NCBI GenBank assembly: GCA_017617395.1 | Contig: JAFZWG010000056.1 | Coordinates: 1 to 52,870 of the forward strand | DNA from: Lachnospiraceae bacterium | GTDB lineage: Bacteria > Bacillota > Clostridia > Lachnospirales > Lachnospiraceae | DNA: 52,870 nucleotides | Reading direction: 5' to 3' | Shown: positions 1 to 52,870 of the stretch, piece by piece | How the letters are laid out: every line of letters starts with the position of its first letter | How positions within the stretch are numbered: position 1 is the stretch's first letter | Notes under the pieces: generated by a model | What the model saw: only the letters and a program-made list of their open reading frames with translations | Databases searched by the model: none | What the model was told of the DNA's origin: nothing | Made by a program: the position numbers and the translations under genes

Positions 1-109
1 AAATATATGGAATTTTTAGGAATTTTTAAATTGTATTTTAGGTTCCGGTTTTATGTTAAACCCACAAAGGATTGGTAGCGCACAGAGAACCCTGCCGGCG
101 GGATGATCT

Positions 110-1633
110 GTGACGACTGAAAAAGGGGGAGCTTCATCGCCTCAAGTGGAGCGAGTAGGCAAGGGGACAAGCCCGGAAAGGAAAAGAATGAAACGACGGA
201 GAATTTTACTGATTGTGACGGCCGTCGTGTTGGTCAGTGCGGTGAGTGGTCTCGTTTTCGCATTGTCGCAAAGAGACAAGGCAGGGAAAGAGAACACAAT
301 CGAGAGTGAGAACAAGAATACGATCGAGAACGAGAACAAGAGCGAGAGCAAAAGCGAAAGCGAGGGCGAGGGCGAGAATAAAAGCGAAGGCGCGGGCGAG
401 AGCAAAAACGAGGCCGAGATCAAGATTGAGTACGAGCTCCCGGAGGTGCCGGAGGGCAGCATTTTAGTATGGCAGCGAACAGCGGAGTACAAGGATTCTG
501 TTCTTGCGGGCGAATACACGTATGATGAGTACGGCCGCTGTGTGAAGAAAGAGATGTTTGTCTTCGGATATCCCGATTGGTTAAAGGAAACAACAATCGA
601 GTACGATGAAGTGACTCACCAAACGACAGAAACAAGTCTGTACGCATATGATGACGGAAGGATTTATCAAAAAGAATGCCGGGTATATTCCGGGAATGGG
701 GACGTAATCAGCTCCTGCGAATGGAGAGTCGAGGAAGACAGGTTCGTTAAGTCACTTGGGAGATTCTACGAACCTTCTGCTGACGGAAAATACGAACACA
801 TTGCCAATGTCTGGTATGGCGATGGATATGTCGTGCAAGTGGAATGGTGGGAATACAGTGAGGACAGGAGGTCGCGATTCTACAGAGAGGCTGACTTAAA
901 AGATTCGGAGGAAAAATGCACGGACAATGATGACTGGCCGACGATACGGGCAGCGGCAGAACGGAACGGAGTCCTTACAGCGGTGGAGGAGTATGACGAG
1001 CAGGGACGAATCGTAGCGAAGTTTGATGTCTGGAACGACGGAACGCGCGAGCAAGTAGTCGGTACTGTTTATTTTGATGACGGATCAATGAAACAAACTG
1101 ATCGCAGCCTTGATTACTGCATCATCTACTCGGTTGATCCGGATCGGGTATATCCGGTCAGATATTGGGATGCGCAGGGACGCTTACTGAGGGAAAACTT
1201 TGTGCATGAAGATACAGGGAAGGTGCTCGGATCCATTGAATATGAGTATGAGGAATTGCCCTCAGGAGGATATAGGCAAAACAGGTACAGTACAAGGGAA
1301 GGGGTACAACGTAAGCTGACAGGGTTCTGGGAATACGACAAAAACGACGCGGAGACCAAGACTGTCGAGATTGACGATGATGGTCAGGAAGTAATTACGC
1401 ATCTCGTGACGTTTGATGATCAGGGACGGGTAATCCGGGAAGAATGGCCTTCGGATGGTATGATTGAATGGAAGTACGACCAATACGGGAATTGCGTCAA
1501 GATAAAAAACCGGTCACCTTGGCGCGGAGGAGGAACGACAACGGAATACGTATACACCCCGATTGTTCTGGAGAAGGACAAGGTCGCTTACGCCGAGTCA
1601 TTTTACGATTTGTTCCGAAATCATGAATCCTGA
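110..1633 (+). CDS. membrane-anchored protein with YD-like repeats
   Basis: Not recognised as a named family. The frame opens with GTG at 110, but the in-frame ATG at 188 has a better purine-rich site upstream (GGAAAGG) and directly starts a KRRR + hydrophobic segment (residues about 27-52 counted from the GTG), so 188 may be the true start. After the anchor comes a low-complexity Glu/Lys/Asn/Ser stretch (about residues 60-105), then a long extracellular part with recurring Y/F-D-x-x-G-R motifs (YDEYGR, YDEQGR, WDAQGR, FDDQGR, YDQYGN), which resemble the strand pairs of RHS/YD-repeat proteins. No RHS core or toxin tip is visible. Inference: a surface-exposed beta-rich protein. It stands alone, followed by a terminator. 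Confidence 0.8.
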   Translation: MTTEKGGASSPQVERVGKGTSPERKRMKRRRILLIVTAVVLVSAVSGLVFALSQRDKAGKENTIESENKNTIENENKSESKSESEGEGENKSEGAGESKNEAEIKIEYELPEVPEGSILVWQRTAEYKDSVLAGEYTYDEYGRCVKKEMFVFGYPDWLKETTIEYDEVTHQTTETSLYAYDDGRIYQKECRVYSGNGDVISSCEWRVEEDRFVKSLGRFYEPSADGKYEHIANVWYGDGYVVQVEWWEYSEDRRSRFYREADLKDSEEKCTDNDDWPTIRAAAERNGVLTAVEEYDEQGRIVAKFDVWNDGTREQVVGTVYFDDGSMKQTDRSLDYCIIYSVDPDRVYPVRYWDAQGRLLRENFVHEDTGKVLGSIEYEYEELPSGGYRQNRYSTREGVQRKLTGFWEYDKNDAETKTVEIDDDGQEVITHLVTFDDQGRVIREEWPSDGMIEWKYDQYGNCVKIKNRSPWRGGGTTTEYVYTPIVLEKDKVAYAESFYDLFRNHES

Positions 1634-1707
1634 TCGGGAAGAATACGTTGTCGGTCCGGCTGTCTTCCGATTTTCATCGGGACATACGAAGGATGACAAA
1701 AGCAGAG

Positions 1708-1746
1708 ATTGCGGTCGTAAAATTTTACGGCCGCGATTTTTTGTGT
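1708..1746 (+). terminator. intrinsic terminator after the YD-repeat gene
   Basis: GCGGTCGTAAAA is followed at once by TTTTACGGCCGC, a 12-bp stem with one G-U pair, then a run of T residues. It lies about 75 bases after the stop codon of the upstream gene. Confidence 0.7.
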
Positions 1747-1754
1747 GGTATAAT
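1724..1754 (+). promoter_or_regulatory. candidate promoter of the sigma/anti-sigma operon
   Basis: A TATAAT hexamer at 1749-1754 has a poor TTTACG/TTACGG -35 match 18-19 bases upstream, overlapping the terminator stem. The leader to the sigma gene would be about 120 bases. An ECF-type autoregulated promoter in 1755-1850 cannot be excluded; I could not identify one. Confidence 0.4.
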
Positions 1755-1878
1755 AACGCAGGAAGATCAACTTTTTTAAAAATTACTGACATTTTTTTCG
1801 GCAAATGCAACCGTGAACACGGATTGTCGGATGATAGGGTGAGGGAAGGAAATTCTTTCACGAAAAAGGGGGAACAGC

Positions 1879-2439
1879 ATGACTGACGCAGAGATTGTTG
1901 AATTGTATTTCAAGCGGGATGAGCGGGCGATTCAGGAGACCATGAATCGGTATCAAAACTACCTGATGAAGGTTGCAATGCAGATCGTGGGGGATGAGCA
2001 GGACGCGGAGGAGTGCGTGAGTGACACGTACTACACCGCCTGGAATTCCATGCCCGACTACCGGCCGGAAGTCCTCTCCGCCTATCTCATCAAGATCACG
2101 AGACAGAAGGCAATCGACCGGCTGCGGTATCGGCAGCGTCAGAAGCGTCAGGGGACGGAATACGCGGTTTCCTACGAAGAACTCGGCGATGTCATCGAAG
2201 ATCCTGCCGCCGCAGGAGACGATTCGAAAGACGACCTCTTAAGGGAGGCGATAGTCCGGTTCCTTCGGGATTTGCCGACGGACGCCAGACACCTGTTCCT
2301 CGGAAGGTATTTCTACTTTGACTCCCTCAAGGACACGGCCGCATACTGCGGAATGAGCGAATCGAAGGCCAAGAGTATGCTCCACCGCACGCGCCGGAAA
2401 CTCAAGAAGTTTTTGACAAAGGAGGGCTTATATGAATAG
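1879..2439 (+). CDS. ECF-type RNA polymerase sigma factor
   Basis: A 186-residue sigma-70 family factor. Region 2 spans about residues 8-80 (helices with DAEECVSDTYYTAW and the DNA-melting segment around ITRQKAIDRLRY), and region 4 about residues 125-180 (LPTDARHLFLGRYFY, then a helix-turn-helix ending in SKAKSMLHRTRRKLKKFL). The length and two-domain plan fit extracytoplasmic-function factors. The ATG has a strong AAGGGGGA site. The last codons overlap the start of the next gene by 8 bases, so the two are translationally coupled; the partner is probably its anti-sigma factor. Confidence 0.92.
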   Translation: MTDAEIVELYFKRDERAIQETMNRYQNYLMKVAMQIVGDEQDAEECVSDTYYTAWNSMPDYRPEVLSAYLIKITRQKAIDRLRYRQRQKRQGTEYAVSYEELGDVIEDPAAAGDDSKDDLLREAIVRFLRDLPTDARHLFLGRYFYFDSLKDTAAYCGMSESKAKSMLHRTRRKLKKFLTKEGLYE

Positions 2440-3412
2440 AGATCAGTTGCTGGACGCCATCGGAAACACCGGCGAGTCCATGCTGAAAGAAACCGAACAG
2501 CTCCGCCTCAATGCAGCAGTTAACGATGCGACGGTCACCCGTAATGCTGTCGCGACCACGCGCAGACCTGCCCGCCGGAAAATGATGATTCTCCTGGCGG
2601 CCTGCATGATTCTTCTTCTCGGCACGGTTGCCGCTTACGCCGCAGGCTGGATCGGCGGCCGCGGAGGCAGAGCCGAGACCGGAACGAACGAGGAAGGCGA
2701 GGCATTATTTAAGTACTACCCGAACGAGGACATGCGTGTTCCGATCACGGCAATCACCGGCAATATTCTGAACTGCACCGCGCAGATGAAGGAGAACTGG
2801 CGCATTCTGAGCGCCGGAAATCAGCTCACACCGTACGCTGCCCCGCTTCCGGATTCGTCCTCGATTCCGTTCATCGTTTCCACGGGCTTTAACACTGTCA
2901 CAGAAGCAGCGGCTTATATCGGATATGCAGATATGGTTCTTCCGCAGTTTGCACAAAACACCGCACCGAGCTATGCGTATGTTCAGGCCATCGGAACCGA
3001 TCCCGTAGAACCGCATGCTCTTTTGTCGGCACAGGAGCCGGACTATCTGCTCTGCTGGATGAAACTCGAAGCGTGTTATGCGCTTGACGGTATAACCGTA
3101 TACCTTGACAACTACGTCATCACGGAAGCCAACGAAGAACCCAGAGCAATCCTGAGCACCGCCATTTCCAACGTGCCTCAGGAAGTGGAGTTCGTCTCCG
3201 ATACCGCAACCGCGAACAACCGCGAGTTTGTTGTCATAACGGAGCAGAACATCGATGGCTCCGTGGACGAAGATGTTGTCCGCAAGGAGTACATCTGGGC
3301 CGAGAACAAGGTGGAATACCACCTCTCCATCCGCTACGATGTCAACGACGAGACGACAGCGGCCGCCGAAGCAATCATTGCAGATTGGATGAACAGCTTC
3401 CCGAACGAGTAA
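2432..3412 (+). CDS. membrane-anchored candidate anti-sigma factor
   Basis: 326 residues: a cytosolic N-terminal part of about 50 residues, one transmembrane helix (about residues 51-72) and a 250-residue extracytoplasmic domain without a recognised motif. The start overlaps the sigma-factor stop. This topology and coupling are the usual arrangement of a sigma factor with a membrane-bound regulator, so the role is inferred from context. No zinc-binding HxxxCxxC anti-sigma motif is present. The stop is 30 bases before a perfect terminator. Confidence 0.78.
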   Translation: MNRDQLLDAIGNTGESMLKETEQLRLNAAVNDATVTRNAVATTRRPARRKMMILLAACMILLLGTVAAYAAGWIGGRGGRAETGTNEEGEALFKYYPNEDMRVPITAITGNILNCTAQMKENWRILSAGNQLTPYAAPLPDSSSIPFIVSTGFNTVTEAAAYIGYADMVLPQFAQNTAPSYAYVQAIGTDPVEPHALLSAQEPDYLLCWMKLEACYALDGITVYLDNYVITEANEEPRAILSTAISNVPQEVEFVSDTATANNREFVVITEQNIDGSVDEDVVRKEYIWAENKVEYHLSIRYDVNDETTAAAEAIIADWMNSFPNE

Positions 3413-3441
3413 GCATTTTCATTGTTTTTATCTCCACAGGA

Positions 3442-3478
3442 AAAGAGGGTGCCCTTTCATCGGGCACCCTCTTTGCTT
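3442..3478 (+). terminator. bidirectional intrinsic terminator
   Basis: Perfect 13-bp stem (3442-3454 with 3462-3474), loop TTTCATC, T-rich on the plus side and A-rich at the other flank. It separates the sigma operon from the convergent lipoprotein gene, whose stop codon is at 3481. Confidence 0.88.
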
Positions 3479-3480
3479 TC

Positions 3481-5844
3481 TCATTCCTGATAGTCAAATC
3501 GCAACAGATTGTGGTTGTAATCGTAGTAGTAAATGCAGTTCGCCTCGGTGTCCATCGCAACGTATTTGCCGTACCAGAGGTCCTTGTAGCGCTCGGAGTC
3601 CGCGTTGAAGGAATACTTCCTGCGCGCCTCGAACGACGGACAGCTGCCGACATCGAACGAGTCGGGGTTGAAGCCGTCGCGGTTTTTGCGGCGCTCGTCG
3701 GTGAAGAGGAAGTACGCGAGGTCCGGCTCGTAGTCCTCCGTCAGGCCCCACGTCGGGTCGATCAGGAAGCCCTGTCCGTCGATCGTGACGTACACCCACG
3801 CATGCGAATCATCACCGGCCTTGAGCGCCTCGCCGCCGGACTCCTCCACGTCGACGCCGACCTGCAACAGCAGGAACTGGTACAGCTTCGCGATCTCGTT
3901 GCAGATACCGGTCTTCTCCATGAGGCAGCGATAGCCCGACTGCTTCTCCATCCACTCGGTGCAGTGCGCAAGCATCTCGTAATCGTAGGTGTAATTCTCC
4001 GTCATGTACTCGTACAGAGCGAGCGCCTTCTCAATGTCCGAGTAATCATCGCGAAGCGCATCGTTTAAGATGTCGCAGATCATCGTCTCGAACTCTTCCT
4101 GCTTCTTGAGGTATTCCTCCTTCGGAATCCGGTAGCAGATCTCGACCCAGCCGTCCTTGTACTCACCCGCGTAGGTGTAGATCGGTCCGACAAGGTTGAA
4201 GAAATAGCCGAGCCGCCCGAAGCACCATCCCGCGGTGTCGAAGTCGAAACACTCAAAGCGGTCCTCGCCCGCGCGCAGCGCATCCACGTAGTTGAACAAG
4301 GCCTGGCGGCGCTTCTCGCCGTGCTCTTTCAAATAGAATTCGGAAAATACATGCGGCTGAAACGTGTAGTGTCCGCCCTCTCCGTTGTTCTCCATATTTT
4401 CCGGGTGAACGGTCTTCGACTCGCCCGCACGAAGCACATCGGGATTGTTCTTGACGCCGATGATGAAGGAGTTGACGAAGTCGAGCTCACGGAGCATTTC
4501 CGGCCCGGTCAGAGGCTTTTCCTCATGCACCGCGTCGGGGTCGATCACAAGTCCGTACTTCTCTTCCGCTTCCTTGCGAAGCTTCGCGAGATTGTCCGCA
4601 AATGCTTCCCCGGTCAGCTCGACGAGCCCCGAGATCGGCGCTGCGCTCTTCTTCGTGTCCCACAAAAGAAGCCCGTTCTCGCCGTCCTTAGTCATGTAGT
4701 CAATCAGCATCAGGCCGTCCCCGAGCATGCCGCGCGTCCGGATGAAATCCAGGTTCGGAATGTCCCTGATGCTCAGGCCGGAGGACATTGTCCGGTTCTC
4801 CACATCGTAGAGACGGTACTCGTTTTGCCATGCATTTTCGTACGTAAAATCCGCGGACGCGCACAGGCAATTGCCCTGCAAAAACTCGATCGCCTCGCCC
4901 GCCTGCGCCTTGGAAAATGCAAACATACCGTCGGCTTTTCCGACCTTTCGAAAGCACCACGTCGACGCCAGCCGGTCGATCTGCCACATGTTGTGGGAAC
5001 CTGTGTACATGCTGACGGTCTTCTCCTCCCCGTCGTCCGCATCGTTTGCGACAATCTCCGCCGCGCCGCCGCTTACGGGCACGGACAGATAGCGGAACGT
5101 TCCGTCCTTGTCGTATCCGGAGATGTAGTATCTCCCGTCGCGCTCGCCGTGGAACATAGACAACATGATCGTCGGGTCGAACGTGATCGTCGCGGTCGTC
5201 TTCCCTTCAAGGTCCCTCACGTCGATCCGGCCCTCGTCCCGGAACACCGTCAACACACGGCCGCTTTCCGTGATCGCGAACGCGGGCACGTGATTCTCGT
5301 CCCCCGCCACGACGCGAAGCTCCTTCATCGTGTTGTCGTAGATGTGCAGATCCGCCGTATCGAGATCCTCCAGGATTACGGTTCCGCCGTCGAGCACCAC
5401 CCGGGCCGACGTCGTGAACGAGGGCATCACGCTGTACGATTCCGTGCGGATTCCCGGCGCAAGCAACACGAAGATGTTCTTCGAATTGTTGGCCATACCC
5501 TCGGTCTCTTCCTCGTCCGTAACCTTCACGGGTTCGTTGAGCCACATCAGTGCGTACTCGCCGCCGAAGGCCGTTTCGATCACGTAGCGGTCTTTGGTAA
5601 ATTCCGCAACCGGAACACGGTAGATATCGTCCCTGCCAAACGTTTCGTACGTCGCACGGTAAAAGCAGACCGTCGGTGTCGGGGTCGCCGTGGCCGCAGG
5701 CGTCGACGTCGCGGACGGCGTCACGGTCACGTCGGTAGTATTGTTCTTTTTGTCCTTCCCGCAGGCGGTCGCAACGACCGCGCACAGAAGGATCAGTGCT
5801 GCAAGAATGCCGATTTGCATTCGGTTTTGTTTCATTTTTCGCAT
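3481..5844 (-). CDS. lipoprotein with C-terminal transglutaminase-like domain
   Basis: About 787 residues. Signal peptide with a lipobox Cys at residue 28 (VATAC), then a Thr/Pro/Ala linker, a roughly 400-residue region of short strand-like segments suggesting a beta-propeller, and a C-terminal transglutaminase-like domain: Cys648 (TGICNE), His681 (DSHAWVYV), Asp696 (LIDPTWG) form the expected Cys-His-Asp triad. Inference: surface-bound cysteine peptidase or cross-linking enzyme. A GTG at 5865 in the same frame has AAAGGAG 8 bases upstream, but the related gene ending at 8065 has a stop codon in the equivalent short frame, so I prefer the ATG at 5844. The promoter was not found. Confidence 0.85.
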   Translation of the reverse strand: MRKMKQNRMQIGILAALILLCAVVATACGKDKKNNTTDVTVTPSATSTPAATATPTPTVCFYRATYETFGRDDIYRVPVAEFTKDRYVIETAFGGEYALMWLNEPVKVTDEEETEGMANNSKNIFVLLAPGIRTESYSVMPSFTTSARVVLDGGTVILEDLDTADLHIYDNTMKELRVVAGDENHVPAFAITESGRVLTVFRDEGRIDVRDLEGKTTATITFDPTIMLSMFHGERDGRYYISGYDKDGTFRYLSVPVSGGAAEIVANDADDGEEKTVSMYTGSHNMWQIDRLASTWCFRKVGKADGMFAFSKAQAGEAIEFLQGNCLCASADFTYENAWQNEYRLYDVENRTMSSGLSIRDIPNLDFIRTRGMLGDGLMLIDYMTKDGENGLLLWDTKKSAAPISGLVELTGEAFADNLAKLRKEAEEKYGLVIDPDAVHEEKPLTGPEMLRELDFVNSFIIGVKNNPDVLRAGESKTVHPENMENNGEGGHYTFQPHVFSEFYLKEHGEKRRQALFNYVDALRAGEDRFECFDFDTAGWCFGRLGYFFNLVGPIYTYAGEYKDGWVEICYRIPKEEYLKKQEEFETMICDILNDALRDDYSDIEKALALYEYMTENYTYDYEMLAHCTEWMEKQSGYRCLMEKTGICNEIAKLYQFLLLQVGVDVEESGGEALKAGDDSHAWVYVTIDGQGFLIDPTWGLTEDYEPDLAYFLFTDERRKNRDGFNPDSFDVGSCPSFEARRKYSFNADSERYKDLWYGKYVAMDTEANCIYYYDYNHNLLRFDYQE

Positions 5845-5880
5845 AAGTTTCTCTTCGCGCCCCACGCGCGATTCTCCTTT
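5842..5880 (-). promoter_or_regulatory. leader with hairpin between Shine-Dalgarno and ATG
   Basis: On the minus strand AAAGGAG (5874-5880) is followed by a 6-bp GC stem (5866-5871 with 5855-5860, loop GTGGG) and then ten bases to the ATG at 5844. Folding would bring the ribosome binding site to normal distance from the ATG. The same plan occurs before the genes starting at 8065 and 22613. Confidence 0.5.
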
Positions 5881-5938
5881 GGGCCGTTTCGGCCGGAATT
5901 CGGTTTCATTTTTCGTTTACATCACACAGAGTATTGCA

Positions 5939-8065
5939 TCAGTCCATCGACAGGGCCGGGTATCTGCTCCAGTCCGCCATGCGGTCCGCGGGCTGAACGA
6001 TGCCGGTCGCGCGCTCCCAGAAGAGCGGCTCCGTGCTCGCCGCAACGCACGGGAACGCGGCGCGGATGACCGCACACACATCTTCCGCCTTCTCGCGCAG
6101 GTGCGGGTAGGCGTCAAGCATCTTCCGGTTCTCGGCGTAGAGCTCCTCCATCAGTGTCGCGCGGTCCTCGAGCTCGTTCCACATGCCGTACGTGCGCGTG
6201 TACCACACGTCGTTCGGGTCGATGCCCCGCTCCTCGACGCCGTACCACCAGGCGCCGCGGAACACGCCGTCGTTGACGGGCTCCGAATCGCCGCGCGTAT
6301 ACGGATACTTCTCCGACGTCCGCTCGGCAGCCCAGTAGTTGTCCCAGTTGATTCCGTTCTCAATGCAGTAGTTGAAGATGCGGTGCTCCAAAAGGTGCAT
6401 CGTCTCGTGCGCAAACGTCGTCGGACCGCCGTCCAGGCCGGTCTGGGCGAATGCCACCGCAAGGTTTGCGGAGTACGTCTGCACGCAGCCGCCCGCGGAA
6501 AATCCTTGCATCCCGATGCTCTCGAGGCTGTTCACCAGATACATGTCAAGGCCGTCGCGGTCGTCGGAGAGCATCTCCCGCCAGATTGTCTTCGGATACA
6601 GTTTCAAATAGTACGCCACCGTCTCCACGTACCCCAGGACCTTCCGTTCCGACGTCATCGGCTCGATCGTATACCACGGGGCAAAAACGCACTCCTCGAC
6701 ACTCTTTTTGTCGTAGTGAATCCGGATTCCGTACTCCTCCTCGATCTCCGCGATGCGCTTTGCGATATGCTCGGCAACCGGTTCAACGGCAACGAAAGAA
6801 ACTCCCTCAATCGGCTTCGCCGTCTCGCGGTTCACATCCCACAGCAAAACGTCCGCGCCCGTCTCCGTCCGGCCCGCAAACAGCACATAGCCGCGGTCGG
6901 TCATGCTCTTTGCATAGAGATTCGTGTACTGCGGCAACTCCTCCGCCAAAAGCTCGCCGCAGAGCGTGCGGGCATCAAAATCATAGACCCGGAAATCAAG
7001 CGCGCGAGGCGCCCCCACAGCGGTCTTGACAACACCGTTCTCCTTGTCGCAGCGCTGGGCCGCTTCCCCCCAGGTGAGGAACCGGACTCCGCTCCACTTG
7101 CTGATGCCCTCGCGGAACGCAGCCTTCGGAAAATACAGCTCATTTTCCGTGTCTCCCAGCTTGTGAATGTACCACAGGACATCGGCGGTCTCGCAGGCGA
7201 GTATGCCCTCGATGTCCGTCCCTTTGGGTTCTCCCGCAATCGGTGTCAGCTCCGTTGCCCCCGGAAGAAGCACCAGCGGCTGTACGAGGTAGTTGGAATC
7301 CATTCCGCGGAAATACCGCACGCCGTCTGTAAGGCAGCAGTACGAATAGACGGAGCTGTCGCCGGCATAGGTGTATTCGCCTACGCAATTCCCCTGCAAG
7401 TCAATGGCAGTAAGCGTCTTTTGCGGCGCTGTGCAGACAACCCAGAGGAGACCGTCCTCCGAAATGTCGAGGAGATACCCCTCGCGGCCCTCCTTCGGCG
7501 CCACCGTGCCAACCTCCTCGAATTCGCGGTTGTACACGCGAACCAGCTCCGAATCCGTATCCTCCATCACAACCGTTCCGTCCGCCAGAAGGCGCGCGTT
7601 GCTCTCCCGATACGAGGGGATAAAGCGGCGTGTCAGGTCCGGCCTCCCCAGATGGAACAAAACATACTCGCCCTTCATGGTCTCCGAAAAATACTCCGGG
7701 TCACAGAGGAAGGCGAGCACGTAGTCGCCCGCGGACTGCACATCTAAAATCTCGATCTCCGACTTCCGGTCCGCAGGGTTCACTCCATCTTTGACCGCTC
7801 CCTTGCCGACCGTGCCCTCAAGCAGGCGGTACACTGTGCTCTTGCCGACCGTCTCGTAAAGGTCCGAAAGGACATAGTCCTTCGGCTCGCGCTCCGGCGT
7901 CGGTGTCGGTGTCTGCGTGGCCGTCGCTGCCGCCGTCACGGTCACACTCGTGTTGTTCTTTGCGGTGTCCCTGCCGCAGCCGGCAAGAAACGCAAGATAC
8001 AACAAAAAGGCCGGTAGTAAAACGCCGACCCTGATCTTGGTAAGCATCGTATTCATTTTTCGCAT
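5939..8065 (-). CDS. lipoprotein with C-terminal HExxH zincin-like domain
   Basis: 708 residues. Signal peptide with lipobox LAGC (Cys30), Thr/Pro linker, a strand-rich sensor-like front half similar in layout to the neighbour at 3481-5844, and a C-terminal domain with HETMH at residues 553-557, the HExxH zinc-binding signature; the EDRA motif at 633-636 could supply a third ligand. Inference: surface zinc metallopeptidase. Leader and first codons (ATGCGAAAAATGAA) are nearly the same as in the downstream gene, so the pair probably arose by duplication followed by exchange of the enzyme end. Substrate unknown. Confidence 0.85.
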   Translation of the reverse strand: MRKMNTMLTKIRVGVLLPAFLLYLAFLAGCGRDTAKNNTSVTVTAAATATQTPTPTPEREPKDYVLSDLYETVGKSTVYRLLEGTVGKGAVKDGVNPADRKSEIEILDVQSAGDYVLAFLCDPEYFSETMKGEYVLFHLGRPDLTRRFIPSYRESNARLLADGTVVMEDTDSELVRVYNREFEEVGTVAPKEGREGYLLDISEDGLLWVVCTAPQKTLTAIDLQGNCVGEYTYAGDSSVYSYCCLTDGVRYFRGMDSNYLVQPLVLLPGATELTPIAGEPKGTDIEGILACETADVLWYIHKLGDTENELYFPKAAFREGISKWSGVRFLTWGEAAQRCDKENGVVKTAVGAPRALDFRVYDFDARTLCGELLAEELPQYTNLYAKSMTDRGYVLFAGRTETGADVLLWDVNRETAKPIEGVSFVAVEPVAEHIAKRIAEIEEEYGIRIHYDKKSVEECVFAPWYTIEPMTSERKVLGYVETVAYYLKLYPKTIWREMLSDDRDGLDMYLVNSLESIGMQGFSAGGCVQTYSANLAVAFAQTGLDGGPTTFAHETMHLLEHRIFNYCIENGINWDNYWAAERTSEKYPYTRGDSEPVNDGVFRGAWWYGVEERGIDPNDVWYTRTYGMWNELEDRATLMEELYAENRKMLDAYPHLREKAEDVCAVIRAAFPCVAASTEPLFWERATGIVQPADRMADWSRYPALSMD

Positions 8066-8103
8066 ACGCTTCTATTCGCGCCCCACAGCGCGAATCTCCT
8101 TTT
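8063..8103 (-). promoter_or_regulatory. leader with hairpin between Shine-Dalgarno and ATG
   Basis: AAAAGGAG (8096-8103, minus strand) precedes a perfect 8-bp stem ATTCGCGC/GCGCGAAT (8088-8095 with 8074-8081, loop TGTGGG) and eight bases to the ATG at 8065. A GTG inside the hairpin would give GTG GGG CGC GAA TAG, a four-codon dead end, so the ATG must be the start. Confidence 0.55.
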
Positions 8104-8178
8104 GTTCTTTAGACTCCGGTCTTCGTTTTCCCTTTTATCCCCCATGGGTCTCTTCGAAGACTCCCCCGCCGGGAAATC

Positions 8179-9516
8179 TCACTCCTTGTCCGCCGCGCTC
8201 CCCAGCGCGTCGCGGAAGACGGTATACGCTCCCGAGGTGTTCCACAGAAGCCATCCGTCATAGCCGGCGTCGTACGTCGCACGGATCTGCGCGTCCATCG
8301 CCTTCACACCGTACTCGACATGCCCGGTCAGCCATGTCGCGGTAAATGCCTGCAGCCACGGGCGAACGACCGCACATCGTCCCTTCGCCATGTTGGAGGC
8401 AAGCGCCTTCTTCGAGTCGCGCATCGCGTTGTAGATCAGCTCGTACGGCTGCGCATCAGGCACTTTCAGATTGTAGTAGCCGTTGCTGTAACTCGAGGGG
8501 TACACCATCGGGCAGATGTAGTCGAGGTACTGGCACAGCTCGGCGTAGTTCTGGCCGACCGCTGCCGCGTCCGTATTGCTGCTCATGACGATGCCGTACA
8601 CATCCGCGGAGACGAACAGCCCGAGCGGCTTTAACTGCTCGCACGCGTAGCGCACGAAGCCGGTGATCGCCGCCTGTTTGTTCTCTTTTGTTAAGCTCTT
8701 GCCGTATTTGGCGAGCTTGACCGTGTTGTCCGTGGAAAATCCGAAATAGTCGAAATTGACTTCGTCAAATCCCATCCGCGCCGCCTCGCGCCCGATCTCC
8801 GTCAAAAACTCCCACACATCCTCATTGAACGGATCGAGCCACGCATAACCGTTCTTATCCTTCGCGATCGTTCCGTCCCCGAGCCGCAGCGCATACGACG
8901 GTGTCTTCTGCGCCGTTCTGCTGTCGCGGAAGCACACGACTCTCGCGATGCAGTAGATGTTCCGCGCCTTCAGCTTCGAGAGAAGCATCGTCAGGTTCGG
9001 GATCAGATTCAGGTCCGTGTAGCCCTTTGCACGCAAAAGCTCCGACTCCACCGAAGCCGTGATCGCGCCGTTGTCGCCCTTGAGGTCGATGACAACCGCA
9101 TTGACCGCGGTGTTGTCGATGATCTCCATGATCTCGTCGAACTTCTTGTTGAGGGCGTCCGCCGTCAGATACAACCCCTTGACGGTGCGCGGGATGCGAG
9201 TGTCGTCAAAGTCCTCCATCCACGTGTCCTCCGGCGACGAGCTGCCTGCATAGCGGTCGGTCACCAGACGGTACGGCGTCGCCAGATCCGTCTCGCGCCC
9301 GCGCATGTCGGTCACCGCCACCGTAGGCGTCGGCGTCGGCAAAACGATCGTCTTTTTCTCGGTCTTCGCGATATTGTGAAAGCCCGCAAATGCCGCCAGG
9401 GCACACAGAACAAAACAGCCGAGCGCGCCGAGGATCTGCCGCTTCAGGCGAGCCCTGCGCGTGCCCGACCACCGCCCCGCGGTCGTCGCCTTCGCATATC
9501 TGTTACGCTTCTTCAT
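8179..9516 (-). CDS. putative glycoside hydrolase, DUF4015 family
   Basis: 445 residues. Cationic N-terminus, one membrane anchor or signal segment (about residues 29-48), Thr/Pro linker, then a TIM-barrel-like domain. Diagnostic segments: VKGLYLTADAL near the domain start, VNAVVIDLKGDNG, the strand IYCIARVVCF, AWLDPFNEDVWEFL, GFDEVNFDYFGF, FVSADVYGIV and YICPMVYPSSY. These match the DUF4015 group of predicted glycoside hydrolases, anchored outside the membrane. Acidic residues in DEVNFD and SADVYG are candidate catalytic positions. Its ATG overlaps the stop of the 96-residue membrane protein (ATGA), so they form one operon. The substrate cannot be read from sequence. Confidence 0.85.
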   Translation of the reverse strand: MKKRNRYAKATTAGRWSGTRRARLKRQILGALGCFVLCALAAFAGFHNIAKTEKKTIVLPTPTPTVAVTDMRGRETDLATPYRLVTDRYAGSSSPEDTWMEDFDDTRIPRTVKGLYLTADALNKKFDEIMEIIDNTAVNAVVIDLKGDNGAITASVESELLRAKGYTDLNLIPNLTMLLSKLKARNIYCIARVVCFRDSRTAQKTPSYALRLGDGTIAKDKNGYAWLDPFNEDVWEFLTEIGREAARMGFDEVNFDYFGFSTDNTVKLAKYGKSLTKENKQAAITGFVRYACEQLKPLGLFVSADVYGIVMSSNTDAAAVGQNYAELCQYLDYICPMVYPSSYSNGYYNLKVPDAQPYELIYNAMRDSKKALASNMAKGRCAVVRPWLQAFTATWLTGHVEYGVKAMDAQIRATYDAGYDGWLLWNTSGAYTVFRDALGSAADKE

Positions 9517-9803
9517 ACTTCCTTCTCGTCCGAAACCGCCTCATCCGCCACACTCTCATCCGGCTTGCTCTCATCCGGCTTGCTCTCATCCGGCTTTCCG
9601 GGCACATAGTCGTCCTTGTGCACGCGGTTGTACGATGCCGCCATGACCCAGCCGAAGATCGGCACAAACACGATTCCGAACAGGCCGGTCTTAAAGAGCG
9701 GCACGCCCTCCTCGCCGGAAAATGCGCCGATGAACGTGATAACGATGGACACCAATACCAAAAGTAACGTGATGCTCAGCACCACAATCGGAAATTTCTT
9801 CAT
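9513..9803 (-). CDS. small membrane protein with KPDES repeats
   Basis: 96 residues, two predicted transmembrane helices (about residues 5-28 and 38-57) and a hydrophilic acidic tail containing three KPDES repeats encoded by a 15-bp tandem repeat. No family recognised. It is the first gene of a pair with the glycoside hydrolase (ATGA overlap). The start at 9803 has AGCGAGGGGGG upstream, a reasonable site. Confidence 0.75.
   Translation of the reverse strand: MKKFPIVVLSITLLLVLVSIVITFIGAFSGEEGVPLFKTGLFGIVFVPIFGWVMAASYNRVHKDDYVPGKPDESKPDESKPDESVADEAVSDEKEV
9555..9598. repeat. 15-bp tandem repeat, three copies
   Basis: CTCATCCGGCTTGCT repeats at 9555, 9570 and 9585 (last copy diverges at its end). 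It encodes the KPDES repeats in the tail of the membrane protein and keeps the reading frame when copies are gained or lost. Confidence 0.85.
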
Positions 9804-9827
9804 AAACGACCCCCCTCGCTTTTCGGA

Positions 9828-9856
9828 TTGTCTTGTCAGGGTTTCCGTGATACAAT
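9828..9856 (+). promoter_or_regulatory. candidate promoter for the DUF4250 gene
   Basis: TTGTCT at 9828-9833 and TACAAT at 9851-9856, spacer 17 bases, about 100 bases upstream of the GTG start. Confidence 0.5.
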
Positions 9857-9956
9857 AGCGTTGCCGAAGCGCCCGGCGTTTCGGACTGATTCGGGATTTC
9901 GGAGTGCCGCCGCCAAGAGCGGTCCGCCGGAATAATCCCGGGAAAGCAGGTGCACC

Positions 9957-10130
9957 GTGTTACCGAAGGAACCCGCAATGCTCGTCAGCGTCTTAAACCT
10001 CCGCCTGCGCGATTGCGACGTCACGCTCGCGGACATCTGCGCGGATGAGGACATCTCCGAGGAGGACCTCGTAAAATCCCTTGCCGACGCAGGCTACCGC
10101 TACGACGAGGAGCAGAAATGCTTCCGATAA
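9957..10130 (+). CDS. DUF4250 family protein
   Basis: A 57-residue protein, too short to be picked up by a long-ORF search. It begins MLPKEPAMLVSVLNLRLRD (GTG start) and ends AGYRYDEEQKCFR, the beginning and end typical of DUF4250 proteins of Firmicutes; the middle LADICADEDISEEDLVKSL looks like a small helix-turn-helix-like fold. The GTG is preferred over the ATG at 9978 because family members keep the LPKEPAM segment; AGGTG precedes it. Function of the family is unknown. Confidence 0.82.
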   Translation: MLPKEPAMLVSVLNLRLRDCDVTLADICADEDISEEDLVKSLADAGYRYDEEQKCFR

Positions 10131-10140
10131 CCACTACCCT

Positions 10141-10164
10141 ATAAGTTTATCATAAGAAACTTAT
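10141..10164. other. AT-rich inverted repeat
   Basis: Perfect 8-bp arms ATAAGTTT (10141-10148) and AAACTTAT (10157-10164), ten bases after the DUF4250 stop and followed by TTGTC. It may be a weak terminator or an operator before the yigZ gene; sequence alone does not decide. Confidence 0.45.
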
Positions 10165-10190
10165 TTGTCAAGAAAGCCGAAGGAGGATTC

Positions 10191-10844
10191 ATGAAACCGC
10201 CGATCCGCTATCTCTACTCCGGAGGGCAGGGCGAAATCGAGGAGAAGCGCTCCCGCTTCATCGCCACGCTCGCTCCGGTCACAACGGAAGACGAAGCCGC
10301 CGCCTTTATCGAAGCGCAGAAGAAACGCTACTGGGACGCGCGCCACAACTGCCAGGCGATGGTCATCGGCGCGAACAACGAGCTCACGCGCTGCAGCGAC
10401 GACGGCGAGCCGCCGCACACGGCCGGCCGCCCCATGCTCGACGTTTTGCTGCATGAGGAGATCCACGATGCGTGCGTCGTCGTGACGCGCTACTTCGGCG
10501 GAATTTTGCTCGGAACGGGCGGGCTCACGCGCGCCTACCGCGAGGCCGTGCAGGCAGGACTTGCGAACTGCGTCATCGCCACGAAACGGCAGGCGGTCCC
10601 CGTCACGGTGCGCACCGACTACACCGGTATCGGCAAGATTCAGTACCGCACCGCGGAGGCCGGCTACATCAACCTCTCGACGGATTACGCGGACCTCGTG
10701 ACCGCCGTCTGGCTCGTCCCCGAGGATGACTGCCCCGCGTTTTTGACCGCGATCAACGATGCCACCGCGGGCAAGGCAGATGTCTCATTTGCCGATCCCA
10801 TCTGGTATTCCGAGGCAAACGGAAAGCTGATTTTGCCGTCGTAG
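10191..10844 (+). CDS. YigZ/IMPACT family protein
   Basis: 217 residues, normal length for the family. The N-terminal UPF0029/IMPACT domain carries EIEEKRSRFIA, ARHNCQAMVIG, SDDGEPPHTAGRPML and TRYFGGILLGTGGLTRAY, all hallmark segments; a smaller C-terminal domain (about residues 140-210) follows. The family is linked to translation control and ribosome-associated functions, but the biochemical role is unsettled. Strong AAGGAGG site before the ATG. An inverted pair of the GGAAAATG motif lies six bases after the stop. Confidence 0.93.
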   Translation: MKPPIRYLYSGGQGEIEEKRSRFIATLAPVTTEDEAAAFIEAQKKRYWDARHNCQAMVIGANNELTRCSDDGEPPHTAGRPMLDVLLHEEIHDACVVVTRYFGGILLGTGGLTRAYREAVQAGLANCVIATKRQAVPVTVRTDYTGIGKIQYRTAEAGYINLSTDYADLVTAVWLVPEDDCPAFLTAINDATAGKADVSFADPIWYSEANGKLILPS

Positions 10845-10849
10845 GGACT

Positions 10850-10867
10850 CATTTTCCGCGGAAAATG
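10850..10867. repeat. inverted pair of the GGAAAATG motif
   Basis: CATTTTCCGCGGAAAATG is a perfect 18-bp palindrome made of two copies of the octamer that recurs through the window. It sits directly after the yigZ stop codon, where it could fold as a hairpin, but no T tract follows. Confidence 0.75.
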
Positions 10868-10933
10868 CCCGAAATTCCACAAAAAGTTCGGTTTTTCGTA
10901 AGGGAAATGTAACACTTCCTTAACGTATGGAAA

Positions 10934-10963
10934 TTGCCAAAACAAGGTCGGTTGTGCTATAAT
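10934..10963 (+). promoter_or_regulatory. promoter of the class A PBP gene
   Basis: TTGCCA at 10934-10939 and a perfect TATAAT at 10958-10963 with an 18-base spacer, about 90 bases upstream of the ATG. Confidence 0.75.
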
Positions 10964-11056
10964 GGCCCTGCAGTAAAAGAATCGCGGGCGGATTTTGCCG
11001 TCCCGCCGAAACCGGAAATCCGCTCTGGGGGGAGCGGGGAAAGGATCATGTAAGCT

Positions 11057-13795
11057 ATGAATTACAGTCACTACAATATCGTGAGGAAGCAGAAGTATCT
11101 GCGATCGCCCGGCCGACGGGTGTACAGCCTTCTGCGCATCTGGCTGTTCCGGATCTGTATCGTCGCGATGGCGTTCGTTCTCGTCGCCGGGTGCTTCGGC
11201 GCCTACGGTGCGTACAAGGGAATGATCGACACAGCGCCGAGCATCGACAGCATCAGCGTCAACCCCGAGCTCTTCGCCTCGACCATCTACTACAACGACG
11301 GTAAGACGAAGATCGTGGATCTGGCCGGTGTCGGCACCAGCCAGGAGTACGCTCCGATCAGCGAGATCCCGCAGGCAGTCCGCGACTGCTTCGTCGCAAT
11401 GGAGGACGAGCGATTCTATGAACACAACGGTATCGATATCCGCGGTATCTTCCGTGCGGCATTTTCCGTTGTAAAGGACCGCGGCCTGAAATACGGCGCG
11501 AGTACCATCACGCAGCAGCTTTTGAAGAACCAGGTGTTCTCCGGCGGTAACGAGAAGAGTTCCGTCGACAAGGTCGTCCGTAAGGTGCAGGAGCAGTATC
11601 TCGCCGTACACCTTGAGGACAAGCTGGAAAAGGACACGATCCTTGAGTACTACCTCAACACCATCAACCTCGGCAACGGTGCCTACGGCATCGCCAGCGC
11701 CGCCCAGAAGTACTTCGGCAAGAAGGTCAGCGAGCTGACGATCTCCGAGGCGGCGGTCATCGCCCCGGTTGCATACTCGCCCACCTTGCTGAACCCGCTC
11801 CGCGATGAGGAGCGTAACCGCACCCGTCGCGAGAACTGTCTCAACAACCTCCTGAACGCAGGCTTCTGCACGCAGGAGGAGTACGACGAGGCGATGCGCG
11901 ACACCGAGAACGTTTACGCGAGACTTCAGCAGTACGCTTCGCTCACCAAGACGAAGGACACGGCACAGTATTCCTACTTCGTCGACGAGCTGATCGACCA
12001 GCTTCTGATCGACCTGCAGGCGAAGGGCTATTCCGCGGCAGCGGCCAACACGCTTCTGTACACCGGCGGTTTGACGATCATCACCACGCAGGACAAGGAG
12101 ATTCAGGACATCATGGATTCGTACTTCCTTGACGAATCCAACTTCCCGAACATCGTCGGCAAGGGTGACACCGACGCCGGCAAGGCCGGTTCCTACTACG
12201 AGCTCTCGAAGAACTACGCGCTCTCGATTGTCGGTGCGGACAATGCTACCAACAAGCATTATCATCTGAACGACCTTCTGGAGTTCTATAAGGATTACCG
12301 CGACACGAACAAGGTATTCTACCACGAAAAGAGCGGCAACCCCGGCATCAGCGTCTACACGACGGACGTTGACACACTGAATGCCCTGATCGATCACTTC
12401 ATCGAGGAGAAGAAGGCCGATTTCGAGGCGCTTCACCCCGGCTTGAAGTATTCCGTTCAGGAATCCCGCAGCTACACGCTGCAGCCGCAGTGCGCCATGG
12501 TTATCATGGACCAGCAGAACGGCAACGTGCTCGCCCAGTACGGCGGCCGCGGTGAGAAGATCGGTAACCGAGTCCTGAACCGCGCGAGCGACACCTACCG
12601 TCAGGCAGGTTCCACCTTCAAGGTTCTCGCAGCCTTCCTGCCGGCCATCGACGCCGCAGGCTACACTCTGGCGAGCGTCTTCGACGATTACTACTACAAG
12701 TACCCGGGCAGCACGGAGATCGTCCACAACTGGTACTCCGGCTACAAGGGTCTGTCCACCATCCGCCAGGGTATCTGGGATTCGCGTAACATCGTTGCGG
12801 CCCGCTGCTGTCAGGCAGTCGGCGCAACCACTTGCGTAAACTACCTTTTGAAGCTTGGATTTTCCAAGATCGATACCGACAACAGCGACGGCAAATCCGA
12901 CTACAACGTAGCCATCTCCCTCGGCGGTCTGACCAACGGCTGCTCCGTATTGGAGATGACGGCCGCATACGCCGCAATCGCAAACCGCGGTATCTACAAC
13001 AAGCCTCGCTATTACACCGAGGTTTATGACCACGACGGCAACATTCTTTTGAACAACGGAACCGAGTCGCGCCAGGTTATGAAGGCCACGACGGCATGGC
13101 TGCTCACGCAGGCCATGATCGACACCTGCGACAAGGGTACCGGCAGCACCTGCCGACTCCGCGATGTCGAGTTCAAGACCGCCGGCAAGACCGGTACGGC
13201 GCACGACAACTTCGACCTCTGGTTCGCAGGCTACACGCCGTACTACACCTCCGCAATCTGGACCGGTTTCGACAACAACTTCGAACAGGCCAACACGATG
13301 TATTTCCGCTACATGTGGAGAAAGATCATGCAGGATGTTCACAAGGTTAAGCAGTGCACGAAGAAGTCCTTCGAGCGCCCTTCCGGCATCACCAGCGCCA
13401 CCGTCTGCACCAAGTGCGGCAAGCTCGCTGTCGAGGGCCTGTGCGATCAGTACGAGGGCGACAAGTGCGTAATGACCGAGTACTTCGCTGCGGAAAATGT
13501 TCCTCACGAGTCCTGCACGTGCCACATCAAGGTAGCCATCTGCGGCGAGACCGGCATGCTGGCAACCGCCGACTGCCCGAACCCGATCATCAAGGTTTAC
13601 CTGAACAAGGTCGAGACGAAGGAAGCTCTCGAGCACGGCGGCACGGACGACACGAAGTTCACGCTGCCCGAGGAGAAGAACAAGCTTTGTACGGTACACA
13701 CCGGCGGCGAGCCGATCGACCCGGAGAAGCCTCTTCCGACGAAGACCCCGACGCCTACGCCGACACCGGCCGGCGGCGATGCACCGACAACGTGA
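11057..13795 (+). CDS. class A penicillin-binding protein (bifunctional)
   Basis: 912 residues; polymerises and cross-links peptidoglycan at the membrane. One N-terminal anchor (about residues 33-56), then a GT51 glycosyltransferase domain with the catalytic EDERFYEH (Glu116) and STITQQLLKN, and a transpeptidase domain with STFK (nucleophile Ser519) and KTGT (Lys711). After the transpeptidase come a Cys-rich stretch (CTKCGKLAVEGLC, CTCHIKV, about residues 778-845) and a Thr-Pro tail. The Cys-rich extension is unusual for PBP1a-type enzymes and may form disulphides or bind metal. Transcribed from its own promoter. Confidence 0.95.
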   Translation: MNYSHYNIVRKQKYLRSPGRRVYSLLRIWLFRICIVAMAFVLVAGCFGAYGAYKGMIDTAPSIDSISVNPELFASTIYYNDGKTKIVDLAGVGTSQEYAPISEIPQAVRDCFVAMEDERFYEHNGIDIRGIFRAAFSVVKDRGLKYGASTITQQLLKNQVFSGGNEKSSVDKVVRKVQEQYLAVHLEDKLEKDTILEYYLNTINLGNGAYGIASAAQKYFGKKVSELTISEAAVIAPVAYSPTLLNPLRDEERNRTRRENCLNNLLNAGFCTQEEYDEAMRDTENVYARLQQYASLTKTKDTAQYSYFVDELIDQLLIDLQAKGYSAAAANTLLYTGGLTIITTQDKEIQDIMDSYFLDESNFPNIVGKGDTDAGKAGSYYELSKNYALSIVGADNATNKHYHLNDLLEFYKDYRDTNKVFYHEKSGNPGISVYTTDVDTLNALIDHFIEEKKADFEALHPGLKYSVQESRSYTLQPQCAMVIMDQQNGNVLAQYGGRGEKIGNRVLNRASDTYRQAGSTFKVLAAFLPAIDAAGYTLASVFDDYYYKYPGSTEIVHNWYSGYKGLSTIRQGIWDSRNIVAARCCQAVGATTCVNYLLKLGFSKIDTDNSDGKSDYNVAISLGGLTNGCSVLEMTAAYAAIANRGIYNKPRYYTEVYDHDGNILLNNGTESRQVMKATTAWLLTQAMIDTCDKGTGSTCRLRDVEFKTAGKTGTAHDNFDLWFAGYTPYYTSAIWTGFDNNFEQANTMYFRYMWRKIMQDVHKVKQCTKKSFERPSGITSATVCTKCGKLAVEGLCDQYEGDKCVMTEYFAAENVPHESCTCHIKVAICGETGMLATADCPNPIIKVYLNKVETKEALEHGGTDDTKFTLPEEKNKLCTVHTGGEPIDPEKPLPTKTPTPTPTPAGGDAPTT

Positions 13796-13832
13796 TCGAC
13801 AATGTAATCGACAGCGCAAGGCAAACGATACT

Positions 13833-14039
13833 ATGAGCAAGACAAAAAAGCAGGCCAGGCCTGCACCGACCAATTGCGATTATTGCATGTACTACGAATA
13901 TGACGAGGACTACGAGTGCTACACCTGCGGCAAGGACCTCGACGAGGATGACATGGCTCATTTTCTGAGCGGCCGCTCCTTCGAGTGCCCGTTCTTCCGC
14001 AACGGAAACGAGTACGCAATCGTCAAAAAACAGATGTAA
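13833..14039 (+). CDS. small Cys-rich protein, DUF6472-like
   Basis: 68 residues with five cysteines in NCDYCMYYEYDEDYECYTC and a later ECPFF, a central LDEDDMAHFL and a conserved-looking end EYAIVKKQM. This pattern matches short clostridial proteins I associate with DUF6472; the family name is from memory. The Cys spacing suggests a zinc site. The ATG at 13833 is taken because upstream codons overlap the Thr-Pro tail region of the PBP operon and lack a binding site. It follows the PBP gene by 37 bases. Confidence 0.75.
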   Translation: MSKTKKQARPAPTNCDYCMYYEYDEDYECYTCGKDLDEDDMAHFLSGRSFECPFFRNGNEYAIVKKQM

Positions 14040-14058
14040 TACCGGACAAAGACAACCG

Positions 14059-14119
14059 CGGGCGAGTTAACAGAAATTTTATAATTCTTTTAGAATAAAA
14101 CAGTTGAAAAACTCGCCCG
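14059..14119. promoter_or_regulatory. inverted repeat overlapping a promoter, candidate operator
   Basis: CGGGCGAGTT (14059-14068) and AACTCGCCCG (14110-14119) are a perfect 10-bp inverted repeat around an AT-rich 41-base core that contains a smaller ATTCT/AGAAT dyad. The right arm fills the spacer of the TTGAAA/TATAAT promoter. It could be an operator, or the terminator of the PBP operon. Confidence 0.5.
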
Positions 14120-14132
14120 TTCCTGCTATAAT
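14104..14132 (+). promoter_or_regulatory. near-consensus sigma-A promoter
   Basis: TTGAAA at 14104-14109, 17-base spacer, perfect TATAAT at 14127-14132. No protein gene lies downstream on this strand before 15229 and a terminator follows within 140 bases. Confidence 0.8.
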
Positions 14133-14138
14133 GCATCA

Positions 14139-14273
14139 CAACATGAGGGAATTTGGCTTACCCCAATCCTTCATCTGACTATGACGGTTTTCTTTTTCCT
14201 CTTTATATTACGCGCAGGGGACTGCTACCAATGTGCTTTAAGACTAAAGCATGTCGGTAGCAGTTCCCTTTTT
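14139..14273 (+). ncRNA. candidate small RNA, about 135 nt
   Basis: The unit is defined by a strong promoter and an intrinsic terminator with no convincing reading frame between them. A 5' hairpin pairs ATGAGGGA (14143-14150) with TCCTTCAT (14167-14174) and continues as TTGG/CCAA around CTTACC. A pyrimidine-rich single-stranded stretch (GTTTTCTTTTTCCTC) follows, then the terminator stem. It does not show the SRP tetraloop core, a tmRNA tag frame, or an RNase P core, and I cannot match it to a known family. Confidence 0.55.
14217..14273 (+). terminator. strong intrinsic terminator of the small-RNA unit
   Basis: Outer 13-bp stem GGGGACTGCTACC / GGTAGCAGTTCCC (14217-14229 with 14256-14268, one G-U) enclosing a second perfect 7-bp stem TGCTTTA/TAAAGCA, then TTTTT. 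Confidence 0.82.
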
Positions 14274-14299
14274 ATCCCATTTTTTCAGCCACACCCCCA

Positions 14300-14450
14300 C
14301 CATGCATTGCAAACCGCGGCCTCACGCGAAGCGGGAGGCACGCCGCTACCGGCGATTGCCGACAATCGCATTGTCGGGCAATCGCGGATGGCGGCGGGAT
14401 GACGGGCGGCGCAGCCGACCGCCGCGGGGTGCGATGCAAGGCGAAGGAAG
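14300..14450. repeat. long imperfect palindrome, intergenic
   Basis: Central hairpin CGATTGCCGACAAT (14353-14366) with its complement at 14370-14384 (one bulged G), extended outward by GCCG/CGGC blocks, and outer arms around 14304-14320 and 14427-14445 that match through GCAT..GCA..CCGCGGC. No protein gene recognised. It resembles a non-autonomous palindromic element or a structured RNA; other genomic copies would decide. Confidence 0.5.
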
Positions 14451-14509
14451 CGTTCGCGGAAAATGGCATAAAAAGGAGGATCGCGCCGGCCTGCGCGGTC
14501 CCAACATGA

Positions 14510-14607
14510 GCAAACGGCGGGACGCCGTTTGCGAATGCGTCAACCTGTTCCCTTTCATTCTCGGGCGTCCCGCCGTTTGCGAATGCGTCAACCTGTTCCC
14601 TTTCATT
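14510..14607. repeat. nested direct and inverted repeats
   Basis: A 37-bp sequence occurs twice in direct orientation (14523-14559 and 14571-14607). A 17-bp inverted pair (14510-14526 and 14564-14580) encloses the first copy, and GCAAACGGC/GCCGTTTGC (14510-14518 and 14524-14532) forms a short hairpin. Short minus-strand frames repeat MKGNRLTHSQTA but have no other coding character. Confidence 0.8.
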
Positions 14608-14616
14608 TCCCGAAAA

Positions 14617-14646
14617 CAAAAAAGCAGCCGGATCTCTCCGACTGCT
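14617..14646 (-). terminator. intrinsic terminator of the secreted-protein gene
   Basis: On the minus strand AGCAGTCGGA pairs with TCCGGCTGCT (14637-14646 with 14623-14632, one G-U, loop GAGA) followed by TTTTTTG, 30 bases after the stop at 14676. Confidence 0.85.
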
Positions 14647-14675
14647 CTCGCTTCATCCTCATTTTCCGCGGAATC

Positions 14676-15065
14676 CTATTCCTTATGTCCCCCGCTCCGC
14701 TTCGTCCAGTAGCGGAACAACACGATCAGGATACCGATGGAGATACACCCTGCCAGAATCACGCCCAGGGCATACTTCTCCGCCGCGATCGTCTTCAGCT
14801 TCTCGCGCCTCGTGGGCTCCCCGGTCACCCCGGGTGTCGCCGTGGGCTCCGGCGTCGCTGTCGGCGGCTCCGTGTACAAAAGATCCGCGTTCACGACAGA
14901 TCCGATCGCAACCGTCCGTGCCGGAAGTGCCTCCGCCGCCTGCGCTCTGCCGGAAGATACACAAACCAACAGCAACGCAAACAGAACGAACAGCGCCGTC
15001 ACACCGAAACAAATCGCTCTATTCGCTTTGGGTATTTCTTTTTGATTCTCCGAAAACTCTCTCAT
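14676..15065 (-). CDS. small secreted protein with C-terminal membrane anchor
   Basis: 129 residues from the ATG at 15065 (GAGG five bases upstream; the longer frame to 15158 would run into the promoter). Signal peptide ending near SSGRAQAAE, a short exported part, a Thr/Pro linker (ATPEPTATPG) and a C-terminal helix (about residues 99-117) followed by KRSGGHKE, so type I topology. No family recognised. Transcribed divergently from the membrane glycosyltransferase-like gene. Confidence 0.7.
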   Translation of the reverse strand: MREFSENQKEIPKANRAICFGVTALFVLFALLLVCVSSGRAQAAEALPARTVAIGSVVNADLLYTEPPTATPEPTATPGVTGEPTRREKLKTIAAEKYALGVILAGCISIGILIVLFRYWTKRSGGHKE

Positions 15066-15126
15066 GCGTACCTCGGGCTTTGCCTGACGGTGTAGCAAGC
15101 TACCCAACAGTATTGTTGTGAATACC

Positions 15127-15155
15127 ATTATAGCACACGTTTTCGAAAAATGAAA
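15127..15155 (-). promoter_or_regulatory. promoter of the small secreted-protein gene
   Basis: Minus strand: TTTCAT at 15150-15155, 17-base spacer, TATAAT at 15127-15132. Confidence 0.65.
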
Positions 15156-15167
15156 CAATCATTTTTC

Positions 15168-15196
15168 TTTACAAAACAGCCGAAAAAGGATAAGAT
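15168..15196 (+). promoter_or_regulatory. promoter of the membrane glycosyltransferase-like gene
   Basis: TTTACA at 15168-15173, 17-base spacer, TAAGAT at 15191-15196. Its -35 box is only 12 bases from the -35 box of the divergent promoter. Confidence 0.55.
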
Positions 15197-15228
15197 AGGA
15201 AAAGACACCCGGAAGGAGTTTTCCTCGT

Positions 15229-17178
15229 ATGGCAGAAGCCGCATCACAACGAAACAAAACAACATCCCGCGCCCGTATCACGGTTGCCGCGACCATCGCG
15301 CTCGTCCTGTACGGAGTGCTTTTTTATGTTGTCGCCTACGGCCCTCTGAAGCGCGCAGGAGCATTTTCCGGGATGGTGGCGGACTATTCCCGCCTCAACG
15401 GCTTTCTCGCGGCGCACGGCCTCGGAAAGCTCTCCTACACGGTCTACTTCATCGGCGGCCTCGCGATTGCCGCGATTCTCATCATCGGCACCATCGCCGC
15501 CATGCGGATCCGCCGCCGCATCTCCTTTGTCGTCTATATCTATCTGTTCGGCATCGGCCTGTTGTATGTCCTGCAGCCCTCGAAGCTGCTTCTCACGGTC
15601 CTCTTCTGCACATTGCTGCTGTGGGGCCTTCATATCCGCGACGCGCGCATCCGCTACCCGGTCTGTGCGGTGATCGTCGCACTCTACGGCGTCTTCGTCA
15701 TGCGCGCCGCATTGATTATCATCCCGATTTACCTTCTCGTTCGGCTGTGGCAGAAAAATGACACTCTCGCCATCCGCGTGTTCATCGCAGCGCTTCTGAT
15801 CTTCTGCCTGATGTACCAGTCCGGCCTGATCGCCAAGCTCTACGAGCTGCACCCCGGCGTAGCGAGCGACGCAACGTACCGCCGCCTCTTCCCCGACGAG
15901 AACTACATGGGACATGTGTCGTATTATCTGCTGGACACGGTGCTCACGCTCGTGCGCATCCTCTTCCCGATCGAAGTGTTCCGCAAGATCGAGCCGCTCA
16001 CGTGGGTCTTCGCCGCAGCGCAGATCGTCACATCGGTGTTCCTCATCACCTGGTTCCGCCGACTGCTCTCCGTCAACTGGAACGAGAAGGTGACGATAAA
16101 TGAGCGCCTCCAGGCGGACGTTCTTGCCGTGATCGTCGCATTGTACGTAAGCTTAAGCTTCCAGGCCGAGCATCCGCAGGACGTCCTGCGCACGATCTCC
16201 GGCTGGTTTCCGTTACTCATGTTCGGAGCCTTTGCCGCGGACCGCTGCATCCGCTATCCTGTTCAGGATCGCGACCTCTCGGGAACGTGCCCCGTGGTCT
16301 TCTACCACAAGGGGGCGTGCGAGAGTCTCTGCGACGTGCTGCAGCAGGCGGGCCGCGCGTGCGGTTTCAAAAATGTCGTCCTGCTGGGCGATGCGAGCAA
16401 TCGCGGACTGGTCTCCAACTGGTATGATATCGATTCCCTCGACTCGGATGAGCTGAAGGACTTCCGCGAGGTTTACAAGACTGTCGGCGACACGACCGAC
16501 GAGGCGATGCTGCAGATGTGCTTTGAGCGGCATTTTCATCTGTACAGCTTCCTCACCGCGCACAACATCGAGCGGTGCTTCCTCTGCGACAGCGACGTGC
16601 TCGTCTACGACGACCTGAGCTCCATGTCGATGGAGGACACGGACTTCGCCTGCACCGGAACCGAGTCTGCGGACTTTTTGAAGGAGCGCATCTCACCGCA
16701 CTGCACGTACTGGACGGTCAAGCGCCTCCGCAAATTCCTCGACTTCGTTCTTCACGTCTACCACTCCAACGTGCAGTGGCTCACGGACGTGTGCCTCAAG
16801 CAGGAGGAGGCAGGCGGACGCGCGTTCATCTCGGACGCGATGCTCATCTCCGCATGGCTCAAGCTCACCGCGCGCTACGACCGCAACTTCCGCTACGTCA
16901 ATCTGTGCGAGGTTAAGGACGGCGCCGCATGGGATTTCTCGCTCGCTGCGGCCGACAATCTGACCCCGGACGAATATGTCTACCTCGCGGGCCAGCACCG
17001 CAAGGAAGTGACGTTCAAAAAGGACCTCAAGCCGTACTTCACGAAGCGCGAGGACGGCGAGAAGATCCGCGCTGTGTGCATCCATTGCAGCGGCTGCCGC
17101 TCCTACATCCCGCTCGTCACGCGCAGACACACGAACGGCGTAAGCTACCGCCTGGCGCGCCTTCTCTACCGCGATTAA
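15229..17178 (+). CDS. polytopic membrane protein fused to glycosyltransferase-like domain
   Basis: 649 residues in two parts. Residues 1-340 hold about nine to ten hydrophobic helices (for example IALVLYGVLFYVVAYG, YTVYFIGGLAIAAILIIG, CAVIVALYGVFVMRAALIII) in a layout like EpsG/Wzy-type exopolysaccharide proteins. Residues 350-649 are soluble and carry CFLCDSDVLVYDD; Asp454-Ser455-Asp456 fits the DxD metal/nucleotide-sugar site of GT-A folds. Inference: makes or exports a surface glycan. No polysaccharide cluster surrounds it, although a flippase lies at 22.8 kb. A late CIHCSGC motif is unexplained. Confidence 0.75.
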   Translation: MAEAASQRNKTTSRARITVAATIALVLYGVLFYVVAYGPLKRAGAFSGMVADYSRLNGFLAAHGLGKLSYTVYFIGGLAIAAILIIGTIAAMRIRRRISFVVYIYLFGIGLLYVLQPSKLLLTVLFCTLLLWGLHIRDARIRYPVCAVIVALYGVFVMRAALIIIPIYLLVRLWQKNDTLAIRVFIAALLIFCLMYQSGLIAKLYELHPGVASDATYRRLFPDENYMGHVSYYLLDTVLTLVRILFPIEVFRKIEPLTWVFAAAQIVTSVFLITWFRRLLSVNWNEKVTINERLQADVLAVIVALYVSLSFQAEHPQDVLRTISGWFPLLMFGAFAADRCIRYPVQDRDLSGTCPVVFYHKGACESLCDVLQQAGRACGFKNVVLLGDASNRGLVSNWYDIDSLDSDELKDFREVYKTVGDTTDEAMLQMCFERHFHLYSFLTAHNIERCFLCDSDVLVYDDLSSMSMEDTDFACTGTESADFLKERISPHCTYWTVKRLRKFLDFVLHVYHSNVQWLTDVCLKQEEAGGRAFISDAMLISAWLKLTARYDRNFRYVNLCEVKDGAAWDFSLAAADNLTPDEYVYLAGQHRKEVTFKKDLKPYFTKREDGEKIRAVCIHCSGCRSYIPLVTRRHTNGVSYRLARLLYRD

Positions 17179-17215
17179 GCACATCGTACATTCGAAAATG
17201 CACCCACACAAAAAC

Positions 17216-17241
17216 GGCCGGCTCCCGCAAAGGAACCGGCC
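17216..17241. terminator. bidirectional intrinsic terminator
   Basis: GGCCGGCTCC (17216-17225) pairs with GGAACCGGCC (17232-17241), one mismatch, loop CGCAAA. On the minus strand it is followed by GTTTTTG, so it mainly serves the TPR gene ending at 17269, and it lies between convergent genes. Confidence 0.8.
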
Positions 17242-17268
17242 TTACTAGTTTCATTTCCGAATTACAAC

Positions 17269-18714
17269 CTACTGCCGAAGCTGCGCAGCGTAGCTCGAAA
17301 CCGAGCCGTAGTGCTCACCCTCGGGGAAACGCTCCATGTACTCGGTGTACATGCGAAGCGCCGAGGTATTGTCGCCCGTCTGCTGGTACGTGCGCGCCAG
17401 GTAGAACATGTTCTTCTCGTTATCCGCGGACTTCTCGTAGGAGTAGATGAAGTACTCGAGAGCGCTCGTAAAATTCCCCGCATCATACAGCGCCCTGCCC
17501 TTGTCGTAGAGTTCCGAGCTTGTCATCGTGACCGTCAAAGCGGACGGATAATCGGCGATAACGCGGTCATAGATCGCCTTCGCGGACTCATTCTTCAGCT
17601 CGTCCTCCGAAACCGCCTTGATGCGCTTTTGCAGGATGAAGAGCTCGTCGTTCGATGCCGTGCCCTTCTTCTTGAGGTTGAGGTAGTACGCGGTCATGTT
17701 GAACACATTGATACCGCCGGCCTTGTCGCGCAGTTCCGCAAGCTCCGCCTCGTTGGCCTCCAGCGCACCCTCCTGAAGCTCGATCTTATTGCGCAGCGAC
17801 TGCGTCTCCTTCTCGAGCGAATCGATGTCGCTTAAGTACTGCGAGATCTGCTCCCCGTACTCGCCCTGAGTAACCTTGAAGTCCTCCTTCATGCCGGCCT
17901 TCACACCGGGGATCACAAGGACATACACGACCAGAATTCCAAGGAAAAGTCCCGCCAGAAGCGACAACAGCACCTTGTAGTCGATGCGGTCCTGCTCCTC
18001 GAGATACGAGGTGTAGCTCTTTCCGCCGGTCGCAAGCACCGGCGCCTCGTTCTTCTCGTCCTCCTCCGTCTCGGAGATCTTCATGCGGCGGTTCTCGCGG
18101 TACATCTCGCGGATCGCGCGAAGATATCCCATCGACACCGTATTCGTCGCATCGATCGACAGCGTCTTCTTTAAGCACTCGCGCGCCTTGTCCATATGGC
18201 CGCTGCGCATATACACAAGCGCGAGCATCTGCCACGCGCGGATAAAATTCGGATTCAGGCTGACCGCCTTCTTCAACTGCAAAAGCGCCAGGTCGAAACC
18301 GTCATGCGCCACCGCGTCCACCGCGCCGTTGTACTTGCGGATCGCGAGATTTAAGTTGTCCAGCTTCGCGGGATTGGCGTGCAGCGTCTCCAGATAGCGA
18401 ACCGCAGGATTGCCCTCCTCGAGGAAGCTCTTCGAGATGATCCACTCCTGAATCGCCGACACCGGATCGCCGGTCTCAAAGTAAACCAACCCCAGCAGAT
18501 TTCTGGCATCCACATTTTTCTTGTTGACCTTCAACGCCCTGCGCAGCATATCCGCCGCACCGGACAGGTCGCGATTGCGGGCACGCTCCAGGCCCCTGTT
18601 ATAGAAATAGCAGGAGTACCGCCTCGTGAGACGGTTGACCTCGATGTCGTAGCCGCATTTGGCGCACACGCCCCTCGAGAGGATCATGTTTGCGCCGCAC
18701 TTCGGACAAATCAT
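17269..18714 (-). CDS. zinc-ribbon, TPR and membrane-anchored protein
   Basis: 481 residues. N-terminal zinc ribbon with Cys3, Cys6, Cys17 and Cys20; TPR repeats at about residues 36-70, 70-100 and 140-195; an acidic linker; one transmembrane helix (about 247-269); a coiled coil (about 290-335, QYLSDIDSLEKETQSLRNKI); and further TPRs at the C-terminus (about 410-470). The order suggests a cytosolic zinc-ribbon/TPR half and an external coiled-coil/TPR half, a scaffold for protein complexes. It follows a 47-residue small gene by 15 bases and probably shares its promoter. Confidence 0.85.
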   Translation of the reverse strand: MICPKCGANMILSRGVCAKCGYDIEVNRLTRRYSCYFYNRGLERARNRDLSGAADMLRRALKVNKKNVDARNLLGLVYFETGDPVSAIQEWIISKSFLEEGNPAVRYLETLHANPAKLDNLNLAIRKYNGAVDAVAHDGFDLALLQLKKAVSLNPNFIRAWQMLALVYMRSGHMDKARECLKKTLSIDATNTVSMGYLRAIREMYRENRRMKISETEEDEKNEAPVLATGGKSYTSYLEEQDRIDYKVLLSLLAGLFLGILVVYVLVIPGVKAGMKEDFKVTQGEYGEQISQYLSDIDSLEKETQSLRNKIELQEGALEANEAELAELRDKAGGINVFNMTAYYLNLKKKGTASNDELFILQKRIKAVSEDELKNESAKAIYDRVIADYPSALTVTMTSSELYDKGRALYDAGNFTSALEYFIYSYEKSADNEKNMFYLARTYQQTGDNTSALRMYTEYMERFPEGEHYGSVSSYAAQLRQ

Positions 18715-18729
18715 ACCTACCTCCCGGGG

Positions 18730-18873
18730 TTACTTCAACTCTTTGCGCTCCTGCAAAATGCGCTCAATAACATCCGCAGCATCCGTGATCTCGCGGCTGA
18801 GCACAGCCTCCTCCGCCTCGCTGATTTCCATGTTCGGCGTATATTTCTTCAACTCTTCATCAAAATCGATCAT
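18730..18873 (-). CDS. small acidic protein of 47 residues
   Basis: Starts MIDFDEELKKYTPN and ends RILQERKELK; 47 residues, mostly helical and rich in Glu/Asp. Supported by a good GGGAGGAT site seven bases before the ATG, a promoter 40 bases upstream, and tight spacing to the TPR gene. No family assigned. Because it is the first gene of the unit, it may be a partner of the TPR protein. Confidence 0.72.
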   Translation of the reverse strand: MIDFDEELKKYTPNMEISEAEEAVLSREITDAADVIERILQERKELK

Positions 18874-18914
18874 GGCATCCTCCCTTGCGCCGCAACACCT
18901 GCGGCAGTACTCAT

Positions 18915-18943
18915 ACTATATCATAACTTCCGCGGTTTCACAA
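18915..18943 (-). promoter_or_regulatory. promoter of the small acidic protein/TPR unit
   Basis: Minus strand: TTGTGA (18938-18943), 17-base spacer, TATAGT (18915-18920). Confidence 0.6.
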
Positions 18944-18998
18944 TTCTTTCCTCACCAAAAACCTCTCTTCGGAAAATTCACCCGCAAACCGAAACGAA

Positions 18999-19023
18999 GT
19001 CCCGGCTAATCACAAGCCGGGAC
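18999..19023 (-). terminator. hairpin after the surface-protein gene
   Basis: Perfect 9-bp stem GTCCCGGCT/AGCCGGGAC (18999-19007 with 19015-19023) downstream of the stop at 19059. The following tract is only moderately T-rich (TTCGTTTCGG), so termination strength is uncertain. Confidence 0.6.
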
Positions 19024-19058
19024 CTCGGTACGTTTACTGATTCATTTTCCGCAAATGC

Positions 19059-22000
19059 TTACGCATTCTCTTCCCTGCGTCTCACCGTGACGATCACGAC
19101 TCCCGCAACCGCAAGCATCGCGAGCACCGTAAATCCGATATTGAACGTGTCGGCCGTCTTCGGGGACGGAACATCCGGCTCGTCGGGCTCGGTCGGCTCG
19201 GACTGCTTCGCCTCGATGGTGATTTTTGCATCGACGCCGGCATCTGCGTCATCGAACAGCGCCGTCAGCGTGTAGCTGCCGGGCTCCAGCGTATCCAGAT
19301 ACTCCGGAAGCACCTCGATGATCACGCTGCCCTGCGTCTTCTTAAAGCCGCTCACAGGAATGGGCTTGCCGTTCGCGGAAATCGACGCAAAATGCGAGAA
19401 CGTCTCGGCGTCGTTGACGTTGCCCTTGAACTCGAAGATGACGGACACGCCGGACTCCTTCGTGTAGACCGGCACGCCCTCGCCGGGCTGCGGCGCCTTG
19501 CTTCCGTCGCCGTACTTCACCGCGTTCAGGAAATACTCTTTTTCAATCGGAGCAACAATCTCATTCTCCGTAAACTGCGCCGTGTATGTGGTCTCCTTCT
19601 GTGCAACCTCAACAATCTCCGGCGACCACTCCTTGAAGGTGTATGTGTACTTCTCCGTAGCCTTCTTCGTCGGCGTCTCGCCCTTGTACTCCGGCTTCTC
19701 GCCGAACGGAACAACACCGCTCTGCAGCGTCTTGCCGTCGCCGTCAACGAATGTTACCGTGCAGCCGTAGATCTCGAACGAGGCGGAGCATTTTTCGGGC
19801 AGCTTGTAGTTCTTGTTGGAAAGTTCCTTCGCCGTAGCGGTGTACTCGCCGATCTCCGTGCCTGCGCCGTCAACCGTAACCACGCACTTGTCACCGTCCG
19901 CGAGATTGGTGATCGTCGCTGTCGGCGCATGCTCCTTGCCGTCGTAAGGAAACTCGGTGCCGGTCCACTCGATAGCAACCTCTTTCGGCTCAATCGTGAG
20001 CACTCCGTCCTCCGTCACTTCAAAGGTTACATCAAAGTTGTCGTTGGTATTCGCGAAATCATCTTCCGAAAGGCCCATCTCATAGGAACCCGCGTTCGTT
20101 CCCGACACGGTCGCTTCGCCGGAAAATTCAAAATCATCCGCGGTGTACATGTCACCGATGATCTTCGTGCGATATCCCTCGACTGACTGCTCCTTGCCGT
20201 CGTACTCCGCTGTCTTCGAGTTGCCGGTAATCTCAACGGTAACTTCGCGTTTTTCGATGGACAGGGTGCCGTATTTATTCGTCACGTCGGAATAATCATC
20301 AATGTTTTCGAGATTATAGTTGAACGTGTTGTTCTCGGAATACTCGCCGTAGTCCTTAACACCCTTCGCGGTTGCCGTGATTGTCAACTTGTCGCCGGTA
20401 GGAAGCACGAAGACATTGTTTTCGTCTCCGCTCACCTCCGAACCGTTGTAAGTCACCTTGAAGGTATCGTCCCTGTGCAGATCGCCGTCATATAACCAGC
20501 TCTTGGTCGAAGAAGTAATCACGATCGGGTTCGGATTCTTCTCCTTCACCGTAACCGTAGCTTCGTCGCTGACCTCTTTCGGGTCATCGCCTCTCTCCGC
20601 AACGGCTTTGACAGTCACTTTCTCCACCACTTTGCCGTTGTCATCGGCAGCGGCAACAGTATATGTGTATTCGATGGTTTTACTGCTGTCGGGAGCTAAC
20701 GTAAACACGTCCGCTACGCTCTCACCACGAAGATTGCTTGTGACGGACACGTTCTTAACTCCGATATTACCTGTGTTCTTCACTACAGCTGTGAACGTTA
20801 CTTCTTCACCGATCGCTACATCGCTCTCGGGGGACACCGTTAACGAAACGGTAATCTTCGGATCGGCGGAAGCCGCCGTCACTTCCACAGAATCGTCCGC
20901 CTCCGCAGTTTTGCCGCCGGAGGTTTTGCAGCTAACCGTGACAGTATCATCTAAATAACCGGCATCAAAATCAAGCTGCGTGAACGTGTACTCGTACGTG
21001 AACGTTTTGCTGACGCCGCCTGACAATGTGGCATCACCCTCGACGGATACGGCACCGACTAAATCACTCTTGATTTCGGTGATCTCTACCGGAATGCTTT
21101 CCGTATTCGTCACGACGACAGAGAAAGTAATTTCGTCTCCGACAGATACGCCTGATTCAGGATTCGCGGTCACCTCAACAGTGATCTCCGGATCCGGCTC
21201 CTCAAAGACCGGAGTAAATGTCTCCGGACCGTCAACCAACGGAAGCTGGCCTACCGTAAACTGCTCTCCGCGGCTGTTTTCCCAACCGACGAAAACATAC
21301 TGAACTCCGTTCTCCACTTTCGTCGGCGTCTCAATGTCGTAAACGGTATCGAGATCGTCTCCCATTTTCGCAGTATATTCTTTGAGAACCTCACCCTCGT
21401 CGTCCAGGAACGTTATCTTATAATTCGAATCCGCCTTGTGAAGCGTCGCAACAAAGTTGCGGTGGTATGCTGTCGTGTTGTTATCCTGCGGCCAATCATG
21501 GTCTTCGCTCAAGCCAAGCCAAAGATTCGAATTGTCGTAACTGCCGGAAAGCTGGTCGCTGACTTCAATCTTATCAAGCTCGATCGTAAAGAACGGCGTA
21601 AAGTTGGTCGGATCCGCCGGCCGGTATCCGCTCTCGCGGAACTCATATGTCACATTGTTTACGGTGATCGTAGCTCTTTCGTCTTCGTTGACGAGATTGC
21701 TCAGGACATTGTCCTCGAAAATCTTAAACGGATAAAGCTCATTTTGAACCGGCTTCGGGGCTTCGTTCGGAACCAATCCGTAGAAGCCGGACGATTTCTT
21801 CAAACGATAATACGTTTTGTTCACCTTGATATAGTCGTAGATCCGCTGCTCCTGCGGAATGAGCTTCAGGCTGACATTGTAATCCAGATGGAAGCTGTCG
21901 ATCTCGCCCACGTCTCCAAAACCATCTTTCGGATTAACATTCATCAATCCGCCGCCGCCGATTTTTTCCCTGACTGCCACGACAGTCTTGCCGCTCTCGC

Positions 22001-22613
22001 TGATACCCGTTACCGTATAGCAGCCGGCACACCCGGAAGCAGGATTTTCCTCTCTGGGAATAAAGGCATCCACAGCATCCTGCAAACGAATGAAATTCTT
22101 GCGAAGATCATCTTTTCCACCCGGCGCCAGGGAGAGAACCACTCCCTTGAAATCATATTTCTCCGCATAATACTGGTCAGCAGCGATTCCGGTCTGGTTT
22201 CCGGGTGTTACATTCGCATCATCCAGATAACGCAGTACATCATACTCAGTATACACATCGGTAATCCCGAGTTTTCCGTACTGCGAACCGATTCCTTTGT
22301 TTCTCGTGGAACTGTAGTAATCGCCGGATTCGGTTGCTTTCAGCAGGTCCGAGATTTTCGTGACATGAATAAAGTTGTAGAGATTGCTCAGGTGACTCGC
22401 AGTGCGAAACTCCGCGGCCAACTCACCAAAATACTCCTCCCCGGAACCTCCGGATTCCCCTGCGTCTCCGTCCGCGGCCTTCGCGGTGATCCCGTTCACC
22501 AGACGGTCCTTGAAGCTGTTGATGACGTCAACAAAACAACCGCTTGTCAAAAAAAGACAAACGGCCAAAAAGATTACGCCTATGGATTTTTTCAAATTCA
22601 TTTTTCTGTTCAT
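19059..22613 (-). CDS. large multidomain surface protein
   Basis: 1184 residues from the ATG at 22613; a GTG at 22640 sits one base from the AGGAG site and is too close to be used. N-terminal signal with lipobox TSGC (Cys26). A unique region of about 380 residues is followed by an InlB-B-like repeat (YKITFLDDEGEVLKEYTAKMG), two CARDB/DUF11-like domains (VTANPESGVSVGDEITF and VSPESDVAIGEEVTF), two MBG/YDG-like domains (TAEYDGKEQS, FPYDGKEHAP), a second InlB-B-like repeat, and an end with PSPKTADT, a hydrophobic helix and RRREENA. That end resembles an NPxTG/SPKTG sorting signal with Ala for Gly. Inference: an adhesin or binding protein. Confidence 0.85.
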   Translation of the reverse strand: MNRKMNLKKSIGVIFLAVCLFLTSGCFVDVINSFKDRLVNGITAKAADGDAGESGGSGEEYFGELAAEFRTASHLSNLYNFIHVTKISDLLKATESGDYYSSTRNKGIGSQYGKLGITDVYTEYDVLRYLDDANVTPGNQTGIAADQYYAEKYDFKGVVLSLAPGGKDDLRKNFIRLQDAVDAFIPREENPASGCAGCYTVTGISESGKTVVAVREKIGGGGLMNVNPKDGFGDVGEIDSFHLDYNVSLKLIPQEQRIYDYIKVNKTYYRLKKSSGFYGLVPNEAPKPVQNELYPFKIFEDNVLSNLVNEDERATITVNNVTYEFRESGYRPADPTNFTPFFTIELDKIEVSDQLSGSYDNSNLWLGLSEDHDWPQDNNTTAYHRNFVATLHKADSNYKITFLDDEGEVLKEYTAKMGDDLDTVYDIETPTKVENGVQYVFVGWENSRGEQFTVGQLPLVDGPETFTPVFEEPDPEITVEVTANPESGVSVGDEITFSVVVTNTESIPVEITEIKSDLVGAVSVEGDATLSGGVSKTFTYEYTFTQLDFDAGYLDDTVTVSCKTSGGKTAEADDSVEVTAASADPKITVSLTVSPESDVAIGEEVTFTAVVKNTGNIGVKNVSVTSNLRGESVADVFTLAPDSSKTIEYTYTVAAADDNGKVVEKVTVKAVAERGDDPKEVSDEATVTVKEKNPNPIVITSSTKSWLYDGDLHRDDTFKVTYNGSEVSGDENNVFVLPTGDKLTITATAKGVKDYGEYSENNTFNYNLENIDDYSDVTNKYGTLSIEKREVTVEITGNSKTAEYDGKEQSVEGYRTKIIGDMYTADDFEFSGEATVSGTNAGSYEMGLSEDDFANTNDNFDVTFEVTEDGVLTIEPKEVAIEWTGTEFPYDGKEHAPTATITNLADGDKCVVTVDGAGTEIGEYTATAKELSNKNYKLPEKCSASFEIYGCTVTFVDGDGKTLQSGVVPFGEKPEYKGETPTKKATEKYTYTFKEWSPEIVEVAQKETTYTAQFTENEIVAPIEKEYFLNAVKYGDGSKAPQPGEGVPVYTKESGVSVIFEFKGNVNDAETFSHFASISANGKPIPVSGFKKTQGSVIIEVLPEYLDTLEPGSYTLTALFDDADAGVDAKITIEAKQSEPTEPDEPDVPSPKTADTFNIGFTVLAMLAVAGVVIVTVRRREENA

Positions 22614-22647
22614 ACGCAAATACAGGGGGCTTGCCCCCACACTCCTC
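22611..22647 (-). promoter_or_regulatory. leader with hairpin between Shine-Dalgarno and ATG
   Basis: Minus strand: GAGGAG (22642-22647), a 6-bp GGGGGC/GCCCCC stem (22633-22638 with 22625-22630), then eleven bases to the ATG at 22613. Same geometry as the leaders at 5844 and 8065. Confidence 0.5.
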
Positions 22648-22739
22648 TTCGGTTAACGCTACCGAAACGTGGATTTTCCGAATACACACCAATTGCCCGC
22701 CCGGGGCGAGCTACAGACCACAGAAGTCTACAACAGTAT

Positions 22740-22768
22740 ATTTTACTGCCGTTTTGTGACAAAGTCAA
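22740..22768 (-). promoter_or_regulatory. promoter of the surface-protein gene
   Basis: Minus strand: TTGACT (22763-22768), 17-base spacer, TAAAAT (22740-22745). The leader of about 120 bases contains two short hairpins (AGAC..GTCT and TTCGGT..ACCGAA) before the ribosome binding site. Confidence 0.72.
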
Positions 22769-22800
22769 GAAAATGCCGCGAAAAATGTCATCTCGCGGCA
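22769..22800 (-). terminator. intrinsic terminator of the flippase gene
   Basis: Minus strand: TGCCGCGA/TCGCGGCA perfect 8-bp stem (22793-22800 with 22774-22781) followed by TTTTCTT. It abuts the -35 box of the next promoter. Confidence 0.78.
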
Positions 22801-22805
22801 TAGAA

Positions 22806-24281
22806 TCATTCATTTTCCGTTGTTTTCGGTCTCCGAAGAACTCTCGAGAGTGTCTCTCGGAGGATCGGCTCCCGCAACAGCACTCCGGCGAAGAGGAACA
22901 CGCCGAAGAAGATTCCCGCTTCTGCAGCCAGCCGCAGGAACACATTCGACAGGGGCAGGTGCAGGAACACCGCGGGTACAGCAGCCACCGCACACGCGAT
23001 CGGTGTGCGAAGGTCCGGAATCGTGTCGCGAAGCGACAGACCGACTTCCGTGCGGTCGTAGTAGAGGCAGATCAGCCACACGAGGATTTCCGCCACCAGC
23101 GTGGTCACGGACGCTCCGACGATGGAGTACCGCGGAATGACGTAAAGATTCAGCGCCAGGTTCACGACCGCGCCGGCGATCTCCGCAATGAGCAGCCGCC
23201 GCTCGCGCCCGGCCGGAATCAATACCTGACCGCCCAGAATGTTGCTCAAACCGATCGGAGCCACGGAGATGACCATGATGCGGAACGCCTTCACCGCGCC
23301 TAAGTACGAGCTTCCGCCCATCGCGAGCACGCAGTCCTCCGCGAACACGAGGGAAAAGGTCATCAGCGCGAGATTTACGGTCATGATCAGGCCGATCGAA
23401 CGCCTTGTGATCTCGCGGAAACGCTCGAAGTTGCCCTCCTTCCACGCGACCGTCACCTGCGGCATCGTCGCCGCCCACAGCACGCCGCCGAAGAACGTCA
23501 GCAGTGTCTTGCCTCTTGAGACGAGGCCGTACAGCCCGGTCTCGTAGTCACCCTTCATGAAGCCGAGCATGACGATGTCAAGGCTTACGTAGATCGTGGT
23601 CATGCAGCTCATCGCAAAGAAGACGAGCAAGGGCTTTATGTGCTCCGGGTTGAGCCGGAAAGCGAAGTGAAAATCAACCTCGCGGCGCAGGAAGAAGACA
23701 TTGACGATGCTCGAAACCGCCGTCGAGAGGACAGACAGCCCCGCGTACATAAGCATGTCATCGGGCGAGCGCACGGCGAAAAAAATGAGCAGAAGCGTCA
23801 CAATCCGCGTGATCAGTGAAACGATCATGAGGTAACGGTAACGCTCCAGGCCCTTGAAGAGCCACTCACAGCCGATGGCATTCCACGCGATGACGCTTCC
23901 CAGGATCAGCATCAGCATGCGGTTTTCACGGAACGGGTCGACCGTAAAGCACAGGATGACCAGCACCGCGCCGACCGCGGCCGCAAGCACGATTCCAAGG
24001 CTGAAGAGCTCCGTGAACACGCGCGTGAGCTTCTCGCGGTTGTTTCGAAATCTCGCGCACGCGCGGATGGCGTAGAGCGGCATTCCGAGGCTTGCGAACA
24101 GCACAAAATAATGCACCAGCCACGTTGCAAATTCCACGCGGCCGTTGGCGACCGGCTGCAATTTGCGGCTTACGTACATCAGGCTGACCGCCCCGAACAG
24201 ATACGTCGCCACGGAGATAACCGTGTTGTACGAAATGTTCCGGCCGATCGAGTTCTTTCGATTGTCCGCCTTCTGCTCCAT
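22806..24281 (-). CDS. oligosaccharide flippase (Wzx/MATE-like)
   Basis: 491 residues with 12-14 predicted transmembrane helices. Start NISYNTVISVATYLFGAVSLMYVSRKL, then YALRACARFRNNREKLTRVF-type loops, AYRPLLVFFAMSCMTTIYVSLD and the late VTTLVAEILVWLICLYYD are the usual signs of the polysaccharide-biosynthesis flippase family in the MOP superfamily. It would flip a lipid-linked glycan across the membrane. No glycosyltransferase cluster is adjacent; the membrane glycosyltransferase-like protein at 15.2 kb is the nearest candidate partner. Its frame ends inside a GGAAAATGA motif copy. Confidence 0.85.
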   Translation of the reverse strand: MEQKADNRKNSIGRNISYNTVISVATYLFGAVSLMYVSRKLQPVANGRVEFATWLVHYFVLFASLGMPLYAIRACARFRNNREKLTRVFTELFSLGIVLAAAVGAVLVILCFTVDPFRENRMLMLILGSVIAWNAIGCEWLFKGLERYRYLMIVSLITRIVTLLLIFFAVRSPDDMLMYAGLSVLSTAVSSIVNVFFLRREVDFHFAFRLNPEHIKPLLVFFAMSCMTTIYVSLDIVMLGFMKGDYETGLYGLVSRGKTLLTFFGGVLWAATMPQVTVAWKEGNFERFREITRRSIGLIMTVNLALMTFSLVFAEDCVLAMGGSSYLGAVKAFRIMVISVAPIGLSNILGGQVLIPAGRERRLLIAEIAGAVVNLALNLYVIPRYSIVGASVTTLVAEILVWLICLYYDRTEVGLSLRDTIPDLRTPIACAVAAVPAVFLHLPLSNVFLRLAAEAGIFFGVFLFAGVLLREPILRETLSRVLRRPKTTENE

Positions 24282-24299
24282 GCCGATGCTCCGATTCCC

Positions 24300-24324
24300 C
24301 GGAAAATGCAGGCTGCATTTTCCG
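24300..24324. repeat. inverted pair of the GGAAAATG motif
   Basis: CGGAAAATGCA and TGCATTTTCCG (24300-24310 and 24314-24324) form a perfect 11-bp dyad with a 3-base loop. It lies 55 bases downstream of the stop of the minus-strand esterase gene and upstream of the flippase start. No T tract follows. Confidence 0.8.
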
Positions 24325-24378
24325 CGATGTCAAACCGAGCTTCCCCGGGATCTCCGAAGAAGCTCGCATTGTTTTTTG

Positions 24379-25383
24379 TTACAGACGCGCGAACCACACG
24401 CGCGCAAGCTCGGTCCACATGCCGACGTCGTCCTTTAAGGTCACATCGGGCTTGAACTCGAACGGAGGAGTCGGTTCCTTCCCCTCCTCAGGCTCCGGAG
24501 CCTTGTCCGGGAACTGAGCCTTGAGCTCCTCCACGCGGCGCTCGGGAACGTTCACGCCCTTGCCTGCTTTCACGGCCGCAACGGCGTTGTTCACCTGCTC
24601 CATCACGTAGCTGCCGTCCGACCAGCCCTGATAGCCGAAGCCCTTGCCCACGCCGAGGCCGTGGAAGCCCGACGGGAACACATAGTGCGCAAACGGAACG
24701 CCCTTGGCGCGGCAGGCCTGAGCGAAGAGGTAGCTGTTCTCCACCGGCACAAGCATGTCCGTCGCAGTCTGCCACAGGAAGGTAGGCGGCGTGTCCCCGG
24801 TCACATTTTTCTCAAGCGAATAGTAGGCAAGCTCCGCCTCCGTGGGCGCGGGGCCCAGCAAAGCCTGCAGCGACGACTCGTGCGTGTACTCGCCCGCGGT
24901 GATCACGGGGTAGCACAGGATCGAGGCGTCCGGGCGCGCGGAGTATCCCGCGTACTTCGGGTTTGTGTCCGCAACGTCGTCCCAGTGAACCGTCACGCTG
25001 CCGGCCACGTGTCCGCCCGCGGAAAATCCGCAGACCGCCAGTTTCTTGCCCTCAATCCGGAACTCCGCCGCGTTCGCGCGCAGATAGCGGATCGCCCGCG
25101 CGATGTCGCGGAGCGGCTGATCCTTAAGCGGCACGGAAAATGTAATGTCCGTCGTATACGTGAGCACGAAGACGTTCATCCCCTGCTCGTAAAATGCCTT
25201 CGCCACCGGCTCGCCCTCGTGCGCCGCCAGCATGCAGTAACCGCCGCCCGGCACCACCAGCATGGCGTCGCGGGCCGCGTTGTCCTCCTCGTGCAAAAAT
25301 GCACGCACGTTCGGCACGAAACCGTACGCAGCAGCGTACGTGTATTCGCCGTCCTCCCAGAGATCTCTACGGAAGCTCTTCAC
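24379..25383 (-). CDS. alpha/beta hydrolase (acetylesterase-like)
   Basis: 334 residues. Oxyanion-hole segment PGGGYCML (45-52), nucleophile elbow GFSAGGH (Ser121), DTPPTFLWQTATDMLVP (Asp209) and GFHGLG (His241) give a complete Ser-Asp-His triad. The arrangement matches BD-FAE/acetyl-xylan-esterase-like hydrolases that work on small esters or deacetylate sugars. No signal peptide, so cytosolic. The Pro-rich tail (EPTPPFEFKP, about 290-305) is unusual. It starts 20 bases after the phosphoribosyltransferase stop, so they may share a transcript. Confidence 0.85.
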   Translation of the reverse strand: MKSFRRDLWEDGEYTYAAAYGFVPNVRAFLHEEDNAARDAMLVVPGGGYCMLAAHEGEPVAKAFYEQGMNVFVLTYTTDITFSVPLKDQPLRDIARAIRYLRANAAEFRIEGKKLAVCGFSAGGHVAGSVTVHWDDVADTNPKYAGYSARPDASILCYPVITAGEYTHESSLQALLGPAPTEAELAYYSLEKNVTGDTPPTFLWQTATDMLVPVENSYLFAQACRAKGVPFAHYVFPSGFHGLGVGKGFGYQGWSDGSYVMEQVNNAVAAVKAGKGVNVPERRVEELKAQFPDKAPEPEEGKEPTPPFEFKPDVTLKDDVGMWTELARVWFARL

Positions 25384-25402
25384 GAACTTTACCCTCTCTT
25401 TC

Positions 25403-25963
25403 TCATTCCTTCACGGTTCCGTCCGCGTTGAACACCGGAAGCGGCGCCAGGAACACGATGTCGTCTCTCTTCGCCGCGTCGCCCTCCGCGAGCACCGCCG
25501 CACGGCCGGTCACAATGCCGCCCGCCATCTTGACAAGCTCCTCCATCGCGCGGAGCGAGCCGCCCGTGGAGATTACGTCGTCCACCAGAAGGATGCGCTT
25601 GCCGCGGATCAATTCCGCATCGTCACGGCCGAGGTAGAGCGCCTGCTCGCCCTTCGTCGTGATCGAGCGGTCGGAAACGCGCAGCGGATCGGGCATGTAC
25701 ACCTTCGGTCCCTTGCGCGCAATAAAATACTTCTTCGCCTTGGACTGACGCGCCATCTCGTGGATGATCGGAATGCTCTTCGCCTCCGCCGTCAGCATGT
25801 AGTCATAACTGTCCGCCGGAACGGCCTTGAGCAAAGCCTTCGCGCACGCAACCGTCACCTCCGCATCGCCGAAGCAGATAAATGCTGCGATGTACAGGTC
25901 GTCCGTAATCTTGCACAGCGGGAGATCCCTCTTCAACCCGGCGATTTTCATCGTATACTTCAT
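25403..25963 (-). CDS. adenine phosphoribosyltransferase-like protein
   Basis: 186 residues from the ATG at 25963; AAAGGTGG is eight bases upstream, whereas a GTG at 25975 falls inside that site. The PRPP-binding motif ILLVDDVISTGGSL is at residues 124-137, with a type I phosphoribosyltransferase fold and YDYMLTAEAKSIPIIHEMA as the flexible-loop/hood region. It should salvage a purine base (adenine or xanthine) with PRPP; the exact base is not certain, so no gene symbol is given. It precedes the esterase gene. Confidence 0.82.
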   Translation of the reverse strand: MKYTMKIAGLKRDLPLCKITDDLYIAAFICFGDAEVTVACAKALLKAVPADSYDYMLTAEAKSIPIIHEMARQSKAKKYFIARKGPKVYMPDPLRVSDRSITTKGEQALYLGRDDAELIRGKRILLVDDVISTGGSLRAMEELVKMAGGIVTGRAAVLAEGDAAKRDDIVFLAPLPVFNADGTVKE

Positions 25964-26030
25964 AGTATTTGCCACCTTTCTATCTCAAGGCCCCGCACAG
26001 GGCCCGAAGTTCGTTTTTGAAAATGCTGTC

Positions 26031-27095
26031 TCATTTTCCGTCTTCCCCGCGGTCGCCGACCGTCAGGTATCCCGGCCGCCGGAAGCTTCCCGCGTCAAAC
26101 GTATATTCCGGCGTTTCAAACGGATACGTAATCTCGTCGACATAGTACCACGGATCGTCCGTGTGCGCGTCGTTTCGGATTACATGAAACTGCTGCGCCG
26201 GCATCGAGCCCTGCGCGAGAAGAAACGCCTTTTTTCCATCCTTCTCGCAGACGTCGACCACCAGGACCACATGCCCGGGCGAACCTGCGCGCAGGAAGAT
26301 ATCGCCGACCTGCACGTCCGCAAGCGGGACTTCAACGGACTCCTCCCACAGCGAAAGTGTGCTTGCGTACGTAAACACAAGCTCCAGATACTCCTCAAAC
26401 GTCTCGTCCGAACCGGATTCCGCCGCGCCGTCGTACCACTGCACGTCGTTTCCGTCGACGGTCACGCGCTTTCCGCTGCGATACGTCGGCCAGTCGCACA
26501 AAAAGCCGCTCACAAAATGAAATGCAATCTCATCCTCGCGCCCGCTCGCACGCAGATATTCGGCGTACATCCGCATCACCGAATCCGCACACTGCTGCAG
26601 ATTCTCCGTTCCGAGATGCATGGAGAACACGGCCACCGCCGTTTTTCCGCTCTTTGTCCTGCCATCGTAACGTTTCACCTTGCTTCCGTGCGGCTCCATC
26701 GCATATCCGCGAAGAAACGCGGCCATGCTCCCCGCAGGCGCCTCCGTCCGGGTATACCCTTCCGGCGTCGCAAACCGTTCCGAAAGCGTCTTTCCGTCCT
26801 CGCGGATTAACGGTGACTCGAGCGCCGGATTGCGCAGGTAAAGCCACGCGCCGACCGCAATGATCTGCAAAACCAGAATGATTGCAATCCGGACTTTAAA
26901 CGGCGCCTTCTTCGTCTTGTGGTGAAACACAAGCATTCCGAAAAGTGCACCGATGCTTCCTCCCGCCGCCGCGAGCAGCAGCAAAACCGACTCGCGGATC
27001 CGCCATGCACCTTCCTTCGCCTTGCGCTTGTCAACGCCGTACATCACAAACGTAAACACGTTGATGACGGCCAGATAAATCCAAAAGTATTTCAT
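26031..27095 (-). CDS. DUF1294-DUF4846 fusion protein
   Basis: 354 residues in two domains. Residues 1-95: DUF1294 membrane domain with VMYGVDKRKAKEGAWRIRE and ALFGMLVFHHKTKK. Residues 115-345: DUF4846, shown by HLGTENLQQCADSVMRMYAEYL, IAFHFVSGF, VFTYASTLSLWEESVEV, VGDIFLRAGSPGHVVLVVDV, FLLAQGSMPAQQFHVIRN and DPWYYVDE. Both families are uncharacterised; the second is normally a stand-alone extracellular protein, so the fusion tethers it to the membrane. The His in GSPGH and the Gln/Ser region around LAQGSMPAQ suggest a papain/NlpC-like active site, an inference. Own promoter at 27125-27153. Confidence 0.82.
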   Translation of the reverse strand: MKYFWIYLAVINVFTFVMYGVDKRKAKEGAWRIRESVLLLLAAAGGSIGALFGMLVFHHKTKKAPFKVRIAIILVLQIIAVGAWLYLRNPALESPLIREDGKTLSERFATPEGYTRTEAPAGSMAAFLRGYAMEPHGSKVKRYDGRTKSGKTAVAVFSMHLGTENLQQCADSVMRMYAEYLRASGREDEIAFHFVSGFLCDWPTYRSGKRVTVDGNDVQWYDGAAESGSDETFEEYLELVFTYASTLSLWEESVEVPLADVQVGDIFLRAGSPGHVVLVVDVCEKDGKKAFLLAQGSMPAQQFHVIRNDAHTDDPWYYVDEITYPFETPEYTFDAGSFRRPGYLTVGDRGEDGK

Positions 27096-27124
27096 TTTTC
27101 ATCCCCCGGTAATTCAACACATCA

Positions 27125-27153
27125 AGTATACGGTCCCGCGGTCCGTTTTTCAA
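27125..27153 (-). promoter_or_regulatory. promoter of the DUF1294-DUF4846 gene
   Basis: Minus strand: TTGAAA (27148-27153), 17-base spacer, TATACT (27125-27130), 30 bases upstream of the ATG. Confidence 0.72.
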
Positions 27154-27258
27154 GTCTTAACTCGCAATCAGAAAAACTCGGGCGCGTCATGCGCGTGCAA
27201 CAGCAGTATGTGGCGCCCGCCGTCCGCCAGAAGCGGCGCTCCCTGAGCCGGTTCCCTG

Positions 27259-28332
27259 TCATTGATATGCTTCCCACCAGTGCTCCGTGAAGGAAGCGAT
27301 GTCCCGATAGCCGACCGGCTGCCCGATCTCGGGCGTCGCAAACCGAAGGCCCAGCTCCTCCGCCGCGGTCACGAACCGGCGGATCGAGTCATCCCAGGCG
27401 TGCATCGCCAACACAAATGCACCCCAGTGCACCGGAATCACCCACGCCGCGTGCAGATCGGCCGCCGCCCGCGCGGACTGCTCCGGAAACATGTGCATCG
27501 ACTGCCAGGTTTTGTCGTACTGGCCGCACTCGACGATCATCAGATCGGGTGCGCCGAGCGTCTCGTAGATCGTCGTAAAATGCTCGCCGTAACCGCCGTC
27601 CCCGGTGTAATACACCGTATGCGCACCATCCGAGAGGAACACGCCTCCGGCGAGCGTCGAAAGGCCGATGCCGCGCCCGCCCCTGTGCTGCGCAGGCGTG
27701 AGTACGAAGCGGATGCCGAACAGGGAGAGCGACTCCCACGTCGAGAGCGCGTGAATCCTGCTCTCCGCAATGCCCCATCCGGCCAGAATGTTCTGGGCGC
27801 CGTCCGGCACGACGTACGCGCCGACCTTGTCGTCCAGGGCCATGATGGTGTTATAGTCCATATGGTCATAATGATCGTGCGAAAGGAACAAAACGTCGAT
27901 CTCCGGCGCGTCCGCCGCGCTCATCGGCGCCTCCGTGAAGCGCTTCGGCCCGGCCCACGAAACCGGCGAGGACCGCTCCGAGAAGATCGGGTCGCACAAG
28001 ATGTTCTTATCGCCCAACTGTAGAAGGAATGACGAGTGCCCGAGCCAGATCACCGACAGCTCGCCCGCTGCCGCTCTGGGTACGTTGCTTACGCGATGCA
28101 CCGGAAGCGTTTCGGAAGGCTTTGATCCGGTGCCCTCGACGGTACCGTCCGGCGGCATCGTCGGAACCGCTGTCGGCACCTCCGTAAGAGCCGTCGCAGG
28201 GGATGCCGTCGGCGTCGCTGCCGCGGCGTCCGACTCCCGCTTGTCGGCATGCTCCCGCCGGCCGCAGCCGCTCACCTCGAGGATGAGGACCGCAGCGAGT
28301 GTGATTGCAAGGATTTTCCGATGCTTCTTCAT
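27259..28332 (-). CDS. MBL-fold metallohydrolase lipoprotein
   Basis: 357 residues. Lipobox EVSGC (Cys23), a Thr/Pro-rich linker (about 37-70), then a metallo-beta-lactamase fold with LGHSSFLLQ, DPIFSERSSP, SHDHYDHMDY (HDHYDH 152-157), QHRGGRG, YTGDGGYGEHF, VECGQYDK and VIPVHWGAF. The GHSSFLLQ and DPIFSERSSP segments point to the NAPE-PLD/UlaG-like branch. Members hydrolyse phosphodiesters or lactones; with a lipobox this one would act outside the membrane, which is less common for the family. Confidence 0.88.
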   Translation of the reverse strand: MKKHRKILAITLAAVLILEVSGCGRREHADKRESDAAAATPTASPATALTEVPTAVPTMPPDGTVEGTGSKPSETLPVHRVSNVPRAAAGELSVIWLGHSSFLLQLGDKNILCDPIFSERSSPVSWAGPKRFTEAPMSAADAPEIDVLFLSHDHYDHMDYNTIMALDDKVGAYVVPDGAQNILAGWGIAESRIHALSTWESLSLFGIRFVLTPAQHRGGRGIGLSTLAGGVFLSDGAHTVYYTGDGGYGEHFTTIYETLGAPDLMIVECGQYDKTWQSMHMFPEQSARAAADLHAAWVIPVHWGAFVLAMHAWDDSIRRFVTAAEELGLRFATPEIGQPVGYRDIASFTEHWWEAYQ

Positions 28333-28357
28333 GGGCAGTTCCTCCGGAACGCTCGTG

Positions 28358-28909
28358 TCAGTCGTTCATTTGTAACCCTTCCGCCAGCTCTTTTACAACC
28401 CGCGCGATCGTTTGTTCATAGTCGCCGTCGATCAGCGTGACGGCCTCGCCGGCCGCGCGGCAGCCGTCGATGACTTTGTGATGCTCTGCCTTCAGCCATT
28501 CCGCATCGAGGTCGAACTCGTAAAACCTGCCCTCGACATCCGAGCGATGATCGCGGATCGCGTCGAAATTGGCGTCGATGTACGCGTCCGTCATCGCGAG
28601 CGCGACGAACCGGATGTCCGCGAGATACTCCTCCGTGAAGTCCTCGCGCCAGTCAAACGGCACGTAGCAGCCCTCCACGATGAGGTTCTGCCGGTTCTCG
28701 ATCGCCGTCTTGATCATCTCGCGCACGATCGGCCAGAGATACCCCGTCAGCTCGTCATCGTCCTCGGGTGTGAGAAGCGTGTTGCCGCTTCGGATCAGGC
28801 CCATTTTCAGATGGTCGATCGACAGATACGGAAAATGCATCTTCTCCAAAAGTCTCTGTGCCAGCACCGTCTTTCCGACGTGCGACATGCCTGTAATGAT
28901 GATTATCAT
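28358..28909 (-). CDS. P-loop nucleotide kinase-like protein
   Basis: 183 residues from the ATG at 28909, which has GAGAGGAG seven bases upstream; a longer frame to 28942 lacks a site. Walker A GMSHVGKT at residues 7-14, directly after a hydrophobic strand, then YLSIDHLKMGLI, LIVEGCYVPFDW (Walker-B-like) and a lid with RDHRSDVEGRFYEFDLD. It belongs to the zeta-toxin/adenylylsulfate-kinase-like P-loop group; the substrate is unknown. It lies 15 bases after the radical SAM gene reading order and before the lipoprotein hydrolase. Confidence 0.78.
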   Translation of the reverse strand: MIIIITGMSHVGKTVLAQRLLEKMHFPYLSIDHLKMGLIRSGNTLLTPEDDDELTGYLWPIVREMIKTAIENRQNLIVEGCYVPFDWREDFTEEYLADIRFVALAMTDAYIDANFDAIRDHRSDVEGRFYEFDLDAEWLKAEHHKVIDGCRAAGEAVTLIDGDYEQTIARVVKELAEGLQMND

Positions 28910-28957
28910 ATGGCTCCTCTCACTATCCGCGATTCCACGCAAATACCGGTTACTTAG

Positions 28958-29848
28958 TTATTCCTCCACACCGAAATCAAAAATACTCATCTGCCCGTAC
29001 CGGTCGGGCAGCTCGCTCAAATACGCGAAGCACTCGTCCTCCCTGTACATGATCCCGTTCTCCCTGCATTTGCTGCGCAACAGCTCCATCAGTTCCTTTT
29101 TGTTCGGGCTCGGCAGTTCGTACGAATTGCCGTACTCGCGGATGTAGCGCTCCTTAAGCCCCGGAAAATGCTGATCCAGCGCCGCGTAGTAATACTCCCG
29201 GTCGCCCTCGCGAAGCGTAAGCCCCATGCCGAACGAGATGATCCCCTTCACGCCGACGCGGACACACTCGTCGAGGATGGCGGCGACATTTTCCGCGGTG
29301 TCGTTGATGTACGGCAGGATCGGCGTGAGCCACACGATCGTCGGGATGCCGCGCCGCTGCATCTCCGCAAGAACCTCGATGCGGCGCTTTGTGTTGCACA
29401 CGTTCGGCTCGAGGATGCCGCACAGCTCGTCGTCGTAGGTCGTGAGCGTCATCTGCAGAACGAATTTCGTCTCGCGGTTGATCTCCTCGATGAGGTCGAT
29501 GTCGCGAAGCACCCGGTCCGACTTGGTCTGGACCGTTGCGCCGAAGCGGTGCCCTAAAATGATCTCGAGGCATCGTCTCGTGAGCCGCAGTTCCTCCTCG
29601 CAGTGCATGTACGGGTCGGACATCGAGCCCGTGCCGATCATGCATCGCTTGCGCTTTGCGCGAAGCGCGGCGTCGAGAAGTTCGGGTGCATTTTTCTTCA
29701 CCTCGATGTCCTCGAAGGCGTGCGTGAACTGATAACACCGGCTTCGGCTGTCACAGTAGATGCAGCCGTGCGAGCAGCCGCGGTAGATGTTCATCCCGAG
29801 GTGTCCGCCGCTGCCGGTGAGAATCCCTTTTGCCTCCACAAAATGCAT
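28958..29848 (-). CDS. radical SAM protein, SPL-like
   Basis: 296 residues. GCSHGCIYC gives Cys25, Cys29 and Cys32, the CxxxCxxC cluster motif that binds 4Fe-4S and SAM. Further SPL/Rv2578c-like signals: MNIYRGCSH, IGTGSMSDPY, VQTKSDRVLRDIDLI and VWLTPILPYINDT. The family is related to spore-photoproduct lyase but shorter, and its reaction is undefined. C-terminal SELPDRYGQMSIFDFG is typical. Good GTACGGGCG context only, no strong Shine-Dalgarno; it starts 14 bases after the DUF3592-like gene. Confidence 0.88.
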   Translation of the reverse strand: MHFVEAKGILTGSGGHLGMNIYRGCSHGCIYCDSRSRCYQFTHAFEDIEVKKNAPELLDAALRAKRKRCMIGTGSMSDPYMHCEEELRLTRRCLEIILGHRFGATVQTKSDRVLRDIDLIEEINRETKFVLQMTLTTYDDELCGILEPNVCNTKRRIEVLAEMQRRGIPTIVWLTPILPYINDTAENVAAILDECVRVGVKGIISFGMGLTLREGDREYYYAALDQHFPGLKERYIREYGNSYELPSPNKKELMELLRSKCRENGIMYREDECFAYLSELPDRYGQMSIFDFGVEE

Positions 29849-29862
29849 CGCCCGTACCGTCC

Positions 29863-30372
29863 TTACTCTTCGCTCTCGTCCTTCTCGATGTCACGCAGAA
29901 TCGGGAAGCTCTTGTCCGGATTCTTCGGCGAGCAGAACACCGGAACCCGGCATCCCTCGTAGCGCTCGCGGTCCTTTGCGAGCATCTCGGCCACATCCGG
30001 CTCACAGCCCTCGTACCAGTCGCCGAACGAGGAGAGTCCCCACTCGAGCACGCGCTCCCCGCCGTCCGTCGCAAACCGGATCTTCGCCACGGTCGTCGGC
30101 TGGCTGTCCTCGTCGTCCAGCACGACCTCGTCGATCACGCCCGTGACAATCGGCCAGCGCCTCATCCGCACGTAAAATACAACCGACACCACCAGGCAGA
30201 CCGCGACAACCGCCAGGATCGCAACCGCCGCCACAAAAAGCGGCACGCGCTCAAACGGAAGCTTGATCAAAAACCAGCAAAGCCCCACGAGAAAGATCAG
30301 CGCGAACGCCCAGATGATCTTTCGCATCGGCCGCCCCAGCAGCTTTTTACGGTATACTTTTTCGTCCTTCAT
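29863..30372 (-). CDS. DUF3592-like membrane protein
   Basis: 169 residues with two transmembrane helices (about 18-36 and 43-68) and a soluble C-terminal domain with TGVIDEVVLDDED..TVAKIRFATDGGERV and VPVFCSPKNPDKSF, which resemble DUF3592 and similar beta-rich domains. The assignment is from pattern only. It precedes the radical SAM gene by 14 bases and probably belongs to the same unit. Confidence 0.68.
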   Translation of the reverse strand: MKDEKVYRKKLLGRPMRKIIWAFALIFLVGLCWFLIKLPFERVPLFVAAVAILAVVAVCLVVSVVFYVRMRRWPIVTGVIDEVVLDDEDSQPTTVAKIRFATDGGERVLEWGLSSFGDWYEGCEPDVAEMLAKDRERYEGCRVPVFCSPKNPDKSFPILRDIEKDESEE

Positions 30373-30403
30373 AATCGTCTCCCCTTCTTTGATTCACAAC
30401 CTG

Positions 30404-32044
30404 TTACCAGAGTGCCTTCCGGCGCGCACCGGCCGGATTCCCGACGATCGAGTCGTAGAGGTCAAGGCCGAAACTCGTGAGCTCCGGCTCGCTCTCGATC
30501 ATGTGGTACGTGCGCGTCCCGTCGGGCTTCCGCTCGGCCGAGAGAAACGCCGCGCCCGACTCCGGGCGGTCCTTCGTCTCCTCGTAGACGCGCTTCGCAA
30601 ACGACAACAGGTGCGTGACCGTCAGCACCTTGACGCCCGCCTCCGTAAGCGCGCGGATGATGTCGTACGCAATCACCGCGCCCTCCTTCTCGGTGGTCGT
30701 CGCAAACGACTCGTTGAGGAACACAAGCGACCCGTCGCCCACGTGCTCCACGATGCCGTTCATGCGCTTTAGCTCGTCGTCCAGACGGCCGCTGTTCATC
30801 GCGCTGTCCTCGCGCCTCGTAAAATGCACAAAGATCCGCGGAAAAATTCCGCTCTTAAACTCCTTCGCGGTCACCGGCAGACCGCACTGCATCATCACCT
30901 GCGCGATAGCGATGCTCCGAAGGAAGGTGGATTTGCCGCCCTGGTTGGCGCCGGTCACGATCAGCAGGTCCTTGCCGCGCAGCGAGCACGTGTTGCCCGT
31001 CACGCGGATGCGCTGCGTAAGTCCCATCACGAACTCGCGAAGGTCCGTAAACTCGAGGTCTCTTCGGTCGCACACGGTCGGGAAGCACCACTCCGTCGAC
31101 AGCCGCCGCATGTGCTCCGTCAGCTGTGCCGCCGCGAGATAGAACCCCGCTTGGATCCGCAGCTGGTCGAAAAATGTCGAAAACTCGTCGGTCAGTCCGC
31201 GAAGCTTCCGCACAAGGTAGCTGACGACACCCCTCTCGAGCGTCTGCGCCTGCTCCTTCACGCGCCCGTCATCCGCGGGAAATGAATCCGGAATGCGGGC
31301 GTTTATGAACTTCTGCAGCTTTTCCCTCGTGCTGCCCTTGCGCACGAACTTCGTGTACTCGGACGACACTTCCTCAAGCTTCATCGAGCTGAACCGCAGG
31401 CCGTCCTCCAGCCCGCACTCAAGCACGATCCGCGGCTTGACGACAACAAGCTGCTCCTCCTTCTGCTCAAGCCCCTCCGTGTAAAACGAGATGTCCTCGA
31501 GGACCTTCCGCACGATCGCCTCGCGCTCCTCGGAAAATGCTTCCAGAAACTCCTCCCGGAACCTGCGCAGTCCCCGCGACGAAAGCCCGTCCTGCGGGGC
31601 GATCACTCTTCGCACCGCCGAGAGCGCGTCGGCAAAAAGCGCGAGCACGCGGATCTCCGTGAGCAGCCGCATCGTCGGGCTTCCCTGGCGGATTCTCTCG
31701 CGTATATTGCGGCCGAGCTCGTTCCATTTGGCGAGCATGTTCGTGCTGATCCGGTACAGCCAGCGCACCGTGTTAAGATTCTCGATCGCGTCCGCGACGA
31801 TCTCCTGCCGGTACGCGATCTCCTCCGCCGATGCGAGCGGAATCATCATGATATTTTTGAGCGTCTCGGTTAGGAATTCATCCTCCGCCTCAAGCTTTTT
31901 GACTTCCCCGTTTTCATATATGACTTCCTTGGCGGCCGCCGAACACAGCGCGTCCAGCCCGAGGTCCCCGATGATGCTCCGGGTATCGTAGTAGGTGTCC
32001 GCGTTCGCGCGCTCCCGGTCCTCATACAACAGACAAACTTTCAT
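30404..32044 (-). CDS. MutS-core family ATPase, subunit B
   Basis: 546 residues. Has the MutS lever/clamp region (about 90-340) and ATPase domain V but no mismatch-recognition domain I (no Phe-x-Glu). Walker A GANQGGKST (365-373), signature STFLRSIAIAQ, FVHFTRREDSAMNSGRLDDEL; the Walker B Asp is Asn (LVFLNES, Asn444-Glu445). Its ATG overlaps the stop of the second MutS-core gene (ATGA), so the two are coupled and may form a heterodimer. Likely DNA-binding ATPase role; substrate unknown. Confidence 0.83.
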   Translation of the reverse strand: MKVCLLYEDRERANADTYYDTRSIIGDLGLDALCSAAAKEVIYENGEVKKLEAEDEFLTETLKNIMMIPLASAEEIAYRQEIVADAIENLNTVRWLYRISTNMLAKWNELGRNIRERIRQGSPTMRLLTEIRVLALFADALSAVRRVIAPQDGLSSRGLRRFREEFLEAFSEEREAIVRKVLEDISFYTEGLEQKEEQLVVVKPRIVLECGLEDGLRFSSMKLEEVSSEYTKFVRKGSTREKLQKFINARIPDSFPADDGRVKEQAQTLERGVVSYLVRKLRGLTDEFSTFFDQLRIQAGFYLAAAQLTEHMRRLSTEWCFPTVCDRRDLEFTDLREFVMGLTQRIRVTGNTCSLRGKDLLIVTGANQGGKSTFLRSIAIAQVMMQCGLPVTAKEFKSGIFPRIFVHFTRREDSAMNSGRLDDELKRMNGIVEHVGDGSLVFLNESFATTTEKEGAVIAYDIIRALTEAGVKVLTVTHLLSFAKRVYEETKDRPESGAAFLSAERKPDGTRTYHMIESEPELTSFGLDLYDSIVGNPAGARRKALW

Positions 32045-33561
32045 AAGCGCTCCTTCAGTTGTTCGTATGTAAGCCGGTATTTGTTCACCGCGCCCGCGGC
32101 GCTCGCGCCGTCCTCCGCCTCGCCGCGGCGGATCAAAAACGTCGGCACGCCCTTCTCGTCAAGTATCGCGCGCAGGCTCACAACGCCCTCGCGCTCATCC
32201 GCCAGCTCCTTGATGTGCGTGACGTAGATGCCCTTGCAGCCGCACCCGATAAAATGCTCCAATACGCGCTTTCCCATGACCTGCGCGTCGTAGTTCGCCG
32301 CCGTGGTGAACAGCTCATTGATCACGACGAAGCTTCCCTTCGCGTCGTCCCGCATCATCGGCGCCAGCCGCACAAGCTCGTCCATCAGCTTGCCGCGGCC
32401 GGTCTCCACACTCTCCTCGACCGAAAAATGCGTCAAAATCCCCGGGAAGAACGGCACATTGGCCGACACCGCGGGCACATCGAGGCCCATTTTCGTAAGG
32501 TACACCAGCTGCCCGAGGCTTCTCGCAAACGTCGTCTTTCCGCCCTGGTTCGGTCCCGTGAGCACGAAGAACCGCTCGCCCCCGTCAAGCGTAAAATCAT
32601 TCGAAACCACGCTGCGCCCGTCCCCGATCGAATTTAACGCCAGCGCAAGGTCATAAAGCCCCTTCGCCTCCATGCGCTTCTCCTCCGAAGTATCCGGCGT
32701 CGCGAACGCAAAGCCCGCGGCCTCCATCTCGCGCTGAAACCCTGCGAACGAGAGGTAGAAGCGAATCTCCTCCGAGAAGCGGTGAAGCACCGGAGTCTCG
32801 CACTCGTTTCCGGACGGGATCGACGTCAGCGCGCGGAACAGCGCCGGCTTTTTTTCACGCAGGATCTCGAGGCATTCATTTTCCAGCTCGGTGATCTTGA
32901 TGTCCGCGGCGAACGGGTTCTGAATCCTCGTAACCTCGCTGCCGATCGCGCCCGAGAGCCACTCCTCGTACGCGCCCTCGCCGACCACCTCGCGAAGCTC
33001 GACGCGGATCCGGTCCTTGTCGCAGGTGATCACGAACCTCGTGCTGCGGATCTCCTCGAGAACCTTCTTCATCGTCTCCTTCATCCGCAGATAGCTGTCT
33101 TTGGCAAGATACTCCGCAAGGATCCGCGCAAACTCGCGCATTCCCGCGGAAGCCGGCTCGCCCTCGGCAAGCGCCTCCGACAGCGCCTCGTACGCCTCGC
33201 AAAATGCAGTCGCCTCGCGCACCTTCCACACCGCCTGCTGCAGCGGATTCGAGACGCGCTCGCGCTCCCCGCGAAGCACCGCGATGCCTGCAAGCTGCTC
33301 CATGTATGTCATGAGCGCCCGGTAGATCACGTCCTTTTTGACATCCCCGTACACCGCGCGCCGGTACGCTGCCGCCTCCGCATCCATCGGAAAATACAGA
33401 TAGTACTTCCGCACGTCCCGCCCCCACTTAAGCGTCAGCCAGTCGATCACCTGCAGAAGGTTCAGGTCCGTAAAAAACACCTCGGTCTCCTCGGGGTCCC
33501 GCGAGGTCCCGTCGAGGTTTAAGATGCTGAATTCGGTTGTATTTTTCGCCTTCTCGCCCAT
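32041..33561 (-). CDS. MutS-core family ATPase, subunit A
   Basis: 506 residues, same layout as its neighbour: no domain I, MutS core (about 90-310) and ATPase with GPNQGGKTT (336-344), ARSLGQLVYLTKMGLDVPA, THFSVEESVETGRGKLMDEL and Walker B VINEL, again Asn for Asp (Asn415-Glu416). The late THIKELADE is the usual His-switch region. C-terminal RLTYEQLKERL. The pair is distinct from MutS2 at 48.2 kb, and neither is a classical MutS, which was not seen in the window. Confidence 0.83.
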   Translation of the reverse strand: MGEKAKNTTEFSILNLDGTSRDPEETEVFFTDLNLLQVIDWLTLKWGRDVRKYYLYFPMDAEAAAYRRAVYGDVKKDVIYRALMTYMEQLAGIAVLRGERERVSNPLQQAVWKVREATAFCEAYEALSEALAEGEPASAGMREFARILAEYLAKDSYLRMKETMKKVLEEIRSTRFVITCDKDRIRVELREVVGEGAYEEWLSGAIGSEVTRIQNPFAADIKITELENECLEILREKKPALFRALTSIPSGNECETPVLHRFSEEIRFYLSFAGFQREMEAAGFAFATPDTSEEKRMEAKGLYDLALALNSIGDGRSVVSNDFTLDGGERFFVLTGPNQGGKTTFARSLGQLVYLTKMGLDVPAVSANVPFFPGILTHFSVEESVETGRGKLMDELVRLAPMMRDDAKGSFVVINELFTTAANYDAQVMGKRVLEHFIGCGCKGIYVTHIKELADEREGVVSLRAILDEKGVPTFLIRRGEAEDGASAAGAVNKYRLTYEQLKERL

Positions 33562-33574
33562 AAAACCTTCCCGA

Positions 33575-34762
33575 TTATTTCGCGCGCGCCCCGAAGACGC
33601 GCGGCATTTTCCAAAGTTTGCTTCCCCGGATGAACACCGTCAGCATCAATGCGTAAAATGCAATCAGATAGAACGGAAATGTCCTCATCCCGAGCGCCTG
33701 TCCCAACAGGCCGCAGCACATCTGACCGGCCACAAACGCAAAGCCCGAGACCGCCATCTGCGTTCCGATGATCGCCGGCGAACGCTTCTCGCCGAAGTTC
33801 TCCGGCGCGAGGTAGTTGAAGTTCGGAAACATCGGTCCGTTCCCGATGCCCACGAGCATCAGAGCCCCCACGATCACATAGTTGTTCGGTACCAGCACGA
33901 GAACGGCCAGCGCCGCACCGAGCACCGCGAGGCCGATCTTCACGATCTGCCAGCTGTGCAGCTTTTTGGCGAAGATGCCCGAGAGAAACCGCCCGATGGT
34001 CATTCCGAGGTAGTAGATCATCACGGACGCCGCGGCGAATGAATCGCTCGTGTGCCGGTGCTCCACCAAAAACGTGCTGCTCCAGATGCCGACCGAGGCC
34101 TCGATCGTGACCGAGCACAGAAACAACAGCCACATGATCTTCACGCCCGGAATGCGCGCCGCCTCCCGAAGCGAGAGCGTCTCAAACGCCTCCTCCGACA
34201 CGACCTCGTCGCCGTGCACCTTCCGCCACACCGGCAGCGTCGCGATCAGCAGGATCGCGAGCCCGAGCTGCAGAAACGCGACGATCCGATAGCCGGTCCG
34301 CCAGTTCATTCCGTTTTGAAACACAAGCGTCATGATGAACGGACTCACCGTGACGCCGACGCCGTAAAAGCAGTGAAGAAAACTCATCTGCGAGGCGCTG
34401 TAGTGAAGCGCCACGTAGTTGTTAAGCGCGGTGTCGATCGAGCCCGCGCCGAGCCCGAGCGGGACGGAGAACAGGCACAGGAGGAAGAAATTTCCCGACA
34501 CGCTGTAACCGAACATCGCCAGCGCGGTCAACAGCGTGCACGCCGCCGTGAGCCTGTTCGTTCCGAGTCGTTTGATGAGCCATGTGCTCAAAAGGCTCGA
34601 GACCGTCGTTCCGACGAAGCAGATGGCAGACACCAGCCCGCCGAGTGAAAACGGCAACCCGAATTCCGTGTAGATGGACGGCCACGACGCTCCGAACAGC
34701 GAGTCCGGAAGGCCCAGCCCGATAAATGCCGCATAAATCACGGCGATCAGCAATGTTGCCAT
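33575..34762 (-). CDS. MFS transporter
   Basis: 395 residues, 12 predicted transmembrane helices. N-terminal AFIGLGLPDSLFGASWPSIYTEFGLP and TWLIKRLGTNRL match the sugar/multidrug-like major facilitator layout (FucP/YcaD-type). ALNNYVALHYSASQMSFLHCFYGVG resembles the FucP-type substrate helix. The carried molecule cannot be read from the sequence. It follows the MutS-core pair after 13 bases and may be co-transcribed. Confidence 0.85.
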   Translation of the reverse strand: MATLLIAVIYAAFIGLGLPDSLFGASWPSIYTEFGLPFSLGGLVSAICFVGTTVSSLLSTWLIKRLGTNRLTAACTLLTALAMFGYSVSGNFFLLCLFSVPLGLGAGSIDTALNNYVALHYSASQMSFLHCFYGVGVTVSPFIMTLVFQNGMNWRTGYRIVAFLQLGLAILLIATLPVWRKVHGDEVVSEEAFETLSLREAARIPGVKIMWLLFLCSVTIEASVGIWSSTFLVEHRHTSDSFAAASVMIYYLGMTIGRFLSGIFAKKLHSWQIVKIGLAVLGAALAVLVLVPNNYVIVGALMLVGIGNGPMFPNFNYLAPENFGEKRSPAIIGTQMAVSGFAFVAGQMCCGLLGQALGMRTFPFYLIAFYALMLTVFIRGSKLWKMPRVFGARAK

Positions 34763-34806
34763 AAATCCTCTCGGTATCAGTCGAAAATGAAATTCGTCGC
34801 GTTCGC

Positions 34807-35301
34807 TTACTGGCGGATATCAACCGACGACGGATCGATGTCGTATTCTGCAAGCGGGTAGACATCGACGATCCGGTGATTGTACGCATTGTACATGACG
34901 TAGTACGGCTCGCTCACGTAAGCTTTGTTGTACCGCTTCTCGCTCACCTCGAAGCTCTTGTCGAAATCGAGGTAGTACACATCACAACCGCCCGACTCGC
35001 TATCGTAGCTATGGTATGCGGTATGCTTGCCTCCCAGCGGCCTCATGATGAAATACAGCTGCAGCTCGCCGCCGGCCCTTCTGCGGTACCACATGATTCC
35101 GATCACGATCGGACCGCAGATGAACAGCCCGTACAATAAGCCCTCGACACCCCCCGCATAGGTCGCCAGCACTGCCGAGGCGATAAAGGCTCCCACGATG
35201 AATCGATACGTGCGCGTGTGCCCTTTTTGAACCCCCTTCACAAACGCCTGATCGATCAATGTCTTTTCTTCCATTTCCTCAAGTTCCTTTCTTATTTCCA
35301 C
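34807..35301 (-). CDS. small membrane protein, unknown family
   Basis: 164 residues: short acidic N-terminus, two transmembrane helices (about 34-51 and 53-70), then a soluble beta-rich part (about 72-160) with YDSESGGCDVYYLDFDKSFEV and a C-terminal Tyr/Asp-rich end. No family recognised. It sits between the DUF2809-like and MFS genes. Confidence 0.65.
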   Translation of the reverse strand: MEIRKELEEMEEKTLIDQAFVKGVQKGHTRTYRFIVGAFIASAVLATYAGGVEGLLYGLFICGPIVIGIMWYRRRAGGELQLYFIMRPLGGKHTAYHSYDSESGGCDVYYLDFDKSFEVSEKRYNKAYVSEPYYVMYNAYNHRIVDVYPLAEYDIDPSSVDIRQ

Positions 35302-35328
35302 ACCCCCGGCGCCTTGCGCCGTTCGTAT

Positions 35329-35706
35329 TTATTTTCGTCTTTCGAACATCATGTATTCCGCGATAAAGCACGGCACGACTCCGATCGCGTAGCACGCCAG
35401 ATCGATCGTCGAATATCCTGTCCCCAGGACGATCCGCATCAGCCGGTTCGTAATCCCGAAGCGGTCGCAGAAGCCCCACAGCTGCAGAAACTCCACCGCG
35501 AATGAGAACAGCAGGATCGCCGTCGGCAACAGCCACCACCGGCGAGGCCACTCGGGAAAGGCCGTGCGAAACAGCGTGTACAACAAGATCACGATGAGCA
35601 CGTCGCCCAGGTAGCTGCGCACCCAGCCGTGCGCGTACATTCCGATCAGCACCTCCGCGCCGAACAACACGGCCGAGAGCGCGCCGAACACCAGTCTCTT
35701 TTTCAT
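35329..35706 (-). CDS. DUF2809 family membrane protein
   Basis: 125 residues, three to four hydrophobic segments. RSYLGDVLIVILLYTLFRT, LLFSFAVEFLQLWGF and GTGYSTIDLACYAIG match the DUF2809 pattern. Function unknown. Its start codon is overlapped by the stop of the ceramidase-like gene (ATGA) and by a copy of the GGAAAATG motif. Confidence 0.78.
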   Translation of the reverse strand: MKKRLVFGALSAVLFGAEVLIGMYAHGWVRSYLGDVLIVILLYTLFRTAFPEWPRRWWLLPTAILLFSFAVEFLQLWGFCDRFGITNRLMRIVLGTGYSTIDLACYAIGVVPCFIAEYMMFERRK

Positions 35707-36956
35707 TTTCCGTCTCCCTCACAAATGAACCGGATCAGCCTCGCCGCCTCATCGCGACGGAACGGGTAGACGCGGTCGATGTACACGTAGTAGATCAGCA
35801 TCGACCAGAACACCTCATACCCGCCGTAATCAAACTCCTCTTCCGTCGGAAAATACAGCAGACACCCGTTCGTGTATCCGTTCACATAATAATATTCATC
35901 TTTTTGCCGCGCGGCCTCCAGCGCAAAGCCGACCATAAACTCGTACGGTCCGCCGCACATGGTGACATCGCCGAGCGACCAATACTGCATCTCCACATCC
36001 TCGCTCTGCGAGCGGACGCCCTCCATGTTTAAGCGCTCCACCTTGGCGAGCCAGCCGGTGTCGACGATCCCGCACAGTTCCAGCGCTTCCTTTGCGATGC
36101 GCTGCGCCTCCGATGTCGTCGGAACATCGGAAGTCAGCGTGATGTGTCTTGAAAACATGCGCACCTCGCTGTCACGGTGCATCGCTATTGTGTCGAACAC
36201 CTTCGCAACCGCATCGGTGACCTCGCGGGCCATGTCCGCAAGCGCGGTTTTGCTTCGTATGTATTGCTCTCCCGTCGCATCGACCGGCGTCTCTTCCGAG
36301 CAGAAATACTTCGACGCCGTGCTGCCGGCCGAGCCCTGGATCACCATGACGGGGCAGCCGAACTTCTCGCCCGCAATCTCCCGAAGATCTCCGAACCAGT
36401 CCGGCGAAATCATGTTGTTGTCTCGCTTTAAGACATTGCCGTGCGCGGTCACACGGAGGATCAATAGCTTTGCTCTGCCATCCTTCGCCTCGCATACCCG
36501 GATCACGCCGACGCGGTCATCGGTCGCATCCGAAACCGGACGGCGATTCACACCGATCTTCGCCTCCGCGTTGCACCATCCGACGGTAACCTCCGTCAAG
36601 TCGGCCGCTGCCTGACGTGCGGCCTCGAGAAGCTTTTCGCAGATCATCCCGTAATACGCACTCTCACGGTCCGCATCCGGCGCCGCGTGCGTGTGCGAAA
36701 AGCACAGCATGACCTGCTCGGGCGAAAGCCCTAACGCGTCTCCGAGCATTTTCCGAAGCTTGTCCGAGAGCTCTCTCGTAAAGCCGATGCTGTCGATCGC
36801 AACAAGGCAGCACCGCTCCTCCGCCTCCCACACGGCGACCTGCGCAAACAGCGGCTTGAGCACGCCGGTCGATCGGTTATCCTCCCGGTAAAATCCGACC
36901 AGCTCCATCGGCCGGTCCGGCGTGATATCAACCTGACAAAAACCCAATCGCAACAT
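35703..36956 (-). CDS. ceramidase-like hydrolase
   Basis: 417 residues, shorter than full neutral ceramidases. FCQVDITPDRPMELVGF is the family start and LCFSHTHAAPD (His88, His90) the zinc-binding part; VTAHGNVLKRDNNMISPDWFGDL and VIQGSAGSTASKYF continue the fold. No signal peptide, so probably cytosolic, acting on an amide such as an N-acyl amino alcohol. The C-terminal half (about 290-417) is not recognised. Operon with the DUF2809 gene by a four-base overlap. Confidence 0.82.
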   Translation of the reverse strand: MLRLGFCQVDITPDRPMELVGFYREDNRSTGVLKPLFAQVAVWEAEERCCLVAIDSIGFTRELSDKLRKMLGDALGLSPEQVMLCFSHTHAAPDADRESAYYGMICEKLLEAARQAAADLTEVTVGWCNAEAKIGVNRRPVSDATDDRVGVIRVCEAKDGRAKLLILRVTAHGNVLKRDNNMISPDWFGDLREIAGEKFGCPVMVIQGSAGSTASKYFCSEETPVDATGEQYIRSKTALADMAREVTDAVAKVFDTIAMHRDSEVRMFSRHITLTSDVPTTSEAQRIAKEALELCGIVDTGWLAKVERLNMEGVRSQSEDVEMQYWSLGDVTMCGGPYEFMVGFALEAARQKDEYYYVNGYTNGCLLYFPTEEEFDYGGYEVFWSMLIYYVYIDRVYPFRRDEAARLIRFICEGDGK

Positions 36957-36965
36957 AATTCTCCC

Positions 36966-37436
36966 CTATACCGGGTAACTGATCTCGTCGCCCCACCTTT
37001 TGATCTCGTCGAAAAATCCTTCCACCTGCATCAGCCCGTATGCCCACAAAAACGCTCGGTCCTTCTCGCTGATCTCGTCGAGCGACATCCACAGCACTTC
37101 CTTGAGCGGCGGATCGTCGCCGGTCTCCTCGGGGTCATAGCCCGTGATTGCCTCCTGATCGTCGGGAATGCGCACCTCAAACGAGTACTCCGCCGCACCG
37201 TCCGACTTGTATTGCACCGCGAGCGGCCGCACGATCGTCCCATCCAGACCGCACTCCTCCTTCAGTTCGCGAATGACCGCCTGCTCCGGCGTCTCCCCGG
37301 CCTCAATGCCGCCGCCCGGGACCGTGTAGAACAGTCGTCCGAAATAGAAGACCTTCTCCATCAAAATCTTCCCGTTGCGCGTGACGATTGCCACGCTGCG
37401 GCTGCGGCGATACACGTATTCCTTCTCCTTGTCCAT
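36966..37436 (-). CDS. NUDIX hydrolase
   Basis: 156 residues from the ATG at 37436; a longer frame to 37553 would overlap the TIGR04076-like gene. The nudix box is at residues 42-64: G42, E48, R56-E57, E60-E61 and G63 (GGGIEAGETPEQAVIRELKE). Preceded by AVAIVTRNGKILMEK, the usual strand before the box. It cleaves a nucleoside diphosphate linked to another group; substrate unknown. It lies 14 bases after the upstream stop. Confidence 0.87.
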   Translation of the reverse strand: MDKEKEYVYRRSRSVAIVTRNGKILMEKVFYFGRLFYTVPGGGIEAGETPEQAVIRELKEECGLDGTIVRPLAVQYKSDGAAEYSFEVRIPDDQEAITGYDPEETGDDPPLKEVLWMSLDEISEKDRAFLWAYGLMQVEGFFDEIKRWGDEISYPV

Positions 37437-37450
37437 CGTCTGCACCCCGT

Positions 37451-37816
37451 CTATACTGTCTCGTCCGGATACTCCCAGAATCCGCCCTTGTGGAAGTTCT
37501 CGTTCCCGAGCGGCTTTGCCGTCAGGCGGAACATAACGCATCCGTCCGGGCACACGATCGTCTTCGTGTATTTGCCGTCGCCGCCGAGGTTCTCAAGGTC
37601 ACCGCCGCTGCGGACCGCCTCCATCAAAGGGTATAACATCATCATAGTCTTCGAGCAGATGCCGCAGCCGTCCTGGTTCACCGGGCAGCCGTACGTGCAC
37701 TTGTACGTGTCGCCGATCTCCTCGCCGTTGCGGCAGTACCGCTCGGTGTGGTCGCCGTGCAGAAAGCCCGTGACCTCAACCGTAAACTCGTACGCTTCAT
37801 CGTACCATTTTTTCAT
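37451..37816 (-). CDS. TIGR04076-like Cys-rich protein
   Basis: 121 residues with seven cysteines; starts MKKWYDEAYEFTVEVTGFL and contains KCTYGCPVNQDGCGICSKTMMMLYPLM and IVCPDGCVMFRLTAK. The family has an unknown role and may bind an iron or zinc centre. The gene order suggests co-transcription with the NUDIX gene. Confidence 0.7.
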   Translation of the reverse strand: MKKWYDEAYEFTVEVTGFLHGDHTERYCRNGEEIGDTYKCTYGCPVNQDGCGICSKTMMMLYPLMEAVRSGGDLENLGGDGKYTKTIVCPDGCVMFRLTAKPLGNENFHKGGFWEYPDETV

Positions 37817-37847
37817 GACAATTCCTTTCCGTGATACTGCACAGCTC

Positions 37848-38624
37848 TTACAGAAGGATCATCTCCATCTCGCGGATCTTATCTCCGACATCCTCCGGAC
37901 AATGCGCGTCCGAGGACGTGATGATCCTCACGCCATGCCTTTTGAGTGCCCGAAGCAGATCCGCGCTCATGCCAAGAGTCGCCGTTCCGGCGCACCTTCT
38001 CGCAACGCCGCTGTTCTCGTCGGCGTACATGCCGCTCTTCGCAAGCTCCGCCGCCAGCCGCTCGTAGTAATCGTCGAGCGCAAATGACGGCCGGTGTCCG
38101 AACAGTGTGATTGAATCGGGGTGCCCGATGCCGTCGAACAGCCCCGACTTTGCAAGCAGGATCTCGTCCTCAAAATACTTGCGGAACGCCTCGTCGACGT
38201 CCTCGCCCTCCCACAGCTCCGCCGTGTGGTCGAACGCGAAATCTCCCGCAAAATGCACGCTTCCCAAGAGGAAGTCAAACCCCTTGCCCTGCGTCAGCTC
38301 CGCCGTCATCTTCTCATGCTGCGGAAAATAGCACACCTCCATGCCGAACTTGATCTTAAGCGGATACTTCTGCTGCCGGACAAGCTCGATCAGCGTAAGG
38401 TACTCCTCAAGCTTCCGCACGCCGCCCACGCGCCGGAACCACGCGTCCACAAAATCGCTGTACGCGCGCACGGAATCGTACATCGGCACAAACTCCTCAA
38501 AGCGGAAATTGTGCTCCAACAGGCGGATCTCATCGAGTCCCTCGGCGACCGCCTTGTCCACAAACCTTTGAATCCACTCGAGCGTATACGGACCGCGCTC
38601 GATGTGAATATGACCGTCAATCAT
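37848..38624 (-). CDS. PHP-domain phosphatase (histidinol-phosphatase-like)
   Basis: 258 residues from the ATG at 38624, with GGGGGA eight bases upstream (a longer frame to 38666 has none). PHP motifs: DGHIHIERGP (His5, His7), LLEHNFRFEE, FGMEVCYFPQHE, LLGSVHF, IGHPDS and TSSDAHCPEDVG; these supply the trinuclear metal site. Family members remove phosphate from histidinol phosphate or other small phosphates; no his genes are nearby. Precedes the TIGR04076-like gene by 31 bases. Confidence 0.85.
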   Translation of the reverse strand: MIDGHIHIERGPYTLEWIQRFVDKAVAEGLDEIRLLEHNFRFEEFVPMYDSVRAYSDFVDAWFRRVGGVRKLEEYLTLIELVRQQKYPLKIKFGMEVCYFPQHEKMTAELTQGKGFDFLLGSVHFAGDFAFDHTAELWEGEDVDEAFRKYFEDEILLAKSGLFDGIGHPDSITLFGHRPSFALDDYYERLAAELAKSGMYADENSGVARRCAGTATLGMSADLLRALKRHGVRIITSSDAHCPEDVGDKIREMEMILL

Positions 38625-38662
38625 ATTTCGTCCCCCTTCAATGTCACTTATTATCTCATTCT

Positions 38663-39295
38663 TCACTTTTCATTGTTCCACTGATACCGCGAAAGGTCCA
38701 CAACCCCGTTCACAACCTCGATACCTTCTGCACGGAGAAGCTTCGCCTGCTGCCCGGCACCGCCGAATGCAAACTCCCCGGCAAGCTCTCCCTTTGAATT
38801 CACAACGCGGAAGCACGGTATTCCCGCGGGATCCGGGTTTTTGTGAAGGGCATTGCCGACGGCGCGTGCCATTTTCCGATCGCCCGCGACCTCCGCAATC
38901 TGCGCGTAGGTTGCCACGCGACCGTACGGAATCTTTTTGACCGCCTCGTAGATCCGTTTGGACGGATTGTCGGAGATCAGGTCATAGCTCTCCGCAATCA
39001 TCAGCTTCACGTCCCGGTCCGGGATGCTTCCGTCGAGAATCACCGTGTTCCAGTGGTCCTTGTTCTGGTGATAGCCCGGGATCACGGCAGCGTAGATCTG
39101 CCGCCAGAAGATCGCTTTCTCCGGCGCTACCTTGACATTCAAATTGACATAGCCGTCCTTTTCGTACGTCCACAGAAACGCCTTTTTGTTGCCTTTGCAG
39201 CGCACCAGCTGCCAGTTCGCGTCGTGAAACGGCGCGTCCTGATACGTATCCTCAAACGAAAGACCGTATGCGAGTGCTTCTTCCCGTGTTTTCAT
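38663..39295 (-). CDS. MmcQ/YjbR-MGMT-like fusion protein
   Basis: 210 residues from the ATG at 39295 (GGAGG upstream). Residues 1-110 are an MmcQ/YjbR (DUF419) domain (FEDTYQDAPFHDANWQLVRCK, VNLNVKVAPEKA). Residues 112-208 are an MGMT DNA-binding domain: RIYEAVKKIPYGRVATYAQIAEVAG, RAVGNALHKNP, IPCFRVV, LAGEFAFGG. The active-site Cys161 is kept but the canonical PCHR reads PCFR, so alkyl transfer may be altered. Probably a DNA-alkylation sensor. The last codons overlap the downstream upstream-region of the PHP gene. Confidence 0.83.
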   Translation of the reverse strand: MKTREEALAYGLSFEDTYQDAPFHDANWQLVRCKGNKKAFLWTYEKDGYVNLNVKVAPEKAIFWRQIYAAVIPGYHQNKDHWNTVILDGSIPDRDVKLMIAESYDLISDNPSKRIYEAVKKIPYGRVATYAQIAEVAGDRKMARAVGNALHKNPDPAGIPCFRVVNSKGELAGEFAFGGAGQQAKLLRAEGIEVVNGVVDLSRYQWNNEK

Positions 39296-39362
39296 ACTCC
39301 CTCCGTGTCTTTCCGCACAAGCAGACAACAGGTTTCAACGTGCCTTGGGACAATAGCGTGAA
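39293..39362 (-). pseudogene. possible remnant of a RumA-type methyltransferase C-terminus
   Basis: A short minus-strand frame ends PRHVETCCLLVRKD before a stop. This resembles the C-terminal HVETVVLLxRK of RumA/RlmD-type rRNA methyltransferases. Nothing upstream matches, so it may be a leftover from an insertion. An intact member lies 3 kb away (42211-43677) but differs in DNA, which argues against a recent duplication. Confidence 0.35.
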
Positions 39363-39439
39363 TAAAAATGCCGATATCAACGCTGTTGTCACGACTATCG
39401 ACGTCAAGAATACGCCGTTGAACACAATCAGAAGATCCA

Positions 39440-40036
39440 TTAATCTTCACGTTGTTCAGCTTTGTAAATTCCCCAATCGGCAAACATCTCAGGAATGGAG
39501 AATACGTCTTTTCCTTCTGTATCAATACGTTCTGAACTACCGGGATGCTCCTGCGAAAAGGTATCCCAAGCAGTCACGATATGTTCTCTTTTTGTAATCT
39601 CGTGATCTGCCATGAAATTGATGTATTGCCCGATGTTCCAGCTGAAAATGGTTGTTACATTATATTTACCGAACATTATCTCATCGTTTGATTCATGACA
39701 GCCGAAGCCGAATGAACATAACCCGTCATTTATCATCAAATCGCCGATACGAAGCAGAATCGTCAATGCTTCTTCTTTTGAACAGCCGTCAATATAATAA
39801 ACGTCTTTATGCAGTTTTTCCACGACACCAGGCCGAATCTCCTTTTCATCGTACTGTTTAGAGGGCAACTCAAGTATGAAGAAAAGTGGCTCTTCGTGAA
39901 TGCAAATAAAATGTTCCATTACTGCTTTAATTTTATCTGCTGATATGTTTGCGACGATTTGATTCTCCATCAGCATGTATTCCTCAAAAAGTTTCTCGGG
40001 AAAAGGAACTCTGCATCCGGCTCTGAGCACAAGCAT
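39440..40036 (-). CDS. uncharacterised AT-rich island protein
   Basis: 198 residues from the ATG at 40036, with AAGGAGG nine bases upstream (the TTG at 40045 falls in the site). No family assigned. Soluble, with acidic and aromatic character (FILELPSKQYDEKEI, FGFGCHESNDEIMF, NIGQYINFMADHEI); it looks like proteins found with toxin-immunity loci, but no toxin is visible here. Codon use and base composition are AT-richer than in neighbouring genes, which supports recent acquisition. Confidence 0.7.
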   Translation of the reverse strand: MLVLRAGCRVPFPEKLFEEYMLMENQIVANISADKIKAVMEHFICIHEEPLFFILELPSKQYDEKEIRPGVVEKLHKDVYYIDGCSKEEALTILLRIGDLMINDGLCSFGFGCHESNDEIMFGKYNVTTIFSWNIGQYINFMADHEITKREHIVTAWDTFSQEHPGSSERIDTEGKDVFSIPEMFADWGIYKAEQRED

Positions 40037-40167
40037 TATTCTCAACCTCCTTTTTCATCTATTCTGTAGTCTCGACCCCGGCTCGAGACATCAATGCGAC
40101 TGATTCGACTGTTGTCTGCCAGCGCAACCGAGTTTCATAATACCATATGCTACATCAGGCGTTATGC

Positions 40168-40323
40168 CTATTCAATATGAACGTCGTTCGTTATTGTTTT
40201 TGAATAAGAAAAATCAATGTCACCGTCTATAAGAACAACGTCTCTATACATATTAGGATTAAGAATCTTAATCACCTCAGCCTGAGAAATATAAAAACTA
40301 ATTCCAGGAGCATCACAACTCAT
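40168..40323 (-). CDS. small protein of 51 residues in the AT-rich island
   Basis: Starts MSCDAPGISFYISQ and ends TITNDVHIE; 51 residues. It has protein-like composition but only a weak AAAGGG site 11 bases from the ATG. It may be a truncated gene or a small partner of its neighbour. The rest of 40037-40420 is AT-rich and holds no other frame I can support. Confidence 0.42.
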   Translation of the reverse strand: MSCDAPGISFYISQAEVIKILNPNMYRDVVLIDGDIDFSYSKTITNDVHIE

Positions 40324-40420
40324 AAGATCCAGCCCTTTTCATTTCTCCATTATCTTCATGTCTTATTTTCCTTTCGTCACCAACTGACGTCAACAGGAAT
40401 CAACAAAAACAACCTCCACA

Positions 40421-41011
40421 CTACGTGTTTTGTAGAAAGAGTTTCGTCTTTTCCATTACATCCCGCAAAATACCCAGATCATGAAGGACATCACCTGTCT
40501 CTAAGGAGTGATTCGCTCTATCATATACAAGCATGGGAATCCCCTGTTGATCAGCCAGTTTTGTAACCGTGTCGGTTACACAGTGAGAGTCTTTTGTACC
40601 GATAAATCCAATGGCATTCTGGGGATGAAATGAAAACGTATGCTCCAAAGGTGTATATAACACATGCCTGATCTTTTTGGCATTCAACCCCATTTCTTCT
40701 GCATAGGCTGCAGCGATCGCTGTCCCGATACTCTTGGACAGGAAGACCACTTCATCATATCCGGACCAATCTACCTCAAAAAGGCGCTCCTTCGCCCTTG
40801 CATACAGGATACGAAAGGCTTCTTCCATATCCCCCATATTTCCGGGAATCCGGATTTCGCCGGGATGCATATAAGCCACCTGAATGCATTCCTCATAACC
40901 GGCCTCCCGCAACAGATCCCTGCCATAATAAAGCAGTGGCATATCCAGATGATATCCGATTCCCGGAAAAACAACTGCTATTTTGTTCGTTTTCTGATCT
41001 GCTTGCGCCAT
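40421..41011 (-). CDS. alpha/beta hydrolase
   Basis: 196 residues. FPGIGYHLDMPLLYYG is the oxyanion strand region, LSKSIGTAIAAAYA holds the nucleophile Ser94 (a variant elbow SKSIG for GxSxG), with Asp141 (IGTKDS) and His168 (DRANHSLE) completing a triad. Probably a small cytosolic esterase. It lies in the AT-richer island and its ATG has no strong ribosome binding site. Confidence 0.78.
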   Translation of the reverse strand: MAQADQKTNKIAVVFPGIGYHLDMPLLYYGRDLLREAGYEECIQVAYMHPGEIRIPGNMGDMEEAFRILYARAKERLFEVDWSGYDEVVFLSKSIGTAIAAAYAEEMGLNAKKIRHVLYTPLEHTFSFHPQNAIGFIGTKDSHCVTDTVTKLADQQGIPMLVYDRANHSLETGDVLHDLGILRDVMEKTKLFLQNT

Positions 41012-41096
41012 AATGTTATTCTCCCAAACCTGTCCCTCACCTCATCAGAAGGGATTATTTTTGCATGAAAAACGCTAGAATTCCCGTATATTTTTC

Positions 41097-42218
41097 CTAT
41101 TTTCTCCCGAAAAAGTACTTTCCTTTTCCTTTTCCCTTCATAGGATATATTATCCCCCAATCCAACATCTTTTTAATCAATGCAGATGCCGGAGAAGCCG
41201 TTATGGATAACTCACTCATTACTTCGGTACGTCCAAAAAACTGATCATACCCGAATCGCTCGAACAAAACCTGAATATGCTGTTTTGTTTTATTTCTGAC
41301 ATCGTCAGGAACTTCAATATGCTGTTCTTTTTTTTGAAGATCCTGTTTTGGGCCTTGAATGTCCTGTTTTCGACCCTGAATGTCCTGTTTTTGCATTTTC
41401 CATCGAACATGCAAATAACGATTCTTCAATTCATTAGTCTCGCCAAGCAGGAGATTTCTTAAAAAAAGTTCCAAATACTCCGTTGTTTCTCGGATGCCTT
41501 TTGACAGATCATTATAGTTTGCTCTTACCAGAGAATTTCTAAAATACCACGAATTTGCCGCAAAAATATCATTAGTAACATCAAATCCCATAGATCTAAG
41601 ATACTTAATGAAAAACACTGCTGTTGTTCTGGTATTTCCTTCCCCAAATGCATGTATTTGCCAGAGCCCAGATACAAACCTGGCCAGATGAGGAATGATA
41701 GCTGAAATACTATTCAGTGGATATTCATACTCTTTCTCAATCCTGATATCATAATCCAGCATTTCTCGAAGCTCCAAAGCGTTACCGTAATGAACAGATT
41801 CTCCGTCAAGTACCCACTCCTTCTTGGAAACGTTATAATCTCTTATTTTCCCAGCATGGGAGTAGATTCCTTCAAACAGTCTTCTGTGAATTCCGATATA
41901 CTGAGGCACTGAAAAAGTAAATGCATTTTCTGAAAGGATAGCGGCTATACGAGTGGAAACAATATCCGCTTCTTTCGTCCTGTCTGTGTCCCTCTCTTTT
42001 GATTCCTCATAATAACTCTCTATGAGTCTACCTGCTTCCGAAAGCGTAATCTCGCCCTCAATATTTTGTTTTGCAATATTTTTCAGATAATCAGAAGTAT
42101 CAAGGCCATCGACTGCCTGAAGCCCCATTGCAGTATACCAGGCATATCCCAGTTCACGTTTGGTTGGCTCTGATTGCCTGATATATTCCTCAAAAGGATC
42201 CTTTTTTATATCATCCAT
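41097..42218 (-). CDS. Fic family protein
   Basis: 373 residues from the ATG at 42218 (GTG at 42227 is an alternative), overlapping the RlmCD stop by eight bases. Fic motif HAFGEGNTRTTAVFF (His189 is the catalytic base), preceded by the flap PLNSISAIIPHLARFV. Fic enzymes move AMP or other groups onto proteins. An IEGEITLSEA segment near residue 54 recalls the IEGN.LT stretch of class II Fic proteins, but the inhibitory Ser/ThrxxxGlu/Gly pattern is not clear. After the Fic fold come 7-residue KQDIQGx repeats and a winged-helix-like end. AT-rich coding. Confidence 0.88.
   Translation of the reverse strand: MDDIKKDPFEEYIRQSEPTKRELGYAWYTAMGLQAVDGLDTSDYLKNIAKQNIEGEITLSEAGRLIESYYEESKERDTDRTKEADIVSTRIAAILSENAFTFSVPQYIGIHRRLFEGIYSHAGKIRDYNVSKKEWVLDGESVHYGNALELREMLDYDIRIEKEYEYPLNSISAIIPHLARFVSGLWQIHAFGEGNTRTTAVFFIKYLRSMGFDVTNDIFAANSWYFRNSLVRANYNDLSKGIRETTEYLELFLRNLLLGETNELKNRYLHVRWKMQKQDIQGRKQDIQGPKQDLQKKEQHIEVPDDVRNKTKQHIQVLFERFGYDQFFGRTEVMSELSITASPASALIKKMLDWGIIYPMKGKGKGKYFFGRK
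41330..41400. repeat. 21-bp heptad repeats in the Fic gene
   Basis: The gene has three copies of a seven-codon unit (KQDIQGR, KQDIQGP, KQDLQKK) and a diverged fourth (EQHIEVP). The unit keeps the frame if copies change, and probably forms an amphipathic helical linker before the winged-helix end. Confidence 0.8.
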
Positions 42219-43677
42219 CCGCTTCACCGCCTTTCAGGTCCTTGATTCTATAATAATCCGCCATCTTCACATTCAGTTTCACATAAGAATCCGCTTTTCG
42301 GTTGCTCACCCGCTCGAGGAGCACACAGCTTTCGACATGCACGCTGCCGGGGAACTGATCGACCGGCTGCACGCGCTCAAGGCGGTAGCCTTCGGCACAC
42401 AGGATCTTGAGGTCGCGAGCGAGCGTCGCGGGGTCGCAGGAGACGTAAACGATACGCGAAGGCGCCATCGCGAGCATGGTCGTGAGAAGCTTCTCGTCGC
42501 AGCCCTTACGGGGCGGATCGACGACGATCACGTCCGCGCCGATCGCGGGGTTCTCCTTCACTAGCTGCGGGAACACCTCCTCGGCAGCTCCCACGTAAAA
42601 TTCCGCATTCGTAAGCCCGTTAATCCGGGCATTTTCCTTCGCGTTTTCGATGGCCTCGGGAACAATCTCGACGCCGTACACCTTCTTCGCCGCCTTCGCG
42701 AGGAAGAGGGAAATGGTGCCGATCCCGCAGTAGAGATCCCACACGGTTTCGTTGCCGGTGAGGCCCGCGTACGCAAGCGCCGTGTCATACAGAACCTTCG
42801 TCTGCACAGGGTTCACCTGGTAGAAGGACATCGGCGAGATCTCGAATCGCACGTCGCCGATGCAGTCGGTGACCGACGCCTTCCCGAACAACGGGATCAG
42901 CCGGTCTCCGAGAATGACATTGGTTTTCTCACGGTTGACGTTGAGGCAAAGCCCGACTACGCCGGGAACCGTCTTTAAATGCTCCCACAAAAACTCGGGC
43001 TTCGGGATCTTCGTGCCGTTCACGACAAGGCAAACCACGATCTCGCCGGTCGCAAAACCCTTGCGCATCAATACGTGGCGCACAAGTCCCCGCCCGGTCT
43101 CCTCGTCGTACGGCTTTGCGCCGCTCTCCGTGAGGTACTCGCGTACCGCCGAGAGAATCTCCTCATGGCCGGGCCAGAGCATTCCGCACAATGCGGTCGG
43201 CACGATGCGGTGGCTGTGGCCTGCGTAGAAGCCGAGAACCGGCTCCGCTGCGCCGCCCTTGCCGACGGCCGTCCCAACCGGGAACTGGCCCTTGTTGCGG
43301 TACGCGCGGGGCTCATCCATGCCGATGATCGGCTGCACGGCGATGTCCGTGAAGCCGCCGATCCGGCGGATGCAGTCCTCCACTTTTTTCTGCTTCAGTG
43401 CCAACTGGGATTCGTACGCAAGGTAAGAGAGCTGGCAGCCGCCGCAGGAGCCCGCCACGGGGCACTCAGGCGTGACGCGGCCGGGCGCGGGAGTGATAAT
43501 CTCCTCCGCCTTCGCAATCGCGTACGTCTTTTTGGCCTTCAGTATGCGGGCGCGGACAGTGTCGCCCGGAACCGCACGAGACACAAAAAGAGTGAACCCG
43601 TCGACATGACCGATTCCCTCTCCCGTGTCACTGATATCTTCGATTGTTACCGGAACGATCTGATTCTTACTAAACAC
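42211..43677 (-). CDS. rlmCD: 23S rRNA (uracil-C5)-methyltransferase, RlmD/RlmCD type
   Basis: 488 residues. TRAM domain (about 1-60), iron-sulphur cysteines Cys72, Cys78, Cys81 and candidate Cys102 (ECPVAGSCGGCQLSYLAY), AdoMet motifs WDLYCGIGTISLFLA and VVDPPRKGCDEKLL, and catalytic Cys414 in VYVSCDPATLARDL. Methylates C5 of uracil in 23S rRNA; sites U747/U1939 follow from the Firmicute family, not from this sequence. GTG start with GAAAGGGTGAG. A C-terminal extension of about 30 residues follows HVESCVLLERV. Confidence 0.93.
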   Translation of the reverse strand: MFSKNQIVPVTIEDISDTGEGIGHVDGFTLFVSRAVPGDTVRARILKAKKTYAIAKAEEIITPAPGRVTPECPVAGSCGGCQLSYLAYESQLALKQKKVEDCIRRIGGFTDIAVQPIIGMDEPRAYRNKGQFPVGTAVGKGGAAEPVLGFYAGHSHRIVPTALCGMLWPGHEEILSAVREYLTESGAKPYDEETGRGLVRHVLMRKGFATGEIVVCLVVNGTKIPKPEFLWEHLKTVPGVVGLCLNVNREKTNVILGDRLIPLFGKASVTDCIGDVRFEISPMSFYQVNPVQTKVLYDTALAYAGLTGNETVWDLYCGIGTISLFLAKAAKKVYGVEIVPEAIENAKENARINGLTNAEFYVGAAEEVFPQLVKENPAIGADVIVVDPPRKGCDEKLLTTMLAMAPSRIVYVSCDPATLARDLKILCAEGYRLERVQPVDQFPGSVHVESCVLLERVSNRKADSYVKLNVKMADYYRIKDLKGGEADG

Positions 43678-43724
43678 AACTCACCCTTTCCGGCCGGTTA
43701 ACCAGATTGTATTTTGCGAAATGA

Positions 43725-44669
43725 TCACACTTCCGTGATGCGGATGTTGGACTCCAGAAGGCGCTGGAACCCGAGCCACCCGTTCACCGCGGTCGAACTG
43801 CCGTCGCGCATCAGCTCGCGGAGCGTCTCCATCTTCGCATCCAGATTGTCCGCCATCGACAGCGCAAGCGCCTCGCACAATGCGGGCTTCTTCGGCGAGC
43901 CGAACTCAAGCTCCCCGTGGTGCGCCAGAATGCAATGCTTCAGCTCCGCAGCGAGCGTCTTCGGGAAGCCCGGAATCGCCTCGATCTTGCGGCCGACCAT
44001 CTCGGCGCCCATGTAGATGTGGCCGAGGAGATTGCCCTCGTCGGTGTAATCATTTTCCGGGAACTCCGAGAGTTCCTTGAGCTTGCCGATGTCGTGGAAC
44101 ATCGCGGCCGTCACCAGAAGGTCGCGGTTTAAGATCGGGTACTGCTTTGCGTAGAACTCGCACACCTGCGTCACGCTTAAGGTGTGCTCCAGCAGTCCGC
44201 CGATAAATGCATGGTGAACGCTCTTCGCCGCCGAATGCTTGCGGAACAGCGACAGAAACGCCTTATTCTCGAAAAATTCACCCAGCAGCTGCTTTAAGTG
44301 CGGGTTGGAAACCGACGCTGCGATGGCACGGATGTCCTTGAGCATTGCCTCGACATCCTTCTCGGTGCACGGCATGTAGTCGTCCACGTCGTACTCGCCC
44401 TCGTCCGCCTTGCGAACGCGCGTGATCTTCAGTTGCAGCGCGCCCTGGAAGGATGTGGCCTCGGCGTCCACCTTGATGTAGTCCATCGCCTCAAAATGCG
44501 CGATGCCGCTGCCGAGCTCCCAGATCTTGGCGTCCGCCGTGCCGGTCTTGTCCTGCAGCGTGAGCGCCATATAGCTCTTGCCGGCCTTGGTTTTCAGGGT
44601 CTGAACCTGCTTGCACAGGTAGATTTCCGAGAAGACCTCGCCTTCCCGCAACTCACTGATATACCGCAT
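43725..44669 (-). CDS. yhaM: YhaM family 3'-5' exoribonuclease
   Basis: 314 residues, normal size. N-terminal OB fold (about 10-90; MALTLQDKTGTADAKIWELG), then an HD domain with HHAFIGGLLEHT, FHDIGKL (His192-Asp193), GHIYMGAEMV, LAHHGELEFGS and ALSMADNLDAKME, which bind a divalent metal. The family trims 3' ends of RNA and also acts on DNA. GAGGACG precedes the ATG. It lies 24 bases after the dead HtrA-like gene. Confidence 0.92.
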   Translation of the reverse strand: MRYISELREGEVFSEIYLCKQVQTLKTKAGKSYMALTLQDKTGTADAKIWELGSGIAHFEAMDYIKVDAEATSFQGALQLKITRVRKADEGEYDVDDYMPCTEKDVEAMLKDIRAIAASVSNPHLKQLLGEFFENKAFLSLFRKHSAAKSVHHAFIGGLLEHTLSVTQVCEFYAKQYPILNRDLLVTAAMFHDIGKLKELSEFPENDYTDEGNLLGHIYMGAEMVGRKIEAIPGFPKTLAAELKHCILAHHGELEFGSPKKPALCEALALSMADNLDAKMETLRELMRDGSSTAVNGWLGFQRLLESNIRITEV

Positions 44670-44693
44670 GTATCGTCCTCGCTTCCTGCTGTA

Positions 44694-45977
44694 TTATTCC
44701 TTCGTGATCGTAACATCGATCGTCTCTTCCTTGCCGCCGCGCAGATACGTCACGCGCATCTTGCCGACGCCCGCCTCCCGGCGCAAGATCCGGTTGAAAT
44801 CACTTATGTAGTAGATCGTCTCATCCTGCACCGCCAGGATCGTATCGCCCTTGCGGAAGCCCGCCGTATCGGCCGGCGTGTCCTCGCAGATCTCCGTGAT
44901 GCGGATGCCGCCCTTGATGCCCTCGCGCTTGCGAACCGCCGAGGAGAGCTCCGTAAAATAAGCCCCGAAGACCGGCGTCTTGTCGTTGTTCAGCAGATCG
45001 TTCAGTGTGGCTGTCAGGCTCTTGTCGATCGCGATGGCGCGCAGGCAATTACCGGTGTCAAAATCCTCGCTCAGAATACCGACCACCTCGCCTGCGGCGT
45101 TGACCAGAACACCGAATGCGTTTTCATGGCGCACCATGTTCGTCTGCATCAGACCGAGCGAATTGTCGCGGATGTAGATCGGCTCGCTGTCGCCGTTGAT
45201 CAGACCGAAATCCACCGACCAGCCGGTTCCGTTCACGCAGCCGATGGCAACGACCGCGGATCCCATGTCCGCCGACTTGCCGTCGCCGAGCTTGACCTTT
45301 CCGATGGATTTGCGGTCAACCTCCGCCATGCCCTTGCCGGACACGGCAATCACTGCAAGATGCAGCTCACGATTGCGCTTCACGATGCGCGCCGTTCCCT
45401 CGGCACCGTTCGAGAACGTCGCAACGATCTCGTCGTATTTGCCGTCGAGCTCCTCGTCGCGAACTAAAAGAAGATACTCCGTGCCGTTCTCTTCGATGAC
45501 GACGCCGAAGAACGTTCTTCCCTCCGCAGTCTTCTGTCCGAAGACCGGATCCGAGGTGTACGTCACCGCGGACACTTCCGCAAAGCACGGGCGATACGCC
45601 CTGGCCGTCTTGCGGACTCCCGTGTAGATCGCCTCGATGTCGGCAAATGCCGTCGGGTCGATCTGGATCTCCGACTGATCCGGCGTGGGCGTTGCCGACC
45701 CTCCGTCACTCGGACGCACATCGACCGGTCTCTTGTTGTCCTCAAGGTTGTCCAGGACTCCGCTGGTGATGCGGTAGACGACCGAGGCGATGATGCCGAA
45801 CAGGGCGGCACAGAAGATTACCGTGAGCGCCAGGGTGAGCATTTTCCGACGGCGGATGCTGCGGTTCTGGGGGAGCTGCTCCTCCTTGATGAAGCCGTAG
45901 CTGTCGGCCGCGTTGTCATCCGATGTATCGAAGATGGATTTGCCCTTTTTGGTTGATCGATTGAATAACTTTCCCAT
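44694..45977 (-). CDS. HtrA-like PDZ protein, catalytically dead
   Basis: 427 residues: cytosolic N-terminus, one transmembrane helix (46-69), a Thr/Pro-poor linker, a trypsin-like domain of HtrA type (about 130-320) and a PDZ domain (about 335-425; GIRITEICEDTPADTAGFRKGDTILAVQDE). The HtrA GNSGGPLVN reads ENAFGVLVN (Ser replaced by Ala287), DLAV reads HLAV (His206), and the catalytic-His region reads LLLVRDEEL. All three catalytic residues are gone while the fold and PDZ domain remain, so it probably binds rather than cleaves. Downstream of the histidine kinase. Confidence 0.85.
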   Translation of the reverse strand: MGKLFNRSTKKGKSIFDTSDDNAADSYGFIKEEQLPQNRSIRRRKMLTLALTVIFCAALFGIIASVVYRITSGVLDNLEDNKRPVDVRPSDGGSATPTPDQSEIQIDPTAFADIEAIYTGVRKTARAYRPCFAEVSAVTYTSDPVFGQKTAEGRTFFGVVIEENGTEYLLLVRDEELDGKYDEIVATFSNGAEGTARIVKRNRELHLAVIAVSGKGMAEVDRKSIGKVKLGDGKSADMGSAVVAIGCVNGTGWSVDFGLINGDSEPIYIRDNSLGLMQTNMVRHENAFGVLVNAAGEVVGILSEDFDTGNCLRAIAIDKSLTATLNDLLNNDKTPVFGAYFTELSSAVRKREGIKGGIRITEICEDTPADTAGFRKGDTILAVQDETIYYISDFNRILRREAGVGKMRVTYLRGGKEETIDVTITKE

Positions 45978-45994
45978 TTTCCGACTCCTCTCCG

Positions 45995-47389
45995 TCAGCT
46001 TTCCGCCTTCGCAAGGCTGAACACGAACTCCGTGCCCACGCCTTCCGTGCTGCTGACTTTGATGTTCTCATTGTGCGCGGCGATGATCTGCTTCGTGATG
46101 GAAAGGCCGAGGCCCGTTCCTCGCTTGTCCTTGCCGCGCGAGAGGTCGGTCTTGTAAAACCGCTCCCAAACCTTGCTGATGCTCTCCTTCGGAATGCCGA
46201 TACCGGTGTCGCGCACGGAGACGAGAACCTTCTCGCGGCGCTCCATCACGGTGATGTAGATCATTCCGTCGGGGTGGCTGAATTTGATGGCGTTGTCGAT
46301 CAGGTTGTGAACGACCTGCTGAATCTTGCCCTTGTCCGCGTAGACGATCAGCGTGTTCTCCGGGAAGGAAAGACGGATCTTAAGATTCTTCTGGGAGCAT
46401 TTGCCCTCGAAGGTCTGCGCCGACTGCTTGAGCATCTTGGTGATATCGAAACTGGTGAACGACAGATGAACGCCCTTGTTCTCGAAATTGCTGAGGTCGA
46501 GAAGGTCGTTCGTGAGGTTCGCCAGTCGGTCGGTCTCAAACAAAATGATATTTAAATACTTGCCCTGAATCTCGTACGGGATCGTGCCGTCCTTAATCGC
46601 CTCCGCGTAGCCCTTGATGGACGTAAGCGGCGAGCGGAAGTCGTGGCTTATGTTCGCGATGAAGTTCTTCTGATACTCCACCAGGTTCGCGTGCTGATCC
46701 GCCAGCAGATGCACGGCGTTCGCCAGATCGCGGTATTCGTCGCGGGACTTGATGTTGATCTCGTGGTCAAATTCACCGTTGGTGTAGTGCAGAACCGCGT
46801 CGCGGATGATGCGCACATTTTTCGTGTGATATTCGGCGAAGAAGAACCAGAACAGAAATCCGAGCGCCAGGAATCCGAGCGCCGTCAGGTTGATGCGTCG
46901 GAGCACACCGCTCACATCCTCGCGCACGAGATCCCACGACTCGCTGACGACGACGTAGCCCCACAGGTCCGTGCCCGAGGCGACGGCATCCACGGCGAGC
47001 CCGCGGTCGCCCTCGTAAAGCGCCTCCAGCTCCTTCTTCTCGTTCCAGTTCGCATTGAGGACATCGTGCGGAACGATCTTGTCGACCGTCTGTGCCTCCG
47101 TCGAGATCAGAATGCGGCCCTCCTCGCTGACGATCCAGACCTCAAATCCGGTCATCTCGTGAACCGCACGCATCTGAAGCGCGAACTGATCTTTCGTCAG
47201 CCCCGCGTTTCTGCTCTCGCGAACGTACTCGCGCGAAATCAGCCGACTCTCTTCCGTGAGACGGCTCTTGTGCTTCTGCGAGTACTTCCGCGTCACGTAG
47301 ATGCGGCCGACGACGTTGATGAGGACGCCGACCAGAACCACGGTCGCTACGAGAGTAATCAAGTATTTTTGCCAAATCTTGTTCTTCAT
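45995..47389 (-). CDS. sensor histidine kinase
   Basis: 464 residues: transmembrane helix 9-27, an extracellular sensor domain (about 30-165), a second helix (about 169-186), HAMP (about 188-240), HisKA with FIANISHDFRSPLTS (phosphorylated His249), and HATPase with NLIDNAIKFSHPDG, VRDTGIGIPKESISKVWERFYK and RGTGLGLSI. The sensor has no PAS domain by eye. The start is seven bases after the response-regulator stop. The regulator-kinase-HtrA-like order recalls WalRK loci, but the kinase lacks the PAS typical of WalK. Confidence 0.92.
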   Translation of the reverse strand: MKNKIWQKYLITLVATVVLVGVLINVVGRIYVTRKYSQKHKSRLTEESRLISREYVRESRNAGLTKDQFALQMRAVHEMTGFEVWIVSEEGRILISTEAQTVDKIVPHDVLNANWNEKKELEALYEGDRGLAVDAVASGTDLWGYVVVSESWDLVREDVSGVLRRINLTALGFLALGFLFWFFFAEYHTKNVRIIRDAVLHYTNGEFDHEINIKSRDEYRDLANAVHLLADQHANLVEYQKNFIANISHDFRSPLTSIKGYAEAIKDGTIPYEIQGKYLNIILFETDRLANLTNDLLDLSNFENKGVHLSFTSFDITKMLKQSAQTFEGKCSQKNLKIRLSFPENTLIVYADKGKIQQVVHNLIDNAIKFSHPDGMIYITVMERREKVLVSVRDTGIGIPKESISKVWERFYKTDLSRGKDKRGTGLGLSITKQIIAAHNENIKVSSTEGVGTEFVFSLAKAES

Positions 47390-47396
47390 GTGTCGG

Positions 47397-48125
47397 TTAT
47401 ACCTGGTTTCTCACTTCGAATTTGTAGCCGATGCCCCAGACCGTGGAGAGTCTCCACTCCTCATGGTCCTTCAACTTCTCGCGAAGACGCTTGATGTGCA
47501 CGTCGACCGTACGCGTCTCGCCCTGGTACTCATAGCCCCAGATTCGCTCCAGAAGCTGCTCTCTGGTGAACACCTGGTTCGGATGCGACGCAAGGTAGTA
47601 GAGAAGCTCGAATTCCTTCGGCGGCATCTCCAGCTTGTGTCCGCAATACGTAACATCGTAGTAGGTCTGGTTGATGACGAGGTCCGTGTACGTCACGAAC
47701 TCGCCCTTCTCCTCCGCGGCCTGCTTGACGGCCGGCGCCGCCTCCGCGGGCTCGCTTCTGAAGCGGCGAAGCACCGCCTTCACGCGCGCCACCAGCTCCT
47801 TCGCGTCGAACGGCTTCATGATGTAGTCGTCCGCGCCGAGCTCCAGGCCGAGAACCTTGTCGAAGATCTCGCCCTTCGCCGAGAGCATGATGATCGGGAC
47901 ATCCGACTGCTTGCGGATGCGCCGGCACACCTCGTAGCCGTCGATGCCCGGAAGCATCAGATCGAGCAATACGAGGTTCGGCTGAAACTGGTCAAACTGC
48001 TTCACCGCCTCCTCGCCGTCCCCGACGATGCACGTCTCATAACACTCCTTCGTCAGATACAGCGCGATCAATTCCGCGATGTTGTAATCGTCGTCCACGA
48101 TCAGAATCTTTTGTTTCTCCGCCAT
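47397..48125 (-). CDS. OmpR-family response regulator
   Basis: 242 residues. Receiver with acidic pocket DDDYN, phosphoacceptor Asp55 in LVLLDLMLPGIDG and Lys in MKPFDAKEL; linker with Ala/Glu-rich stretch (about 120-145); C-terminal winged helix (LPPKEFELLYYLASHPNQVFTREQLLERIW, TRTVDVHIKRLREKL). AAAGGAG precedes the ATG. It is the cognate regulator of the adjacent kinase; targets unknown. Confidence 0.95.
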   Translation of the reverse strand: MAEKQKILIVDDDYNIAELIALYLTKECYETCIVGDGEEAVKQFDQFQPNLVLLDLMLPGIDGYEVCRRIRKQSDVPIIMLSAKGEIFDKVLGLELGADDYIMKPFDAKELVARVKAVLRRFRSEPAEAAPAVKQAAEEKGEFVTYTDLVINQTYYDVTYCGHKLEMPPKEFELLYYLASHPNQVFTREQLLERIWGYEYQGETRTVDVHIKRLREKLKDHEEWRLSTVWGIGYKFEVRNQV

Positions 48126-48159
48126 GGTCGCTCCTTTCTCCTCTCCCGGGATGGCCGGG

Positions 48160-50523
48160 TTACTTAAACTCCACGTCCGTCGAGCCGTAGTCCGGCGAGA
48201 CGGTGATACCCTTTACGTACTTCAGTCTCTTGCAATGGTTGTGCACGGCGGTGCGCAGCGCGCCCGTGCCGCGTCCGTGGATGACCGTGACCTTCGGCAG
48301 ATGCGCGAGGTACGCGTCGTCCAGATACTTATCAAGCTCCGCCAGCGCCTCATCCACGCGAAGTCCCACCAGGTTGATGTCAGGGTGGATGGTCATGCTC
48401 TTCGCGCCGGTCGAAACCTTCACGCCTGCGGTGCCCTTGGTCTCCTCGGGCTCCTCGAGCTTCGCGAGGTCGGAGATATTCACCTTCGACTGCAGAATGC
48501 CCATCGTGACGAAGCACTCGCCCTTCTCGTTCGGCAGCGTGTGGATCGTGCCCTTTAAGTTCATGCTGAGCACCATGACCGAATCGCCGATCTTGAAGTC
48601 CGAGGCCTTGTGCTGCTTCGCGGGCCGGTTGACCTGCTTCGGCTGCGACATATGCTCCTCCAGGGAGCTGATCTTCTCGCGCGTCTTGCGGCGCTCATTT
48701 TCCAAATCCGCCGAGGACACGTGCGACTCGAGCTTGCGGACTCTTCGGATGGACTCGTCGGCGTACGACTTCGCCTCCTCGAGCGTCTCGAGCGCCTCCT
48801 CGCGGGCTTTTCTTAAGATATCCTCGCGCTTTGCGGCGATCTCCTCGGTCTTCTTCTCCCACTCGGCGCGCATCGCCTCCGCGGCTCTGCGGTCCTCGCG
48901 GGCCCGGAGAAGCTCGCCCTCCATCGCGCGGCGCTTGTCCTCGAGGTCCGTGATCACGTCCTCAAAATTCTTGTCCGACTCGCCGACGAGCGTCTCCGCC
49001 TCATCGATGATCGTGTCCGAAAGCCCCAGCTTCTTCGAGATGGCAAATGCATTGCTCTTGCCGGGAATGCCCATCAACAGCCGGTACGTCGGCTGCAGCG
49101 ACTCCACGTCGAACTCGCAGCAGGCGTTCATCACGCCCTCCGTGCGCAGCGCAAAGAGCTTGAGCTCCGCGTAGTGCGTCGTTGCGATCGTGCGGATATC
49201 GAAGCGGTGCAGATGAAGCAGGATCGCCGTTGCCAGCGCCGCGCCCTCGGTCGGGTCCGTGCCGGCGCCGAGCTCGTCGAACAACACGAGCGAATCCTCG
49301 TCCGCCTCCGCTAAAATCTTCACCGTATTGGTCATGTGCGAGGAAAATGTACTGAGCGACTGCTCGATGCTCTGCTCGTCGCCGATGTCGGCGTACACCT
49401 CGCGGAAAAATCCCATCTCCGTTCCCGATTTTGCGGGGATCGGAAGTCCTGCCTGCGCCATCATCGTGAACAGGCCGACCGTCTTGAGCGTTACCGTCTT
49501 ACCGCCGGTGTTCGGGCCGGTGATGACGATCATCGAAGGGTCCTCGCCGAGCGCGATATCGATCGGCACGACCTTCTTATCCGGGATCAGCGGGTGACGA
49601 CCCTGGATGATCCGGATCGTGCGGTTGTCCGTAAAGATCGGACGGTTTCCGCGGATCGCGCGGCCGAACATGGCTCTTGCAAAGATCAGATCGAGCTCCG
49701 CGAGGCACTCCCCGTTGTAGCGAAGCTCGGGCACCTGCGGCGCGATCATCTCCGAGAGAGCCGCCAGCACCTTCTGAATCTCCTCCTGCTCCGCGATCGC
49801 AAGCTCGCGAAGCTCGTTGTTTAACTTGACAACCTCCATCGGCTCGATGAAGGACGTCGATCCCGATGCCGACTGGTCGTGGACCATGCCGGCAATCTGG
49901 TTTTTATACTCACTCTTGTAGGGAAGACAGTATCTTCCGTCGCGCTGCGTGATCAGCGCATCCTGCAGAAGTCCCTGCGCCGACGCCTGCGCCAGCAGCG
50001 CGCCCATGCGCTCGTGGATCTTGTCATTGGCCGCCTTGATCTTGCGGCGCACGCTCCGAAGGCCCGAGCTCGCATCGTCCGCGATCTCCTCCTCCGAGAG
50101 GATGCAGCGGTTGATCTCGCGGCACAGCTCCGGAAGCGTCTCCAACAGCTCAAACCGCTCTGTCAGCGAATCCTGCGGCGCGTCCTCGCCGCGCGTTCCG
50201 GTCGTGCCGTACTGCTTCACGCGCTGCGTCGCCGTCAGGATTGAACCGATTCGCAAAAGCTCCGGCGCCGTCAGGCAACCGCCGTGCTGCAATCGCACCA
50301 GGCTCTCGCCGATGTCGCCGATGCCGCCGAAGGAAAGGCTTCCCTTTCGGTCGATTCGGCGCGTCGCGTCCTCGGCCTGCAGCTGCAACAGGTCCGCGTC
50401 CTCCTTCGTTCCGGCGGGCATCAACTTGCCTGCCGCCTCCCGGCCGAGCGTTGAGCCGGTGTAGTGTATCAACATTTCGCGTATCCGGTCGAACTCGAGT
50501 ACGCGAACCGCCCTTTCATTCAT
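48160..50523 (-). CDS. mutS2: MutS2 endonuclease
   Basis: 787 residues, normal length. MutS-core region (about 130-330), ATPase with Walker A GPNTGGKT (336-343) and Walker B DELGAGTDPTEGAAL, long coiled coil (about 510-640, acting as the lever), and a C-terminal Smr domain with LVGLRVDEALAELDKYLDDA and VIHGRGTGALRTAVHNHCK; the HGRGTG is the nuclease motif. MutS2 limits recombination and, in some Firmicutes, rescues stalled ribosomes. No mismatch-recognition domain. Preceded by AAGGAG. Confidence 0.95.
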   Translation of the reverse strand: MNERAVRVLEFDRIREMLIHYTGSTLGREAAGKLMPAGTKEDADLLQLQAEDATRRIDRKGSLSFGGIGDIGESLVRLQHGGCLTAPELLRIGSILTATQRVKQYGTTGTRGEDAPQDSLTERFELLETLPELCREINRCILSEEEIADDASSGLRSVRRKIKAANDKIHERMGALLAQASAQGLLQDALITQRDGRYCLPYKSEYKNQIAGMVHDQSASGSTSFIEPMEVVKLNNELRELAIAEQEEIQKVLAALSEMIAPQVPELRYNGECLAELDLIFARAMFGRAIRGNRPIFTDNRTIRIIQGRHPLIPDKKVVPIDIALGEDPSMIVITGPNTGGKTVTLKTVGLFTMMAQAGLPIPAKSGTEMGFFREVYADIGDEQSIEQSLSTFSSHMTNTVKILAEADEDSLVLFDELGAGTDPTEGAALATAILLHLHRFDIRTIATTHYAELKLFALRTEGVMNACCEFDVESLQPTYRLLMGIPGKSNAFAISKKLGLSDTIIDEAETLVGESDKNFEDVITDLEDKRRAMEGELLRAREDRRAAEAMRAEWEKKTEEIAAKREDILRKAREEALETLEEAKSYADESIRRVRKLESHVSSADLENERRKTREKISSLEEHMSQPKQVNRPAKQHKASDFKIGDSVMVLSMNLKGTIHTLPNEKGECFVTMGILQSKVNISDLAKLEEPEETKGTAGVKVSTGAKSMTIHPDINLVGLRVDEALAELDKYLDDAYLAHLPKVTVIHGRGTGALRTAVHNHCKRLKYVKGITVSPDYGSTDVEFK

Positions 50524-50536
50524 TTTCGTTCTCCTT

Positions 50537-51034
50537 CTAATCGCTCCACTTCAGGCGGTGGAGTTCGCCCTTCATCTTCATCCCCTCGAAATCCTGCTGG
50601 CGCAGCGCCTCGTAGGCCACGATCGCCACGGCATTGCTTAAATTCAGGGAGCGCATTTCGCCGACCATCGGGATGCGGACGCACGTGTCCTCGTGGTCCT
50701 TCAAAATCTCTTCCGGAATGCCGGCACTCTCCTTGCCGAACATGATGTAGCAATCGGATTCGTAGGCGGCCTGCGTGTAGACCTTACGGCCCTTCGTGGT
50801 CGCATAGTAAATCTTTGCGGCAGGATTTTTCGAGAGAAAATCCTCATAGTTTTCGTACACCGTCACGTCGAGCTCCGACCAGTAGTCGAGCCCCGCGCGC
50901 TTTAACTGCTTCTCGTCGAGCGAGAAGCCGAGCGGCTTGATCAGGTGCAGGCGCATGCCCGCCGCCGCACAGGTGCGGCCGATATTGCCGGTATTCTGCG
51001 GAATCTCCGGCTCATGCAACACGATGTTGATCAT
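50537..51034 (-). CDS. trmL: tRNA (cytidine(34)-2'-O)-methyltransferase
   Basis: 165 residues. SPOUT motifs: NIVLHEPEIPQNTGNIGRTCAAAG, MFGKESAGIPEEIL and LNLSNAVAIVAYEALRQ. Uses AdoMet to methylate the wobble ribose of tRNA-Leu. Starts two bases after the aminotransferase stop, so they are one operon. Confidence 0.93.
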   Translation of the reverse strand: MINIVLHEPEIPQNTGNIGRTCAAAGMRLHLIKPLGFSLDEKQLKRAGLDYWSELDVTVYENYEDFLSKNPAAKIYYATTKGRKVYTQAAYESDCYIMFGKESAGIPEEILKDHEDTCVRIPMVGEMRSLNLSNAVAIVAYEALRQQDFEGMKMKGELHRLKWSD

Positions 51035-51036
51035 AC

Positions 51037-52209
51037 TTATTGTTTCTCCGCGCGAAGCTTTGTGACGAACCGGCGAAGCCGTCCGAGCGCCTCCTTGAGG
51101 TTCTCAAGCGAGTACGCGTACGAGATTCTAAGGAATCCCTCGCCGCTGTCGCCGAACGCCGTGCCGGGCACGATCGCAACCTTCTCCTCATGAAGAAGCC
51201 TGGTCGCAAAAACCTCGCTGCTCATGCCGAACTCCGCGATGCACGGGAACACGTAAAATGCACCGTACGGCTCAAAGCACGTAAGCCCCATGTCACGAAG
51301 CTCCGACAGAACGAAGCGGCGTCTCTTATCGTACGCATCGCGCATCATCGCGACGTCCTCATCGCCGTTCTTGAGGGCCTCAACCGCCGCATACTGGCTC
51401 GCGGTCGGCGCGCACATGATGGCGAACTGGTGGATCTTCATCATCTGTTTGATGATCTCCTCGGGACCGCACGCGTAGCCCAGACGCCAGCCGGTCATCG
51501 CGTGTCCCTTGGAAAATCCGTTGATCAGAATCGTGCGCTCGCGCATGCCCGGAAGCGATGCGATGGACACATGCTTCGAACCGTACGTAAGCTCGCTGTA
51601 AATTTCGTCCGAAACAACGACGATGTCCTTCTCGATGCAGACCTCGGAGATTGCCTCAAGGTCCTCCTTCGTCATGATCGCACCGGTCGGGTTGTTCGGG
51701 AACGGAAGCACTAAAAGCTTCGTCTTGTCGGTGATCGCGTCGCGCAGCTCCTGCGCCGTCAGGCGGAAATCATTTTTCTCCTGCAGCGGGATCGTCACCG
51801 GAACACCCTGCGTCAGGATGACGCACGGCTCGTAGGAAACGTAGCACGGCTGCGGGATGATGACCTCCTCGCCCGGACAAACCATCGCGCGAATCGCAAG
51901 GTCGATGGCCTCGCTGCCGCCGACAGTGACAAGAATTTCACTCTTCGGATCGTAGTTTACGTTGTAGTGGCGGTCGATGTAGGCGCTGATCTCGCGGCGA
52001 AGCTCGATCAAACCGGAGTTTGAGGTGTAGTGCGTGCGCGCCTTCTCGAGCGAGTAGATACCCTCCTCGCGAATGTGCCACGGCGTCGCGAAGTCAGGCT
52101 CGCCGACACCCAGACTGATGGCGTCCTTCATCTCCGTGACGATGTCGAAAAATTTGCGTATGCCCGAGGGTTTGATGCCCACCACGGACGGATTTAACGG
52201 ATTTCTCAT
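51037..52209 (-). CDS. class I/II PLP-dependent aminotransferase
   Basis: 390 residues. Fold-type I motifs: GVGEPDFATPWHI, TVGGSEAIDLAIRA, FPNNPTG (Asn173), VVSDEIYSEL (Asp201, Tyr204), and Schiff-base Lys234 in INGFSKGHAMTGWRLGY; C-terminal Arg in FLRISYA. Probably an aromatic or aspartate-type aminotransferase (PatA-like); substrate uncertain. Its ATG overlaps the stop of the Lrp-type gene (ATGA), which suggests the regulator controls it. Confidence 0.9.
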   Translation of the reverse strand: MRNPLNPSVVGIKPSGIRKFFDIVTEMKDAISLGVGEPDFATPWHIREEGIYSLEKARTHYTSNSGLIELRREISAYIDRHYNVNYDPKSEILVTVGGSEAIDLAIRAMVCPGEEVIIPQPCYVSYEPCVILTQGVPVTIPLQEKNDFRLTAQELRDAITDKTKLLVLPFPNNPTGAIMTKEDLEAISEVCIEKDIVVVSDEIYSELTYGSKHVSIASLPGMRERTILINGFSKGHAMTGWRLGYACGPEEIIKQMMKIHQFAIMCAPTASQYAAVEALKNGDEDVAMMRDAYDKRRRFVLSELRDMGLTCFEPYGAFYVFPCIAEFGMSSEVFATRLLHEEKVAIVPGTAFGDSGEGFLRISYAYSLENLKEALGRLRRFVTKLRAEKQ

Positions 52210-52694
52210 GGCGAAACAAGCATCCTTTCATCCTCGATTTTGTTTACAAGCGGAAGACCGTGCTCCTTGTATTTCTTCAGCACAAAGTGCGTCGACGTCG
52301 AGAGCACCGAGTCCATCGGAGAAAGCTTGCTCGAGACAAATTCCGCCACACTCTGCAGCGTCTTGCCGTGAATCATCACGCACAGGTCGAAGCCGCCGGA
52401 CATCAGGAACACCGCATCCACCTCATCGAACTGATAAATTCTCTCCGCGATCTTGTCGAAGCCCTGACCTCTCTGCGGCGTCACCTTCACCTCGATCATC
52501 GCGGTCACAAGCTGACGGTCCGTCTTGTCCCAGTTGATCATCGTGGGATAACCGCAGATGATGCGCTCGTCCTCCATCTCCTTGATCGAAGCCGCAACGG
52601 CCTCCTCGCTCTCGCCGAGCATCACGGCGAGTTCCTTTACGGTAAGCTTGGCGTTCTGGTCCAGGCTCTCCAGAATTCTCATATCTACGCTCAT
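52206..52694 (-). CDS. Lrp/AsnC family transcription regulator
   Basis: 162 residues. N-terminal winged helix (about 1-55; LDQNAKLTVKELAVMLGESEEAVAASIKEMEDERII) and C-terminal RAM ligand-binding domain (about 62-140; AMIEVKVTPQRGQGFDKIAERI, VFLMSGGFDLCVMI). Typical length. AAAGGAGG precedes the ATG. Coupled to the aminotransferase gene by a four-base overlap, so it likely senses an amino acid handled by that enzyme. Confidence 0.92.
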   Translation of the reverse strand: MSVDMRILESLDQNAKLTVKELAVMLGESEEAVAASIKEMEDERIICGYPTMINWDKTDRQLVTAMIEVKVTPQRGQGFDKIAERIYQFDEVDAVFLMSGGFDLCVMIHGKTLQSVAEFVSSKLSPMDSVLSTSTHFVLKKYKEHGLPLVNKIEDERMLVSP

Positions 52695-52870
52695 TTCAGC
52701 AACCTCCTTTTATTCGACGCGAATTCATGTATTTCCCCCGCCGCGGCGTCGACCGCGACGCAAACGCCTCGCTCGCAGGAAAATGCTCGCTCACCGTTTG
52801 CTCGCGTTTCCGCCCCGGCTGTCGAAAGGCGGTAAGTCGCGTCGTAGAAATTGATTCGCGTATATGAGAC

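Follow-up and report, generated by a model that had tools for sequence, protein, structure and literature searches.

An over-represented octamer as a candidate DNA uptake sequence in Gram-positive Lachnospiraceae

Background

Words that mark DNA for uptake have been described in Neisseriaceae and Pasteurellaceae. The DNA uptake sequence (DUS) of Neisseriaceae, GCCGTCTGAA, is read by the minor pilin ComP; its dialects share a conserved inner core, and the genomes that carry it are reported to contain close inverted pairs in high numbers (PMC3630211). For the USS of Pasteurellaceae, which has the core GCGG, an account in PMC12616744 predicts a minor pilin as the receptor. In the Firmicute Veillonella parvula, natural transformation prefers genomic DNA to PCR product, and a screen of its genomes for over-represented words named no candidate, with no word of at least 10 bases attaining 100 copies (PMC5397411). 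Genome-wide words of another kind are represented by the cyanobacterial octamer HIP1 (GCGATCGC), which is palindromic and contains methyltransferase sites (PMC4390886).

Here we describe the octamer GGAAAATG in a Lachnospiraceae MAG of 2.34 Mb (hereafter, own genome), starting from a window of 52,870 nt, by which we mean the whole stretch of DNA that was analysed. As a whole word, GGAAAATG had no match in the one open library of papers searched, which is without preprints, and no uptake or transformation experiment on the group turned up there; where PMC3388099 mentions Lachnospiraceae, it names them only for a restriction enzyme. The best supported of the readings tested is that the motif is a DUS, which probably serves these Gram-positive bacteria as a tag of self-DNA in type IV pilus transformation.

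Results and Discussion

The word in the window

The window contains 34 copies of GGAAAATG, 13 on the plus and 21 on the minus strand, exactly as an earlier note on this DNA had counted by eye. The chance expectation of about one copy given there has to be raised to about two, as 100 dinucleotide shuffles of the window yielded a mean of 1.98 and a largest count of 8. A preceding C was indeed found at most copies (26 of 34), and the near variants GGAAAATA/C/T, formerly put at about ten, number 19 (9, 8 and 2, respectively). A home-made gene caller places 24 copies in genes, 15 of them in sense and 9 in antisense orientation; another 9 are intergenic, and the remaining one is located at a gene edge.

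Copies within genes are found at 2577..2584 (+; gene 2432-3412 +) and 7141..7148 (-; gene 5939-8056 -), and in genes for a penicillin-binding protein (13492..13499, +), a MutS-family protein (32877..32884, -), an MFS transporter (33605..33612, -), a tRNA (uracil-5-)-methyltransferase-like protein (42630..42637, -), an HD-domain protein (44051..44058, -) and a trypsin/PDZ protease (45840..45847, -). A MutS2-like (MutS_V + Smr) gene carries one copy at 48696..48703 (-) and another, antisense, at 49342..49349 (+). Sense copies also occur at 29287..29294 (-; gene 28958-29848 -), 36747..36754 (-; gene 35703-36908 -) and 38870..38877 (-; gene 38663-39295 -). The 3' ends of genes 26031-27095 (-) and 35703-36908 (-) include the copies 26032..26039 (-) and 35704..35711 (-), and 22811..22818 (-) is close to the 3' end of gene 22806-24281 (-). 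Further antisense copies are 4912..4919 (+; gene 3481-5835 -), 9717..9724 (+; gene 9513-9803 -), 11460..11467 (-; a penicillin-binding protein gene), 15362..15369 (-; gene 15229-17178 +), 25135..25142 (+; gene 24379-25383 -), 28830..28837 (+; gene 28358-28888 -), 29163..29170 (+; gene 28958-29848 -) and 31532..31539 (+; a MutS-family gene). The copy at 45975..45982 (-) spans the start of gene 44694-45977 (-). Single intergenic copies are located at 14458..14465 (+) and 14660..14667 (-), as judged by the home-made caller, at 19043..19050 (-) and at 52778..52785 (+), and the copy 41394..41401 (-) falls in a stretch (39296-42210) in which the same caller predicted no gene.

Two inverted pairs of GGAAAATG reported earlier are real, and both follow stop codons. 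The palindromic pair at 10850..10867 (10850-10857 on the minus and 10860-10867 on the plus strand) starts 6 bases downstream of the stop codon that ends gene 10191-10844, and the pair at 24301..24323 (24301-24308, +; 24316-24323, -), between two minus-strand genes, lies 55 bases beyond the stop of gene 24379-25383 (-). Additional pairs involve the GAAAAATG variant: two copies of it face each other between divergent genes (15145..15167), and one is paired with GGAAAATG across the 3' end of gene 22806-24281 (-) (22780..22818).

Genome-wide abundance and spelling

Own genome contains 1313 copies of GGAAAATG (620 on one strand and 693 on the other), as opposed to 25 (11 + 14) of the reversed word, so the word is neither near its expectation nor limited to the window, the two outcomes that would have spoken against the earlier note. 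This is the abundance of an uptake sequence, whose copies run to hundreds or thousands, far over expectation.

The spelling is graded, with the consensus C-G-[G/a]-[A/c]-A-A-A-T-G-[c/a]. In 396 kb of own genome, changes at letters 3 and 4 of CGGAAAATG are strongly tolerated, the main variants being CGAAAAATG (79 copies, 7.6 expected) and CGGCAAATG (47 copies, 8.3 expected), whereas 11 of the 12 possible changes in the AAAT core fall under expectation. The CGGAAAATA, C and T variants exceed expectation 2-4-fold in the same sequence (24, 24 and 18 copies vs 6.1, 11.5 and 5.8). A mobile repeat was rejected as the source of the copies, as the flanks are near background past about 2 bases. Motif deserts do not mark islands either: among 531 sites in 615 kb the longest gap is 7.5 kb, close to the 7.3 kb given by random spacing.

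Conservation and dialects

Comparison with related genomes, as the earlier note had proposed, revealed a strong motif in 20 of the 22 genomes of the genus and different spellings in other genera. The named carriers of the motif, L071, L108 and L109, are MAGs. Orthologous sites retain the motif more often than they retain control words: 33 of 65 own sites are kept, compared to 250 of 770 for control words, and 33 of 45 sites of relatives, compared to 250 of 836. The sites of genome G007 are kept no more often than the control (12 of 35 vs 152 of 467). Across the genus, the ratio of GGAAAATG to GGCAAATG ranges from about 8:1 (G014) down to 0.8:1 (G012). Genomes G006 and G017 are without the motif, though PilT and ComEC are present in both.

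In other Lachnospiraceae genera, the GGNNAATG frame appears with other centres, in the manner of dialects. It ranks first among all XXNNYYYY frames in G110 and in G126, and the spellings of G110 are GGGCAATG (45 vs 4.2) and GGTCAATG (47 vs 5.9). Dialects with a conserved core, as seen with uptake sequences, are clear in three of the ten genera sampled and weaker in a fourth. With at most 12 candidates scored per genome, several family genomes combine a high GGNNAATG ratio with no PilT over the cut-off, among them G163, G104, G099, G080 and G106. The two that were sampled, G163 (over 107 kb) and G104 (80 kb), show a weak excess of the frame (88 vs 57 and 84 vs 56, respectively) and no dominant motif in these samples.

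Alternative roles for the word

Roles akin to those of HIP1 or Chi are less likely for this word. A housekeeping word linked, as HIP1 may be, with the methylation or repair of DNA or with the packing of the chromosome would fit the density of GGAAAATG, its presence both in and between genes and its lineage-specific spelling, and HIP1 has been associated with orphan methyltransferases (PMC4390886). However, GGAAAATG is not palindromic and its core is graded, and we regard such a role as unlikely.

Chi sites are short, asymmetric, over-represented and conserved words. A Chi-like GGAAAATG would stop the AddAB nuclease and start RecA loading in break repair, and Chi, too, may change its spelling from one lineage to another. 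Nevertheless, copies are enriched between genes, and the leading-strand polarity of Chi or KOPS was rejected, as there is no excess over words of the same composition: the leading-strand fraction is 0.61 (189 of 309) vs 0.68 for the 279 other such words in own genome, 0.59 vs 0.62 in G007, and 0.36 (41 of 113) vs 0.58 in G110. A Chi-like site is quite improbable.

Inverted pairs bear on the idea that the word acts as an operator bound by a regulator or as an element of terminators. In 396 kb, 16 opposite-strand pairs of the three spellings lie no more than 40 bases apart, while 200 random placements gave 10.1 on average and never more than 19; pairs were accordingly rejected as the general layout of the motif. 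The earlier suggestion that inverted pairs mark 3' ends as a general feature also fails, as the pairs are mostly away from 3' ends, and the frequent pairs, often at 3' ends, that would be typical of an uptake sequence were not seen in these 396 kb. Thirteen of the 16 are not fully enclosed by a gene. Eight of the 13 sit where neighbouring genes diverge, which places them at 5' ends; the exact palindrome CATTTTTCGAAAAATG has four copies in the 396 kb, every one between divergent genes. Because of these palindromes and close pairs, a subset of the copies may be operators. As an explanation of the word as a whole an operator or terminator is very improbable, given that most copies are single and that 158 of the 217 copies of the main word are inside genes, on either strand.

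Finally, that the word is a by-product of codon or peptide usage, for example of frequent pairs of codons like GAA-AAT, is scarcely credible, even though, in a way that looks like a compositional or codon baseline, GGAAAATG outnumbers its reversed form in the majority of the 150 genomes of the family, G084 and G092 being among the exceptions: 322 predicted CDS of own genome contain 158 copies vs 20.1 +/- 3.7 in 200 synonymous-codon shuffles, which refutes codon use as the main cause there and upholds what the earlier note had argued from copies on both strands, in genes and between them, a distribution also expected of an uptake sequence; 65 copies are antisense, and 54 of 217 are intergenic, with about 11% of the sequence being non-coding by the home-made caller.

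Pilus and competence genes

Type IV pilus and competence genes, which an uptake sequence calls for and which the earlier note had suggested looking for, are present. All 22 genomes of the genus had PilT over the cut-off, ComEC was matched in 20 of the 22, and ComEA was over the cut-off in all 16 genomes tested; DprA was found in own genome, the sole genome searched for it. Genome G009 has a pilus operon that encodes T2SSF, a prepilin peptidase, PilM and five pilin-type proteins; no pilins were seen in the parts of own genome examined, own genome being incomplete. The pilus loci themselves are depleted in the motif (56 copies vs 120 expected, in 17 genomes). The motif cannot be predicted from the machinery: among 150 genomes of the family, with at most 12 candidates scored in each, 97 have PilT over the cut-off, and these include G148, G151 and G186, which show no dominant motif. 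In G015 and G016, which both retain the motif, the ComEC match is split; since these splits may be assembly errors, comparing ComEC loss with motif loss gives no conclusion.

As to the receptor, a search with the Pfam family ComP_DUS (PF16732) among the pilins of G009 and 18 first and 15 second pilins identified no ComP. The matches were weak: one G009 pilin reached 21.7 bits (E 3.8e-4), below the cut-off of 27.3, and E <= 0.1 was reached by two of the 18 first pilins and by none of the 15 second pilins. Pilin charge was also tried, and the correlation of the pI of one minor pilin with motif density in 14 genomes was not significant (rho 0.45, p 0.10). One candidate reader of the word is the operon's conserved second pilin; in G006, one of the two motif-less species, this protein is without its globular part.

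Proposed mechanism

The earlier note had likened the word to an uptake sequence. The likeness holds in its genome-wide spread, independence of codon use, lack of extra polarity, conservation, dialects and accompanying machinery, but not in the inverted pairs at 3' ends. Further points against the DUS reading are the two motif-less species that carry PilT and ComEC, the depletion of pilus loci in the motif, the sites of G007 that are kept no more often than control words, the genomes that have PilT and no dominant motif, the weak excess of the frame where PilT is below the cut-off, and the failure of the pilin searches to name a receptor. Pilin binding, preferential uptake and transformation by these bacteria at all we infer from the motif and the gene content. 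A surface pilin would bind double-stranded DNA at the asymmetric word, in the frame C-GG-NN-AATG; PilT would then retract the pilus, the DNA would be handed to ComEA, a single strand would enter via ComEC, and DprA and RecA would recombine it into the chromosome. Under this mechanism, tags would spread and persist through biased recombination because tagged fragments would be preferentially taken up, and drift of the receptor between lineages would give rise to dialects, with the frame conserved and the centre changing. We lean, if only slightly, towards the fuller proposal of a DUS system beyond Neisseriaceae and Pasteurellaceae, in which one pilin of a retractable type IV pilus of rumen and gut Lachnospiraceae reads C-GG-NN-AATG and dialects partition gene exchange between genera.

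If true, this would be a third, independent case of an uptake word, in a Gram-positive gut family. It would show that such words have evolved more than once and would hint that transformation in the rumen and gut has been overlooked. The long-standing question of how uptake words originate could then be tested on a further series of dialects, and the word might aid DNA delivery into hard-to-study commensals.

Comparison with known systems

Like HIP1, GGAAAATG is an octamer over-represented genome-wide, but HIP1 is palindromic and GGAAAATG is not. It differs from the Chi sites of RecBCD and AddAB in having no leading-strand excess over composition. With the USS of Pasteurellaceae it shares high density and the presence of variants; the words and lineages are unrelated, and uptake specificity is known there, whereas in Lachnospiraceae it is proposed. 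The DUS of Neisseriaceae differs in word, core and phylum, and the inverted pairs in the 396 kb of own genome are not above chance; unlike Neisseriaceae, Lachnospiraceae have no outer membrane. Nonetheless, both the DUS and GGAAAATG are short asymmetric words present in many copies, in genes as well as between them, and both are found in genomes with genes for a type IV pilus and ComEC.

Abundance and consensus of the motif

The earlier note had put the number of copies of the octamer GGAAAATG in the window at 34, and this count is exact: 13 copies lie on the forward strand and 21 on the reverse strand, against 1.98 expected from 100 shuffles. The whole assembly (2.34 Mb in 97 contigs, 85% complete), in which the window is contig C15, contains 1313 copies of GGAAAATG and 25 of the reversed word. 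We place this assembly in the Lachnospiraceae, a Gram-positive family, because a PilT protein encoded in it shares 94% identity with its counterpart in Lachnospiraceae RGIG7903, a MAG from water-buffalo reticulum, the next-best PilT loci are also labelled Lachnospiraceae RGIG7903, and several kb around that PilT gene align to RGIG7903 at 83–86% DNA identity.

In 396 kb of this genome, CGGAAAATG occurs 132 times versus 8.8 expected under an order-3 Markov model, and one-base variants are not equally tolerated. CGAAAAATG (79 copies versus 7.6 expected) and CGGCAAATG (47 versus 8.3) are such variants; the first letter is loose (variants 15–35 versus 3–5), as is the last (18–24 versus 6–12). Within the AAAT core, 11 of 12 one-base changes fall under expectation, the sole exception being CGGACAATG (12 versus 5.1). 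Among 217 copies of the octamer, C precedes 61% and C or A follows 71%, with the outer flanks close to background. Judged from these counts, the graded tolerance looks like that of a protein recognition site.

Genomic placement

Codon use is ruled out as the main source of the motif in this genome: 200 rounds of shuffling synonymous codons inside each of 322 predicted coding sequences gave 20.1 ± 3.7 copies (largest 33) versus 158 found, and for the reversed word 4.2 versus 1 found. The 217 copies in 396 kb, a sample 89% coding according to a home-made gene caller, comprise 93 sense, 65 antisense and 54 intergenic copies, plus 5 at edges. Strand bias, which the earlier note had proposed to look for, did not exceed that of words of equal composition. 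When only 10-kb bins with clear GC skew within 615 kb were counted, the G-rich strand held 189 copies and the opposite strand 120, a fraction of 0.61 versus 0.68 for 279 other words of equal composition. Using each genome's own words, the corresponding fractions were 0.59 versus 0.62 in the relative G007 and 0.36 versus 0.58 in G110, a member of another genus.

Close inverted pairs, an uptake-like feature in the same note, are not above chance (16 versus 10.1 at random). Eight of the 13 close pairs not wholly within one gene sit between divergent genes. The exact palindrome CATTTTTCGAAAAATG, which may be an operator, occurs four times in 396 kb (L047:17866–17881, L049:5170–5185, L051:5551–5566 and L052:5020–5035), always between divergent genes. 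The window also includes a 2.9-kb stretch (39296–42210) that has ORFs of more than 150 aa, is free of tRNAs and Rfam matches and contains no gene according to the home-made caller, as well as three MutS-domain genes (30404–33561 and 48160–50523), two of them adjacent and one with an Smr domain.

Dialects within and beyond the genus

Twenty of the 22 genomes of the genus, including this one, carry GGAAAATG at least 6-fold above the reversed control; the exceptions are G006 (221 versus 82) and G017 (257 versus 57), in which a second spelling, GGCAAATG, is under its control (106 versus 130 and 84 versus 176, respectively). The share of GGCAAATG differs among genomes of the genus, with GGCAAATG and GGAAAATG numbering 614 and 491 in G012, 438 and 449 in G004, and 215 and 1672 in G014.

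Of the ten genera covered by k-mer sampling, three show the motif clearly and a fourth shows it more weakly. The genome G110 uses GGGCAATG (45 versus 4.2), GGTCAATG (47 versus 5.9) and GGCCAATG (27 versus 2.9), and a G110-like spelling appears in the MAGs RGIG8251 (42 to 5) and RGIG7058 (39 to 3). G126 uses GGAAAATG (49 versus 12.0) and GGGAAATG (31 versus 7.3). An unprejudiced ranking of every XXNNYYYY frame in each genome put GGNNAATG first in G110 (269 versus 81, z 20.9, next 9.0) and G126 (185 versus 76, z 12.6, next 8.2); CGNNAAAT, a shifted form, ranks first in our own genome and in G007, with GGNNAATG second. The G110 sample (L173–L182) is also over-represented in GCGAACAA (23 versus 5.3) and AGGCGAACAA (10 versus 0.3). 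In G176 the signal is weaker (GGTAAATG, 27 versus 5.6), GGNNAATG does not top the frame ranking, and a different octamer, GGCTACCA, ranks first in the sample (L193–L197; 19 versus 2.8).

No dominant motif was found in 72–107 kb sampled from each of G186, G088, G151, G163, G104 and G148, which show a weak frame excess of 1.3- to 1.7-fold (for example, GGGAAATG 18 versus 5.4 in G186 and GGCCAATG 10 versus 2.3 in G163). Across 21 loci with a PilT identity of 67–78%, the frame count matches expectation (155 versus 161), with GGTAAATG by itself at 29 versus 15.

Maintenance at orthologous sites

Parts of our genome were aligned to five relatives at 68% or higher DNA identity. Its copies were kept letter for letter in 33 of 65 cases versus 250 of 770 for composition-matched words (Fisher p 0.004), and the relatives' copies in 33 of 45 versus 250 of 836 (p 7e-9); these cases are not independent, as one site of our genome can count once per relative. 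With G007 left out, the figures are 21/30 versus 98/303 and 21/29 versus 98/296. For G007 only, our sites show no excess over control (12/35 versus 152/467), and G007's own sites are kept in 12/16 versus 152/540; the two spellings are nearly equal in G007 (672 and 622).

Pilus and competence genes

PilT scores above the cut-off in all 22 genomes of the genus and ComEA in all 16 tested. ComEC has a match in 20 of 22, the fragmented G020 and G021 having none; in G015 and G016 the match is split over frames or interrupted by stops, perhaps because of gene decay or misassembly. DprA, searched for solely in our own genome, is present there beside genes that we read from their translations as comM-like and topA-like. 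The pilus operon of G009 encodes a PilB-like ATPase, PilT, T2SSF, two pilins, a prepilin peptidase and PilM, with three further prepilin-signature proteins among the proteins scanned. Our own PilB-like gene runs into a contig end, so the pilins were not seen in the fetched parts. Pilus regions are depleted in the motif, with 56 copies versus 120 predicted from genome density in 17 genomes of the genus (L203–L218 and L221, each at most 20 kb).

Across the family, PilT is above the cut-off in 97 of 150 genomes. It is present in all four genera with the motif and, among the six sampled without a clear one, in G186, G151 and G148, with none above the cut-off in G088, G163 and G104; this number of genera is too small to reveal an association. 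The motif-less G006 and G017 both have pilus genes.

At the sequence level, the operon's second pilin shows good conservation across the genus, at 53% mean column identity (15 genomes), versus 37% for the first pilin, a comparison not like for like in that the alignment of 18 first pilins takes in two outgroups. The second pilin of G006 (L207:6382–6669) is missing most of its globular part; that of G017, another motif-less genome, is complete. This one case offers a lead only, with the second pilin as a candidate reader of the motif.

Comparison with known uptake words

By analogy, the motif probably serves in DNA uptake. Two checks, the chance-level frequency of inverted pairs and the polarity controls in G007 and G110, weigh on opposite sides and do not shift that moderately favourable estimate. 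Lineage, word and cell envelope all differ from those of the Neisseriaceae and Pasteurellaceae, and the Lachnospiraceae motif departs from their uptake words in its inverted pairs, but it is like them in its density and placement, its conservation and its variable spelling.
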